A stretch of DNA of 64,000 bases from Amyloporia xantha (Eukaryota; Basidiomycota; Agaricomycetes; Polyporales; Adustoporiaceae): positions 99,175 to 163,174 of the forward strand of contig JAYKKR010000052.1 in NCBI GenBank assembly GCA_036971615.1, written 5' to 3'. Made by a program: the position numbers and the translations under genes. The notes beneath the pieces are model-generated. The model made no database searches. It was given only the letters and a program-made list of their open reading frames with translations, and was not told where the DNA came from. Below, piece by piece: positions 1 to 64,000 of the stretch. Numbering within the stretch: position 1 is the first letter of the stretch; each line of letters begins with the position of its first letter.

Positions 1-560
1 AGTAAGTGAGTTCTGTCTGATGGAGTGTAAAAGTGATTTTGACCCTAACCCATTAGAAACTCTTGTAGTGTCATTACAACATTTACTTACAAAGTGAACA
101 TTCTCTATCAAATGAGCCTACTATCTATTTTTCACATTTTGTAATAACATTACAAACTCACTCTAATGAGAGTATGAAGTCATCCTCATGATTATATCAG
201 CTTCCTCTTGACCATACAAACTTGCTTTTGAGATCATACATATTCACTCTAACTGCAATGCAAACCTGCTCAGGCTATAACAATGCTATTTATGAATCAA
301 ATCTTACAACAGCCATATCTCAGTAAGTATTGAGAATTCCAATACAAACATTACAACTTTTCCTAATGAAGTAAGTAGGTTCTATCTGATGGAATATAAA
401 AGTGATTTTCCACACTACCCACATACAAACCTTTCTAATGTCATTACAACATTTACTTATCAAGTCAATCCTGCCTTTCAAATGGGACCATTATGTATTT
501 CACCCATTTTGTAATGACATTACAAATTTGCTCTAATTAACATTTCAAAGCCATATCAGA
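1..560. repeat. Left-arm repeat, truncated upstream copy
   Basis: This stretch repeats 5,398 to about 5,960 in the same orientation and is the reverse complement of much of 30,600-31,165. It contains no coding sequence. Because it begins at the window edge inside the repeat, its outer end is not visible. It belongs to the left arm of a second copy of the large element described below. Confidence 0.8.
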
Positions 561-1375
561 CACCTTTGCATTCAAAGTCAGTGTAATGATCATACATATT
601 TGCTCTAATGGCACTACAAATTCACTGGAATCACCACACAAACTCATCATACTAACCATACAAACTTATCCTAATTATCATTCAAATGTATTGTATTGAC
701 CCTACAAAGTCACCATAAGTATCATACAAACCTACACTAATCACCATTCAAACTGACTCTAATGATTATATAAAGTTACTCTAGTATCACTACAAGCTCA
801 CCCTAATCACCATAGAATCATATTGTATTGACTATACAAGTCACTCTAATGATCATATAAACTCAATGTAATCACCATACAAACTTACTCTAATCACCAT
901 ACAAACTTACTCTAATACCCATATAAACTCACTCTAATGCCCATACAAAGTGATCATAATGACCATACAAACTTACTCTAATAACCATACAAATCCATTC
1001 TAATCATCATACAAACTGACTCTAATTATCATAGAAAGTCATTCTAATCACCATACAAACTTGCTCTAATCACTATACAAACTCACTCTAATCCACATAC
1101 AAAGTTGCTCTAATGACCCTACAAACTATGTCTAATTATCATACAAAGTCACTCCAATCACCATAGAAATGTATTGTACTGATACTACAAACTTGCTCTA
1201 ATCACCATACAAATTCACTATAACAATCATACAAACTCACTACAATTATCATACAAACCTAGTTCAATCAGCATACAATGTTGCACTGATCACCATTCAA
1301 GTCATTCTAGGGGTCATACAAACCTGCTCTAAATACAGCATAAAGCTCTCTAAGGTCCTTACAAACATGCTCTAA
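560..1375. repeat. 22-bp degenerate satellite array
   Basis: About 35 head-to-tail degenerate copies of a unit near 22 bp, read as CATACAAACTCACTCTAATGAC with variations. Copies differ mostly at the positions between ATACAAA and CTCTAAT. Related arrays lie at 3,180-3,680 and 5,990-6,330. There is no ORF. The even degeneration suggests an old array, and its place beside element arms suggests it is a subterminal component of the element. Confidence 0.85.
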
Positions 1376-1419
1376 TGATATCCATATAGCAGCCTTACAA
1401 TGAATCTATAAAGAACAGC

Positions 1420-2110
1420 TAAAGCCGTGGTTACAGGCTTGCGCTTGGAGCGCATTTTTGGGCGCCTAAAAAGTGGCTGACACTCGGAAAGGCAATGATC
1501 ATTGAATAGCATATTCATTATGGCCTCAAATCCTTAGATCTTTGAATGGGAGATGGATACACCATAGTCCAAGGTCTGTACCAATTTTCAGCCATTTTAA
1601 TTAAGAATTGAAGCCACAGGAAAGTGCGCTTTTTTCCATTTCCGGCAATTCCCGTGGGTGTCTACGGCGCGTAGGGCGATCCACTGAAAGGGATCGCCCT
1701 ATGCGGACTTAGAATTTTCGCACTTTGGGGTCATGTGACCGCTTTTTCTGCTCTTGGGAGGCTCATGCTGGGCTCATTCTGGGTTCAAAAAATGCACAAA
1801 AGTCACCTAAAATAAGGGAATGTCTTTCTCCTTCATTTGGAATCCCTATCTCGCATTTTTCAAATCTCACATACAGCCATATTTCCGCATTTGGGCATGT
1901 TTGTATTGGCTCTACTGGCCAAGCAAAAATAGCAATAAATCCAGGAAAATCAAGACCAATATGGACGTCACTGTGGCTACCTGCTGATGTAAGCATTTTC
2001 TCATGACTCACTATCTGACAGATCTGCTCTTTCCCTCTGACGACAACCATCTCAAGTGCAGGTGAGCTTTACACAGCAAAAGTGAGTGCAGCCCTCTTCT
2101 GTGTACCTCT
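1420..2110. repeat. Hairpin module, copy 1
   Basis: Non-coding module repeated at 2,170-2,660, 6,385-7,025 and, more diverged, at 11,110-11,400. It contains a hairpin near 1,672-1,700 with a 10-bp stem (AGGGCGATCC / GGATCGCCCT), followed by a conserved GGGGTCATGTGACC palindrome. A 95-codon antisense ORF (1,763-2,050) is also present in the 6,715 copy, but only because the DNA itself is conserved. Confidence 0.75.
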
Positions 2111-2169
2111 AAGGTCATTACAAACAGGCTCTAATGGTATCTATATAGCAGGCTTACCATGAAATTTAT

Positions 2170-2880
2170 AAAGAATCGATAAAAGGCCTGTATTGGAGCG
2201 CGCTCTTGGGCGCCTAAAGGGCGCCTAAAGCTCGAAAAGGCAATGATTGTTGAATAGCATATTCGTTATGGCCTCAAATCCTTAGATCTTTGAATGGGAG
2301 ATGGATACACAATAGTCCAAGGTGTGTACCAATTTTCAGCCAATTTAATTAAGAATTGAAGCCACAGTAAAGCGCACTTTTTTCCATTTCCGGCAATTCC
2401 CGTGGGCGTCTACGGCGCATAGGGCGATCCACTGGAACGGATCGCCCTATGCGCACTTAGAATTTTCGCACTTTGGGGTCATGTGACCGCTTTTTCTGCT
2501 CTTGGGAGGCTCATTCTGGGCTCATTCTGGGCTCAAACAATGCGTGAAAATCACCTAAAATAAGGGAATGTCTTTCTGCTTCATTTGGAATCCCTATCTC
2601 ACATTTTTCAAATCTCACATACAGCCATATTTCCGCATTTGGGCAAGTGTATATGGGGTCTATATGCTATAGATAAATAGTAACAAATCTTAAAAAATAG
2701 GAGACAGCCTTTCGACAGCCATGGCTACCCCCTGATGTAAGCATTTCCTTATATGGCAATATTTGAATGTGGTCAATCCAACAGTATACCCACTTCAAAG
2801 GCCAGTAAGCCGCTGATCTGTCACATGTCCAAGGATAAGCACACGTGATTAGACACATGATCTAGTCATGTGACATACCA
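2170..2880. repeat. Hairpin module, copy 2 with 3' tail
   Basis: Second copy of the module, starting with the GGAGCGCGCTCTTGGGCGCC region and carrying the same stem (AGGGCGATCC / GGATCGCCCT) near 2,421-2,449. Its tail (about 2,625-2,790) matches 7,420-7,570, so it is shared with the main element's left arm. Confidence 0.75.
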
Positions 2881-2894
2881 TACAAGGACATAGA

Positions 2895-3187
2895 TAAGAT
2901 ATGGGCTGGATCTTATCTCATCAATGTTGGGGGTTGTTTGTACAAGTCGCGTCGTGCTGGCAGGTTTGTATTGAACTTTGTAATGGGTAACAAACTTTTG
3001 TATTGAGACTACAAGTGACCTTACAACAGCGGTAACAAAAGCCTGACCCTAACCCCAGGATCTTGGGCGCTTACAATACAAATTTTGTATTGAATTGTGT
3101 TCCCACGCTTAGGGCGCAAAAGTTGGTGTCGCGACTTTTGCTCACCAGAGAAACGCTTCCTTCGTACCTCAGGAATCGTAATGTATT
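2895..3187. repeat. Inverted repeat, left partner of 7,957-8,240
   Basis: Almost the whole stretch is the reverse complement of 7,957-8,240, including the terminal ATTACGATTCCTGAGGTACG read from the minus strand here. Inside it, AGTCGCG near 2,946 and CGCGACTT near 3,133 face each other. This fits a small foldback or MITE-like element present in two opposite orientations. Confidence 0.8.
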
Positions 3188-3680
3188 GTACTGACCCTAC
3201 AAAGTCACCATAAGTATCATACAAACCTACACTAATCACCATTCAAACTGGCTCTAATGATCATACAAACATACTTACTATACAATGTCGCTCTAACCAC
3301 CTTCAAGTCACTGTAAACACAACATAAGTCATTTTAATGATTATATAAACTCAATGTAATCATCATACAAACTTATTCTAATGACCATATGAACTCACTA
3401 TAATTACCATACAAACTTACTCTAGTCAACATACAAACTTACTCTAATCCCCATACAAAGTGATTGTAATGACCATACAAACTTACTCTAATAACCATAC
3501 AAACTCACTCTAATGACCTTACAAACTCATTGTAATGATCATACAAACTCACTCTAATGACCTTACAAACCCCTTGTAATGATCATACAAACTTATTCTA
3601 ATCTGCATACAACATCACTCAAATCACCATACAACTTGCCCTAATCACCATACAAACTCACCCTAATCCACATACAAAAA
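3180..3680. repeat. 22-bp degenerate satellite array, second block
   Basis: About 22 units of the same 22-bp degenerate repeat as 560-1,375, for example ACCATACAAACTTACTCTAAT. The block is abruptly joined to unrelated sequence at about 3,680. Confidence 0.8.
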
Positions 3681-4455
3681 TTAGTGGAAGGAGTAACAGA
3701 GGATACTGATGATATCTCTGTTGATAATGTAGATGGTGAGTCTCCACTGGAGTGCGACAGCTTGACTGTGGCAATATATATGTAGTGGAGAGATACAGTT
3801 TGGAAATGGAGTAGATTTAGAATAAACTAATTTCCAATTCCACCCCTCACGGTGGGCTCCAACTTTGACATGCAAAAGAGTGGCTATATAAGAATAATCA
3901 CGATTTCCTGAGATAACCGGTGATACAACCTATAAAACCATAACCCCTAACCTGGGTGCGACCTAAAGGGACTAGAGAAACACTTTATAGTCTACTAGTG
4001 AGAGGGGAGTTAGCAGCAAGGTGTCTCGTGGTTCAAGTGAACACAAGAAACACCTTCAAAGACCATTTGGAGTGATAAGGGAACACTACAATGTAGCTCT
4101 ACACATTGTCAAAGATGCTTGACGGCTGTAGGTGGTTACCAGAACTCAGTAAAGACAATTGAAGCTTGATAGAGCCTTTCGATGTATCGTAGAAGAAATA
4201 GACACACTTCGAAGTGGGGTACTTAGCTGAGACGAGGTTCAAAACATAACACGGTTTTATGACGATAGTTGAAGGGGGTTGTAGGAGCAAAGGTTCAACG
4301 AGACAGTATCGATGAGTAGACACAGTATACAAAGTTTGAGGTAAACACAGCAAAGACACAGTTAATGCAGTAGAAGACTTGACGTGGGGCAAACTCAACT
4401 AATAAGCTCTGAACTCGAGGGGGAAAAGGAACATCAGAAAAAACACTTTTTCTCT
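3680..4455. other. Unassigned sequence before the outer inverted repeat
   Basis: No convincing gene or repeat is seen. The only ORFs are short and antisense (for example 4,099-4,398 minus) and have no recognisable domain. The stretch lies between the truncated upstream arm and the start of the outer inverted repeat, so it may be original flanking DNA or the edge of another element. Confidence 0.4.
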
Positions 4456-5041
4456 GGAGTAACCTAGGCTGCTCTGAGATATATGAGGTTTTCCAGAGTA
4501 ACTCAGGCTATCTCAGAACATTTGAGGTTAACCTGAGTTGCTCTGAGTTGCTCTGAGTTGCTCTGAGATAATTCAAATTTCTCAGAGCATCCTAGGCTAG
4601 GTTCTGTTTCTTTGAGCAACCATAGACATTGAATGGTATGAAAAGAGTGTAGATAAGCAGAAAGTAGACAGAGAAGTGAAAACATGATATGTATACACTC
4701 ATTGCTGTGCTGCTTCAGTCATTCCCTCTCCTTATCTCATTTCTACTCCATTTATCCACCAGCTCCTCCTTCCACTGACAGCTAACAGTAAAAGGTCAGA
4801 GATCAGAGGGTCAGAGATAAAACAGGAGAAGATGCATCTCAGAATTGAGAATCTTGACTCTGGTCAAGGGAGACTGCAACTGGATAAATTAGTGAGTAAA
4901 GGAGTATTAGATAGTTGAATAATGTGATAGATCATTGCAGGAATAGATAGAGAAGGATACATATGAAGAATGGGAGAATGAGGAGGATGTCATTCAAAAT
5001 GCGACCATAGAATAGGCACGGCTGGATGCTGACCCCACAAT
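4456..5041. repeat. Outer long inverted repeat, left
   Basis: Reverse complement of 37,512-38,351 along most of its length. The right partner carries about 250 extra bases near 37,950-38,200. Both outer ends start near GGGTAACCTAGGCTGCTCTG (here GGAGTAACC, an imperfect terminus). They carry an array of CTCTGAG/CTCAGAG motifs, three in tandem as GAGTTGCTCTGAG around 4,535-4,575. No flanking target-site duplication could be recognised. The repeat is non-coding. Confidence 0.8.
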
Positions 5042-6060
5042 GTACTTGGTGGGAGCGGGCCAATAAATGGCAGGACAATTCCTGAGGATTTTGAAGTGCT
5101 GTCTTCCATTATTGCCCCATAAGTTTCAACTATATAAGATGTCTATAACAATTGGATCACTTGCCTCTGATTACTTTTCAGATATTGACTCTACAAACTA
5201 ATAGAGACAATCTGATGGCTGTGAAAACTAATCCCAATAAGTGTATCAATCTACTATAGTAGCTTTACAAGCACATGGCAACAGTTATAGAAACAGACTG
5301 CAAAGATATTACAAAAATTGAAACTAAATCTTGATACAAATGTATGTCAGTGAATATTGAGAATCTCAATACAAACATTACAACATTCCCCCATGAAGTA
5401 AGTGAGTTCTGTCTGATGGAGTGTAAAAGTGATTTTTGAGCCTAACCCATTAGAAACTCTTGTAGTGTCATTAGAATATTTACTTACAAAGTGAGCATCC
5501 TCTGTCAGATTAGCCTACTATCTATTTTTCACATTTTGTAATGATATTACAAACTCACTTTAATCAGGGTGCAAAGTCATCTTAAGCTTCTTTTCAACCA
5601 TACAAACTTGCTTTTGAGATCATACATATCCACTCTATCTGCAATGCAAACCTGCTCTGGCTATAACAATGCTATTTATCAACCAAATCTTGCAACAGCC
5701 ATATCTTAGTAAGTATTGAGAATTCCAATACAAACATTACAACTTTTCCTAATGAAGTAAATAGGTTCTATCTGATGGAATATAAAAGTGATTTTCCACA
5801 CTAACCACATACAAACCTTTCTAATGTCATTACAACATTTACTTATCAAGTCAATCTTGCCTTTCAATTGGGACCATTATGTATTTCACCCATTTTGTAA
5901 TGACATTACAAATTTGCTCTAATTAACATTTGATGGTCATATCAGACACCTTTGCATTCAAAGTCAGTGTAATGACCATACATATTTGCTCTAATGGCAC
6001 TACAACTCACTGGAATCACCACACAAACTCATCATACTAACCATACATACAACATCACTT
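5042..6060. repeat. Inner long inverted repeat, left
   Basis: It begins with ACTTGGTGGGAGCGGGCCA and is the reverse complement of 30,571-31,512 over most of its length. It directly abuts the outer inverted repeat. At its inner end it continues into 22-bp satellite, whereas the right copy closes with a second terminal motif. Confidence 0.8.
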
Positions 6061-6335
6061 AAATCACCATGCAACATGCTCTAACGACCCTACAAACTAA
6101 GTCTGATTATCATAAAAAGTCACTCAAATCACCACAGAAATGTATTGTATTGACCTCACAAACTTGCCCTAATCACCATACAAATCTACCCTAATGATCA
6201 TACAAACATACTTACTATACAATGTCGCTCTAACCACCTTCAAGTCACTGTAAACACAATAAAAGTCATTCTAAGGGTCATACAAACCTGCTGTAAATAC
6301 AGCACAAAGCTCTCTAAGGTCCTTACAAACAGGCT
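5990..6335. repeat. 22-bp degenerate satellite array, third block
   Basis: A shorter run, about 14 units, of the same degenerate 22-bp repeat. It carries segments identical to parts of 1,020-1,380 and 3,240-3,320, showing that arm copies exchange or duplicate blocks. Confidence 0.75.
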
Positions 6336-6384
6336 CTAATGATTTCTATATAGCAGGCTTACAATGAAATCTATAAAGCATAGA

Positions 6385-7245
6385 TAAAAGGCCTGTATTG
6401 GAGCGCGCTCTTGGGCACCTAACGAGCGCCTGATGTTCGCAAAGGCGATGATCATTGAATAGCATATTTGTTATGGCCTCAAATACTTAGGAAATTGAAT
6501 GAGAGATGGATACACTATAGTCCAAGGTCTGTACAAAGTTTCAGCCAATTAAATTAAGAATTGAAGCCACAGGAAAGTGCACTTTTTTCCATTTCCGGCA
6601 ATTCCCGGAGGGCGTCTAACCGCGTTGGTCGATCCTAGCCATTTCCTGTGGCAATCGACCAACGCGGTTAGATGCCCTTGGATCATGTGACCGCTTTTTC
6701 TGCTCTTTGCAGGCTCATTCTGGGCGCATTCTGGGCTCAAAAAAGGCGCAAAAATCACCTAAAATAAGGGAATGTCTTTCTGCTTCATTTGGAATCCCTA
6801 TCTCACATTTTTCACATCTCACATACAGCCATATTTCCGCATTTGGGCATGTTTGTATTGGCTCTACTGGCCAAGCAAAAATAGCAATAAATCCATGAAA
6901 ATCAAGACCAATATGGACGTCACTGTGGCTACCTGCTGATGTAAGCATTTTCTCATGACTCACTATCTGACAGATCTGCTCTTTCCCTCTGACAACCATC
7001 ACGTCAAGTGCAGGTGAACTTTACACTGCAAAAGTGAGTGGTGCCCTCTTCTGTGTACCTACTAATGAGCTAGGCAGAGGTGTGCCAAGAGAAAGCCAGG
7101 GCAAGGTGCACAAGTTGGGCCAAGTTGGTGTTGGTCGATCCCACAAGCTCTGTCATGGAGGGTGTCTAACTGCATTGGTCAATTGCCACAAGAAATGGCT
7201 GGGATTGACCAACGTGGTTAGACGCCCTTGGATCATGTGACCACT
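6385..7245. repeat. Hairpin modules 3 and 5, with swapped stems
   Basis: The flanks match the 1,420 and 2,170 modules, but the central hairpin differs. At 6,611-6,677 an 18-bp perfect stem (CTAACCGCGTTGGTCGAT / ATCGACCAACGCGGTTAG) replaces the GGGCGATCC stem. A diverged version with compensating changes lies at 7,161-7,227. Both are followed by GGATCATGTGACC. No coding content. Confidence 0.75.
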
Positions 7246-7399
7246 GCCCAGCTCACCGGCTCCTACATCACTGTATCCCAAGTAAGCAAGGATTCAATAC
7301 ATTATACTATCACTTGTATGCACTTTAATTGGGTGTACTAACCATATCTATCAATAGCAATCTATTTCCATTGAAATCTGTGACCAACAGGTAGTCGGC

Positions 7400-7956
7400 C
7401 CTATCTCAAAGACGGCCATATTTCTGCATTTGGGCAAGTGTATATGGGGTCTATATGCTATAAATAAATAGTAACAAATCTCAAAAAATGGGAGGCAGTC
7501 TGTCGACAGCCATGGCTACCCGCTGATGTAAGCATTTCCTTATATGGCAACTTTTGAATGTGCCCATTGCAACAGTATATACACTTCAAAGGCCAGCAAG
7601 TGGGGAGAGGCAATGCCACCAGGCTTTTTGGAGACCACGTGAACTGTTAGTGCTCGTGAACAGTGACCCAAGATAGACGGCCTACAGAGGTACATTTTAT
7701 GACCACCAGAGGCTGAGTCGCACTGGCCTCCAGGGAAGAAAAGTGATTGTAATTAGTGTATCTACAAAACGTTGCAAGGGATTTTTGATATTTTCTTTGG
7801 TTGCTGAGATTGACACTGTCTGAGGTAAAGATATACAGACATTTTGAGCACATCTTCGAAATGTTGAAATACATCAGGAAAAACCATATTAGTCCCAGGC
7901 TGCTCTGAGAGCGTCCAAGAGCATCCTAGAGACTTCAGAGTACTCTCAAGGTTACA
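7400..7956. other. Left-arm tail, no gene
   Basis: The stretch at 7,420-7,570 repeats 2,625-2,790. The remainder to about 7,956 shows only short ORFs without a recognisable domain. A degenerate patch near 7,890-7,960 resembles the outer terminal region, with GGCTGCTCTGAG and AAGGTTAC. Confidence 0.55.
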
Positions 7957-8240
7957 GTATTACGATTCCTGAGGTACGAAGGAAGCGTTTCTCTGGTGAG
8001 CAAAAGTCGCGACACCAACTTTTGCGCCCTAAGCGTGGGAACCCAATTCAATACAAAATTTGTATTGTAAGCGCCCAAGATCCTGGGGTTAGGGTCAGGC
8101 TTTTGTTAACGCTGTTGTAAGGTGGCTTGTAGTCTCAATACAAAAGTTTGTTACCCATTACAAAGTTCAATACAAAACTGCCAGCACGACGCGACTTGTA
8201 CAAACAACCCCCAACACTGATGAGATAAGATCGAGCCTAT
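7957..8240. repeat. Inverted repeat, right partner of 2,895-3,187
   Basis: Reverse complement of 2,895-3,187, starting ATTACGATTCCTGAGGTACG. It is followed by a short direct repeat of the CATATCTTATCAGTTACCC kind (8,235-8,315), just downstream of the RPA14 gene's stop codon. Confidence 0.8.
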
Positions 8241-8419
8241 ATCTTATCAGTTACCCTATATAGGCTAATCACGTGCACCCCATATCTTATCAGTTACCCT
8301 ATATAGATTAGTCACGTGCAGTTGTTAGATTATGTTGCTGCCGTTGTGTCTTATCTGTGTACCGAACTCAGTGCATTGCTGAACATCACCTCTCGTATTG
8401 ACTCGACTACGTTGTACTA

Positions 8420-8969
8420 TCACTGTTGGACCATCTTAGCAAAGCGAGGATCATGCCAAAGCTCGATAACGTCATTGGCAAGCTTCATGTCTGTGTTTAT
8501 TGTTAGCAGCAGACCAATGGAGTCCAAGGTGAGCTCACCAAAGTCATCGCCAAACTGGATGATCTGGGCACAATCCGCATGGAGCTTGGTGGGAGTCCTG
8601 ACTTTGCCAATGACCTCAACAAAAGTGTTTACCTTGAACTCGTTGATCTGTTGCATGTGAGCATTGACATATAACACGCAGATGTTACAATATACCTTGT
8701 CGAGCTTGGCAGTGTCCAAGTTCACGAGGACCACTTTGATCTGCACTTCATCGGAGGACTTGACCTCAAGATAATGCTCAGTGGGATAGACCTGGGTATG
8801 GGTGAGTCATTTTATGGATTTCAATCATATGATCATGACGTACAGCCAAGATCTGGCACCACAACCTTGTCACGTATCCGTCAAACTGACCAAACTTGTC
8901 CTGAAGAATCCGGCCATTGACCCGACCATGGGTACAGTCATACGTGGGATAGGGAGAAAGAGTGCTCAT
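8420..8969 (-). CDS. Replication protein A subunit 3 (RPA14) homolog carried by the element
   Basis: Four exons on the minus strand (8,969-8,844, 8,791-8,696, 8,647-8,539, 8,490-8,420) join in frame to 133 aa. All introns are GT-AG of 48-52 bp. The product resembles the smallest replication protein A subunit, an OB-fold that helps the RPA trimer coat single-stranded DNA in the nucleus. Visible family features are RVN near the N-terminus, then the FVEVIGKV strand, FGDDFD, and the C-terminal helix ending WHDPRFAKM, used in trimer packing. Length fits the family (about 110-135 aa). It lies between element repeats and the GC-rich array, not among host genes, so I infer capture by the element. A host paralogue that happened to be engulfed is the alternative. 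Function in replication of the element is inference. Confidence 0.75.
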
Positions 8970-9539
8970 GATGGATGAAGGAAGAGAGTGGATGTGGAGA
9001 ATGAAGCGGTGAAGGCTATTTTATATCTTGATCATATCACGATATGGAGAGAGCGCATGCCTCTGAATTTTCTTGTTCTTATCAATATAGACATCGCCAC
9101 AGGTGTTGAGATTGGGTATCGGCACCTATTATCTAATCACTAGTCGCAAAAGATCCAAGTTCTCCGACGTATGCAAAAGTGCAAGCTGCCGAATCGATAT
9201 AAATTTAATGTAAGCTCACTTTTGTGTTGCTTCGTCCTGGTATGGAGGCGTAGAGAGCGGTAGATGGTGGTGCTCATGACTGTCGAGAAGGAAGTCTATA
9301 CGGAGAGCTCCGAACCGAACCTCTCTTCCGATATCCAGATAAGGAAGCTATGACAAAGGTACTCCGACTGGCCCCAATCGCGGTACCGGAGTGAAAATAC
9401 CTTAATTAATGGACTATGATAATAGTATATACCTTGTAAATGGTAACGCATTCCGGGAAGAGGGGGAAGGATGTAATAGAACAAGTCAGCTATACCCGTG
9501 GAGGGCAGAGGTTGGGTGCCTGCGGCATCCCGTGGCGCT
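8970..9539. other. Upstream region of the RPA14-like gene
   Basis: No gene recognised. It holds the presumed promoter of the minus-strand RPA14-like gene and unique sequence leading into the GC-rich array. ORFs that enter from the array on either strand are not credible. Confidence 0.45.
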
Positions 9540-10672
9540 GGCAGCACCACCCGTAGGAAGTGAAGAGTACTCCCCAAACACATTGCTCTTGGCAACACGT
9601 TCCAGAGGGCGGGGATACAAGCAAGTGCGCCCACTGGCCAAGAGGACAGCGGGCGTGGAGCGGCGCCAGTAGCAGCGTCCGCAGAGGGCCATGAAACTCC
9701 CCCGAATTCGTTGCCGTGGGCAACGAGCTCTAGGGGCGGGGTGGAAAGCAAGTGCGCCCGCTGTCCGCTTGGACAGCGGGCGTCGAGCGGCGCTGGTAGC
9801 GGCATCCGCAGAGGGCCACGAAAGCCCCCCGAATTCCTTGCCGTGGGCAACGAGCTCGAGGGGCGGGGTGGAGCACAAGCGCGCCCGCTGTCCAAGAGGA
9901 CAGCGGGCATGGGGCGGCGCTGGCAGCACCTCCCGCGGGGAGCTAAGAGAGCTCCCCAAACGCGTTGCTCTTGGCAACGCATTCGGGGGGCGGGGTGGAC
10001 CGCAAGCGCGCCCGCTGTCCGCTTGGACAGCGGGCATGGGGCGGCGCTGGCAGCACCACCCGCGGGGAGCTAAGAGAGCTCCCCAAACGCGTTGCTCTTG
10101 GCAACGCGTTCGGGGGGCGGGGTGGACCGCAAGCGCGCCCGCTGTCCGCTTGGACAGCGGGCATGGGGCGGCGCTGGCAGCACCACCCGCGGGGAGCGAA
10201 GAGAGCTCCCCAAACGCGTTGCTCTTGGCAACGCGTTCGGGGGGCGGGGTGGAACGCAAGCGCGCCCGCTGTCCGCTTGGACAGCGGGCATGGGGCGGCG
10301 CTGGCAGCACCACCCGCGGGGAGCGAAGAGAGCTCCCAAACGCGTTGCTCTTGGCAACGCGTTCGGGGGGCGGGGTGGAACGCAAGCGCGCCCGCTGTCC
10401 GCTTGGACAGCGGGCATGGGGCGGCGCTGGCAGCACCACCCGCGGGGAGCTAAGAGAGCTCCCCAAACGCGTTGCTCTTGGCAACGCGTTCGGGGGGCGG
10501 GGTGGACCGCAAGCGCGCCCGCTGTCCGCTTGGACAGCGGGCATGGGGCGGCGCTGGTAGCGAAGCCCCCGACCCGTTGCCGTGGGCAACGAACTCGAGG
10601 GCGGGGTGGAGCGCAAGCGCGCCCGCTGTCCGCTTGGACAGCGGGCATGGGGCGGCGCTGGCAGCGCCGGCT
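9540..10672. repeat. Tandem array of 127-bp triple-hairpin units
   Basis: About nine units. The anchor GCTTGGACAG recurs at 10,021, 10,148, 10,275, 10,401, 10,528 and 10,632, giving periods of 127, 127, 126, 127 and 104. Each full unit has three perfect palindromic stems: GGGGAGCT/AGCTCCCC (loop AAGAG), AACGCGTTGC/GCAACGCGTT (loop TCTTG) and GCCCGCTGTCC/GGACAGCGGGC (loop GCTT, or AAGA in an early unit). GC content is far above the AT-rich surroundings. Long ORFs on both strands follow from repeat composition and are not genes. Confidence 0.9.
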
Positions 10673-11100
10673 GACCAGCGGGCACTGGGGCGGCGTGGCA
10701 TGTTCAGGGCAGCGCGGTCGAGGCGCGTTCGACGGCGCGGCGTTTGTCTTCTGCAGCAGCGGGGAACGGCGCGGCGCGGCGTGTGCAGTGCGGCGGGGTG
10801 TTTGCGCTGAGGAGCGGCGCGGCGTGTTTGCTGTCGACGGGGAGTGGCGCGGCGTTGGCGGGGAGCAGTGCAGCGGTGCACGCAGGGCTCTGTGCTTGAA
10901 AGAAAAAGTCAGTCAGAAAAGGAGGAGAAGATACTTACCTGCTCCCTTGCCTCTGCCTGTAACCCTTCTGCTACTTCTACTGCACACTCCAGTGGTCTTG
11001 TAGAAGGCTCACAGCCTTGTTGTTGTGGAAGCAGCAGGAGGAGGAGGAGCTCGAGGAGCAGGAGGACATGGAGGAGGAGGAGGAGGCACACTGAGCACCA
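10672..11100. repeat. GGCGCGGCG minisatellite and GAGGAGG tract
   Basis: Irregular repeats of GGCGCGGCGTG with spacers (10,690-10,890), then a GAGGAGGAGG purine tract at about 11,030-11,090. No credible coding sequence. Confidence 0.65.
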
Positions 11101-11104
11101 GGAA

Positions 11105-11400
11105 ACCGCGCGAGAACGGCGCGCGCTCGACGGGCGCCTAAAGGGCGCTCGTTTTGCGAAAGTCCGTATTCCATTAATAACGTTGGGAATATGGCCTCAA
11201 ATCACCCCAAATTTTTCAGGGGCATTCTAATGCATGATTAGAATGCCCGTGCAAAATTTGGTGCGATATAATTAACATTTGACCCTTCTGTAGGTCGCGC
11301 AAAACGCTTTCCGGCACTTTCCGGCGGGCGTCTAGGGCGCGTAGGGCGACGCACTGCAGCGGATCGCCCTACGCGGACTTAGCAGATTTTTCCTCTTGCC
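11105..11400. repeat. Diverged hairpin module, copy 4
   Basis: It resembles the 1,420-1,720 module: GGGCGCCTAAAGGGCGC, then ATGGCCTCAAATC, then TTCCGGC, then an imperfect hairpin AGGGCGACG / GGATCGCCCTACGCGG near 11,342-11,371. It lies about 260 bp upstream of the next gene, so it may be part of its promoter region. Confidence 0.65.
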
Positions 11401-11660
11401 TTTTGCCACATCCGCGCGCGCTCCTCCTCGCTTGCCTCCCTCGTGCCATCCATCCAATTTTACAGCATAAATGTGAGTATTCACATTCTATTATGCTTTA
11501 TATGTTGTTATAAACTCACCTAAGCCTGTTGAACAGCCTTTAAGCCCAGTAGAAGACCCTGCTACATCCAGACCTGGTTTTCGAACACAGACAGTGAGCA
11601 GGTCTTTTCTCCCTAGCTTATTGAGACCAAACTGACTTTTTCTTTGCCATATACCTAGCC

Positions 11661-14600
11661 ATGTCCCGATCTCCAAGCCCTGAGCAGCTCCAAAAGCTGC
11701 TAGGTGTTACCCTGGACATCCCTGAGCGTCCTACATCGATGGTGGAGATTAGGGAGGTTGTTGGTCATCCGTTGGGTCCTGATGATCCTAGAGGAAAGGC
11801 CTATCTGGTGATGATAGATTCAACCGAGGAAGGGATGGAGAGAATGCAAAGTCAGGCAAGTAGTCTTGAAGTGCACAGTGCAAATGCGAATGAGCTCAGG
11901 ACTATGGGTGAGTGATGACGTCTTTCCATGTGATCTGAGCGCTTACGCGCCCAAGGTTTCTTACATCTGAAACCTTACGATCGCTTGATTGGAAGGAAGA
12001 TTGGAAGCCCTTCGGATGGATCTGAAGATATCCTCCTTCTCTACATGGTTCCTCAGCGGTGTGTTTCTTATATCTTTTCTTTTTCTCTCTCCCATCTCAC
12101 ATGTTATTTAGTCTTCTTCCCTCCGACCTTGTTGCCAAGTTGTTAGCTATCCTTCTCAACTCATTGGTCCTGAGGACGAGTGTACCAGAACAAAGGCACA
12201 GCAGTGCGGTTCAGAGGATGAGTATCAGGGTGGGGTCTGGTGGGAGAGAAGTTCCTCTTCTGAATCTGTTGGACGTGATACTCGTGCCTATAATTTGGCC
12301 CAGTCTTATGAACGCGTGAGAAAGCTTATCGCTCCAGGAAGACTTTCCAAAGTTTACGAGGAAAGTTTGACTGAGCATGGCAAGTTGCGGAAGGAGCTGG
12401 TGGAGGCAAGTAATCATGTCCAGTATTAGTACAGACACTAACTGATTTATCAGGTTGGATCTCGCATCGCCATCAATGCTCTGGAGCGCGGAGACTCTGA
12501 CTTGGTCAATTTGCTCAAAGCTCAAGCTGAGCTCACTGCTAAGTTTCCAATTGGCTTTGAGGGCAATTACGCCTTCACCAATGTTCAGCTGAACATTGCT
12601 TCCACCAAAACCAAGCAACAGGCCCAGGCGCTAGGTAAGTAGTTGATTATCTGAATTTCTTTAATATCTATTGCATATGTTTGCTTCTTTCTGCTCTTTA
12701 TTTATTCTTCTTGCCCTCTATTCTTTTCAAATAAATTCCCACACCCACTGGGGGTGCTTCTTCTATATTTACATCCAATTCCTGATCTCCCCTTCCCATA
12801 TTTCCCTTTATTTATTTCGCTTTTTCCCTATTATTTCGATTTTATTTCCTCTTTCTGCTCTTTATTTATTCTTCTTGCCCTCTATTCTTTTCAAATAAAT
12901 TCCCACACCCACTGGGGGTGCTCCCTCCATCTTTCCATCCAATTTCTCTCCTCCCCTTCGCATTTTTGCCTCTATTTATTGCGCTTGTTTCACTTTTTCT
13001 GACAATTTCTTTTCTAGGTGCTTTGTTCAAGGCAGAACTGGGCCCTTTTGCTGGTATCCATGTGGATAGCTATGACAGTTGGGTTGCCATGTCTTGCATG
13101 ACTGTCTTCTCTCAACTGGACAAGAATGTTGATCCTGGTGTCTTCATCTTTCCTGCCTTTGGTGTGTTCATCTCCATGCCCTATCTGTATGATCCAGAGA
13201 ATCCACAAGAGGTTATGTCTGTCTGTTTCAATGGACTGTATCCTCATGGTGGAACTCCGCCCGTTGCGCTCACCAACACCACACCCAATAACACTTCCTA
13301 CCGCTTTACTCTCATCAACTATCCTAACGACAGCACTCTGGAGGGGCTGGCGCATGTTGGTTTTTGCAGTGGTGAGAATGGAGAATTGGAGGAGATTCCT
13401 CCTCATCTCAGTCTTCATGGGTGTGTACTCTATCTTCTTGATTTTATTTTTTCCTTAAGCTTCGACTTATCTTTTCTTCTAGTGTTTCTCATCCCAATGT
13501 TCCTATTGTCAATCATGGCAATATTCTCACTGATGGCATGGCTATGACCAATGCACAGGGTCTTTTGGACGCTGTTGCCAGAGGTTTTCATCTTGCTTTG
13601 TCCTCTCGCCTTGATCAAATTCCTGCTTGCTATCAGCCTACCGTCGACACTGATGCCTTCATGAACTGTATTACGTTCAAGAACGAGCAAGGTGAAGTTA
13701 TTCATCCTTCTGCCTGGAGCATGCCGCCTTCAGAGAAAGAGAAGCGTGCTGCTCAGGGTAAGCTCTGGAAGAAGATGCGTCTTCATCGTGGTGGTGCAAT
13801 TCCTCATGTGGTTCTTGGCAACTCCTATCAGCCATTCAAGAAGTATATGGAGAGTATTGGGGAGGCAGAGGAGGATGTGGACGATGTTCAGCGTGTGCGT
13901 GGTCGTATTCGTTGTAAGTTGTCTTTGCATTTTTTTTCTTTGCCTTTTGTTTTTATTTCTGACTCATTTTATTTAATTCCAGCCTCTCGTACCTACAGAC
14001 GTAAGTGTTTCTGCCACTATACATAATTTATTCTAACATGGTTTCACAATTTCCAGGCAACAACTCTGAGAAACAGAGGGGTCAGAAGCGTCAGCATGAA
14101 GAAGCTGAGGAAGAAGAAGAAGAAGAAGCAAATTTGCCTTCCATATTGAGAGCTAGTAAGCATCCTCTTTATTTCTTTTTGACTTGTCTAACTTGTTGCA
14201 CAGATACTAGCTTGGATAATATTGCCTCTGCCATGAGGTTGCGCTCTCAAGCACTGTTTGAGCAGATGCAGCAGCAGGCATCTGGCTCTGCTACACGCTC
14301 TAGCAAGCGCCTGAAAGCTGGTATGTCTAAGTAGATAGATAGATATGCACAAATTGATGTATGTGTTAGTTGGAGGCGTTTCGGATAATGCAGAAGAAGG
14401 CTTGCCCATGGACGCGCAGTCGGGTAATACTTTTGATGCTTTTGAGGAGTTTATGAGTGGTACGTCTTGCAGAATGTCACAGTTCCTTTACATTCTAATT
14501 TCTATATAGAACAGGAGTTTGAAGAAGACGAGAACGCGAGCACAGATGGAGGAAATTCTAAGTCTGAAGTGTTGTCACATGGTATGCATCTTTGCTATCT

Positions 14601-16945
14601 TCATAGCATCAGTGTCTTATAAATTATTCTCTAGATATTGCTGACGTCTTTGAGTGCTTCTCATGTAACAATCTTCAGAAGACGTTGGACAACTTGACTC
14701 AGATCCACCAGTCCATGCTGTCAACTCCTCAGTTTCTCCAGCATGAGCAAGCTTTCCACACCCGTCTTTATTGCTTCCTGAAAGGCTACACTAGTAAGGA
14801 GCGTCTCTCTCCTGACATGGCCTCTACAGTTGCTGGTATGGAAGGCGACTTTGACTTTGTGGAGATAAAGTCAAAGATCCAAGGTCTGGAGATGCGTTTG
14901 CTTCGTCAGCAGGCTCTGCTAGCCAACAGCTATGCTTGGATGTGGCTGGACAAAGACTGTATGGATCACTGTCGCTGTGTGATGGACTTGGTGTTGAATG
15001 TGCAGATCAGAAGTACGTCAACCTGGCTGGAGAGACTCTCTATGGACATCTATGATGCTGTCTTGGCTCGGTCTCGCGACAACGACTACTGGGTCTCTCT
15101 TCTTCCTCACACTTATCTTCCTGCGTTGTCTGCCAAGGTGGAGTCTTACAAATTCCACTGTCGCGGTATCTTTCAGACTCCCACCGCTATCACCGATCGT
15201 GTTTGTCAGATTCTCAATGAAGTCCTTCGCTTCTGGCTTGGATATTCCACCAACACTTCTCGCCTTGGTGCCTACTTTGTCCAATTCCTCATCTCCACTA
15301 CTCATTCTCAAGATGTCTTGCTCGTCGACGGTGTTTGGCTTGCTGCCTTACATCTGAAACAAACTGTCTTGCAGACTAAGCTCAGACATTCCTCGCTCCA
15401 TCTTTCTCATCTTGAAGACTTCTACAATGTTCTTTTGAACAGCGCTCTGGCAGATGACAACTCGCCAGAGAGGAAGTTGCTCACTGATATCTCTTCTGTC
15501 ACTCATGAGTGCATCCTTCTTTCTCATCGTCTCTCCACCATCGCATCACCTCCAACTGAGCACATTCCCCATCTTGATCCATATTTGTTCGCACCTAACT
15601 CCTACAAGGACATTCTTCACTTCGTTGAAGAACTTCTGCCCCTTGTTCCCTTTCCAAACCAACTCCCTGCTGACTGTAGCAAGCTTGTTGAGCAGGTCTA
15701 TCGCGACGCTGACAAGAAGCTTCCCTTTCGTGAGCATGCCCCTTCTCGACTTCGCGTTTTGGATGCATCTGGACCCTTCCATCCTGACCACATCGACCAA
15801 CCTGGTGGTTTTGCCAGTGCTTGTATCTGGCGCGGTATCACCTTTGGCACGCAGTCTGTGCTGGAGGGGCCCAACTACTGGACCAGTCTTCACATGTGGA
15901 AGCAGTGGGCAGAGGGCAAGGACGACACTTATCTCTGCAATCTCTCTGCATATGGTGCTTGCATGTCTGGATGCAACCCCTGGTTGGCTAGCTCCTACTT
16001 TTCACTGGAGAACCAGTGGAAGCTTTTGTTGGGCAAGCATGAAGGAGGCCCTCTTCCATTCAAAACTTGCTATAAGTTTATCAAGCAGCGTGCGCAGCAG
16101 ATGGGTGAGTTGATCGCTACATTGCTCACTTGTGATCTTGTCTATGCAGGCAAGGTCACAGCGCCTTCTGCTGTGGAGATGGGTCAGCAAGTTCTCATCA
16201 TTGGAAAGGGTGCGTTGCACGCGCTGGAGTTTATGCAGTTGGTTCCTGTTGATTGCAAGGATGAGGAGGTGGTCTCCAAGGCATTTGTGGACGTCTTCCA
16301 GTATCTTGAGCGTAATATTTCCTTTCATCTTCGCGCTCAGATTGTTTTTGATCCCATTATGATGGAGCATCTGCTCTGTAAGTTCTATAGGATTTATGGG
16401 AAGGGAAAAGGGAAGGGGAAGGGGAGAGGGAAGGAAAAAGGAAAAAGAAACGGGAAGGGGAAGGGGAAGAGGGGCGCAGGGAAACAGTGATTGAATGACT
16501 TTAATGAAACTTCATCATTTGTATCTTTCAAATTGCGTATTCAATCGATTGCTATTTCTTGTAGCCCCTCTGGGTGTCCAGCAAGTGGGCTTTTCTCAAA
16601 CTGAAGGTACGTATAGCTATTCTTGTTTGATTCGTCTCTCATTAGCGAGCAACAACCATCTATTATCGAATAGAGTTTTATAATCGGTTCAGTCATATTG
16701 CCGATCCTCAGACATCTTCTGACAAGTGCATGCGCTTCAGAGAATGCGACCCATCTTCATCTTCACTGCTATCATCTACTCTGTATCCCACTCATCGCTT
16801 GATCTGCTTCACTGGGGAAAGCTCACACTTCAGAAGCTTGTCTATACGCTGCTGTTGCACGACCTGGCAAATTCATCAAACCCTGAATCATCCAACTTTG
16901 GTGTGTGCTTACCTCTTGCACCGTGCGGTCCATGACGCATACTGA
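11661..16945 (+). CDS. Large unknown element protein, 1343 aa, 15 exons
   Basis: Exons: 11,661-11,907, 11,956-12,058, 12,147-12,405, 12,454-12,634, 13,018-13,420, 13,483-13,913, 13,983-14,000, 14,057-14,155, 14,204-14,320, 14,370-14,459, 14,510-14,581, 14,635-16,104, 16,150-16,377, 16,565-16,606 and 16,674-16,945. They join in one frame from ATG to TGA (4,032 nt, 1343 aa); intron 3 uses a GC donor (GCAAGT). I do not recognise the family. The N-terminal half looks like a folded domain (ELGPFAGIHVDSYDSWVAM...). An acidic Glu run (HEEAEEEEEEEA) and low-complexity linker follow, then a C-terminal region of about 700 aa rich in His, Cys and Trp, with FECFSC and a Cys-rich end. The gene is convergent with the next one, stops 2 bp apart. 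The open frame across 15 exons argues for recent selection. A structural or DNA-binding role is only a guess. Confidence 0.7.
12690..13010 (+). repeat. 164-bp tandem duplication inside intron 4
   Basis: The intron at 12,635-13,017 carries two copies of a pyrimidine-rich segment starting CTGCTCTTTATTTATTC, at 12,691 and 12,855. Each includes CCCACACCCACTGGGGGTGC. This explains why the intron is about 380 bp when its neighbours are about 50 bp. Confidence 0.85.
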
Positions 16946-16947
16946 CT

Positions 16948-18487
16948 TCAGTTTGCATAAGAACAGATGGCTGCCGTCAAAGGTGGGAACGGTGCCAAAA
17001 CAACCTGTATCTCAACCAGATTGCCCACATGTATGTTGGACGGCTTGAGACGCTTCATCTTCAAAGGACTTTCCGTTTGGTGAGCAACAGCACGTCTTAG
17101 ACTGAATGACCACTTACTCGCGGCTGACACACTGATAGTACTCCACTTGGTTCTCCTCCAGATGTACTTCAGTCGTAATACGCTTGGCCATCACTCCAGA
17201 AGGGTCCACATCTTTACCCAAAGGCTGAGAGATGCGTCCCTTTGCCTCTCGGGGATGAGCAAAGTATCGGCTAGAGAATTTGAGAACCAGATCACCGTTG
17301 AGGTGAGTCGGCTTCCAAGGGCCCAATGCGTGTCCAGCAAGATGACTAGCCAAGACGCCGTGGATAGCCAAGACACCTCGCACATACCGCTCAAAACAGT
17401 CCAGACCCAGGCCTGTCAGGGTGATGGACTGCTCCGCGTTCCCCAAGTGTCGTGGAAGTCTATGAGATAGGTCAGTTGTCGATTAAGAACAAAGTCCATA
17501 CTGACGCACTGGCTACCATTAAGGATAGGAGGCAGGTTCTTCTCATATACATATCCCAGCAGCAACAACACCGCTTCCTCCGGTGCACTTGTGCTCAATC
17601 CCTCACCACGCCATACCAGCTCACATTTTTGACGTCTCTTGCCCACAGGCAACTCTGATGGAAAAGGATCGAGCATTTGGAATGCAACATCAGGCTAAAC
17701 GACAGTGAGCAGAAGGTACAGTTACATTGAGATGACGTACGGCTGCAAAGTGTTCCAGATGTGCACGACCAAAATCCTTTTCGCGTGTGACAAGAACCTC
17801 GCTCAGCATCTGTTCTGTTTTGTTGTAAGTATAAGGCTGAAGCTCACAGAGCATCACATAGACTTACGATACTTGTCCTTGTCGTCATACAGAATTGCAA
17901 GTGCCATCTTGCAGGTGGAACAGACAAGTCGACTAGGTGGGCGTTGAAAGCAGGTCAGATGTCTTGCTCACATCTAGATGACTGTGGCTGAGCGCAGATG
18001 GTGTTTCCGATCTACCCCGGTTATGGTAATATTGCCATGCACTCGCAACAGATGCAATTGGACAAAACATGCATGTCTAGTACTGATACATCCTCGACAC
18101 TTTCTGCATCTAAATTGTCTCATTCTACAGACCCATCTCATTCATCTAATGGAGATGAATGCGATGTGGGAGGTCAAGGGAAAGTGGGTATGCTCGGTGA
18201 TACAGCTCGAGACATTCTGATGAGAATTCACCTGGATCGTAGATCCACCATACGATAGAACTGAGATCTATGCATCGGGCATCGGACTTGTGACCGCCGA
18301 TCCTCTTACATCTCACCCCAAAGAAATGTTTGTCACGTAGAAAGATATCATTGGTCCAGCACATGAACGTACATGACCCCAGTGCCTTTCCACCGTAACT
18401 CTCCGGTGTCTGGATTCCTATCTCTTCCGAGTCAAACCCAGATAAAAGCCACCCCGTCAAGAGCTCATCTTCTCCAGAGACGTCCAT
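16948..18487 (-). CDS. Unknown element gene, minus strand, exon map partial
   Basis: Several exons are clear on the minus strand: a start at 18,487 (MDVSGEDELLTGW); a segment with STCKMALAILYDDKDKY (17,940-17,875); then NKTEQMLSEVLVTREKDFGR (17,821-17,740); PFPSELPVGKRRQKCELVWR (about 17,680-17,500); ITLTGLGLDCFERYVRGVLA (17,440-17,120); and the last exon (about 17,070-16,948) with SNIHVGNLVEIQVVLAPFPP. A Cys-rich candidate exon near 18,125-17,990 (FRCRKCRGCISTRHAC) looks like a zinc knuckle. I could not close every splice phase, so one or more exons may be wrong or frameshifted. Family not recognised. The start lies 28 bp from the divergent neighbour's ATG, and the stop 2 bp from the convergent neighbour's stop. 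Confidence 0.5.
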
Positions 18488-18515
18488 CCGCTCTCTATCA
18501 TTCTTCCTCTCCCAG
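18488..18515. promoter_or_regulatory. 28-bp gap between divergent start codons
   Basis: The minus-strand ATG (18,485-18,487) and plus-strand ATG (18,516) are separated by only 28 bases. Any bidirectional promoter must overlap the first exons. If transcription starts lie upstream of these codons, the two mRNAs overlap antisense. Confidence 0.4.
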
Positions 18516-21500
18516 ATGGCACCACGCGCTCGAGCTCGTGGCCGTGGAACCTCAAACCGCGGGACGCCTGGCCGGTATGACTCTGTTCTATCTGAACATC
18601 TGGTCCATGTCCTGACCATGTCTCTTGTTTCAGAGGTCGTGGTCGTGGTCGTGGTCGCAAAGCAATCTCAGCTGAGAGTATATCTGACAGTGATGCCGAG
18701 TAAGTAATCCTATTTGTTATTGGCATTGTATGCTTGCTCTAATACTCTACGTCACAGGGAATACACATCTGACCGTATCAAAAGGTAAGAAGGACTTGGA
18801 TTGTTGTTATCTTGTTTCTCATTATATGTTACATAGGATCAAAAAGGACGATGAGTATGCATGTTGAAATCTATTGTCCTTATTTTGTGCTGATAATGGT
18901 ATTGCAATAGCGATGTGTTTGGCACAAGGTATGTTTGGTTTTGCCGCTTTGATATGTATGCTTATAGCGCATTCTAGTCAAGTGCTTGCTGCGAAAGGGC
19001 GTGCAAGTCAAAAGTAATTATTATCTTGTTGTTCACATCACAATCACTGATTTTGCATAGGGTTGAGGAGGATGTAGACATGGCATCTGAAGACGATGCT
19101 GGCAATCCATCGTGTGTCATTTCACTGTCCTCTTGATATTGTTTTGATGTTGATCTGATCCATTTGCCAGCTCTGATCGAGACCCAAGCGATCTTGAAAG
19201 GTATGTGTTGAAGTGCTTTTCTCGGTTTTATTTCTAACATGCTTATAGCGATGAGGCTGCTGTCATTGAGGAACCTGAACTTACTGAGACACCTAAGAAA
19301 AAGTGAGTATATTCATGTGTTGAATCATGTGTGGCTACACTGATATGATTGCTTAGAAAAAGGAAACTCTGACACCGCCGCCGACTCCCAAGACACCTTC
19401 TCCCTCGTACGTGTATCTTATTTGTTTGTGTCAGCTATCACTCATGCAGGTTGTAGCAAATCTCGACGTGGCATCTCCAAGACACCTCGCAAGCGGTTGA
19501 AATTGTGAGTTCTTGTCCTGTTATGTTTGCATCTGCTAAAGTCAACTCAGTGTCTCGAGCGACGAGGAGGAGAGTGACAAGTAAGTCAAGTCATGTATAT
19601 ATGTAGAAGCTTTACCGACTCATTGACATGTAGTGCGTCACCCAAGAAGAAGCAACGTGCAGCGTAAGTCCATGTTATAAGATACATTGTTCCTGTCTGA
19701 GCTCATCGCCAGCAGTACGCCGCATCCTGATAGTGATGATGCTTTAGTGGAGACCAGCGAAGATGAGAGGGAGCGTCGTGTTGATAAGTTGAAGATCCAT
19801 CGTCAGATCACGTCAGTGTTGAAAAAGATGATTGTGCTTGGCGAGTAATTTATCCTGTTTGTAGTGAGTCGCCGGAGTGGAAGAAGTTCAAGTTGTTGCA
19901 AGGAGAACTTCACACTCTGCAGGGAAAGCTTGCTGAGATTGAGATGGCGACACCCAAGAAGTGAGTATTGCTTTGTCGTCTTATAAGGTCAATCTTGTGT
20001 TGACTGTATTGCCCTAGGAAATCTGCATCTTCGTCTCCTGTCAAGAAGGGCAAAAGCACAATCTTCCCGAGCCCCTCCTCCAAAAAGATTTTAGCTCCTG
20101 CGTTCACGGGTAGCATGTCATCCTCGGAAGACGGAATGGAGTAGGTGCAGCTATATTGCGCTTATGGTTTTTGCTTATATGTGTTCACAGAGACAGGCCT
20201 AGTCCTGTCAAGAATACCTGGTTGGTGAGCAATGTTGACAGTGATGATGATATGGCTCATACTACTCCTGGCAGGTATGTCAATCTTACAATGTTCCCAA
20301 CTTTGGCTGACACTCCGCCAAGGAAATCCAAGACAAACTCTCCCAACAAGCGGTGTGAGCTCATTGCGGATGAAGCATCTTCAGACAATGAAGTCAGCAA
20401 CATCAAGGTGTCTGACAAGAACAAGATGGCCTCACCCAGGTATGTATGGTCAATTCGACTGTGATATATGCCTGCTCACTTCTCATATAGGAAGGGAAAG
20501 GGCAAGGACTCTCCCAAGATAGCTGGAATGCTGAGCAGAGAGCTGTGGGATCCTCTTTTGGAGGACTTTTACCAGGATGTTCCGCCTTATGAGTATGTAT
20601 ATCCATTGTCCTAGACACCTATATTGTGGAGACTCAATGAACAATTAGTGCTGTTGAACTTGTGTCTGATGTTATGCCTATCCTGCTGTCTTTGGCACTC
20701 GACATATTTACTCCACAGCCCATCAACACGAGGTATGTGAATCTCATGCGCTCCTCATCGGTGCATCTAATGAAATACAACACCACAGAGCTTTGGTCAA
20801 ACTGATAACCACACCTCAGTTTGATACGCGTGTTGTGAACCCAGCACGTGTCAGTGACATTGACAACAACTTCAATGCAACTGCCAAGGCCACTCTCAGC
20901 CTGGATGTGTCGTTTGAACCTGTCATATGCGTCACGTATGGATCTGTCATAAGATCTCAGCTTTTTGTCGGTGCATCTAATGAAATACAACACCACAGAG
21001 CTTTGGTCAAACTGATAACCACACCTCAGTTTGATACGCGTGTTGTGAACCCAGCACGTGTCAGCGACATTGACAACAACTTCAATGCAACTGCCAAGGC
21101 CACTCTCAGCCTGGATGTGTCGTTTGAACCTGTCATATGCGTCACGTATGGATCTGTCATAAGATCTCAGCTTTTTGTGCCACGAGAAGCTGGTGGAAAA
21201 TACGTCAAGGACATTCTCATTCATCCGCTGATGCAGGAGTGGCAGCTCGCATGTGGCTTCTATGGTCATGTCTATGCCAATCCTCTTAATGTTCGTTCAT
21301 TTGGCAATGGCTTAGGTATTGGAACACGACACAACACCAAAGCACCTGTCAATCCAACATCCTGTAAGTGCGCACTTATATGAGCTATCTGTATCACACT
21401 CTCAACCATAATATAGCGTCTGGATCATACACAGACAGACTCAAGAATGCGGTCAAAGGAAGCAACAGATCCTCCAACGTCAACCACCAGGGGGTGTATG

Positions 21501-21815
21501 GTACCCTACCAGGACGCATGTTCTTGAACCTTGGGACCACAGTAAGAAAGTTCTTGACTTGTATATGTATTATTACTGATGCTCCATAGTTCCTGTACGG
21601 GACTGCTCTGCATACTTCCAAGGCAAGCGCAGCAAGAATCTGAGTTCAACTTCAAAGACATTGCGACCAAATGTCCAGTCTTTGAAGGTGAGATTCCAGA
21701 GGCATCGCTTGTCGGTGTGTTGCATACGGTTGGAAAGTTCAACAAGGGTTCAGGCGACACACTTTCCACCAATATCATGGCTGTTATGTTACTTGCCCGT
21801 ACTAGCAATGATTGA
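18516..21815 (+). CDS. Unknown element protein with basic RGRG/acidic N-terminus, many micro-exons
   Basis: It begins MAPRARARGRGTSNRGTPGR, with intron 1 splitting an RGRGRGRGRK run. Exons then are often 18-50 nt (for example about 18,771-18,785, 18,839-18,854 and 18,911-18,928). They encode a disordered Ser/Asp/Lys-rich stretch like nuclear chromatin proteins, with SKTPRKRLK as a likely nuclear signal. From about 20,640 a folded domain begins (AVELVSDVMPILLSLALDIF, then FVPREAGGKYVKDILIHPL, then SLVGVLHTVGKFNKGSGDTL) and ends at a TGA at 21,813. A 210-bp in-frame tandem duplication lies inside it. Near 21,600-21,650 the frame changes by one base without an obvious intron, so this copy may be damaged at its end, or the splicing differs. 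Family not recognised; an ssDNA-binding role next to a Rep gene is speculation. Confidence 0.55.
20758..21177 (+). repeat. 210-bp tandem duplication within a coding exon
   Basis: Copies at 20,758-20,967 and 20,968-21,177 are almost identical; one difference seen is CAGTGACATTG against CAGCGACATTG. The unit is 70 codons, so the frame is kept. The repeated unit includes the last 30 or so bases of the preceding intron with its acceptor AG, but no donor. Confidence 0.9.
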
Positions 21816-22074
21816 TGTCAGCTGTGTCTCTCATGTATCTTGCGTACTTCTGCTTATTCAATGACATGTTCAATTCAATTGCGTATATTCAACTTGCACC
21901 AGAATAATAGAAAGAGTCTTTGATTTGATTTTGAGGGCGGTTATGGGTCATGTCATGTGATCTGAACCTTGTCACATGACTGTGATCTGATCATGTGACT
22001 TTGGGAATGGTGATGACGTGGCAAATGCTTTCTGTTCCACATCTCTCACTCGACCATTGCTTCTACCATACATC

Positions 22075-25000
22075 ATGTTATTGCAATCGTCAAAAACTCA
22101 CACCTTGGTGGCCCTGCTGTGGCTATGCTTTCTTCTGGAATTATTGCCTATGCTCCTTATGGAGTCTGTCGCAATATCTGGGTATTACTACGAGAAAAAT
22201 GCAGTGCGTACCCACTCATTATCAGCCGATAACCATGCTGTCTCTTTATGTGATCTAGATATCACAGCATCACATACAAATGGAGTGTTGGCGGGCACTC
22301 TTGAAATAAATACCGTGTCGTTTGACGACAAAGTGTTGGCGGGCACTTTCATATACAAATCCGTGTCGCTTGGCGACAGAGCGTTCACCAGCGTTCTCAT
22401 ATATTATATGGAGTCACACAATACAAATAACAAATGCTATGTCATCAAACCATGTCCAGATTCATGCTCACTCAAACTGGTGTATAAGCTTCATTTGATT
22501 CTGTTTATGCCCATTTTTGATATCAAAGCCCAGGTAAAAAGTGTATCCCTCTACTGTATGCGCAATCACATCAGGAGACATGACTTCAGAGTGTATTCAG
22601 CAAGCATTCTGATATATAAGAGCATGTCAGCTGGGTTAATTTCTGGTAATGTTGGCAAACATTCTCAATGTAAATGCTATCAAGTCAAGTTTTCACATTT
22701 AGATACATCCTTAGTGGGTGGAGGGTTGGCTGCCAAGAAAAGCCGGTATTGGTCCTTCCAAGATCTGCAACAATTTGTATGTTTTGGTACACCATCTGTA
22801 AATTCTGATGGTAAATACCAATTTGCAGATTATGTTCTCCTTGATAAAGATAGATACCATGAAGACGATGATATTATATTGGCAGATGTGCCATTGAAAA
22901 CACTGGCAAGCCGTCTATCCGGTGCTTCTTTGAAAAAGGTACTTGGTCTGCATAGCATATCAGTTCACTACAAACGCATGAAGGTGGATGAAATGGCACG
23001 TACATTGGGTGAACACAAATGTGTGTCTTGTCCTTCATTTGTATCACTATTTACACTGAAAACAGATCCCTTGACCAATGCACAGAAATGTCAATTATAT
23101 CGGGACAAGTTGAGACAACAAGAACACTCTGTCAAGCCAAAACAACAGCCTACTATCAAGAATGATCACATATGTGTTAAGAAGCAAACTGAAGAAGATG
23201 GTACAGACACTTCATTTAATATCTTTCCCCCAGAGGCACCATCTGCTCAACTTATCACTGATGTGGTCAATGGATTTCACTCAGACATGAATAAGAATAG
23301 GTTCATTGAACTGCCATGTGCTGTGTGCGCTCTTTTGACTCCAGTAACACAGCTTGCTTTATTGGATGAATGCAATATTGACTTGTCTCTATTGAAGTCC
23401 GACAACCAGCCAACCACTCGCAAGGAGCGATTTTCTGCTGATGATCCTATTGAACAGTGTGAGGGTCCCATTATATTACCCAATTGTAATCAGATATGTG
23501 CTGATTGCCTTGACTGTTTGCAAAAGAAAAAGATACCAGTGAATGCCCTTGCCAATGGTCTTTGGATTGGAGAGGTTCCATCTCAACTCTGTGATCTTAC
23601 TTGGGTTGAAAAAATGCTTGTCGCTCGTGTCAAACACAACCACTGTATAGCAGAGGTCAAAGTCAGTGGCAGTTTCCGTATGCAGGCTAATGTCATCTGT
23701 CACTCAGTTCCAATGCCTGAGGTTTATGCTGAACTTCCACCAAGCAGAGCACAGCTTGATGAAGTATTTGCATTCTTATACATTGGGCCTAACAGACCAA
23801 CAGAGAAGGACCACAAGCGGACTCCCTTTCTGGTGAGACGTGACAAGGTTGCAAAGGCATTGGAATGGCTCAAACTGAATCATGAGGACTATGCAGATCT
23901 GTCCATCTCATACAAAAATCTCAATGAGTATCCAGAGGATGTGCCTCCAGTGATTATTGACTATCATCAGGCATACTGGGATCAAGATCCTGAAGCAACT
24001 GCAGTCAATGGACCTGGTGAAGGCAAGGGAACAACGGAGGGGCCTGTACCTTTTGCAGTGCAAGGTCTAACTGGTGATCAGTTGATGCATATGATGGCAG
24101 AGAATCCCAGAGCAGTCATTGCCAAGGCAATCCATCAATTCAAGACTGGAAAAGTGCTGGGCATAGGGCAGGCAAAGAACCCAGAGAGTCTTTATCATAA
24201 CCCACAGCTCTATCCACAGATGTTTCCGTGGCTTTTTCCTTATGGCTTTGGTGGATTGAACAATATCAAAGGTGTGACTACCGTCTCTGAGACAAAGCGT
24301 AAGCAGCAGCTACTTATGTATCATGACAAACGATTTCAACTTGACCGCTACTTTCCACTGGTTGCATTTAATCATGAGCAGATAAAGAACTCCACAACAG
24401 GTGGGTATTTACTTACCAACCGTAAGAACTTTGCTGACATTACTAACCGCATACTAAATGTCCCCATGACCACACTAGAAGATCTGATCAAGCGATTGAG
24501 CCAAGGACCTGTGAAGCCTGAGAGTGAAGAAGAGAAGGCATGTTTTACAATTATCAATGATCTAGACCATGTTGCTCACAAAGTTCAAGGCTCCTCCACA
24601 AACCGGAAACGAATGCGTAATGAAATATGGGCTCTGACGGCATCTCTGGGTGCTCCATCATGGTTTATAACATTTGCTCCTTCTGATGTATCCCATCCTC
24701 TTGCATTGTACTTTGCAGACACCCAAGAGATGTTCCACCCACACATTCTTCACCCTGATCTACGTAAAAGACTGATTGCCAACAATCCAGTTTCAGGTGC
24801 ACGCTTCTTCAAAGTCATGGTTGAATTGTTTCTTAAACATGTCTTAGGTGTTGGAGTTGATCACAGAGGGGTCTATGGTGATACTGCAGCCTACTACGGC
24901 ACAGTAGAGCAACAAGGACGTCTCACTCTTCACTTACACATGCTTATCTGGATCAAAAACTCACTTACACCCCAGGAGATTCGAGATCGTATCATGGATC

Positions 25001-25545
25001 CCAATTCAGACTTCCAGCAGCGAATGGTGGAGTACTTGGAGAGTGTGCATGTGGGTGAGTTTTTGAATGGTACAATGGTTGATGTGAGTGAAAAAGTAAA
25101 GAAGAAGGAAGAAGAAGACCCCTCATATGTTAATCCCACCATGATTATGTCTCGTCCAGCAGCCCCACCTTGTACCAAACATGGCAGTGATCATATGGTA
25201 GACTGTGAGTCTTGTATGCAACATGACACATGGATAAAAGAGTATACAGATGAGGTCAACAATATTGTGTTTAGATCCAACATACATGGTCATAACGAGG
25301 GATGTGGGTTTGTCAAGACTGGAACATGCAAGGCACGCTTTCCTCGTCAGACATTTCCCCACACCACTGTGGATCCTGAGACTGGAGCTCTCAATATGAA
25401 GAAAGGTGAGGCTTGGCTAAACACATATACTCCAGTACTCAGCTATCTTCTCCGATGCAACTCTGATGTAACCAGCCTGCTCTCTGGAACAGCCATCAAG
25501 TCAGTTATCTCCTATGTCACAGACTATATTACAAAACTCCCCTGA
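22075..25545 (+). CDS. Helitron-type replication initiator (HUH Rep), first reading frame
   Basis: First part of the Helitron replicase, which nicks DNA and joins it by rolling-circle-like transposition. The first ATG is 22,075; the frame is open from 22,018 (residues numbered from there). The N-terminus carries a diverged repeat of about 21 aa (VLAGTLEINTVSFDD, VLAGTFIYKSVSLGD). A Cys-rich DUF6570-like region follows (CAVC near residue 440, CNQICADCLDCL). The Helitron_like_N block starts at YPQMFPWLFPYGFGG, continues through SLGAPSWFITFAPSDVSHP, and holds the metal-binding LHLHMLIW (His972, His974) and the catalytic pair Tyr1166/Tyr1170 in YVTDYITK. The frame stops three codons after the second Tyr, exactly where homologues continue. 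The downstream ORF carries on one base out of frame, so this is a split gene. Confidence 0.9.
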   Translation: MLLQSSKTHTLVALLWLCFLLELLPMLLMESVAISGYYYEKNAVRTHSLSADNHAVSLCDLDITASHTNGVLAGTLEINTVSFDDKVLAGTFIYKSVSLGDRAFTSVLIYYMESHNTNNKCYVIKPCPDSCSLKLVYKLHLILFMPIFDIKAQVKSVSLYCMRNHIRRHDFRVYSASILIYKSMSAGLISGNVGKHSQCKCYQVKFSHLDTSLVGGGLAAKKSRYWSFQDLQQFVCFGTPSVNSDGKYQFADYVLLDKDRYHEDDDIILADVPLKTLASRLSGASLKKVLGLHSISVHYKRMKVDEMARTLGEHKCVSCPSFVSLFTLKTDPLTNAQKCQLYRDKLRQQEHSVKPKQQPTIKNDHICVKKQTEEDGTDTSFNIFPPEAPSAQLITDVVNGFHSDMNKNRFIELPCAVCALLTPVTQLALLDECNIDLSLLKSDNQPTTRKERFSADDPIEQCEGPIILPNCNQICADCLDCLQKKKIPVNALANGLWIGEVPSQLCDLTWVEKMLVARVKHNHCIAEVKVSGSFRMQANVICHSVPMPEVYAELPPSRAQLDEVFAFLYIGPNRPTEKDHKRTPFLVRRDKVAKALEWLKLNHEDYADLSISYKNLNEYPEDVPPVIIDYHQAYWDQDPEATAVNGPGEGKGTTEGPVPFAVQGLTGDQLMHMMAENPRAVIAKAIHQFKTGKVLGIGQAKNPESLYHNPQLYPQMFPWLFPYGFGGLNNIKGVTTVSETKRKQQLLMYHDKRFQLDRYFPLVAFNHEQIKNSTTGGYLLTNRKNFADITNRILNVPMTTLEDLIKRLSQGPVKPESEEEKACFTIINDLDHVAHKVQGSSTNRKRMRNEIWALTASLGAPSWFITFAPSDVSHPLALYFADTQEMFHPHILHPDLRKRLIANNPVSGARFFKVMVELFLKHVLGVGVDHRGVYGDTAAYYGTVEQQGRLTLHLHMLIWIKNSLTPQEIRDRIMDPNSDFQQRMVEYLESVHVGEFLNGTMVDVSEKVKKKEEEDPSYVNPTMIMSRPAAPPCTKHGSDHMVDCESCMQHDTWIKEYTDEVNNIVFRSNIHGHNEGCGFVKTGTCKARFPRQTFPHTTVDPETGALNMKKGEAWLNTYTPVLSYLLRCNSDVTSLLSGTAIKSVISYVTDYITKLP

Positions 25546-25556
25546 AGACGCACACC

Positions 25557-28500
25557 ATGTTTGATGCCATTCGAAGAGTGTTTGACAAAAACTCTGAAAT
25601 GCTGCTGAGTGACAGCTCTGATCGTAAACAAAAGGCAAGATCCATACTTACCAAAATTGTCAACACACTTACAGCAAGCTCAGAGATTGGTGGACCCATG
25701 GCTGCCATGTATCTGCTGAACCACAATGATCACTACACCAGTCACAAGTTTAGAATTTGCTTCTGGAGAACATATGTCAGTGCAGTTCGACATGCATGGG
25801 AAGATGACTTGTCAGAAGCACCAAAAGTGATATTTACTGATCCAGAAGGCCCTGATAAGGTGATGTTGGGCAATATCCAGGGCAAATTTGTGGCTCTTTC
25901 CTCCACTGATGACTATGTCTACAGACCAACCAAGTATGAGCATATTTGCCTGTATGATTGGATAAGGCGAGCCAGAGTGGAGCCCATTAATCGAAAGACC
26001 CAAGAAAACAACTTGAACTCTAAATCATTTGACACAGTGGAAAATTCCCTTGATGCTGAGAGTGGAGATTCAGATTTTGAGAATGACTATCATATAGATG
26101 AGGGATTAGGCATCTCTGCGGAGGATGAGTTTGAGAACACAAGACTAAATAAAGTTGATGATAGCACAGTTGATGAGATACCAGATGGCCTACCCGAGCT
26201 GACTCCTATAAAAGAAGAGGAAGAAGAATCTGAGGATGAGCTGCTTCTGACCACTGCAAATGCAAAAACACTAGTCAGTGAGCAAAAGGCCCAGGCTGAG
26301 ATGAATGAATTGCAGCCCGAACGATTCCTGAAAAACCATCCACGCTATGGATCTCGACAAGCCAGACTGGTCGCAGAAGAGGAGAGTCTTGTTCCTAACT
26401 TTATTGGTGGAGCTCTACCACGCAAAGATGCTGGAAACAGAGAAGAATACTGTCTGACCATGCTCACTCTCTTCAAACCATGGCGTTCTGGAGCAGACTT
26501 GAAGCAGGACAAAGATACTCTGTGGCATGATGCATTTGAGAACCACAGTTTTACTGACAGACAGAGAGATGTCATGAAGTTTTTCCATCTTCGCTATGAG
26601 TGCAATGATGCCAGAGATGACTTTTCCAAAGCACGCAGAGCAGGCTTGGATGGCAATGCTCCATCCTTTGCAGCAGACATGAAGACACTTGATGAGCTAG
26701 ATGACCAGCATTATGCAAATCAAGGATTAGATGGCCTGAGTCCTGATGAAGACTTGATAGGGGAAGCCAGTGAGTGGGAACAACTGGGAAGCAGAGCTCA
26801 ACTACGTCTGGCACATATGATGCAGGCTGAAAACATTATGCATACCTCTGGCTGGCTAGACAGTCTTCCTGCAGAGCACAAAGATGCTGTTGCTACCTTG
26901 AAAGAGCCTATGATCAGGGGAGACCATATGAAAGCATCAGAGTGGCGTAATCTGCTGACTGAGAAGCGCCAAGAGATTCTCAGGGCACGTGAAGAGCAAG
27001 CAGTTGCTAAGAATCCAAATGCAAGCACTAATGGAGGGATGACAGAGGACAAATATGTGAATGTAGTCAAAGTGATTGACCAGTCTTATCTAGACAAAAA
27101 CTTCAAGGCCAAGTGCGAGGCTGACCAGACTCTGATCAACAGCACTGTGGCCAAATTCAGTCTTAACAAAGAGCAGGAGCGTGCATTTCGCATAGTGGCC
27201 AATCATGCCACAGATCCTCCTGGTGAACAACTCAAAATGTATCTGGGTGGTATGGCTGGCACTGGCAAGTCTCAAGTGATCAAAGCCTTGATCCATTTCT
27301 TTGGAGAGCGCAATGAGGGCTACAGATTCATGTGCATGGCTCCCACTGGTGCAGCTGCAGCTCTGATTGCAGGATCTACCTATCATTCCATGCTGGGATT
27401 TAGCAAATTTGGGGCTGATTCCATCACTGCACTCATGCAAGTGCGAGCACGGCTACAGAATGTAGACTACATATTCATAGATGAGATATCCATGGTGGAC
27501 TGTCACAGTCTGTACATGATATGTGCCAAGATGTGTGCTGCTCTACGGAATGAAGGTGATCCCTTTGGAGGAGTAAACATGATCTTTGCTGGTGATTTTG
27601 CCCAACTGCCACCTGCTGGAGCTTCATATCCACTGTACTCCCACAAAGTAGGCACAATTGTACACACCACTCACAGTCACCGGGAGCAAGAGGCATCTGT
27701 GGGCAAGGCTCTCTGGCATCAGGTTACCACAGTGGTCATACTGCGTGAAAACATGAGGCAAAGACTGCAAACTCCAAATGATGCAAAAATGAGAAAGGCT
27801 CTCGAGAACATGCGATACAAGTCATGTACACAAGCTGACATCAAACATCTACAGGGGCGTATTGCAGGACGTGGTGTGGGCAAACCCAAACTAAATCAGC
27901 CCAGGTTTCGCAATGTCTCTGTGATTACTGCTTGGAATGCATATCGTGACAAGATCAATGAGCTGGGCTGTGCACGCTTTGCTAGAGAAACAGGCCAGAA
28001 ATTGGTCACATTCTACTCTGATGACAAGTGGAGATCTGACAATGAGGGCAAGAAAAAGCAAAAGCGCAAGACAACCACTCTTGATCCAAGACGATCCAGC
28101 AATGTCATCCAACCAGATATCCAGCGAGTGCTGTGGGATCTGCCACATGAGTGTACAGACAACCATCCAGGTAAGCTGTCACTGTGCCAAGGAATGCCTG
28201 TGATGATCAAGACCAACGAGGCAACAGAGTGCTGTGTAACAAATGGTGCAGAGGGTGTGGTTGCAGGGTGGACAGCCAGACCCATTGATGATAACAAGAT
28301 GGCTTTGGACACCTTGTTTGTGAAACTGACATGTCCACCCACTCCAATCAAGCTGGAGGGTCTTCCAGAGAATGTCATTCCAATGTCACACCAGCCCCTG
28401 AAGATCACATGCAAGATGCCCAACGACAAGACCCTGACCATTCTGCGAGACCAAGTGGCTGTTATTCCCAACTTTGCCATGACTGACTTTGGATCCCAGG

Positions 28501-29228
28501 GGCGAACACGACATGACAATGTGTGTGATCTGCAGAACTGCAAAAACCATCAGTCTATATACACATGTCTTTCCAGAGGATCCACATATGAAGGCACTAT
28601 TATTGTGCAAGGATTTGACTCCAACAAGATGACAGGTGGAATATCAGGCTCTCTGCGGCAGGAGTTCCGTGAGCTGGAGATCCTGGATGAGATAACCCGA
28701 TTACGCTATGAATGTCATCTGCCCAAAAAGGTGGAGGGTTCAACTAGAAACGCACTGATTTATTCATATCGCAAGGCAAAGGGAACACTGTATGTGCCAA
28801 AGACCGTGCATTCTGCACTCAAATGGTCCAAGACAGATGTGTTTGAACTGGAAGAGCCAACTGAGGATGCAGCATGGCAGGATCTGGGAAGACCAGACAA
28901 AAAGCACAAAGACAACAGCAAAAAGGCCCAGGAATTCAAGGTCAAGCAGCTGCTTCAGTTGGCCAAGTATGTGCCTGCAAAGGGAACCAAGGTATTGGAG
29001 ACAGTCAGCAATGACAAGGTGCAAAGGAACACAGGGACCAAGCGCAAAAGAGAGATTGACATGGCTGAGCAGAGTGAGCGCCAGATAAAAAGTCCAAGGC
29101 ATCTGACATACTGGAGAAGAGTGGTCCTCCTGGATTCAAGTGGGATGGTGGGAGCTATAGCTGTGCATATGACTCTCTTTTCTTCATTCTATACACTGTG
29201 TATAGACAAAGTCATGACCATTGGATAG
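25557..29228 (+). CDS. Helitron PIF1-like helicase, second reading frame
   Basis: Continuation of the Rep protein in another frame; the homologous reading extends upstream of this ATG through PLKTHT to about 25,539. It encodes an SF1B PIF1-family 5'-3' helicase that unwinds DNA during transposition. Residues 1-190 complete the Rep C-terminal linker (FDAIRRVFDKNSEML, GGPMAAMYLLN). A long acidic stretch follows. Helicase motifs: Walker A GGMAGTGKS (564-572), Walker B FIDEIS (Asp642-Glu643), FAGDFAQLPP (motif III), LRENMRQ, and the C-terminal FAMTDFGSQGRTRHDNV and YTCLSRGSTYEGT (motifs V-VI). All essential motifs look intact. Credible homology ends near 29,080, where the protease frame takes over; the last 45 or so residues of this ORF are out-of-frame read-through. 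Confidence 0.9.
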   Translation: MFDAIRRVFDKNSEMLLSDSSDRKQKARSILTKIVNTLTASSEIGGPMAAMYLLNHNDHYTSHKFRICFWRTYVSAVRHAWEDDLSEAPKVIFTDPEGPDKVMLGNIQGKFVALSSTDDYVYRPTKYEHICLYDWIRRARVEPINRKTQENNLNSKSFDTVENSLDAESGDSDFENDYHIDEGLGISAEDEFENTRLNKVDDSTVDEIPDGLPELTPIKEEEEESEDELLLTTANAKTLVSEQKAQAEMNELQPERFLKNHPRYGSRQARLVAEEESLVPNFIGGALPRKDAGNREEYCLTMLTLFKPWRSGADLKQDKDTLWHDAFENHSFTDRQRDVMKFFHLRYECNDARDDFSKARRAGLDGNAPSFAADMKTLDELDDQHYANQGLDGLSPDEDLIGEASEWEQLGSRAQLRLAHMMQAENIMHTSGWLDSLPAEHKDAVATLKEPMIRGDHMKASEWRNLLTEKRQEILRAREEQAVAKNPNASTNGGMTEDKYVNVVKVIDQSYLDKNFKAKCEADQTLINSTVAKFSLNKEQERAFRIVANHATDPPGEQLKMYLGGMAGTGKSQVIKALIHFFGERNEGYRFMCMAPTGAAAALIAGSTYHSMLGFSKFGADSITALMQVRARLQNVDYIFIDEISMVDCHSLYMICAKMCAALRNEGDPFGGVNMIFAGDFAQLPPAGASYPLYSHKVGTIVHTTHSHREQEASVGKALWHQVTTVVILRENMRQRLQTPNDAKMRKALENMRYKSCTQADIKHLQGRIAGRGVGKPKLNQPRFRNVSVITAWNAYRDKINELGCARFARETGQKLVTFYSDDKWRSDNEGKKKQKRKTTTLDPRRSSNVIQPDIQRVLWDLPHECTDNHPGKLSLCQGMPVMIKTNEATECCVTNGAEGVVAGWTARPIDDNKMALDTLFVKLTCPPTPIKLEGLPENVIPMSHQPLKITCKMPNDKTLTILRDQVAVIPNFAMTDFGSQGRTRHDNVCDLQNCKNHQSIYTCLSRGSTYEGTIIVQGFDSNKMTGGISGSLRQEFRELEILDEITRLRYECHLPKKVEGSTRNALIYSYRKAKGTLYVPKTVHSALKWSKTDVFELEEPTEDAAWQDLGRPDKKHKDNSKKAQEFKVKQLLQLAKYVPAKGTKVLETVSNDKVQRNTGTKRKREIDMAEQSERQIKSPRHLTYWRRVVLLDSSGMVGAIAVHMTLFSSFYTLCIDKVMTIG

Positions 29229-29956
29229 CAAATATCTCCAGTCAAAATGCCATGCTCACCAGATTCACTCAGACATTCCAGAAGGTGGATACACACATGT
29301 TGTCCATGGAAGAGGCCAGAGATGAACTCCGAGCTGAGCTTCACAAACTTGACTCAGAGGCATTTCCAGTTGAAGGAAAGGAGGGCACTGATATATACAA
29401 GCTGTGTGCAACCATGCTTGCCATTCCAGAGGATTATGTGACCAAGACTCTGATCTGCAATCACTGCCACACTGAGCTTGAGGGTGACACAGACAATCCT
29501 GTGCTCTGGGACTGTACAAAGCCATTATGGAAGGAGTGTGCATTTAAGCTAGGATCTTCCAAGAACCGCAAAATATCAGAGTGGCTACATGCCCTGTGTA
29601 TGCGCAAGACTCAACACAAGTGCCCCAGATGTCCAAAGAAGCTCAAGATGCAGTACACCATCTCTGAAGCACCCAACTTTATGGTGTTTGTCACAAATGG
29701 TCTCCAGATAGACTTTGATTCCATATTCCACATAGGACAGGGTGAAAGTCAATACAGGCTGTGTGGCATCATATACTTTGGACAATTCCACTTTACTGCA
29801 CGTGCAGTTATGCCAGATGGGCAGATATGGTTCAATGATGGCATAAGTACAGGTACCAAGTCAACCTTGGAGTCAAACATGAAGATTGTGGATTCTGGTA
29901 CTCTCCAAAAGATTCAAGGGCGACACAGCTCTGTGGCTATTTACATTAAGATCTGA
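29081..29956 (+). CDS. USP-like cysteine protease domain of the Helitron protein, third frame
   Basis: Open from 29,081, with no local start needed if it is joined to the helicase. The Cys box GGSYSCAYDSLFFILY (Cys codon 29,162-29,164) and His box FHFTARAVMPDGQIWFNDG (His 29,789-29,791, Asp near 29,836) match the layout of ubiquitin-specific proteases (peptidase C19). Between them are two CxxC pairs (CNHC, CPRC), like the zinc ribbon of USP fingers. Fungal Helitron proteins often carry protease domains; whether this one removes ubiquitin or cuts the Helitron polyprotein cannot be told. It needs a one-base shift from the helicase frame near AGATAAAAAGTCC (29,083-29,095). An intron is possible but no GT-AG pair fits cleanly. 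Confidence 0.75.
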   Translation, partial: PDKKSKASDILEKSGPPGFKWDGGSYSCAYDSLFFILYTVYRQSHDHWIANISSQNAMLTRFTQTFQKVDTHMLSMEEARDELRAELHKLDSEAFPVEGKEGTDIYKLCATMLAIPEDYVTKTLICNHCHTELEGDTDNPVLWDCTKPLWKECAFKLGSSKNRKISEWLHALCMRKTQHKCPRCPKKLKMQYTISEAPNFMVFVTNGLQIDFDSIFHIGQGESQYRLCGIIYFGQFHFTARAVMPDGQIWFNDGISTGTKSTLESNMKIVDSGTLQKIQGRHSSVAIYIKI

Positions 29957-30189
29957 TTTGGAATATTGTGTGATGAGAGTATATAATATACCTTTTGATT
30001 AGTAATGTGCTGTATATATCAATAAAAGAGGAGGGAAGGACTGATGAAAGGCAGGACCCAGGACTTCAAAGAAGACACCTGTAGCAAGTCTTCGCCTTGG
30101 CCTCTTGGTTGCAATCGTGGGAGATGTGGCCCTCAAGGCAACCTGATTGAAATAATGTAAGTCCCAGCATCTTACAATTTTCACTCACT

Positions 30190-30446
30190 TACAGTTATAG
30201 CTACATGAGATGTTGGGATGTAAACATGGGATGGTAGGTGTAGGCGAAGCACTTACCATGTAGGTGTGCCCGTCTTAGGGCAGCTGGCCGCCTGGTGTCC
30301 ACGATTATAGCTACATGAGATATTGGGATGTAAACATGGGGTGGTAGGTGTAGGGGAATGTAAACATGGGGTGGTAGGTGTAGGCGAAGCACTTACCATG
30401 TAGGTGTGCCAGTCTTAGGGCAGCTGGCCGCCTGGTGGCCAACTAA
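30190..30446. repeat. Direct repeats downstream of the Helitron genes
   Basis: Two copies of a segment of about 105 bp: TATAGCTACATGAGATRTTGG, then TAAACATGGGRTGGTAGGTG, then CTTAGGGCAGCTGGCCGCC. They start at about 30,196 and 30,305, with an extra partial copy between. Each ends in a short hairpin (GGCC GCCTGGT GGCC in the last copy), followed by AACTAAAC. A hairpin before CTAA recalls a Helitron 3' end (CTRR), but the base that follows is A rather than T, so the terminus is unproven. Confidence 0.7.
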
Positions 30447-30570
30447 ACATTGAATGTAAGTAAGATCATACCATGATCAGAAAATGAAAATGAAGACATC
30501 AATGGAGTGTATGCAATCAGAATGAATGAGGAAATCGTGAAGGAGTGCGACTTACAGCCTCAACCGTTCA

Positions 30571-31512
30571 AACTTGGTGGGAGCGGGCCAGTAAGGTGAC
30601 TGATATGGCTTTGAAATGTTAATTAGAGCAAATTTGTAATGTCATTACAAAATGGGTGAAATACATAATGGTCCCATTTGAAAGGCAAGATTGACTTGAT
30701 AAGTAAATGTTGTAATGACATTAGAAAGGTTTGTATGTGGTTAGTGTGGAAAATCACTTTTATATTCCATCAGATAGAACCTACTTACTTCATTAGGAAA
30801 AGTTGTAATGTTTGTATTGGAATTCTCAATACTTACTGAGATATGGCTGTTGTAAGATTTGGTTGATAAATAGCATTGTTATAGCCTGAGCAGGTTTGCA
30901 TTGCAGTTAAAGTGAATATGTATGATCTCAAAAGCAGGTTTGTATGGTCAAGAGCAAGCTGATGTAATCATGAGGATGACTTCATACTCTCATTAGAGTG
31001 AGTTTGTAATGTCATTACAAAATGTGAAAAATACATAGTAGGCTCATTTGATAGAGAATGTTCACTTTGTAAGTAAATGTTGTAATGATACTACAAGAGT
31101 TTCTAATGGGTTAGGGTCAAAATCACTTTTACACTCCATCAGACAGAACTCACTTACTTCATTAGGAAATGTTGTAATGTTTGTATTGAGATTGTCAATA
31201 TTCACTGACATACACCTGTATCAAGATCCAGTTTCAATTTTTGTAATATCTTTGCAGTCTGTTTCTATGACTGTTGCCATGTGCTTGCAAAGTTAATATA
31301 GTAGATTGCTACACTTATTGGGATTAGTTTTCACAGCCATCAGATTGTCTCTATAAGTTTGTAGAGTCAATATCTGAAGAATAATCAGAGGCAAGTCATC
31401 CAATTGTAATGAAAATCTTACATTACTAAACCTTGTCAGGCTATAATAGAAGACAGCACTTCAAAATCCTCAGGAATCGTCCTGCCATTTATTGGCCCGC
31501 TCCCACCAAGTT
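30571..31512. mobile_element. Inner inverted repeat, right; also a closed 942-bp MITE-like unit
   Basis: Both ends carry the same 20-bp terminal sequence inverted: AACTTGGTGGGAGCGGGCCA at 30,571-30,590 and its reverse complement at 31,493-31,512. The interior is the reverse complement of 5,042-6,060 and of 1-560. It therefore serves as the right partner of the inner pair and could also be a non-autonomous derivative. No coding sequence; flanking bases show no clear target duplication. Confidence 0.8.
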
Positions 31513-33172
31513 ATAATAGAATATAGCAGTATATTCACAAATATATACACACTAAAGATAATCCAATACTAGTAGCCATAATAATTACGTCCAATGTGAT
31601 AGCTCAAGACAGAAATCTCCACATCACCAAACTAATGTTATTATTCAGTATACAGTAATATAAAACACAAAGCTGAAAGACGTACACAAGATCAATGAAG
31701 ATATTTTGTTGTGTGGCCAAAATATACGAGAATCTAATAGAAGAATTCAGGTAATGTCCAATTAGTTGAAGGAGCAAGACAAGGTACTTACATAAGTAGT
31801 ATTTTCACAGTAAACTGAAGCCGAATAGCATGGGCAATAACACTCTAAGAATCAACAAAGCGATCAACAAAGGAATTGAGATAGAAGTGAACAACTTACC
31901 TGACATCGTCACAATCAGAATCAGTTTTGATCATGTTGCACAAGTCTGTAGATACAATAATTTAGAACAGCTAAGAAATGAGAAGCAAATGAATGACTTA
32001 CATGTTAGGAGTCTCATCAAAATTCAAAATTATAGATGACGACTCACCATCCTTTACAAGTCTTACAAAAGCATGAACTCATGCATAAAGCATGTCATAT
32101 CTATTGAATGCAATGGAGATGTCAGCCTGAAAGGGAATTATGGACATACTTACATCAGGAAAAGTCTCCCTTACTTATTAGAGCTCATTGAATACTTACC
32201 ATTCTTATCCAACTTATATGTCTCTTATTCTACTCATCTGATTCTTATTGACTGCTAATCTATCTCACACATCTCTAATTCCACTCATCAGATTCTTACT
32301 GAATGCTCATCTATCTTATATTTCTCTAATCCTACTCATCAGATTCTTATTGAGTGCTAATTTGTCTCAAGATGCTAATCAAACTCTCAGAAAGTTGTTA
32401 TGAGATCTTCCAATTGCTCACTTACTTCAGCTGTGTTGTGCTAGTAACTAGTATGGACTAGATATGTAGAATGAGCACCATAATAAACAAGCCTTTATAT
32501 TCATAGACTTATATTGTACTCCTTGAACAAGGTCACAAAGATACACCTTAAGAAATTATTCTTTTTTTGTCTCAATCTGAGAAAGAAAATACTGCAACAA
32601 GTACTTGCATTTGATAGAGAGCCTTCTGTTTATCCAGAAAAATGAAGTGGAGATATAATTGCATCAAAGGTCTGTGGAGGAGTATAGCAGCAGCCAAGCA
32701 ACAAAAAGGAGAATAGAAAGAAGATATGGACTTACCTGTGCCCACAATTCCTAACGACCCATATGCTCTGCCAGCACATCATCATACTTGAGGCAGTACC
32801 AGACAGAGAGACGGCCACAGACTAGAAGTTACCAGATATAGCCCAGAGATGAGAAGAACAATGAATGAGTAAACAGAAACCAAGCAGGGAAGTGAAGTGA
32901 CATGGAAGAAGACGAAGCAGGGTGGGTGTTGAGGAAGAAGAGAATGAACGACCATGAGTGCCTAATTTGGGTGTCAGTTTGTCGCGTCAAACTGACACCT
33001 GTTTTGAAACCCCATATTAGGGTCAGCAGGGACTTAGATGCATTTGCACTTCTCCTCAGCCATTCCTTCTTGCTGCTACCTTTCTGTATGTATGCTATCT
33101 GCTGTCTTGGCTCTCACAAACTGTTGACTAGGGACTGGAGCTCACTATCTATGGCTTCTGGGCATCTTTATT
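31513..33172. other. AT-rich stretch with a short tandem repeat and a palindrome
   Basis: No gene recognised. Three 51-bp tandem units (CTCATCTGATTCTTATTGA type, anchors at 32,241, 32,292 and 32,343) lie at about 32,225-32,375. A palindrome GGTGTCAGTTTG / CAAACTGACACC with loop TCGCGT sits near 32,968-32,998. The stretch separates the inner right repeat from the Harbinger element. Confidence 0.55.
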
Positions 33173-33534
33173 AGACACTTTTCGCAACGGCCTTAGCGCC
33201 CAAGATTGATGGAAGATCAGCCGCCCCACTCTAGCCACTAGGTATGTGGCCGATTTCGCCGAGGAATACTCAGACTCCACGCAAGTGGCGACTACTACCA
33301 TTTTTGTGCCCACCCAACGCTTGCAACTTGAGCCCGACCATCTCGACCAACGCGAGCTCAGTCATACGGCTATAGGTCTATGTGGTGTGACGAAGACATC
33401 ACACGTCACGACGCGACGCGACGCGGTTTGTTGAATGCAAATCAACAAAGTGGAGCCCAACCAGAGACTCTATAAAGCCTTCTCGCTGTCTTTTTCGCAC
33501 TGCCAGAGAAGTATCTTTCCCGACTCTGTTCACA

Positions 33535-34920
33535 TGGCTTTCCAGTTTCGAGACTTGAATTGTTCTTCTCCTAACTCTCACGGCACAGATGAGAGTTATC
33601 GCAAGGCTGGTGCTTACGGCCCTGCTCCTAGGAGCACGTACGGCTCCAATCAACATGGCCACTGCCCTTTGGCCAACAACACGGGTGTGCCATCAACGTA
33701 TCTTTCCATAGCCTGCCACTAATGGTTTGTCAGTGTCCTATTGGCACATACCGTCTTATTCTTATGCTTCCCCAATGGCTGCGCGGTCTCCTCCTGGTCC
33801 GTCACTTGCATTTGCTCGTGCTAGCCTGAGCACGTCTACCACCTCTCTCATTCCTGTCTCCAATTCTCCCCATGTCTTGGGTCTTGTCACGGAGAACTCT
33901 TCTGCTCAACAAGTCAACAAAGGTTATGTGTCTGATGGCACAAATACCATGGATGACGAGAGTGGCAGTGACATCACAAGCAATGGAGAACTTGAAGATG
34001 AGGACCAGGAAGTCAGAAGTACAGTAGGTTCTGGATCTAATGGTGATGTTCCGAATGTGCGTGTCCCACGGAAGCATGGCGGTGGGCATGATTAAACCAG
34101 CCGTGAGCTGTGCGAGCTTGCAGCTGCTTGTGCAGACATCAACCCGTGGGCGGCCAGGCGTGGGGACGTAGCAAAGACATGGAAGCGTGTCAAGGACTCG
34201 CTTGTTGCTGCGCATGTTTGCGAACAGCGGTCCATTGATTCTATACGTAAGAAGATGGATCAGCTAATCGAATATCATAAGGTTTGGTCCTATGTCATTC
34301 ATAACATCCATCGACTCACCAATCAGTCTTGACCATAGCATCCTACCTCCTCTGTCGGTGAGAGCATTGCCGAGATACTATCTGAGACAGACAAGATTGT
34401 GGTCGGAGCTTTACTCGACCGTGCATCAGGCCATCAGATGATGGCAGCTCAGCAGTCGGATGATCAGAAAGCAAAGGCTCAAGCAGTGAGTGTAAATTTA
34501 CATACCCTGTGCTTGTATCTTACGTGAAGTACTACCTAGAAAGCAGAGATGGACAAAGCTGCTGGTGAAGCCATCCGTCAGGCGTCAATGCAGGTCTCCC
34601 GCCGGCGTTTGCACAACAACGGCGATGGCAATGGCAATGACGACGACAATGATAGCAAGAAGGAGAACCGGCCTCCGAAGCCATACAAACGCCACCGTAT
34701 GACCCATGACTCGTCGATGTCATTGTCAAGTGGTTCCAGTAGTGACCAGATGGACAAGTTCTTGCAAGGTTATGTTGAGGAGCAGTGCAAGCAGAATGCT
34801 GATCTACTTTCAACCATGAAGGAGTCCACTCGTGCACAGACGGAAGCTATAACGGCGATGACGGTGATGTATAACCAGGTTGCGGGGAAGCTGGTTGATG
34901 TCCTTACAAAATTGAACTGA
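33535..34920 (+). pseudogene. Myb/SANT-like DNA-binding protein of the Harbinger element, interrupted
   Basis: Harbinger elements use this second protein to bring the transposase to the ends. Recognisable parts are a Ser/Pro-rich N-terminus, then the SANT-like stretch RELCELAAACADINPWAARR and KTWKRVKDSLVAAHV. An acidic/basic linker (DDDNDSKKENRPPKPYKR) and a Gln/Glu coiled C-terminal helix (VEEQCKQNADLLSTMKESTR) follow, with TGA at 34,918-34,920. An in-frame TAA at 34,093-34,095 falls exactly at the start of the SANT helix, where homologous proteins have an aromatic residue. Introns lie near 34,279-34,340 and 34,484-34,543; the first intron (about 33,672-33,735) does not close in phase. I judge it broken. 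Confidence 0.65.
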
Positions 34921-35063
34921 TCTTGGAACCGCATTCATTATATGCTTTTCTATGCTTTTCTATGATTACTATGCAGACATAAGCTATGGAATATATCTTA
35001 TGAATTATGCTCTAGTTGTCTACATTGCTGGAGCTACTCACCTGAAAATAAGGCCCACCGAGA

Positions 35064-36311
35064 TTAAGCATGGGGAGAAAAGTACTCCTGCATACTGGGT
35101 GGCTGGCAGTCAAAAAATTGTGCGAGTTGGTTCGGCTCACAACAATTATGTGCATTGGTGAATAATACACCAACGCGGTAGTAACGCCCGATGGGTGAAG
35201 CCCAAATCCTATGCCTCCAGAAGTGATTCAGATAAGGCCACTTGTTGACGACATTTCCGAATCCATGTTCAACCTCGATTCGAAGGGCAGCCATCTGCGC
35301 ATTCCACTCCTCCTCCTCTGCTGTACATCTCCCTGCACCTGCAAATGGGCTCAACAGTGTTCGGGTGACACCATATGCAGGATCGCCAAACAATTGGAAA
35401 TAACGGCGGCTCTCCCTTCCATTATCATCCTGTTCTGTCACGAACATGTGTTCTTCGCATTTGCGGAGTAGACCCGTTTCGTTCAACAGGAAACAATCAT
35501 AATTACGACCAGGGAATAGCTGCGAGAGGTGTGCAATTGTCCCATTTGGGATTGAGACCGCTTGATACTTGAGTGCGTGTTCTTTCTTGTGGCCGTTGTA
35601 CGCAGCACGCTGGTACCTTCCTGGACGACAGATGCAACGGATGGTACAGTCAATGAATCCCCATATGGAATCCAAGGGAGCACTGCGGGCGTGAATTGCG
35701 TCGGCGTAAACTTGGAGCTTGTTGGTATGTAGAAGGCCCTCGACATCAAAGTCAAGCAGATGACCCCACTTGTCATCTATAAATTCCACTATCTCATTCA
35801 CAACAGCGGAGATAGTGGCTGAACAGCGATTGTATTGTAAACACAACTGATATATCTCATGCCCAGTCCGGAAACGAGCCAGTGTAAGGCATAGAGCTTC
35901 TATGGCGGTGAAGCGATCATGCCGGGACGTGATGAATGGATCAGGAACACCAAGAACAGTACGGAGTTCAAGCAAATCCTTGGATGTAAAACTAGGTTCA
36001 CTTTGAGTGATCTGAGTCTCCCTGACTTGCCGTTACTGGATTACTCACCGAAACCGCCACCGGCACTCCCGATCTGTTAGACCCAGCAACCATTCCTCCG
36101 TAATTCTCTGACCACCCTGCTCCGGTCTCGCCTCCATTTCACTTGCTTTTCGCTTCCGTTTCTTGGTGCGAGCGCATTGTACAGAGGTCACTGTCGTGCC
36201 AGTTCTGGATTGGTGGAAGGTGGCTGCCGCAATTCCAGAAGTATGGTCTTGGAAGTGCAGTGGGGGAATGAGTATCAGGGCTAGGCCCCCTAGTAGCTGT
36301 TTCAGGTTCAT
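35064..36311 (-). CDS. Harbinger DDE transposase
   Basis: Two exons (36,311-36,049 and 36,000-35,064, 48-bp GT-AG intron) give 399 aa in frame. The protein is a DDE_Tnp_4 nuclease that cuts and pastes the element. The catalytic acids are visible: FIDCTIRCICRP (first Asp), FGDPAYG (second Asp) and EVEHGFGNV (Glu), in the usual order and spacing. Upstream is the helical region RFTAIEALCLTLARFRTG seen across the family. An earlier basic stretch (KKRKRKAS) may be a nuclear signal. No stop or frameshift was seen, so the transposase may be functional although its Myb partner is not. Confidence 0.9.
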
Positions 36312-36493
36312 ACGACGATATGCGTACAGGGACTCAAGAAGATGGTGTAGCACAGATCAGACGCCGCGATCTCAGTCCTCGTCGATGTCTGCACATTCGA
36401 GCGGAGTTTGAAAGTGGGGCAGGAGCTCCTTGTCGATCAACCGCCCCACTTGAGCTGCGAGTTGAGCTTCCAAAAGGGTTGCGAAAAGTGTCT

Positions 36494-37511
36494 ATTCACT
36501 GGAACTTGAGTGATCACAGATGGTTGCTGTCACGAGTTGACATCGAGCGTTTCTTCCTTTCTATATACGGACGATTTTCTCCTTTTACTCATCATTATTT
36601 TCCCCTCTTATTCGAACGGCCATTCTACTATACACGAACACAGCGAGCTCCCTGTTCATAGACTTAGACGTGTCGACCATTACAGGTCACATGTCCCTTT
36701 CCCATGGACTCCGTCCCGCCTTCCCTTTATGGATGTTTACTTAAGCATGGTGCCGGCCGACCTCGGGCCCCGCCGGGCTCCACTCACGACATCACTTATG
36801 ACTCATAGCCTGCTTACTCAGGCTGCGCACAGACCACCTGCGCACGGACCATGTAGATAGCCTGCCCTGAACTCTTGCAGTATATAAGATAGCACGCCTC
36901 TGCCTGGGGACTTCAGTTTCGACCTCTTGTCCCTAGGTAAGCCAAGCCCCGCTTGTACTTACTTCCTCGTGCTTACGTTCTATTTAACTTGTCCCTAGCC
37001 TCTGATTCGAGCTTTGCTCATCGTCGCTTCGATAAGATCAGAGTCGAACGCCCTCAGCCCTTGTTAGGTTTGTCTGTCCTCTGTCGCTCGACTCATAGTT
37101 GTGACAGTTGCACTGTCTCTGCTCTGCACTATCTGGGAATTTCTGTGAGTATTCCTTCTCTATTTCTTATTCCCTTTCCTTTGGGAATAGTACCAGGACT
37201 GTCTAAGCTTGCTGGGTGGAGTTTGGAAGGAGATTTGGAGGGGTTGGAGGGTTGGACATGGAATGGGCGCTTTTTTGAGGTTTTGATCAGAGGATAACTG
37301 GGGATCCATTATGAGTTATCCTTTCGCTTTTATACCATTCTATTTGCATTGTCAAGCCCTTCCAGACGAGCCCTTGCTCATCCAAATCTGTCCATTCCTT
37401 CGTCTTCTATTGCTGTTTTTCATCAAAACCTTTGTCTTGTCCATATCTCAGGAACCCATGGACAGTTTTCTTTGATTTTTGAATAGAATGAAAGCCCTAA
37501 TCACAGGCTTT
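36494..37511. other. Unique sequence between Harbinger and the outer repeat
   Basis: No gene recognised. A TATA-like GCAGTATATAAGATAGC at about 36,877-36,893, in a CT-rich context running to about 37,100, recalls a solo LTR. No matching ends or target duplication could be shown, so it is left unassigned. Confidence 0.4.
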
Positions 37512-38351
37512 CAGACGATATATACGTTGTTGGGTCCGCATCCAGCAGTTTCCATTCTATGGTCACATTTTGAATGACATCCTCCTCATTCTCCCATTCT
37601 TCATATGTATCCTTCTCTATCTATTCCTGCACTGATCTACCACATTATCCAACTATCTAATACTCCTTTACTCACTAATCTATCCAGTTTCAGTCTATTT
37701 CCGTGACCAGAGTCAAGATTCTCAATTCTGAGATGTGTCTTCTCCTGTTTTATCTCTGACCCTCTGATCTCTGACTTTTGACTGTTAGCTGTCAGTGGAA
37801 AGAGGAGCTAGTGGATAGATGGAGTAGAAATGAGATAAGGAGAGGGGAATGACTGAAGCAGCACAGTAATCAGTATACACATCATGTTTTCACTTCTCCA
37901 TCTACTTTCTGCTTATCTACACTCTTTTCATACCATTCAATGTCTATATCATTCTTTTTTCTCTCTCTACTAGATCCCTGCTATCCAACAGCTCTGTGTT
38001 TGTTCTGTGTGAGTGTGCATTTCTCATAATCAATGTCTCCATTATCATTTGTATGACAGATCCCCTTCACATACTATATTTAAGTAAATCATCTTAATAA
38101 AGCATAGAAAGTGAAGAGAATGAAAGTAAATAGTAGAACAACATAGCTGTTGTATATTATTCAGAAATAATGTGTTGTAGATTTATAAATATGCTTGAGT
38201 TGCTCAAAGAAACAGAAGCTAGCCTAGGATGCTCTGAGAAATTTGAATTATCTCAGAGCAACTCAGAGCAACTCAGGTTAACCTCAAATGCTCTGAGATA
38301 GTCTGAGTTACTCTGGGAAACCTCATATATCTCAGAGCAGCCTAGGTTACC
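37512..38351. repeat. Outer long inverted repeat, right
   Basis: Reverse complement of 4,456-5,041 plus about 250 bases (37,950-38,200) missing on the left. It ends with a CTCAGAGCAACTCAGAGCAAC array and the terminus CAGCCTAGGTTACCCC at 38,351. Sequence beyond this point is single-copy, so 38,351 is a good candidate for the outer edge of the mobile region. Confidence 0.8.
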
Positions 38352-39766
38352 CCCAAGAGGCGTGCACGATAAGAATTCAGAACATCGACTATGGTAGGAC
38401 CCCAAACACTTGAAAAGGCTCACGTGCCAAATTGACGGCCTTTAGGTGCTGTCCGATACGGTACGTAATGTGCGTGCAGTATCATAATTGCAGAAGTCAC
38501 GTGTGTGTGTGTATATTGCGATTACATTGAAATCTTTTCGTCATAGATGGTATTTCGTTGGCACCGCTTCCATGTGTTGGTAGTAGTATATGCTATACAG
38601 TAGTTACATATAGCAATTTTATCTGAACCATTCGAAGGAGAGGAAGTTGAGATATCGAAAAATTTGCACAAGTAACGAAAAATTTGCAGGGACCCCAGAT
38701 GCACAGTCAGATCGTATTGTATCGTATCCAGTCAACGTCTCGAATTTTTTTTCTGCCCACCTCTTGGTTACCCCAGAGAAAAAGAGTTTTTCTTGATGTA
38801 TTATCGCAACAAAATGTGTACAGATCACCACTGAAGAAATCACCTCTGCAAGTTGGAGTGTGTAGATTTGATGCAGTCACAAAATGTACCTAACGTAAAG
38901 GCCCTACGGGACAGCATGAGGCATCAGCCACAAGTGCAAAATGTTCAGCCACAGACACATCTGGCATTGCATTAGGCCTGTCACGCTCACCAATTTGCAG
39001 TGAATTCAGAGCGAGGCTGTCCCAGATTTGTCTAATTAAAAATTAAATCACCACTGCATGGCCAAATTGTTAATGGTTAGATGCACAGCTCAATGCCTGC
39101 AACTATGGGATGTACCAGAAGCTGGAGCGAAGCAAGGATCCTCCAGAAGACCCACCTCAAGCAGATGTCATGGAAAGGTTTGCATATATTGAAACAATGA
39201 TCACCGAAATTCCGGCATGTGCTGTGAGGCACACAGTGACATCTTTCTCAAAGTTCTGGTTGCTGGAATTTTGACATTTCAGTGCAGCTTATAGGGCTAG
39301 GGTATGCCCATGGGTTATCAAATAGTATTTCTATGTCCTACCTTGCCATCAACAGACAAAATGCACCGCAAAGTGCACAGCGAGATAAAAAGCACGCAGT
39401 GAATTGAAGTGCACGGTAAATGGGAAGCACGGAGTGCATTTATTTAAAGTGAAATCAGACAGGTATGAGGAGGCGAAGACGGTCGAGGTCAGAGAGAAAG
39501 CGCGGTGACCGCCCGCCCGACGGAGGTCGTGAATCGTGTCGGAGAGGGCGAGTGGGAGGCCATGCCAGCGAGGCTGGCGCTCAAAGGCTAAGCGCTCGCG
39601 TCGGTCACGCGAATCCGCAGTCTACTGCCCGATTGAGCTGGTAGCTGTATAGTACCACACGAGCCACTCGGTAACTCCCGGTATGCCGGTGGGAAGGAGA
39701 CGGTCTGCCACCCATCGCGTGCAAGCATTCAAGCCTCCTTCACCGGTCTCCTTCCTCCAGCTCATA
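38352..39766. other. Intergenic region between the element and the first host gene
   Basis: No gene recognised; ORFs are short and without domains. A GC-rich block (39,470-39,600) just before the ribosomal protein gene is likely its promoter. Confidence 0.5.
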
Positions 39767-40478
39767 ATGGTCAGCTCTCTGTCTGGAAGTGTATTCTCCC
39801 TGTGTCTCACTCTTACTTTGTTGTTGTAGGGTCGTGTTCGCACCAAAACGACGAAGAGGGCCTCGCGTGTGCTCATCGAGAAATAGTAAGTTCTTTGGGC
39901 TTAGATCGCACCTCCATATGTCGGCACCTGCTGCATGTCCGATTGGCCATGGCACGAGAAGATTACTAACGTTTTCCTGCAGCTACCCCCGACTCACCCT
40001 TGACTTTCACACGAACAAGCGCATTATCGATGAAGTTGTATGTACATTTGTGAGAGTCCATCATTGCTTAAGTGCGACCTTACATTTCGCAGGCTGTCGT
40101 ACCCTCAAAACGCCTGCGCAACAAGATTGCTGGCTTTACCACTCACCTGATGAAACGAATCCAGCGAGGTCCTGTACGCGGCATCTCTTTCAAACTGCAG
40201 GAGGAAGAGCGCGAGAGGAAGGATAACTATGTGCCTGAGGTATCTGCCCTCGACACAAGTGTCAACGGGTTGGAAGTGGACCAAGATACCAAGGTACACT
40301 CAACTAGAACCTCCATTACTGCTTACGCCCACATATACTCATATTTATTTCACAGGATCTCCTTCACACTCTGAACTTCGACTCGGTGTCTGTGACTGTA
40401 GTTGCACCTGTTCTTGCTCAACCGGACCGCGGTCCTCGACGGGAGCGTCGCAACGTGCCTGGTGCGGCGCGCTCATGA
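39767..40478 (+). CDS. RPS17: 40S ribosomal protein S17 (eS17)
   Basis: Five exons (39,767-39,769, 39,830-39,885, 39,983-40,037, 40,093-40,293, 40,356-40,478) give 145 aa, close to the usual 135-147. This is a structural protein of the small ribosomal subunit in the cytoplasm. Family signatures are visible from the start: [20 protein letters not shown], then the helical [33 protein letters not shown] and [20 protein letters not shown], and the C-terminal DRGPRRERR. Exon 1 codes only the initiator Met, joined to a 60-bp intron; such first introns are common in fungal ribosomal protein genes and often affect expression. All junctions are GT-AG and in frame. Confidence 0.96.
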
Positions 40479-40915
40479 AGCTTCGGGAGGAGTATGCTTT
40501 TATGTGTGCACATGTGTAGATCAGATGATGAATCTCCTCTACAAATCCTTTTAGCTGCTGTCGCATATATTGCATATGCCTTGTACTTATGTTGCCTATA
40601 TGAGCGTGGCGTGTTCGCATCAATCCGCGTTCCCTGTGTCTGCAATGTAGATTTTGCCGTAGAGCCCCATGATTTTGCAGAGTCAGGATGTTATACAGAC
40701 ACCAATGAAACTAGTGATACTTAAGCTTGTTTGAACTTGCGAGTAATTGGGTGTCGGGACTTAATAACTGGTGACGTGGCTGACTATACAAACTGTGGCT
40801 TTGCTGTGAGTTGTCCACAACACACCACCTCAAGAACGCAGTGTGGCAGACCGGAAGAGTGGTGACTGACAAGTCGTCGTCCTGGTAGTCGTCTTCCTTC
40901 ACCCGACATCGTGTG
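40479..40915. other. 3' region of RPS17 and promoter of the next gene
   Basis: No additional gene seen; short ORFs only. Confidence 0.5.
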
Positions 40916-42187
40916 ATGCCCCCCGCTGCCAACGACGCTTTCACTCTGGGTCTGACGCACGATCCAAGTCGGCTTGGATTACATTCTTCCTCTCCCAAAC
41001 TACCCTTCGCGACAAATACGAAGTCATCTCCTCATCGCACAATCACGAACCGGAGACAGCCATCCGAAGGACGTTACATGTCCTCACGAGGTTCCCCGGA
41101 TACCCAACTTGAATCGCATGTAAGGAGCGTGGGTTCGCCCATTCCTCAGTCTCCGTCAACGAATGGTCGGAGGGACACACATGCCCAGAAAGTGCCTATC
41201 GACTGGGAGATTCCTCGGAAAACCTTGCATTCCTCGATAGGTGCGTAATTCTATTTTCTGAGTTCATCAGCGGAAAGGCATGTCAATAACATGAGCACTG
41301 TAGGCTTCCTGACTCTCTGGCTCTACACATCACACGGCTCCCCTCGTAATGTTGTCGTTGTGCTTAGTGCTGGCCTTGCCTTCATAGCTCCTCTCGACGT
41401 TTTACGGCTTCGTTCGGCCAAATTTGAACGAGTGTTCGAGCGCTATGTTGGGTTTTTAATGCGAGAAAGCGAGAAGGTGCGGCAATTGTATTCTCTGGAC
41501 AATATTATGTGGTCTGAACTCCCTGGCAGAAAAACACCAACGGTGTTATTTGGTATCTGCTTGGTGTTATCTTCGTTCTTTCGGTATACCCCCTTGATAT
41601 TGCTGTGGTGTCCATCATGATGTGAGTGGTCCTCTCGTTCTAGTCAAACTCAGTTCTTGCTGTCCACACTCTACGTGCTGAGACCGTGCAATGGCGTGGC
41701 TAATTCACTTGTTCTCTGAAGTCTCTCGTGGGCGGACACAGCTGCTTCCACAATAGGACGACTTTTCGGCTCGCGCACGCCGTCACTTCCCCATCGCATG
41801 CCTATTTTCAACATTCCTCTCGCACCGAGAAAGTCTGTTGCTGGCTTCATTGCTGCTTCTGTGACTGGTGCATGCATAGCAGTTGGATTCTGGGGATGGG
41901 TTGTGCCTATGTGTGGCGCGCCAAGTACTTGGCATTGGTTTGGATCTGGTGGAGCGATAGATGCTGCTGGGGGCTGGGTTGGTCTGAGTGTGCTAGGGGC
42001 CGTTACTGGAGTAGTGTCAGGAGTTGCGGAAGCCCTTGGTAAGTGCGCTGTGATTTACAAGATCCTAGTATTCATGACGTTGCTACCACCAGATCTGGGC
42101 TCTCTTGACGACAACCTTACTCTTCCCATAATCTCTGGTGGTTGTTTATGGGGCTTCTTCAAGATAGTAGAGCTGCTTGCTACATGA
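40916..42187 (+). CDS. DGK1: CTP-dependent diacylglycerol kinase, Dgk1 type
   Basis: Five exons (40,916-41,240, 41,304-41,476, 41,530-41,621, 41,722-42,038, 42,093-42,187) give 333 aa. The family turns diacylglycerol into phosphatidate using CTP at the ER/nuclear envelope. After a disordered Ser/Pro-rich N-terminus of about 100 aa comes WEIPRKTLHSSIGFLTLWLY, the conserved start of the enzyme. Membrane segments follow (NVVVVLSAGLAFIAPLDVLR, GVIWYLLGVIFVLSVYP, IAVVSIMILSWADTAAS), with the WADTAAS...GR signature, the RKSVAGFIAA segment, and two more membrane helices. Dolichol kinase is the nearest relative, but size and N-terminal tail favour Dgk1. In yeast it opposes Pah1 and its activators Nem1-Spo7; a Spo7-like gene lies 8 kb downstream. 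Confidence 0.85.
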
Positions 42188-42486
42188 CTTTCAACACGAA
42201 CGGTAGACACGATCATCTACGATACAACTAGCCTAACTGTCATGTCCCATCCCATATCATTATGACGACCATGTGAACTGGATTTAATCTCGCAGAGCTC
42301 ACAGTATGACTATCGATGTCCAACTCGGGATATTACAGCGGCCTTGAGAAGATCGCCTTGCAGAATAGCGGCATTACAGTATAATGGTATATCATATTGC
42401 TACAGAAGGAGGAAAAGCCACTGTTACAAGCATACGTAGCCGAGTTCCGAAGCGAAAAACAACTGACAAACGTCCAATACAAACAC

Positions 42487-43103
42487 TCACGGTGCCGTAG
42501 GTGCAGCACTCTCTTGTTCCATCTGCTGCTGCTCTTCAGGATCTAGCCAGCTCTCTTCTACAGTCGCCCTGACCCGACGGACATATTCCTTCATGTTCTC
42601 CCGGTAGAGCTGAGCAGCTTCTGCATTCGCAGGGCTATTCGGATTGGGATCGTGAAGTAAACTTTGGATAGACGTGAGGATCGCAGCGACATCGTACGTC
42701 GGTGACCAACGGTTCTGCAGTATATCCAAGCAGAGCTCTCCATTTGCATAGACGTTGGGATGAAACATGCGTGATAGGAACTTGACGGTAGGCGGTTTGT
42801 TGGGATACGACTCATCGAATGTGAGAAGTAGCTTGAAGGTCCCATCTTCGAATGGCGTGTCGGCTGATCATATCACTGGAAATCAGAAGGCTTGATATGG
42901 CCACTTGTTAAAACAAACATACCTGGACCAAATATGACAGCATTCCATAGCATTATATTATCTGGGCATGGACTGCCTGAGATCCCGCCGGGTGGGTCTG
43001 TGGAGAGACGCTTGAAGTCGCGAATGAGTCTACGACGACAGTTTGTAGACTGAATGAATCACAATTAGAAGTATACTGAGAAATGTATTAAAGTACAAAC
43101 CAT
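42487..43103 (-). CDS. RAD6: Ubiquitin-conjugating enzyme E2, Rad6/Ubc2
   Basis: Three exons on the minus strand (43,103-43,101, 43,049-42,923, 42,863-42,487) give 168 aa, typical of fungal Rad6. It transfers ubiquitin to histone H2B and PCNA, and in the N-end rule pathway. Visible are [20 protein letters not shown], the [10 protein letters not shown] loop, then [20 protein letters not shown] with the active-site Cys in LCLDIL. The helix [20 protein letters not shown] and the acidic tail ([11 protein letters not shown]) of the Rad6 subgroup close it. Exon 1 encodes only Met, as in the nearby ribosomal protein gene. Introns are about 50-60 bp GT-AG. It is convergent with the Dgk1 gene (300 bp gap). 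Confidence 0.95.
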
Positions 43104-44171
43104 AGCGAAGGTTGGAAAAGACTCGAGTGAATGGAAAGTTGCGGCTACGGTACGATGACTGAAAGGGAACAAGCTGTGTGGTGGGCTGTTTGCAATTCCG
43201 ACTGAGATCATGATTATGTAATCGCACACAGGACCTTGTTCGACTAAGTGATGAAAGACTAAAGTAAGCAACTTGTGATATCGCCGCTGCTCCGCCCGCC
43301 CGGTTCGGATATGCAGGCCAACGAGCTTTGCTAGAACTCCTGAAAATTTGTACATGGAGCTCGAGGAGGCTTACTGATATTTTCTACACAAACCTGATTG
43401 TTTACATCGGCCAGAGCCGCCATACACCCTCGATGACACAACCGGGGCCTACAGATATCGGAAAAATGGGATTTGGCTTATCAGGGCTCACGGAACCATA
43501 TGGGCTTGTAAGACCTGATCGGGTCGCAGCGAACTCCATGTAAGCCACATATCAGATCGATTTACGGTGGCCTCTGAATGTAATTCCGCGGAAACCCTGG
43601 CGCTCAGCCGGAGGATTTTGGTGTTTTGAATTCAGGACAGGATAGGACTCCCAGGTCAAAGACGAGCAGCTATGGACAGAGTGCGTACGTTCAGTACGCC
43701 TGTGTATGCCTCGTCTGACTCCGACGTACATATGGCATCCACGCTACCAGCTCGGACTTATTAGTATACCCACGGTTACATAGTTCAGCTGCACGGTACC
43801 CCTACCGTCGGTGGTCCGTTCAATGCATATGGCTATCATACAGCGTTCAGGCTCTCCGAGCCTGAGGTGTACCTCGACCTCCCACGCATGTATATTGACC
43901 CTGCTCTCCTAGTCGAATGATAAGTACTATCCTTACCGAGAATCGGGTGTTCCGACTCGGAAGGATGGCGGCTCATGCTCTCAAGTATCGCCAACTCTCA
44001 GGCCTCAGGTCCCGGGATGCAAAGATAACGGAATCTGTGCTCATGCGGCCCGCCTTCAGCTTGAGCGTGCTATATATTGAGGCTCGAATTGGCTTGGCCC
44101 GAGAGGTTACCTCTGGCTGCAAATTGCAGATTGGCCTGCCTTCCGATTTCCACTAACTACAACCTCGGAAG
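43104..44171. other. Intergenic region between divergent Rad6 and amidase genes
   Basis: About 1.07 kb with no credible gene; it should hold both promoters. Confidence 0.5.
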
Positions 44172-46460
44172 ATGCTTGCCTCGTTGAGGCTCAGCTGCTT
44201 CGTTAGCTTCGTTTTCTTGCTCTGTTATGTCCAGGCGACGTCAGCTTCTTGGTTATCGTCACGTCTGCTATCGCGGAAGGATTCACTCAAACATCGCGCT
44301 GCGTTGCCGGACTTGTATGAGGCGTCCGTTGCCGAACTGCAGGTGAGTCTCATTTACGTTACATGTTTTACCGAGATATTCAGTGATGTGCGCCTCCAGG
44401 CTGGCTTGGACTCTGGCTACTTCACCAGTGTTGATCTCTTGCAGGCAAGCATGCTATCAGAAATCAGTTGAATCAATTATTGAGAGATGTCATGGCACAT
44501 GGATTGGTCATGGATAGGCTTATTTTGCGCGCATAGAGGAGGTCAATCTCCAGGGTCCGCAACTTCGTGCTATCATTGAGACGAATCCTTCTGCATTGCA
44601 AGAGGCTGCAGCCTTAGACGCTGAACGTCTAGCAACTGGAAAGCGAAGCATGTTGCACGGAATTCCTGTTCTGGTCAAGGATAATATTGGCACTGTTGCC
44701 TCGGAAGGTTTGGAAACATCTAACATGGCCAAGTCCCCTCGACGTTGCTTATATACATTATCTTATTAGGCATGAATACGACAGCTGGCTCATATAGTCT
44801 ATTGCGCTCAGTCATTCCAGATGACGCCGGCGTGATTAAGAGACTGCGAGCGGCCGGGGCAATCATTCTCGGTCAGTCTGTTGATCATCCTTACGTCGCT
44901 CATGCTGACGGGTTTGATTAAGGCAAGGCAAATTTATCTGAATTTGCTCATTTCCGTGGCAATCTTGCATCTGGATGGTCAGGACGTGGAGGTCAATGTA
45001 CAAATGCTTATTTCCCCCATGCAGATCCCGTAAGTCTCCCGATATCCATTCTGACCATCTGATTCATGACGTCGCACTCAGTGTGGCTCTTCATCTGGAT
45101 CGGCTGTTTCTGCATCTATTGGATTAGCAGCCGTCACATTGGGGACAGAGACGGACGGAAGTATCACTTGTCCCGCTAACCAAAACAACCTCGCCGGTAT
45201 CAAACCGACGGTTGGGCTGACCTCTCGAGCCGGAGGTGAGAAGTTTGTCCCATGACAGCATGTACATGGTTTGATGTTCTCGTTCAGTCATTCCAATCTC
45301 TGAGCATCAGGACACGGTTGGTCCGTTGACCCGTTCGATTGCAGACGCCGCGATTGTGCTGTCCGTGATTGCAGGACCAGATCCTAATGACAATTTCACG
45401 CTTGCTCAACCCTCTCCAGTCCCGGACTACACACTCGCCCTCAACAAGAATGCACTGCAAGGGAAGCGTATCGGTGTGCCTCGCACGGTGTTCTTGAACG
45501 ATACAATTACTGGCAATGATCCATATGTGAACGTTATATTCGAGGAGGCTCTTTCTACCTTGAGAAGCCTTGGTGCCACTATTGTGGATCCGGCAGATCT
45601 GCCTTCAGCAAATGCGATCGCCATGTCGAACAATGAAACAATAGTACTTGACGTCGATTTCAAGGTCAGTCACCCTGCGTTCTATTTCAGGTTATTCACC
45701 TAAGGTGCTTGTATTCCTCAGGTTCAACTAAATGCGTATTATGCTTCTCTCCTGGAAAATCCTTCAGGTGTCCGCTCGCTGGCCGAACTGATTCAATTCA
45801 ACAACGACAATCCAGACCTGGAAGAACCTCCGCGCTATCAGGACCAGAGCATGTATGTGACTTCGTGTATATTCGTCGGGAGTCCTTTTGTAACGAGACA
45901 GTTCAGCCTGATTGCGTCGGAGGCAACCACTGGGTTTAACGCGACCTATTATGAATCGCTTGCCTTCGATAAAGAAATGGGAGCGACTAATGGAATCGAT
46001 GCTGCTCTCAAGATTTACGATCTAGATGCCTTGGTTCTTCCAGCTCCTGGTCTCACTACGGTGCCAGCTGGTGCGCAGACCTCGTATCATGTTCCTTGTG
46101 TTTCTGACCAGTTTACGTGTCTCAGCAATTGCCGGGTACCCCATAGTGACGGGTGAGTTTTACTCTGCCAATACCGCTGATTGCGTACATATTCTGACAC
46201 CCCTGCCAGTGCCTCTCGGCTTCTATCCGGAGAATGTAACCATCGGCCTTGCAGGTCCGGAGACAGTCTACCCCGCACCAGGTGTACCCATCGGTCTGTC
46301 GTTTCTGGGAACCGCTTTCAGCGAGTACGACCTCATTTCCTTCGCCTATGCCTATGAGCAAAAGACACACACAAGGCTCGCGAGGAAGGCATACGCTGAA
46401 GCGATTCCGACCACACAGTTGTGGGATGTCATTTATGGTAGAGGTCAGCTGAACAAGTGA
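44172..46460 (+). CDS. Secreted amidase (amidase signature family)
   Basis: Eleven exons (44,172-44,342, 44,400-44,444, 44,518-44,707, 44,770-44,871, 44,923-45,029, 45,082-45,235, 45,288-45,664, 45,722-45,852, 45,907-46,070, 46,126-46,152, 46,210-46,460) give 572 aa in frame; intron 2 has a GC donor. The family hydrolyses amide bonds with a Ser-cisSer-Lys triad. The Lys is in GIPVLVKDNIGT, the cis-Ser in TETDGSIT, and the nucleophile in GSSSGSAVSASIGLAAVTLG. MNTTAGSYSLL and SGWSGRGGQ are further family marks. The first 22-25 residues (LRLSCFVSFVFLLCYVQATSA) are a signal peptide, so it is probably exported or enters the secretory path. The substrate cannot be told; aliphatic amides or aryl-amides are typical. 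Confidence 0.92.
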
Positions 46461-46683
46461 TTTCGGATGGGGTTTGACGGATTGGTGAAGCGTCGAAGCC
46501 GCTATGCATACATACGTAGATTCGGAGTACAGTCTGCGATACCATGTAAAGCGTGCCGCGCTGCCGCAGTGTGAATATCGGATATTGCCGACTCATTTTG
46601 ATCGACATGGTGAGTGAGGATCAACCGTCGGTCAACACCATCGACCGACCGACGGTCAGCCCAAGGCGAGGTACTCATGCATT
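46461..46683. other. Short intergenic gap with an inverted GGTCG motif
   Basis: It contains AACCGTCGGTCAACACC and CGACCGACCGACGGTCAG (46,620-46,660), a small palindromic cluster just before the J-protein gene. It could be a promoter element or transcription end; function unknown. Confidence 0.35.
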
Positions 46684-47532
46684 ATGAGCTATACAACCTT
46701 GCAATTCTACTGTGGACACCTCAGACAATCATCATGTGAAAGGCGTACTTGGAAGGGCTTTTCCACATCATCTTGCCGCAGGGGTCACTACCAGACCCTC
46801 TCTGTGCCCAATGATGCTACCAGAAGCCAGATCAAGGCACGTCTCCCCTATTACTATTGACTGTGTTAGGTTGAACTAAACTATGTGCAGTCGAGTTTCT
46901 ATAAGGTAAAGTCGCTGTACAGGACTGCCCAAAGTTCCCAAGCCTGACGATTCCAGGCGATACTCAGCTGAGCAAGTTATACCACCCGGACGTCACGAAG
47001 GATCCAAAGGCGAAGGAGAAGTTTCAAGCAGTAAGCGAGGCGTATGCTGTTCTAGGTGATGATAGGAGGCGGTACGTCATGAACTCCAGAGATACAAAGA
47101 CCGCTCAACATTGTTTAATGGGTGTCTAGAAGAGCTTACGACCGAACCCTTGTGGAGGATTCGCAAGTGCGACGTGCACAATCGGCGCCCCATAGCTCGC
47201 CGTACGGCACTCACTGGACATATGAAACCCGGCGGCGGGGCGCGACGCACGCATGGGAATATCCACGTCGGCAGGCGGGGGCACATCATCGACCACCACC
47301 TCACAATACGGGCTTTCAGTATCATCGTCCGCATACTCAACATAACGACCCGTTCACTTCTCCGAATGTTCAACGCGCGACGGGTAGAAGGACGACGCCG
47401 CAAAGAAATGGAGGGCCGACCGACGCGGATCGAGTCAGTAGTGAATCGGGTTTCTGGAGAACGGTACAAGTTATTGGAGTTGTGCTGGCGATCGCCACTG
47501 TTGGTGGTGGGATGAGTGCGAGTGCGATGTGA
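46684..47532 (+). CDS. Mitochondrial-type J-domain protein with C-terminal membrane segment
   Basis: Four exons (46,684-46,836, 46,891-46,905, 46,968-47,071, 47,130-47,532) give 224 aa; intron 1 uses a GC donor and exon 2 is a 15-nt micro-exon. It is a co-chaperone that stimulates Hsp70. A J-domain runs from [17 protein letters not shown] through [20 protein letters not shown] (HPD motif intact) to LGDDRRRRAYDR. The N-terminus is basic and Ser-rich ([15 protein letters not shown]), like a mitochondrial targeting sequence, without acidic residues after the first third. A Pro/His/Arg-rich linker leads to a C-terminal hydrophobic segment ([20 protein letters not shown]) that could anchor it. No Gly/Phe or zinc-finger region is present, so it is a type III J-protein. 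Confidence 0.85.
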
Positions 47533-47805
47533 GTGAGTCGCATTTCGATGCGCGGTATTGTAGCAACTTTTACTATAATGTACATACATAGCTTTGTGGG
47601 TAGATAATGTAACGATTGATACACGGTATGAGTGAGCCACGTCATATTTCCCAAATAGGAAAACTGTGGCTGGAGAGCCGTGTCGTGTCTACCTCGAGGC
47701 CTTGCCGGGGCTGAAGCTGATTGACGACTCTGCTGTTGGCAGTGCGTCCTTTGTGGAGGGTTGCCACGTCTGTTTGCGCCCTTTACGACATTGTCACTCT
47801 GTGAT

Positions 47806-49339
47806 ATGACTCTTACAATCCTTGTCTCTTTCTCTCTGCTTGCGCTGGTCGTCACCGCTCGTCCCATCCTCCCGCGTGATACTTCAGACTTGTCAGTCCT
47901 TGCCGCTCCTTCCACTCTAATCATAAATGGCTGATTAGCATCCTCAGAGCGGACTCATCGAAGAATGTCCAAGAGGCCGTTCAAGCTATATTTCTAACTC
48001 GGACCGGGTGAGCGGGCAGTCTAAAGTGAACGAAGATGTCGATATGCTGACGTTCCTCAGGCTTCGTCCAGATTGCCTGACTTGCGACGAAGATCAGGAT
48101 GTTCGCGTGCATGTCACGTCACCAGAAGAACAAACCACTTATCTCTCCCAACTCGATGGATTAGATGCCGTCAAAGCCATCGTACCCCTCCGTCCTGAAG
48201 GCGTACTCACTGATGACGAGAAGCAGCTATATGACCTCTTGCACGGAGAGAGCGGTGGCAGTTTGAACGATTTGGATGGCGGCGAGCGTCCGCTTCAAAT
48301 TGTCGACGAAGACTTCTCTAAGCAACATCCTCAGACCGAGGAAGTGGTACCTGACGTTCCTCCACCATCCGAGGTTATCCCCGCCACTCCTCCATTGCTT
48401 GTCCTCACCTTTTCGTGTATCGCAGCTCTCGTGGCGCTGTTATGCATAACCACGGCTGTGTACGCCCTCTATTACGTCCGAACTCAGCTAATGAAGTCGA
48501 GCATGATTTGGGACATACTACCTCGATTGGGAAAGAGGACTCATATCGATGAATCCCCATCCAACGGCGGCAATAGCGAGATCTCGGAGGTCGAGAAGAA
48601 CCTGTTGGATTTCGAAGGGAAGCTAGAGTGCGGGGACCTCGCGCCAAGTGTGCTCGAAAAATGCGATGTGACGCGGAGCGCGGACGATACTGCGCTCAGA
48701 GACGCATTTACTGCATTGACTGTCCAAGATTTGGAGAGCGACGACTTGGATGAAAAGTTCATAGATGCAGAGGACTCGCCGTTTTTAGCTGGTCCAGAGT
48801 ATCAACAAGTCCACAAGCCTCCTCTTGTCGGGTTCGAAGAATACCCGGATCCAGACCTCCTACCGTTACCTCCGATATCTACTCCGTTTTTGACACCTGA
48901 AGGGACGCCTACGCCTAGTCTGTCCCCCTTACCCACACCTCGCCCCGCGCCAATGCGGGAATTAACTTCCTCGCCTGTTTCGAAGCCTGCTTGGTCTCTG
49001 CGTGCCGCTGACGCACCCTCGTTCGCCCTCGCCGGGCCTTCGAGTGCTTATGGCTCACCGACTGCTTCCCCAAGGATACCGGGTGCCCTCTTCCCTGACT
49101 CTCTGACTGCCACAGACACGCCGGAGACCTCACAGGATACGCTGGATGTACCGGGTCGGAGGCGAGCGTACAGGGCCCCGATTCCCGAGCTGGACATTGC
49201 GTTCGCTTTGCAGTTGCGCCCTGGTCTTGGTCTGGGAGCGGACCCGGCTTGGCTCGTCAGGTTCCTGATGGCCATGTTTGGATGGATGACGGTGCTCATC
49301 GGTGGTGGTACTAGGGGAGCAGGTCAATTACGGGCTTGA
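47806..49339 (+). CDS. Uncharacterised type I single-pass membrane protein
   Basis: Three exons (47,806-47,891, 47,948-48,007, 48,061-49,339) give 474 aa. The start was chosen because it adds a clear signal peptide (TLTILVSFSLLALVVTARP). A luminal or external part of about 110 aa follows, with a pair CLTC, then a membrane segment LVLTFSCIAALVALLCITTA. The cytosolic tail is long, acidic, then Pro/Ser/Thr-rich (TPTPSLSPLPTPRPAP), with many possible phosphorylation sites. A final hydrophobic patch (WLVRFLMAMFGWMTVLIGGG) could be a second membrane or amphipathic helix. I recognise no enzyme domain; a fungus-specific surface or ER protein is likely. Confidence 0.75.
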
Positions 49340-49799
49340 CGGTGGGTGCGGGGTGGAGGAACGAGGGAACGACGGTGTTGCCATGAGGCTGTAATTCACG
49401 GCCTCTGGGTCACGTCACTTACTCTGGTATTGTCACTATGCTACTCACAACACGGATCTCATCTAGTATTACTTCATTGGAAGACCTGACTGCATCGGTC
49501 AGGGTTTCTTTGTGACTGTTATAATTGGTTTGACTTGAGTACATTCTCTCACGCTCACATCATGGTCCTGTCCATTCTGTTGCAATGATATGACAGCACC
49601 ACCTTCTTTCGTCGTTAAGTTGCAAAGTGTCTCCTATTGTACGCATGCTTGGTCTCTGGTTTGCTTGCACATTGCACGCCTGCACCATCATGATCTATTG
49701 AACGGTAGGACTTTCCTTTTGCGGACATCGCCGTAGATCACGTGGGAAGCAGGAGCTGTGTGGGCTTGTGTGGGCGCTTCGCTTTCCTCGGTGTCCTGC
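49340..49799. other. Intergenic region before the Spo7-like gene
   Basis: No gene seen; likely 3' end of the membrane-protein gene and promoter of the next. Confidence 0.5.
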
Positions 49800-50964
49800 A
49801 TGCCTTCCCGCGTATCGTCCAAGAACACACAGAACTCGTTCTGCCCTGCCGCCGATGCTGCAACGTATCGTGATCTCCTTCTGTTTGAGGAGCGGTTGAA
49901 GACCAATGCTGCAACACTCAATCGACGTAAGCATCGCTACCAACGTGGGTCATCCAGACGTTCATGTATGTACCCTATCTGATATCATTGGGCCTTGTTC
50001 GCAGTGTTTCTCGCTCACCTTACGTTGACGATTTTGTTCTTACTCTCAGAGGTCCTCCTTCAAACTAACTTTCTCGCAATTCCGTACAAATATGCACTCA
50101 AGACAATACAACCGGGCATGTTCGAGGACGACGTGCCGGTCAAGGTTCACCCCTACATCGCATCTGGTCTACTCTTTGTGTCGGTGACAACTCTCGTGTT
50201 GTTTTTTGCGAGCGGGATGTATTCCGAGAAGATCGGTTACGCCAACCGGTATGTGGTCACACATCTGTATTGAGAGAGCGGGCCATCATCACCCGTCGCC
50301 GGGACTCTGTTCCTTTAGTTACGTTCCTCACGCAAATCGTGCGCTCCGTAACTTCAACATGTATTTGAACGTCCGACAGCCACCCTTACGCTCCAAGCTT
50401 CCATTCAATCCATTCAATCTTCTGTTCCCGCGCACCACCACTCGACAGACATCCCCTAGTCCAGCATCACCCCGTCATACACGTACGCCTTCCCCTGACC
50501 GGGAACCGACGAAGCGTAGCTCCTCTGTTCCCATTCCTCCGATACCGCCCGCGTCGAACCCACGGGGCGAGCTCATTTTCTCCTCGCGAGTTGACCGTGC
50601 GTTCCGAGATTCATATGAGCGGTATCGTTCCACGTTTGAGCGAAGGAGAGAGGAGCGAGAACGGGAGGCCTACGCGAAGACTTGGATCGGAGGGATCTAT
50701 ACGAGGATGCCTTGGGTGAAGAAGCCATCTCTGCCGCAGAGCCCGAGTCCTGGGAATTCAGTTGGGAGTGGTGGACTGAGTATGTCGAGGTCGGGGGCTA
50801 GGTCGAACGCATCGAGGGGAGGGAGGACAGCGAGCACGGCGTCGACACCGTCGGAATCTCGACGGTCGAGCCCAGTACCGTCCCGAAAGTTGCGGAGAAC
50901 GTCTCCGACGGGGAGCGCTACGCCACATCCTCTGGCGTCAGGGAGCACCGGGAATGAGACGTAG
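49800..50964 (+). CDS. SPO7: Spo7-like regulatory subunit of the Nem1 phosphatase
   Basis: Three exons (49,800-49,944, 50,005-50,248, 50,319-50,964) give 344 aa. Spo7 binds Nem1 in the nuclear/ER membrane; together they dephosphorylate and activate Pah1, which makes diacylglycerol from phosphatidate. The family core is visible: YRDLLLFEERLKTNAATLNR, then two membrane helices (FLAHLTLTILFLLSEVLLQT and GLLFVSVTTLVLFFASGMYS), then YANRYVPHANRALRNFNMYL. A long disordered Ser/Pro/Arg-rich C-terminal tail of about 200 aa follows (RTPSPDREPTKRSSS), longer than in yeast but common in basidiomycetes. An upstream in-frame GTG exists, but the ATG at 49,800 is the better start. Confidence 0.88.
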
Positions 50965-51953
50965 CAACGACAGGCAGGGTGGAGCCCGCGGGTGTGATGT
51001 GTAAGTGTATATTATGTGCCGCCGGGCGCACGCTGTAGGGATAATGATGGCTGAGGTCAATAAAGTGGCGTTGACATGCAAAGGCTATCATCTGTCTCGG
51101 GATCAGAGGTAAATTAAAGTAATAAGAGCCGAGGTACAACGGTCGAGTCAGAGATTCGCATATTGTGCCGCGGGGGGGCGGATAAGATTATCGTGACGGT
51201 TTTCGGCAGGTTGAGCTTAGCCAGATGAGGACTAGGATGGAGATCTCAGAGGAAGAGACCGCAATGGACGCCGGGGCCGTCAACGGCGTCCACTGAATTG
51301 CCGGTTAGAGACCGTCAGTAACGCCGACCGACCATCATAAATACACCCAGGACGCTCAGCCTCTCTTCTCACCCGTTGGCCAGACCGAGTTCGAGTGTGA
51401 GTGTAGGTAACGCGTTATTGACTACGAGCGAGGATCTCACCTGCCAGACAGGCGTCACCCGAGTGGGATGATGCATTCTCATGAGCCATCAGAATTAATT
51501 CGCATTAATGTCCAATGACTGGGAATCGTCCAGGGCTGCACGAGGGCCAAGGTGACCGCGTGGTGTCCAAACGACGGACGCAGCCGACACGCATGGGAGA
51601 GCTGGCGCACAGGGACTCCAGGCAAACAGGCGACCGTGCTGGGGTCGAGCTCGGGATGGATGTGCAGTGGCTGTAATTGGGCTCAACTGCGATGGTCGAA
51701 TCATTGAGGCCGTCCATCTAATTAATGGCACTCGGATCGAAAGAGAGGCTGAGACAGCTTCCCTGTGCGGTTCAAGCGACTGTTCCCGGGACGTTTAGTC
51801 CTCGAAGGCTCTTCTCCTAGACGCTCGCGTAGCATCATCACTGATATTGGGCCATGCTATCATTCCCCCTACATCTATCTTTCTCCCTCCCTCTGACCAG
51901 TGACGCCTTCCCACTCTCCTTTCTCCTCGCCACCCCGGCAGCCTCGTCGGGAC
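50965..51953. other. Intergenic region, no gene seen
   Basis: About 1 kb without a credible ORF. The last part (51,840-51,950) is CT-rich, as is usual for a basidiomycete promoter, ahead of the transporter gene. Confidence 0.5.
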
Positions 51954-53948
51954 ATGTCTGTGTCTGCTGCCTCTTCATCTTCTACAAAGGAAACAGTGCA
52001 AGTCGAACAACAAACAGCCACAGACTGGCATGAGCCACCCGATGGTGGCTCGTCCGCCTGGTTGACCATTGCAGGCGCGTAAGTCTCCATCCCAGCACTG
52101 CGAGTCAAGTTCCCCCCTCTGAGCTTCTCATTTAGGTGGATGGTCCAATTCGCAACCTTTGGGTAAGTGCCACACTTATCACCGTCACAAGTTGATTGGG
52201 CCTTGCGCTAAACCTGTTTCGCAGCTACATCAGTGCATTCGGAGTGTATCAAGGTAAAAGGATTCCCAGCCTCCCACGACCACTTTGAACATATCGTCAT
52301 TTGCTAGATTATTATACCACCCATTTCCTCACTCAGCAAACACCGTCCAACATCAGGTGTGTATCATCCTGTTATGTGTCTATCCGATCCGGACTAACCG
52401 GTGGCGGCTGCAGTTGGATTGGTAGCTTACAACTCTGCCTGATGTACGCCCCTGGGGTTTTTGTCGGGAGAGCATTTGACGCAGGCCTCTTGTATGCCTT
52501 TCACTTCGGTCGTTCTTATCCCCCGTTCTAACAGCCTTCCAGTCATCACTTAGAGATAGCCGGCTCCGTGCTCTATGTCTTTTGCATATTCATGCTATCG
52601 CTCGCCAAGCCCAATCAATACTACCAGGCAAGTATGAAGCCCCAATGCACTGGCGTGCATCCGATGATAACGGTCACGCACTCTCACAGGTGTTCCTCGC
52701 GCAAGCTGTGGGCATGGGTATTGGCCTGGGCATGACCTTCCTGCCGTCTCTTAGTATCGTCTCGCACCATTTCAAGAAGCGACGAGCCCTCGCCATTGGC
52801 ATTGTCATCAGCGGCTCCTCCGCCGGTGGCATTGTCTTTCCAATCATGCTCAACCACTTGTTCATGTCACCTCATGTGAGCTTTGCAAACGCTGTCCGCG
52901 CGAGTGGAGCGGTTGTGGGCGGCACACTCCTGGCTGCGAATTGCCTGATGCGGACCCGTCTCCCGGCGAAACGCACCGCGACCCGGATAAAGTGGACGGA
53001 AATGAAGAAGATTGTTTGGGACGGCGCATATCTGTGGTCCATCGGAGGGTGGGCACTGCGCGTACAGAAGGTTTGAACTTTGCTCACCGTCTGGTTGACA
53101 GGGCGTTCTTCACTAGCTTGGGCGTATATGTGCCATGTGAGTTTCTCAAGTTTCACCGGTCTGCGGCGGGAGTTTTGACCGCTTTCGTCAGTATTCTATT
53201 TACAGCTCTTCGCCGCCGATCACGGCGTGGACGCGCGGATCACCACTTATTGCGTGAGTGCGAGCTGCGTTTCCCTTCTTGACCATAGCTGAACTCACTG
53301 CTCGACGGCTTTACTGACCCCAGCTCGCTATTCTAAACGCGGGGAGCATTTTAGGCCGTCTGCTGCCCACTTTCCTTGCCGATAAGCTCGGAGTGTACAA
53401 CATGCTATTGCCATCTATCTTTATGTCTGCCGCGCTCATCTTCAGCATATTTGGCGCCACCAATTCGGCCGGTGTCATTCTCGTCGCCATCTTGTTCGGA
53501 TTTTCATCGGGAGCATGTGGGTGATCCTCATGGTCATCTAACTCACCAGACAGCTGACTGCACGAACATTGAAGATATTTCTCTCATACCTTCCCTGCTG
53601 GTTTCATTGTGCAACCATTTCGGAGAACTCGGGTAGGCTGGTTAATTATGATGGTGAACTTCTAATTGAGTGCTTCTGGTCTGCAGAGTCAAGATGGGCT
53701 GTGCATATTCGGTAGTCGCCGTAGCTATGCTCACGGGGAATCCTATAGCAGGCGCGCACTTCTCGGTCACAACTCCTCATCACTGCACTGGTGGCGGGCG
53801 ATCCTTTTCACCGGGGTGAGCTTTCAGTTATGCTCACATACGTAGTTACTCAAATAGCGTTCGCCAGCTTTGCGCAATAGTCGGTTTCATATGCATGTCC
53901 GTTTCAAGAACACTCTTTGTCAGGCGCAAAGGGCGGCAACGAGTGTAA
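51954..53948 (+). CDS. Monocarboxylate-type MFS transporter, late frameshift
   Basis: Thirteen exons from 51,954 (51,954-52,078, 52,136-52,162, 52,225-52,253, 52,318-52,356, 52,414-52,491, 52,543-52,627, 52,690-53,048, 53,102-53,136, 53,192-53,253, 53,324-53,516, 53,575-53,632, 53,687-53,815, 53,858-53,948); the intron after 52,627 has a GC donor. It matches the fungal MCT (Mch-like) group of plasma or vacuolar transporters: PPDGGSSAWLTIAGAW is the family's start signature. Then come GVYQDYYT, GRAFDAG, membrane helices such as GMGIGLGMTFLPSLSIV, KKRRALAIGIVISGSSAGGI, LQLFAADHG and LAILNAGSILGRLLP. Near 53,757 (GGCGCGCACTTCTCGG) the frame is off by two bases. The rest of helix 11-12 (HWWRAILFTG, CAIVGFICMS) is in another frame, so the normal reading stops soon after. 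Substrate unknown. Confidence 0.8.
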
Positions 53949-55261
53949 ACTCCACCAAGCCTGTTACGGCCGATGACCGTGTCAATTTTCGTACCACCTA
54001 CTGTTCTCACATTCCATCTACGGACTTGTGCACCTCCCACATATGTATCACTACCATTTGACGCTTGGCTAGGTCCAGTTCCTGTGTTCCATGCTATTCC
54101 TACTGCCGTTCGTAACTTGATACTCGCTCGTAAAAGTATTTATACCCGCCTCGTATCTTAACCCCCATCCAGTACATTAGTGTTTCCCATAATCCGCCTT
54201 AGTTGACCGCGCCATAGCGACGAGTTGTACTCAGCGGCATTCGATATACTAGTATCGGCTTCACGGCTTTCTGACTAACATTATGTTTGAAGTTAGACGT
54301 GAGTACAGTAATCAAGACCGATTACCAATTAATGACCGCTGACGGTTCAATATTGCGTGCAACGCTTCTAGAATATTGCATCATGTTCCGACCGTCGGAA
54401 TGCGCTCAGTGACGCTTAACCGGCCAGAATGCGATATAGAGCAACCAGCTTCTCGAGCTATATTGCGGTCTGGGAAAAATCTTCAGGGGTGTACCGGAGT
54501 TGTGGTGAAATTAACATCAGAACACTGATCTTGAAAATATGAAGCGGACAGGACAGTTTGACGGTTTGACCGGAAAACAGCTCGCCGAAGGTGCATCGAT
54601 GAATCGTCGATGGCAAGCTAGCATGGTGTCCTGAGCCTGCACTATATGATAGATGACAAGCTGACTATGGTAAGTCGTTAAACGCACTGGGCGTATTCAG
54701 TGACCAAGTAATTTATAGCGATATGGATTCGAATCTACCGGCGTCTGCATCAAGCTGGTTATACATAGTGTTAGTATACTGAGAATGGCTAGAAGACGTG
54801 CCAGATTTTAAGACGAATTGCGGAAATATACAGCACTCAACACGGACATGTCGCGCGCATCACAGCAGCTGGATCGGGTGAGTACGGGAGTACGGTTGCA
54901 GGACGTTCGGCCGCACGGTGCGAAGGAAGGATTGGCAAGCGCCACATTCCTCATCTTGAGAAACAAGAATTCGACCAATGTGTAAGTATTGGCTGAGAAG
55001 ACAACACAGGAAGGAGTCACAGCCTCTCTTCTGTCCCTGCGCAACGCGTAGCCGCGGCCTTGCGCAGAAGCAGGCATCTGTTCAGTGTGGCGATGTGGAT
55101 GCTGCATTATTACCCAGACAGACCGTCTGGGCTACATACGGCTGTAGTGTTGGTTCATTCTGCGATTGAAAGCCACGATAAAAGTAACAAAAACGGTCTA
55201 CAGCAATTAGTACACCCAAAGTCCATGTAATCTAATAAAATGGGTCATATTAAGACCATCG
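53949..55261. other. Intergenic region, no gene seen
   Basis: About 1.3 kb between two convergent transporter genes, without a credible ORF or repeat. Confidence 0.5.
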
Positions 55262-57988
55262 TCATCGCCGCCCTAATTCGCGCGCGAGCCGAACAGTTAA
55301 TATAAACGCTATCGTTGCAGCGATACCGCCCAATCTAAACACGGTGATACGAGCCATCAAAAAAGGAAGCGTAGTCCAAAGCTCAAATGAAACTCACCGA
55401 AAGACGATGGCGTACGAATTGGGGCCTGCACCGTCTTCCCTCAATTTCAATGATGGATGTGTTGCCGCTAAGGTCACATTCCCCGAGTCCCCGATTGATA
55501 AAGTTCCATTTCCAGATTCGATGTCGCCCACATGACCCCCGCCTAGGGCACTCTTGCTTGGTTCTACGATTAAGAAAACGATAGATGCAATCCCCGTCAT
55601 GATGAATTGCGGCATCACGACGAAGATATTATGAATGCCCTGAAATTGATTAACTTCCCGCACGGTGATTAATGAACTCGAAAGTGGCTTACAATAATGA
55701 TCCCCGCTTTGGAAGCGAGGCCCCCTCCTCTTTGCTCTCCTTGTACGGTATCATGCGCCACCTCGACGCTGTCATGTACGTCAAGAAAACTACTCCGCGC
55801 TAAAGAGTTATTCATGAACTCATTTCGACGCTCCTGTAACGCTTCCTGGTCCTCTACGTCCATGGACGCTGAGGACGTGAACGACTGCACTTCGGCCTCT
55901 AGCGACTCGTAAGTGTCGTCCTCGTCATCCGCGACAAGAAACTGGCGCTCCTGCTCGTCACCACCAATAGCAACGTCCGCAGAGATGCGTTGTTGTGTAC
56001 GTGTATCACGAAGCATGATGGATGCAGTGTCGTCGGTGGGAATGTCTTCGGTAAGTATAGCCTCTGCGAGCTGTTGTCGGAGGGCAGGGTGAGGTGTGAA
56101 ATGAGGAGACATGACCCTGATGCTGTACTTACCAGCGAGAACGGCGCCCATTGCGTGATAGACCACGAAAATCCCGTTAGCGTAGTGAAGAACGTAGCAC
56201 CTGCAACGCCGGAATAGAAGCTGCAATACATGCTGCTCAGCATCCACACCTTGTGACCATTGCCTCACTTGAAGAGCAAGCAATAATAGATGTAGACTCA
56301 CAATGTAGCTGCCATGCAAGCAGCAAACACGATGTGTGATATGGCCCATAGTGTGGCAAGATGCAGTTTAATCCGCTCGTACCATACTGCCCACTGGCTC
56401 CTCGTAGCACCGAGTTGACGCTCGAGTAGCTTTCGACTGCCGACTGCCTCGCTCACGAAGAAGGGGAGTATCATGTTACATGCGAGACTCAGCAAGGCGC
56501 TGTAGAACATCGCTCGTGAACCGAGTCGGGTGGCTTCGGCATTCAATTGGGGGTCATCTGGAGATAGATCGGGATGTGCTCGTTTATGCAGGTCCCCAAC
56601 GAAGGCGGTAGTATAAAAGAGGACCGGGAACCATCCCACCCAGGCACTACAGGTCGGTTAGAATGAATCTGAATGGTCAATGGACCGAAGACTGACAAGA
56701 ATTGGATGATGCACTAGCATAACCGCGTTTCATTCAGAAAGGGACATAGTCAGTGAGACATACACTTACGATCTGTCGAATCACGGATGGCAAATGCCGC
56801 ATTTCATACCAGATATCACTCAACTCCTTTCGAAAGCTCTTTTTTGAGCCTCTGTTGAGATATGCTTGAGCGTGAGCTACACATGTTATGAACAGACTGG
56901 ATATTCACGCACTTTATGGCTACTACAACTCGCTCTTTCGTACAGACTGCAGTAATAACCTGCATCGCCACAAGGAGGAACGAACCCAAGACGGATAACA
57001 CTTCCAACTCAGTATCACCCAAGAAGGAGAATGCGACGGTTAAATCGATGTTCCCACTAGCAATATAGATAAAATTCAATTGCAAGAAACTCAAAGGAAT
57101 GAGCAATACAGACATAAAGTATCCCGCAACACTCCCTATACCAAGCATACGCGCTGCCCACGCGTTTCCTTCAGCTTGATCTGACGGTGGAAGGGTGTCC
57201 ACTAAGAGCGCTCTATCGACAGCTTGTACTGACTCATTGAACAGCCGGATAGGCATTGGGAGGAATACGTATGGTGTCTCTAGGTAACGATGATAGAGGA
57301 CATACCTGCGTTGATGGAGAAGTCAATGGAGAAGAGTGCGATGATAGCAAGCCATATTGTTAGCACATTATTCTGTAATGTATAAGAGAGTGAAGTCCAG
57401 ATGAGTCAGGCGTATGATCCGTTGACCAAGGCCGCAGTCGATACATACCGATGTAGAACCAAGGGATGTAAAGAGTGTTGCGAACGGCCTAGTAAAGCCT
57501 AGAAGAAGCATTGCGGAGACGCATATGCCGGTACCTGCAAGCATATAGGGTCGCCGACGGCCAAAGCGGGACTTTGAGTTGTCAGCGAGGACGCCTGCGT
57601 GACACCGAAGTATATTCAATATGCATCTCATGTGCGATGAGTTCATAGGGCATACCGATGAGAGGCTGTACGATAAGCCCAGAAATAGGACCGGCGAGGA
57701 AGACGGTTGCCACGGCCGACTTGGAGAGACCAAGAGATCTCAGGTACGGTGTACCTTATAGAATATATCCCGACTTTGAGTAGGCACAGCTCGCGTCCGG
57801 ACAACACTGGAACAAGTACCATACGACATCTCGATCGACCAGAACACTTGCACACCGAGAAGGCCTATGGTAAGAGCAGGAAGCTGCAGCCATCGCGGAC
57901 CGAGGATCTTGGCCACGCCAGCTAGATGCGCACTAGTGCTCTCTTCACCGCCATCCTCTACGAGAGGAATGGCTGCAAAGCCAGTCAT
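55262..57988 (-). CDS. Sucrose/GPH-type sugar-proton symporter
   Basis: Multi-exon gene on the minus strand; ATG at 57,986-57,988, stop at 55,262-55,264. It belongs to the glycoside-pentoside-hexuronide/sucrose transporter group of the MFS, like fission-yeast Sut1. In order: WLQLPALTIGLLGVQVFWSI (helix 1, ending in the EMSYG mark); GLSKSAVATVFLAGPISGLI; the cytosolic loop VLADNSKSRFGRRRPYMLAG (the RFGRRRP signature); then RALLVDTLPPSDQAEGNAWA (family loop); an internal loop (KKSFRKELSDIWYEM); WVGWFPVLFYTTAFVGD; and late helices ending LGGIAATIAF. An acidic insert (DDEDDTYESLEAEVQSF) sits before the last helices. Introns are short and many; I did not verify every junction. It probably imports sucrose or maltose-like sugars. 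Confidence 0.85.
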
Positions 57989-58271
57989 CGATGAGAGTGC
58001 AGTAATACGAGGGACTCCAGGACGAGTACAAAAGTATACGGAGAGGCGAACGAAATAGATGGCAAGCGGAGCGGAGAGAGGGATAGCAAATGCAGCGGTA
58101 CCCAGCTGGCCATAAGCTGCGCGGCAGGCGTTATCCTGAGAGCAGGCATGCTCGGGGGCTCATATACATAACCTAATGGACCCGAGACACTCCGGGGTCG
58201 CCATGTGATTGCCTGCAGGTGATGCCCCGCTTTCAAGTAGTGGACATCCGTCCTCTCGTCTGTCCATCACA

Positions 58272-60652
58272 ATGCTGCGCTGGAACCAGCACTCGAGACG
58301 CGTTCTTCGTCTAGTGCGCTCCTTGCACTCTACCCAGCTAAGGCCTCGAGAGCTCTTCGAACCCAACAATGTCGAACGAGCCTCTGACCAAGTCGACGTT
58401 TGTATTGTCGGAGCGGGTCCCGCTGGTCTCAGTGCAGCCATCCGCTTGAAGCAACTCGAACAGGAGAAGGGCAGAGAAATACGCGTTGTTGTGCTTGAGA
58501 AGGGTGCTGAAGTGGGTGAGTCTTCCTACGCTCAAGGAAGTCCTGACCACTGCGGTCTATGGTTCGGGGCACCCGTCCCAGGAAAAACTCTTCGAGAGCC
58601 ATCGACTTGTTCTTAGTAGAAACGAGCGACTGTTACCTCACCTCTGAGCGGTTCTTGTAGTGGCTGCAAAATACCTTCAACGTTTGAACGACCACAGGGT
58701 AATATGCCAATAAAGTTTCATAGCACAACCGGGGGGACATGTCAAGAACAGGATCACAGTCTACCTTCTGCTAATTACCATGTGAATATCCCACCTATAT
58801 GTACTGAATAATGATTTACACAGGGTCTCATATCCTCTCAGGCGCAGTCATCGAACCGCGCGCATTGAATGAACTACTTCCGGACTGGCAATCGCGGTCA
58901 GGCCACCCGCTCACACAGCCAATACTGCATACCTCTATGCGCTTCTTCACACAGTCCCACTCCATCCGCATTCCCCAACCTCCCCAGATGGCGAAAATGG
59001 GTACCTACATTCTCTCCCTGTCTCAATTCACCGCATGGCTCGGGAGTATAGCCGAGGAACTCGGCGTGGAAGTATACCCTGGATTTGCTGGCGCAGGGCT
59101 TGTATATGGGGAGGACGGGAAGAGCATACTAGGAGTGCGGACGAATGAAGTGGGTCTTGACCGCGAGGGCCAGATGAAGGACACGTTCGAGCCTGGCATG
59201 GAGTTCCGCGCCCGCGTCACCCTACTGGCGGAGGGTGCACATGGATCATTGTCGAAGGAAGCGATCCGAAGATTCCGCCTGCGTGAAGGCAGAGACCCGC
59301 AGACCTATGGCATTGGTGTCAAGGAGGTATGGCGGGTAGATCCATCCAAATACCGCCCAGGTGAAGTCGTTCACACCATGGGCTGGCCACTGGACTGGAA
59401 AACATATGGAGGAGGCTGGTTGTACCACATGGCGGATGGCCTAGTCAGTATGGGCTTGGTTATCGGGTTGGATTATGCAAATCCGTATCTTAGTCCATAC
59501 AGAGAATTCCAGGTACGTACTCCCCCTGTATTCGACATCAGAAAACGGATGGTGATTTTCGTACCGTCCCCACCAGCAAATGAAGCACCACCCGTATTTC
59601 AGAGACCTGCTCGCAGGCGAATCTTCACGCATAGCATATGGTGCACGGACGCTGAACGAGGGTGGCTTGCAATCCGTACCCAAGTTGCATTTCCCTGGTG
59701 GCGCCCTCATAGGGTGCTCTGCCGGATTTGTCAATGTCGCTAAAATCAAGGGCACGCATAACGCAATGAAGAGCGGTATGCTCGCTGCGGAGGCCGCTTT
59801 CGACGCCATTTCCACCCAAGACAGCGAGTCCAACTCTGAGAACACGGCCGCGGACATGAGCAAATACGAAGAGGCTTTACGAGGAAGCTGGGTGTTCGAT
59901 GATCTGTACGAGGTGCGGAACGTGCGTCCGTCCTTTAATACACCTCTCGGCATGTGGGGCGGAATAGCCTACTCTGGCATCGACACGCTTCTGCTGAGAG
60001 GTCGCACGCCGTGGACGTTCCGCAACAAGTCGAATCTGAGCGATGCGGCACACACGCGGCGGGCTAGCGAGTGCCAGCCCATCGAGTACCCTCCCTACCA
60101 GCCGCCATTGTCCACTGATCTGCTAACGAGCCTGGCGCTCACCGGCACCAACCACGCTGAGGACCAGCCGGTGCACCTGCGAGTGCGGAAATACGATAGC
60201 GTCGCTGGAGATGCAGGAGCGGAAGGAGCTGCTGCAAAAGAGGAAGGTTTGAAAACAGAGAAATGGGAAGAGAACACTGCGGTGCGCAAAGATCACGTCA
60301 AGGTCAACGTCTCCGATTATGCGGGTCTTCTGGGCCGAGCGTGCCCAGCGCAAGTGTATGAGTACGTCGATGATGAGGGCAGCTCACAAAATGACGGAAA
60401 CTGGGAAGGCAAGAAGCTCGTGATCAACTCACAAGTAAGCACACATTGGATCGATACGAGGCATTCGGAGTCATTTATTTGTCCCTGGACACAGAATTGC
60501 ATCCACTGCAAGCTATGTGACATAAAAGTACCTACACAGGATATTACATGGACAGTTCCTGAAGGTGGTGGTGGGCCGAAGTATAGTGAGTTTGAAGCTT
60601 TTCCAGACAGAGACTTCAACGGACTGACGTGTGACGTCTAGCTATTACGTAG
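58272..60652 (+). CDS. Electron-transfer flavoprotein:ubiquinone oxidoreductase (ETF-QO)
   Basis: Exons 58,272-58,515, 58,824-59,512, 59,577-60,434, and 60,495 to about 60,592. A last short exon (60,642-60,652) gives ...PKYTIT; reading on to 60,641 without that intron is the alternative. The enzyme passes electrons from fatty-acid and amino-acid dehydrogenases through ETF to ubiquinone in the mitochondrial inner membrane. The N-terminus (RWNQHSRRVLRLVRSLHS) is a targeting sequence. VDVCIVGAGPAGLSAAIRLK is the FAD-binding Rossmann motif; SHILSGAVIEPRALNELLPD and YGGGWLYHMADGLVSMGLVI are family blocks. The 4Fe-4S ligands are in NCIHCKLCDIK with an earlier Cys in GRACPAQVYEY. Intron 1 is unusually long (308 bp). 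About 600 aa, as expected. Confidence 0.94.
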
Positions 60653-60943
60653 GAGGGCGAAGCACCATTCACCAGAATATAGGCTTCGTGATTGTGTTCA
60701 TGCCAAGATACTAATCTCAGCAAGCACTGGCGTCATCATAAGTGGTGATTATATGAGGATGACATCGAGATCTGTACGTATATACATCCACAAGACTATG
60801 AATAGAGTGCTTTGCAGCAGGAATGGATTGGCAAGACACAATCCTCGTCGCTCGCCTTGACGGGGCAGGCAGCTTCCGTATTGCAGCTCGATACAGCCAA
60901 TGAAGTGTTAAGTGTAGATCGCATTGGCCGCATTCGCTCAACA

Positions 60944-62054
<1,111 letters not shown>

Positions 62055-62439
62055 GGCAGCTAGGAGTCAAGCTAGTACTTGCAGTGTGCTGTAGATGCGT
62101 GCTAACAGCGTGCCTTGAGTTGCGGGGGCGAGGAAAGAGGATTGACTACCTGTGAAACAGCTGGCACTAGAATGCGAGCAGCTGAAGTAGTCCTCAATGA
62201 GGGCCACAGATCCAATGGGAGGATAGGGATTCGTTGAGAGAAAGAGCGCAAGCAGACTTTCGGATGTCCAAGCAGATCACATGCTCGTCTCACGCGTCGC
62301 GTCGGCACACTCCTCTAACCTATTCGCCTAACCATGGTCACCGCTGTCGTCGTCCACACTTAGACTATATCGAAAGCCCCCTGATGTCCTGTTTTTGCCT
62401 CTTTGATGCGTAATCTCTGCGGTTTGTCATTCGAGCAGT

Positions 62440-63184
62440 TTGTCCCGGAGCTTTGAGAAACGTGCATGTTATCTATGGGCCGTTGCGGATACATTGATGG
62501 GGAAACTTAAGGAGATCGGGCAAGACGGGATGTGTTTATTGTACGTCGCATTACTACCCCTCGGCGATCCATCTTCCGGCAGAAGGTTTGGACCCATGAC
62601 TCACAAACATGGCGAAGATCTCTTCATTTTATGGAATCAACCCTCTCGGTTCAAATGTGCTTTTGGGCGTGTGCGTCCTAGGACCCTCCTCCTATTCTCT
62701 GCGGTCCTCGCCCAGCAGAAAATGGTGGTCGCTCGCATTGATCGCTCATTTTTATCGGCGGCAAATGCTGGTTACAAGTCTTCGCTGGTTACTTTCTTCT
62801 GTCTCTCGATGCTAAATCAGGCGTGGATGTGCTCAGGCTATACTCAGGGTCTACTTCAAATGCCAGTTTCATCCTTGCGAAGCGGGGCTCAGACCGTAGG
62901 GTATTGCTCAAAACGGGCGTTGATTCTATGGTGTAAGGCACGCTTGGAGCGGCTGGGATTGCCAGCTGCATTCTGAATTTCTAATGCAACGTCAGCTCCA
63001 GGCTGTCTACATTGCTAGTGCTGGTGAGTTGATTGCAAGCAGACTCTTTCGGTCCTGGCTGGATTTTTGTACTCGGGATGTAACGCGCCTTCCAGTTTAC
63101 TTGCGTCTGCCTCGCGCACTCCTCCCTTATAGAGACATGCGCGAGACAGACGTGTGCGCTGTAGAGCTCGGAAGGAGAACATGA
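62440..63184 (+). other. Possible small or decayed gene, unresolved
   Basis: Several frames carry protein-like stretches, for example SGVDVLRLYSGSTSNASFIL (62,817-62,876), but they do not join by clear introns. No domain is recognised. It could be a real gene with unusual splicing, a pseudogene, or chance. Confidence 0.25.
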
Positions 63185-63894
63185 TCTCCACGACTTTCGC
63201 GAGCTTCCTGAATATATTGGACTACCCAACATCAATCGAGTCGAGTGGCTATCTTTAGCTACATTGGTTTAGCAACACCGATTGATTTTGTATGTCCTCT
63301 ACGTTGCTGTGACCGATACTTCATATCATTTACAACATGCGTGAGACGATGGACCATTGGGATTCAGGTACTGGAGCTGACTTGAAGCTTCCAGTGGGTC
63401 TACACTAGAGGTAATAGCACCGTTGTATTTTCACTATTGATAGAACTCTGTTCTGTCTCCCGGGCTCAAGCTGCGAACATGGGGTACTGTGGGCTGAAAT
63501 CGTTAGGCTTCACCGCGTAGAGGAATGGTGACTGAGACAACAAAGGTTTATCTATCATTCTAGGAAGGCTATTTTGCTTTGTGGAAGGTGTACACATACT
63601 TTAGGTAGTCCTGCGACGGACCTCTATCACTATGTTGAACAAGAGAATGGACCCGCATGAACACAATCACCAAATGAGAGGGATCAGCCAACAATATGGA
63701 CGGAACATCAGAGGCAGCAGAGTCATTGTCAAGAAACAGAACATACGGTATTGTATACAGCACAGAATAGGAACGGATATATCCAAGAGAGTCCAAGCTA
63801 GTCCATCAAACACAAACACGGCAGAAACAAGAGGTCCTCGTCCTGCACCGTGCAATAATTTTAGTTTTGAAAGTTCGCGACAAGTCCATAGGCC
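63185..63894. other. 3' region of the next minus-strand gene
   Basis: No gene recognised; probably 3' untranslated and intergenic DNA. Confidence 0.4.
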
Positions 63895-64000
63895 CTACCG
63901 CCCCGCCCCGCCCTTGAACATCCGCCTCCACACCCTCTTGATCGGGCCATCCGCATTCACCTTCTTCAGCGCGTCCAGATCCTCTTCTCCCTTCGCCATC
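63895..64000 (-). CDS. C-terminal end of an unidentified protein (partial)
   Basis: Reading from the window edge on the minus strand, the last codons give DLDALKKVNADGPIKRVWRR then MFKGGAGR and a TAG at 63,895-63,897. The end is charged, with a short possible helix. A Met codon lies at the edge of the window, but the codon use and the context suggest the tail of a longer gene. Family not recognisable from so little. Confidence 0.5.
   Translation of the reverse strand, partial: MAKGEEDLDALKKVNADGPIKRVWRRMFKGGAGR

Follow-up and report, generated by a model that had tools for sequence, protein, structure and literature searches.

A giant Helitron2-type transposon confined to putatively centromeric clusters in Amyloporia xantha

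Within a 64,000-nucleotide stretch of Amyloporia xantha DNA (hereafter the window), positions 7960–31511 hold a Helitron2-type rolling-circle transposon. In the same explanation, in which as a whole we have high confidence, the long inverted repeats come from chance neighbours of the element and the clusters that harbour its copies are inferred centromeres. What is new is a Helitron2 that is both giant and cluster-confined, and possibly centromere-targeting. An earlier sequence-only reading of this DNA had proposed a giant element that encodes its own replication proteins, and such an element is indeed present at 7960–31511. Its ends are of Helitron2 type, at 7960 and 31511, and are not the nested inverted repeats that had been taken for them.

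Results

Ends, target and copies of the element

Positions below refer to the window.

7960–31511, plus strand: giant Helitron2-type element, 23,552 bp, with ends TTACGATTCCTGAGG... and ...CCACCAAGT
7962–7974, plus strand: 5' subterminal inverted repeat ACGATTCCTGAGG, 13 bp, with a predicted 5' hairpin
31468–31480, plus strand: 3' subterminal inverted repeat CCTCAGGAATCGT, 13 bp, overlapping the predicted 3' hairpin CAGGA-ATCG-TCCTG
9534–10666, plus strand: GC-rich tandem repeat of ~127 bp, inside the element
20758–21177, plus strand: 210-bp tandem duplication, inside the element

The termini read TTACG...CCAAGT, and the subterminal inverted repeats at 7962–7974 and 31468–31480 match perfectly over 13 bp. 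Fold scores of the two predicted hairpins were both modest: z −2.48 for the 5' hairpin, with 4 of 200 shuffles folding equally well, and z −1.73 for the 3' hairpin (8 of 200). Insertion took place at TT without target duplication, as seen in one insertion and two empty-site copies: the empty sites (L029 and L030) read ACAGTATTATAATAG, the window reads ACAGTA[TTACG...AAGT]TATAATAG, and both empty sites lie in further copies of the PlavakaB-like transposon around the Helitron. Because the target itself is TT, the true ends are uncertain by one or two T. Seven insertions were tested for an empty site; one had it, and none was found for the other six in the sequence searched. The ends, the subterminal inverted repeats and the TT target together fit a Helitron2-type assignment.

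Taking as full-length any nearest same-strand ends 22.0–25.9 kb apart, we counted ten copies by end spacing, the window copy included; a 21.3-kb pairing on C58 and a 19.7-kb pairing on C34 were left out. The nine other end pairs enclose the same genes as the window copy. Rep, the core exon and the last exon of the predicted gene described below were each present in all ten, and RPA14 in nine, being absent from the C58 copy. Long aligned segments of the window copy were 95.7–99.9% identical to C48:62679–86480 and C34:174516–197649. The 210-bp unit is single in the copies at C48:62679–86480, C34:174516 and C34:265514. Pfam returned nothing credible for the reading frames at 16.5–21.9 kb, and no relatives were confirmed in viral and prokaryote contig collections.

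Genes of the element

21991–25545, plus strand: RepHel frame segment 1, DUF6570 and HUH Rep domain
25467–29228, plus strand: RepHel frame segment 2, PIF1-type helicase
29078–29956, plus strand: RepHel frame segment 3, C-terminal USP-like protease region
8423–8806, minus strand: RPA14-like (Rep_fac-A_3) reading frame, 128 aa
11661–16490, plus strand: predicted gene of 12 exons and 11 introns, joined in frame, 1,291 aa
13018–13420, plus strand: core exon 5 of that gene, with H-x-D (13059–13067), H (13245–13247) and R (13302–13304)

Pfam recognised Helitron_like_N (E 2e-34), DUF6570 (E 6.5e-40) and PIF1 (E 2.1e-22) in RepHel, bearing out the HUH-Rep and helicase proposed earlier. The RepHel of the window copy is broken and split over three frames, a point that the sequence-only reading had missed; only two of the copies examined are open, at 2,655 and 2,657 aa. 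In the copy at C48:62679–86480, an HLH motif, YxxxYxxK and PIF1 are all present, making a two-tyrosine HUH Rep fused to an SF1 helicase. Residues H200, H202, Y394, Y398, K401, C1611, H1820 and D1836 are invariant in 15 aligned sequences, and homologues of 2.4–2.8 kaa have identical Pfam content, the best of them reaching 50% identity over 100%. Pfam scans of the element returned no endonuclease family, AP endonucleases included.

Judged by its Cys, His and Asp residues, the C-terminal region of RepHel is a putative USP-like (C19) protease, as named in the earlier reading. These residues are invariant in the 15 aligned homologues; Pfam UCH matched one of seven sequences (E 0.049), and a sequence search found no PDB relative. 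The RPA14-like subunit was confirmed, since PF08661 matched its frame with 31.3 bits, above the cut-off of 23.5 (E 2.8e-7). No PDB chain matched this protein, and comparison between copies gave no constraint signal (pN about equal to pS).

The three unrecognised genes of the earlier reading are at least partly a single gene, predicted from sequence alone with hand-picked splice sites. By motif only, the HxD..H..R core of exon 5 resembles 2OG-Fe(II)/TET-JBP dioxygenases, and the product is on this motif a putative TET/JBP-like dioxygenase. Comparison of the core exon with a homologue on C5 gave a dN/dS of 0.14 over 133 codons, and the H, D, H and R residues are retained in this one homologue; stops occur further along it, and the last exon is split in several copies. 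The protein had no Pfam match and no PDB match, and AlphaFold prediction of the core exon was uninformative on the fold (pLDDT 36). Among the matches listed, a protein search with exons 1–6 showed no relative and one with the last exon showed a single 99% match, on a 2,320-bp contig.

Origin of the nested inverted repeats

1–3181, minus strand: second non-autonomous relative, also inverted (3,534 bp at full length; 22-bp tandem repeats in its centre)
4432–5044, minus strand: fragment of another, inverted PlavakaB-like copy (left outer arm)
5044–7600, minus strand: inverted non-autonomous relative (left inner arm), 3' end at 5044, first ~373 bp missing
7872–7959, plus strand: PlavakaB-like transposon, left piece at the Helitron insertion, start CATCAGGAAAAACC
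30593–31511, plus strand: 3'-terminal ~919 bp of the element (right inner arm), common to non-autonomous relatives
31512–38353, plus strand: right-hand part of the PlavakaB-like transposon listed at 7872–7959, with the right outer arm inside, interrupted by three insertions
32156–32708, no strand assigned: dispersed short repeat of ~558 bp within the right PlavakaB-like piece
33173–36492, no strand assigned: ~3.3-kb insert, with a DDE_Tnp_4 transposase at 35067–36032, minus strand
36528–37102, no strand assigned: short repeat of ~579 bp inside the right PlavakaB-like piece

As reported earlier, there are two inverted-repeat pairs, far above chance expectation. The inner pair joins 5044–5952 with 31511–30593 (91.3% over 921 columns), and the outer pair consists of two stretches, 4622–5044 with 37947–37523 (92.3%) and 4459–4620 with 38350–38199 (91.4%). 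The inner pair arises where the last 919 bp of the element, at its 3' end, face an inverted non-autonomous relative; the outer arms derive from two opposed PlavakaB-like copies, of which each is a piece. A third copy of the inner arm occupies window 1–566 (97.9%), and the 30593–31511 unit recurs as a separate ~919-bp piece in many places (best 40 of 148 candidates scored). The element's derivatives measure 2.7–3.75 kb; the 3' end of the second relative lies left of the window, at C48:98822.

The outer transposon has CATCA..TGATG termini, and its C60 copy has AT on both flanks (read by eye). It is non-autonomous, about 2.8 kb long, with no transposase of its own identified; the last ~40 bp match of the right piece falls at 38758–38798. 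At least 38 places of this transposon were listed (40 of 115 candidates scored), many only 78–80% alike, after the window's own copy, a second piece at C12:2498770, short second pieces and two tiny reverse matches were dropped; all 38 are more than 11 kb away from the ends of the nine other full-length copies. Around the ~579-bp repeat, the flanking alignment overlaps by 9 bp, which suggests a target duplication of that length. The repeat search found no second copy of the ~3.3-kb insert, whose transposase, between the arms, had escaped the sequence-only reading. A second haplotype of the flank was considered and rejected: long matches to window 42000–54000 are lacking elsewhere, where it is matched only by pieces of ~190 bp or less.

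Confinement to clusters

Genome-wide, 172 ends were found (84 5' and 88 3'), every one of them inside clusters; a reversed-pattern control gave 0 matches. The clusters occur one per contig on 17 contigs, each at most 141 kb, with a summed span of 1.22 Mb (2.6% of the genome). The 84 5' ends span 1.10 Mb; over 1,000 random placements, the span never fell below 11.1 Mb. Of the 38 listed outer-transposon places, 4 lie strictly inside clusters and 34 outside. Helitron Rep matches fall inside in 21 of 45 rows and outside in 24, some rows being pieces of a single gene; a Rep at C23:1807664, of another family by score, is inside a cluster. A Copia element (≥90% identity) occupies the same clusters on eight of nine contigs and also lies outside the cluster on C34, at 2.29–2.30 Mb. 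The clusters are TE-rich and CpG-depleted. CpG o/e was 0.08–0.36 in RepHel, the protease and the 3' end versus 0.95 in flanking genes.

From their resemblance to those of Agaricus, we infer that the clusters are putative regional centromeres. Their number counts against this: Agaricus bisporus and Ganoderma leucocontextum are reported to have 13 chromosomes, fewer than the 17 clusters here. Telomere repeats were found in the first 150 bases of none of 60 contig starts. A subtelomeric origin was rejected, as the window has no TTAGGG pair and the clusters are internal to contigs.

Discussion

Alternative explanations

The sequence-only reading had raised the possibility of a new class of element. 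One form of it would be a composite whose nested inverted repeats serve as its ends, all 34 kb (4456–38351) moving together. Both repeat pairs are real and do enclose replication genes, but the block recurs with ends of the 7960/31511 type in nine places, none of them 11 kb or less from a listed outer-transposon place. Moreover, the outer repeat recurs alone, and the left outer arm comes from a separate PlavakaB-like copy, of which it is a fragment. Empty sites for the Helitron alone occur in two further copies of the outer transposon, an outcome that the reading itself had named as refuting its proposal. We give the composite practically no chance; a new class is unsupported, the gene block being a Helitron2-type element with nine further copies that share its ends. 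The option that the reading had kept in reserve, a Helitron and extra genes amid independent repeats, came close to reality; the one departure is that the Helitron's ends enclose the extra genes. No tyrosine-recombinase captain of the Starship kind was seen among the scanned reading frames of the region. A canonical Helitron1, unusual in its ends and carrying genes captured from the host, would also explain the gene cargo and a RepHel that contains Helitron_like_N and PIF1, these being general Helitron features. It is nevertheless very unlikely. Instead of an AT target, 5'-TC and CTRR-3', the element has a TT target and TTACG/CCAAGT ends, which with the subterminal inverted repeats fit Helitron2/Helentron as characterised in the available accounts (PMC4067079, PMC5148889); its cargo is common to full-length copies, and the core exon is constrained.

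The clusters could instead be ordinary gene-poor heterochromatin, with random insertion and purging of copies elsewhere, for which we see somewhat less than an even chance. TE-rich, CpG-depleted regions would tolerate insertions, and the near co-confinement of Copia is what passive accumulation predicts. Against it, no end lies elsewhere despite copies that are young, being up to 99.9% identical, and most of the listed outer-transposon places and over half of the Helitron Rep matches are outside. For the HxD..H..R protein, an unrelated orphan that bears its motifs by chance is a serious contender, though we lean slightly away from it. Pfam, PDB and protein databases gave the dioxygenase no support, the fold prediction was uninformative, and the Agaricus type as described in PMC12730594 has HxE rather than HxD. 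That the C5 homologue keeps H, D, H and R, in an exon under strong constraint, speaks against an orphan, as do the TET/JBP genes reported in fungal Helitrons, including Agaricus bisporus Helitron2 (PMC12730594).

Proposed mechanism and significance

In the Helitron2 that we propose, the HUH-Rep would nick and rejoin one strand, the PIF1-type helicase would peel the nicked strand off, with the RPA14-like protein and the USP-like protease as possible aids to replication or protein stability. The HxD..H..R protein might counter cytosine methylation, which is suggested by the CpG loss. The element would insert preferentially in centromeric clusters, nesting with its own 2.7–3.75-kb derivatives. 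Its extra genes hint that the element supplies its own toolkit, both to replicate through a single strand and to escape DNA methylation. The most far-reaching version we regard as doubtful: a centromere-targeting 22–26-kb Helitron2 that integrates almost only in the regional centromeres of its mushroom-type host. Such an element would come equipped for methylated chromatin with an RPA14-like subunit, a ubiquitin protease-like domain and a TET/JBP-like demethylating enzyme, and would build much of the clusters with its short derivatives.

Published centromere-confined elements of mushrooms, in the accounts available, have so far been retrotransposons. Confinement of a Helitron2 to one cluster per contig, in near-identical copies, would make it testable how a rolling-circle element finds centromeric chromatin, and also whether it shapes centromeres.

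Comparison with known systems

At 22–26 kb, the element is larger than the roughly 14 kb that a 2019 review gives for fungal Helitrons (PMC6431247). FoHeli, a Helitron2 of Fusarium oxysporum, likewise has asymmetric/subterminal inverted repeats, no target duplication, a RepHel with Rep and helicase, and non-autonomous relatives; it also has hairpins near its ends, such as are predicted here. It differs in size (5–11 kb), in target and in the cluster confinement of our element, and the available part of its description mentions none of the RPA14, USP-like protease and dioxygenase-like genes found here (PMC5148889). Helentrons share subterminal inverted repeats, a TT target and extra protease and RPA genes, their 3' stem-loop has a predicted counterpart here, and the central repeats of their non-autonomous HINE/DINE-1 forms also occur in the non-autonomous forms here; however, Helentrons carry an AP endonuclease fused to the RepHel C-terminus, which our element lacks, and have an RPA70-like RPA and an OTU-like protease where ours are RPA14-like and USP-like (PMC4067079).

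The Agaricus bisporus Helitron2 with a TET/JBP dioxygenase resembles our element in its putative 2OG dioxygenase gene. The PE type of such Helitrons has HxE and the element HxD, compared by description rather than sequence, and the available description is silent on RPA14, protease and centromere confinement. The same source gives PlavakaB the CATCA..TGATG termini of the outer transposon and a 2–3-bp target duplication, whereas the outer transposon is a non-autonomous form of about 2.8 kb with no transposase of its own identified (PMC12730594). HELPO of Pleurotus ostreatus is also an Agaricomycete Helitron with additional genes, but it inserts at AT, has TC/CTRR ends, reaches at most 13.7 kb and, as described, has a RepHel without RPA or cysteine protease (PMC4289320). 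The putative centromeres of Agaricus bisporus resemble the clusters here, of which there is one per contig: they form one TE cluster per chromosome, of 110–280 kb, are methylated and hold cluster-exclusive elements, including a Copia. In that account, Copia-28, HaTad and unknown repeats are exclusive to all of the clusters, and the elements exclusive to only some of them could include a Helitron (PMC7473861).

Nested repeats from different transposons

The window reaches to the right-hand end of C48, a contig of 163,174 bp in a 46.8-Mb genome of 60 contigs whose mobile elements would suit an agaricomycete. Sequence comparison recovered both nested inverted-repeat pairs that the sequence-only reading had proposed as parts of one giant element. 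The right inner arm (30593–31511) is the terminal 919 bp of a Helitron-like family; this unit terminates ...CCCGCTCCCACCAAGT in all copies inspected, and the flank beyond its end differs at nearly all of them. An exception lies left of the window, where the 3′ ends of two short non-autonomous derivatives (C48:88248 and C48:98822) stand in opposite orientation with a common outer flank, CAATGGATGGTG..., as if by inverted duplication or by two insertions into copies of one repeat. The left inner arm is a reversed 3′ end of the same family. The outer arms are parts of a 2.8-kb PlavakaB-like transposon with termini CATCA...TGATG, whose intact copies on contigs C60 and C5 align to window 7872–7942, 7935–7962, 31511–32155, 32710–33172 and 37103–38353; the window copy is broken by the Helitron and three more inserts.

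Transposon features of the window
1–3181: non-autonomous Helitron relative
4432–5044, inverted: left outer arm, a piece of a second outer-transposon copy
5044–7600, reverse: non-autonomous relative containing the left inner arm, initial ~373 bp lost
7960–31511: Helitron2-type element
35067–36032, minus strand: DDE_Tnp_4 transposase within a 3.3-kb insert, of which a genome search found no second copy

Ends and copies of the element

Copy alignment defined the element's termini as TTACGATTCCTGAGG (5′) and CCTCAGGAATCGT...CCAAGT (3′), with perfect 13-bp subterminal inverted repeats, and the window copy measures 23,552 bp. Empty sites on C60 and C5 read ACAGTATTATAATAG, compared with ACAGTA[element]TATAATAG in the window, indicating that the element inserted at TT without duplication. 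For six other insertions, no empty site was found in the sequence compared. Two further copies, C48:62679–86480 and C34:174516–197649, are 95.7–99.9% identical to that of the window over long aligned segments.

Allowing at most two mismatches, we found 84 5′ and 88 3′ ends genome-wide, and a reversed control pattern gave no match in the same search. Nearest same-strand pairing yielded ten full-length copies (22.0–25.9 kb) and 49 derivatives (2.7–3.75 kb). All ten full-length copies contain Rep together with the core and last exons of the 12-exon gene described below; RPA14 is present in nine, being missing from the C58 copy. At C13:408392–408425, the end of a plus-strand giant copy meets the start of the 3′ region of a minus-strand copy, a tail-to-tail nesting; similar adjoining 3′ regions occur at C51, C58, C40 and C8. 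Window 20758–21177 is an exact 210-bp tandem duplication (70 codons), present as a single unit in the compared copies.

Predicted proteins

The Rep-helicase protein (RepHel) carries DUF6570, HUH Rep and PIF1 helicase domains. It is uninterrupted in two copies (2,655 and 2,657 aa) and split in three in the window. This type is widespread, since nearly all of the best 120 of 1,124 listed relatives (38–50% identical, mostly 2.4–2.8 kaa) share its Pfam set. Across 15 aligned RepHel sequences, two histidines and two tyrosines are invariant, as are a C-terminal Cys/His/Asp set and four zinc-type cysteines. This residue pattern is the basis for a putative USP-like protease in the C-terminal region, for which Pfam and PDB gave almost nothing. 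The CpG observed/expected ratio is 0.08 at the element's 3′ end, 0.13–0.36 in RepHel and its protease (21991–31511) and 0.49 in the 12-exon gene, yet RepHel frames are open in other copies; prolonged methylation-driven mutation would thus have acted while selection kept the protein.

A predicted 12-exon gene (11661–16490) joins into 1,291 aa. Its eleven introns comprise ten GT-AG and one GC-AG, with ten of 48–88 nt and one of 383 nt; several copies have a split last exon. Exon 5, the core exon, contains HxD, H and R at the spacing of 2OG-Fe(II) dioxygenases. A homologue on C5 (73%) keeps HxD/H/R, with a dN/dS of 0.14 over 133 codons, and has stops downstream of the core. Pfam, PDB, a protein search and AlphaFold all gave no confirmation of a dioxygenase fold. 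Given the kept residues and low dN/dS, the product is a conserved putative protein and a likely dioxygenase candidate; for 2OG-Fe(II) motifs in Helitron-borne genes, the available text of PMC12730594 offers a comparison. In the Helitron copy at C5:430001–440000, the exon of this gene is only ~73% like that of the window, and the adjoining stretch equivalent to 20.5–24.0 kb is 96–99.7% identical, a hybrid that suggests recombination or template switching.

Close to the element's 5′ end, the minus strand carries the RPA14-like frame. Seventeen of the 19 PF08661 matches in the genome fall within the clusters described below, 16 of these 17 being stop-free; the remaining two rows (C55:1.076 Mb) are presumably a host gene. 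No constraint on RPA14 was detected between copies.

Confinement to clusters

All 172 ends lie inside one interval per contig on 17 contigs, each of 28.7–141.1 kb and together 1.22 Mb (2.6% of the genome). The 84 5′ ends had a summed span of 1.10 Mb; the same number of points placed at random gave at least 11.1 Mb in each of 1,000 trials. As controls, the outer transposon was strictly inside clusters at 4 of 38 listed places (6 of 38 within 20 kb), and 24 of 45 Rep matches were outside. Copia copies of at least 90% identity lie in the clusters on eight of nine contigs, with one C18 piece 4–7 kb outside and an off-cluster occurrence on C34; less similar relatives are dispersed. The C34 occurrence (C34:2293388–2300617) is an inverted pair of this Copia, otherwise confined to or adjoining Helitron clusters, and could be a second C34 repeat cluster or a misjoin. 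Along C48 in 5-kb bins, 21 of the 22 bins between 25 and 135 kb had CpG observed/expected ratios of 0.23–0.82 and the other had 1.00; the ratio was 0.73 at 135–140 kb and 0.89–1.04 at 1–25 and 140–163 kb.

Because the copies are young and none lies outside the clusters, insertion targeted to these regions is suggested. We regard passive survival of insertions that happened to fall within clusters as a tenable if somewhat doubtful explanation. In the mechanism we propose, RepHel would drive rolling-circle transposition, the RPA14-like protein may provide or remodel a single-strand-binding complex, and the dioxygenase-like protein may remove methylation.

Comparison with known systems

The proposal of a new class of element was not borne out. 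The accessible parts of PMC5148889, PMC12730594 and PMC4067079 already describe Helitron2, Helitrons that carry TET genes, and Helentrons with a protease or an RPA gene. The available portion of a 2019 review gives 14 kb as the maximum for fungal Helitrons (PMC6431247). Among the literature titles and abstract openings listed, with subscription journals thinly covered, no description of a centromere-confined mushroom Helitron was found. Counting against a centromeric reading, no telomere repeats were found at contig starts (first 150 bases, 60 contigs), and the 17 clusters exceed the 13 chromosomes reported for Agaricus bisporus. However, the cluster pattern matches that of A. bisporus, in which, according to the accessible text, a single methylated repeat cluster per chromosome is taken as the centromere (PMC7473861). 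The element is a variant Helitron2-type transposon with a possible link to centromeres.
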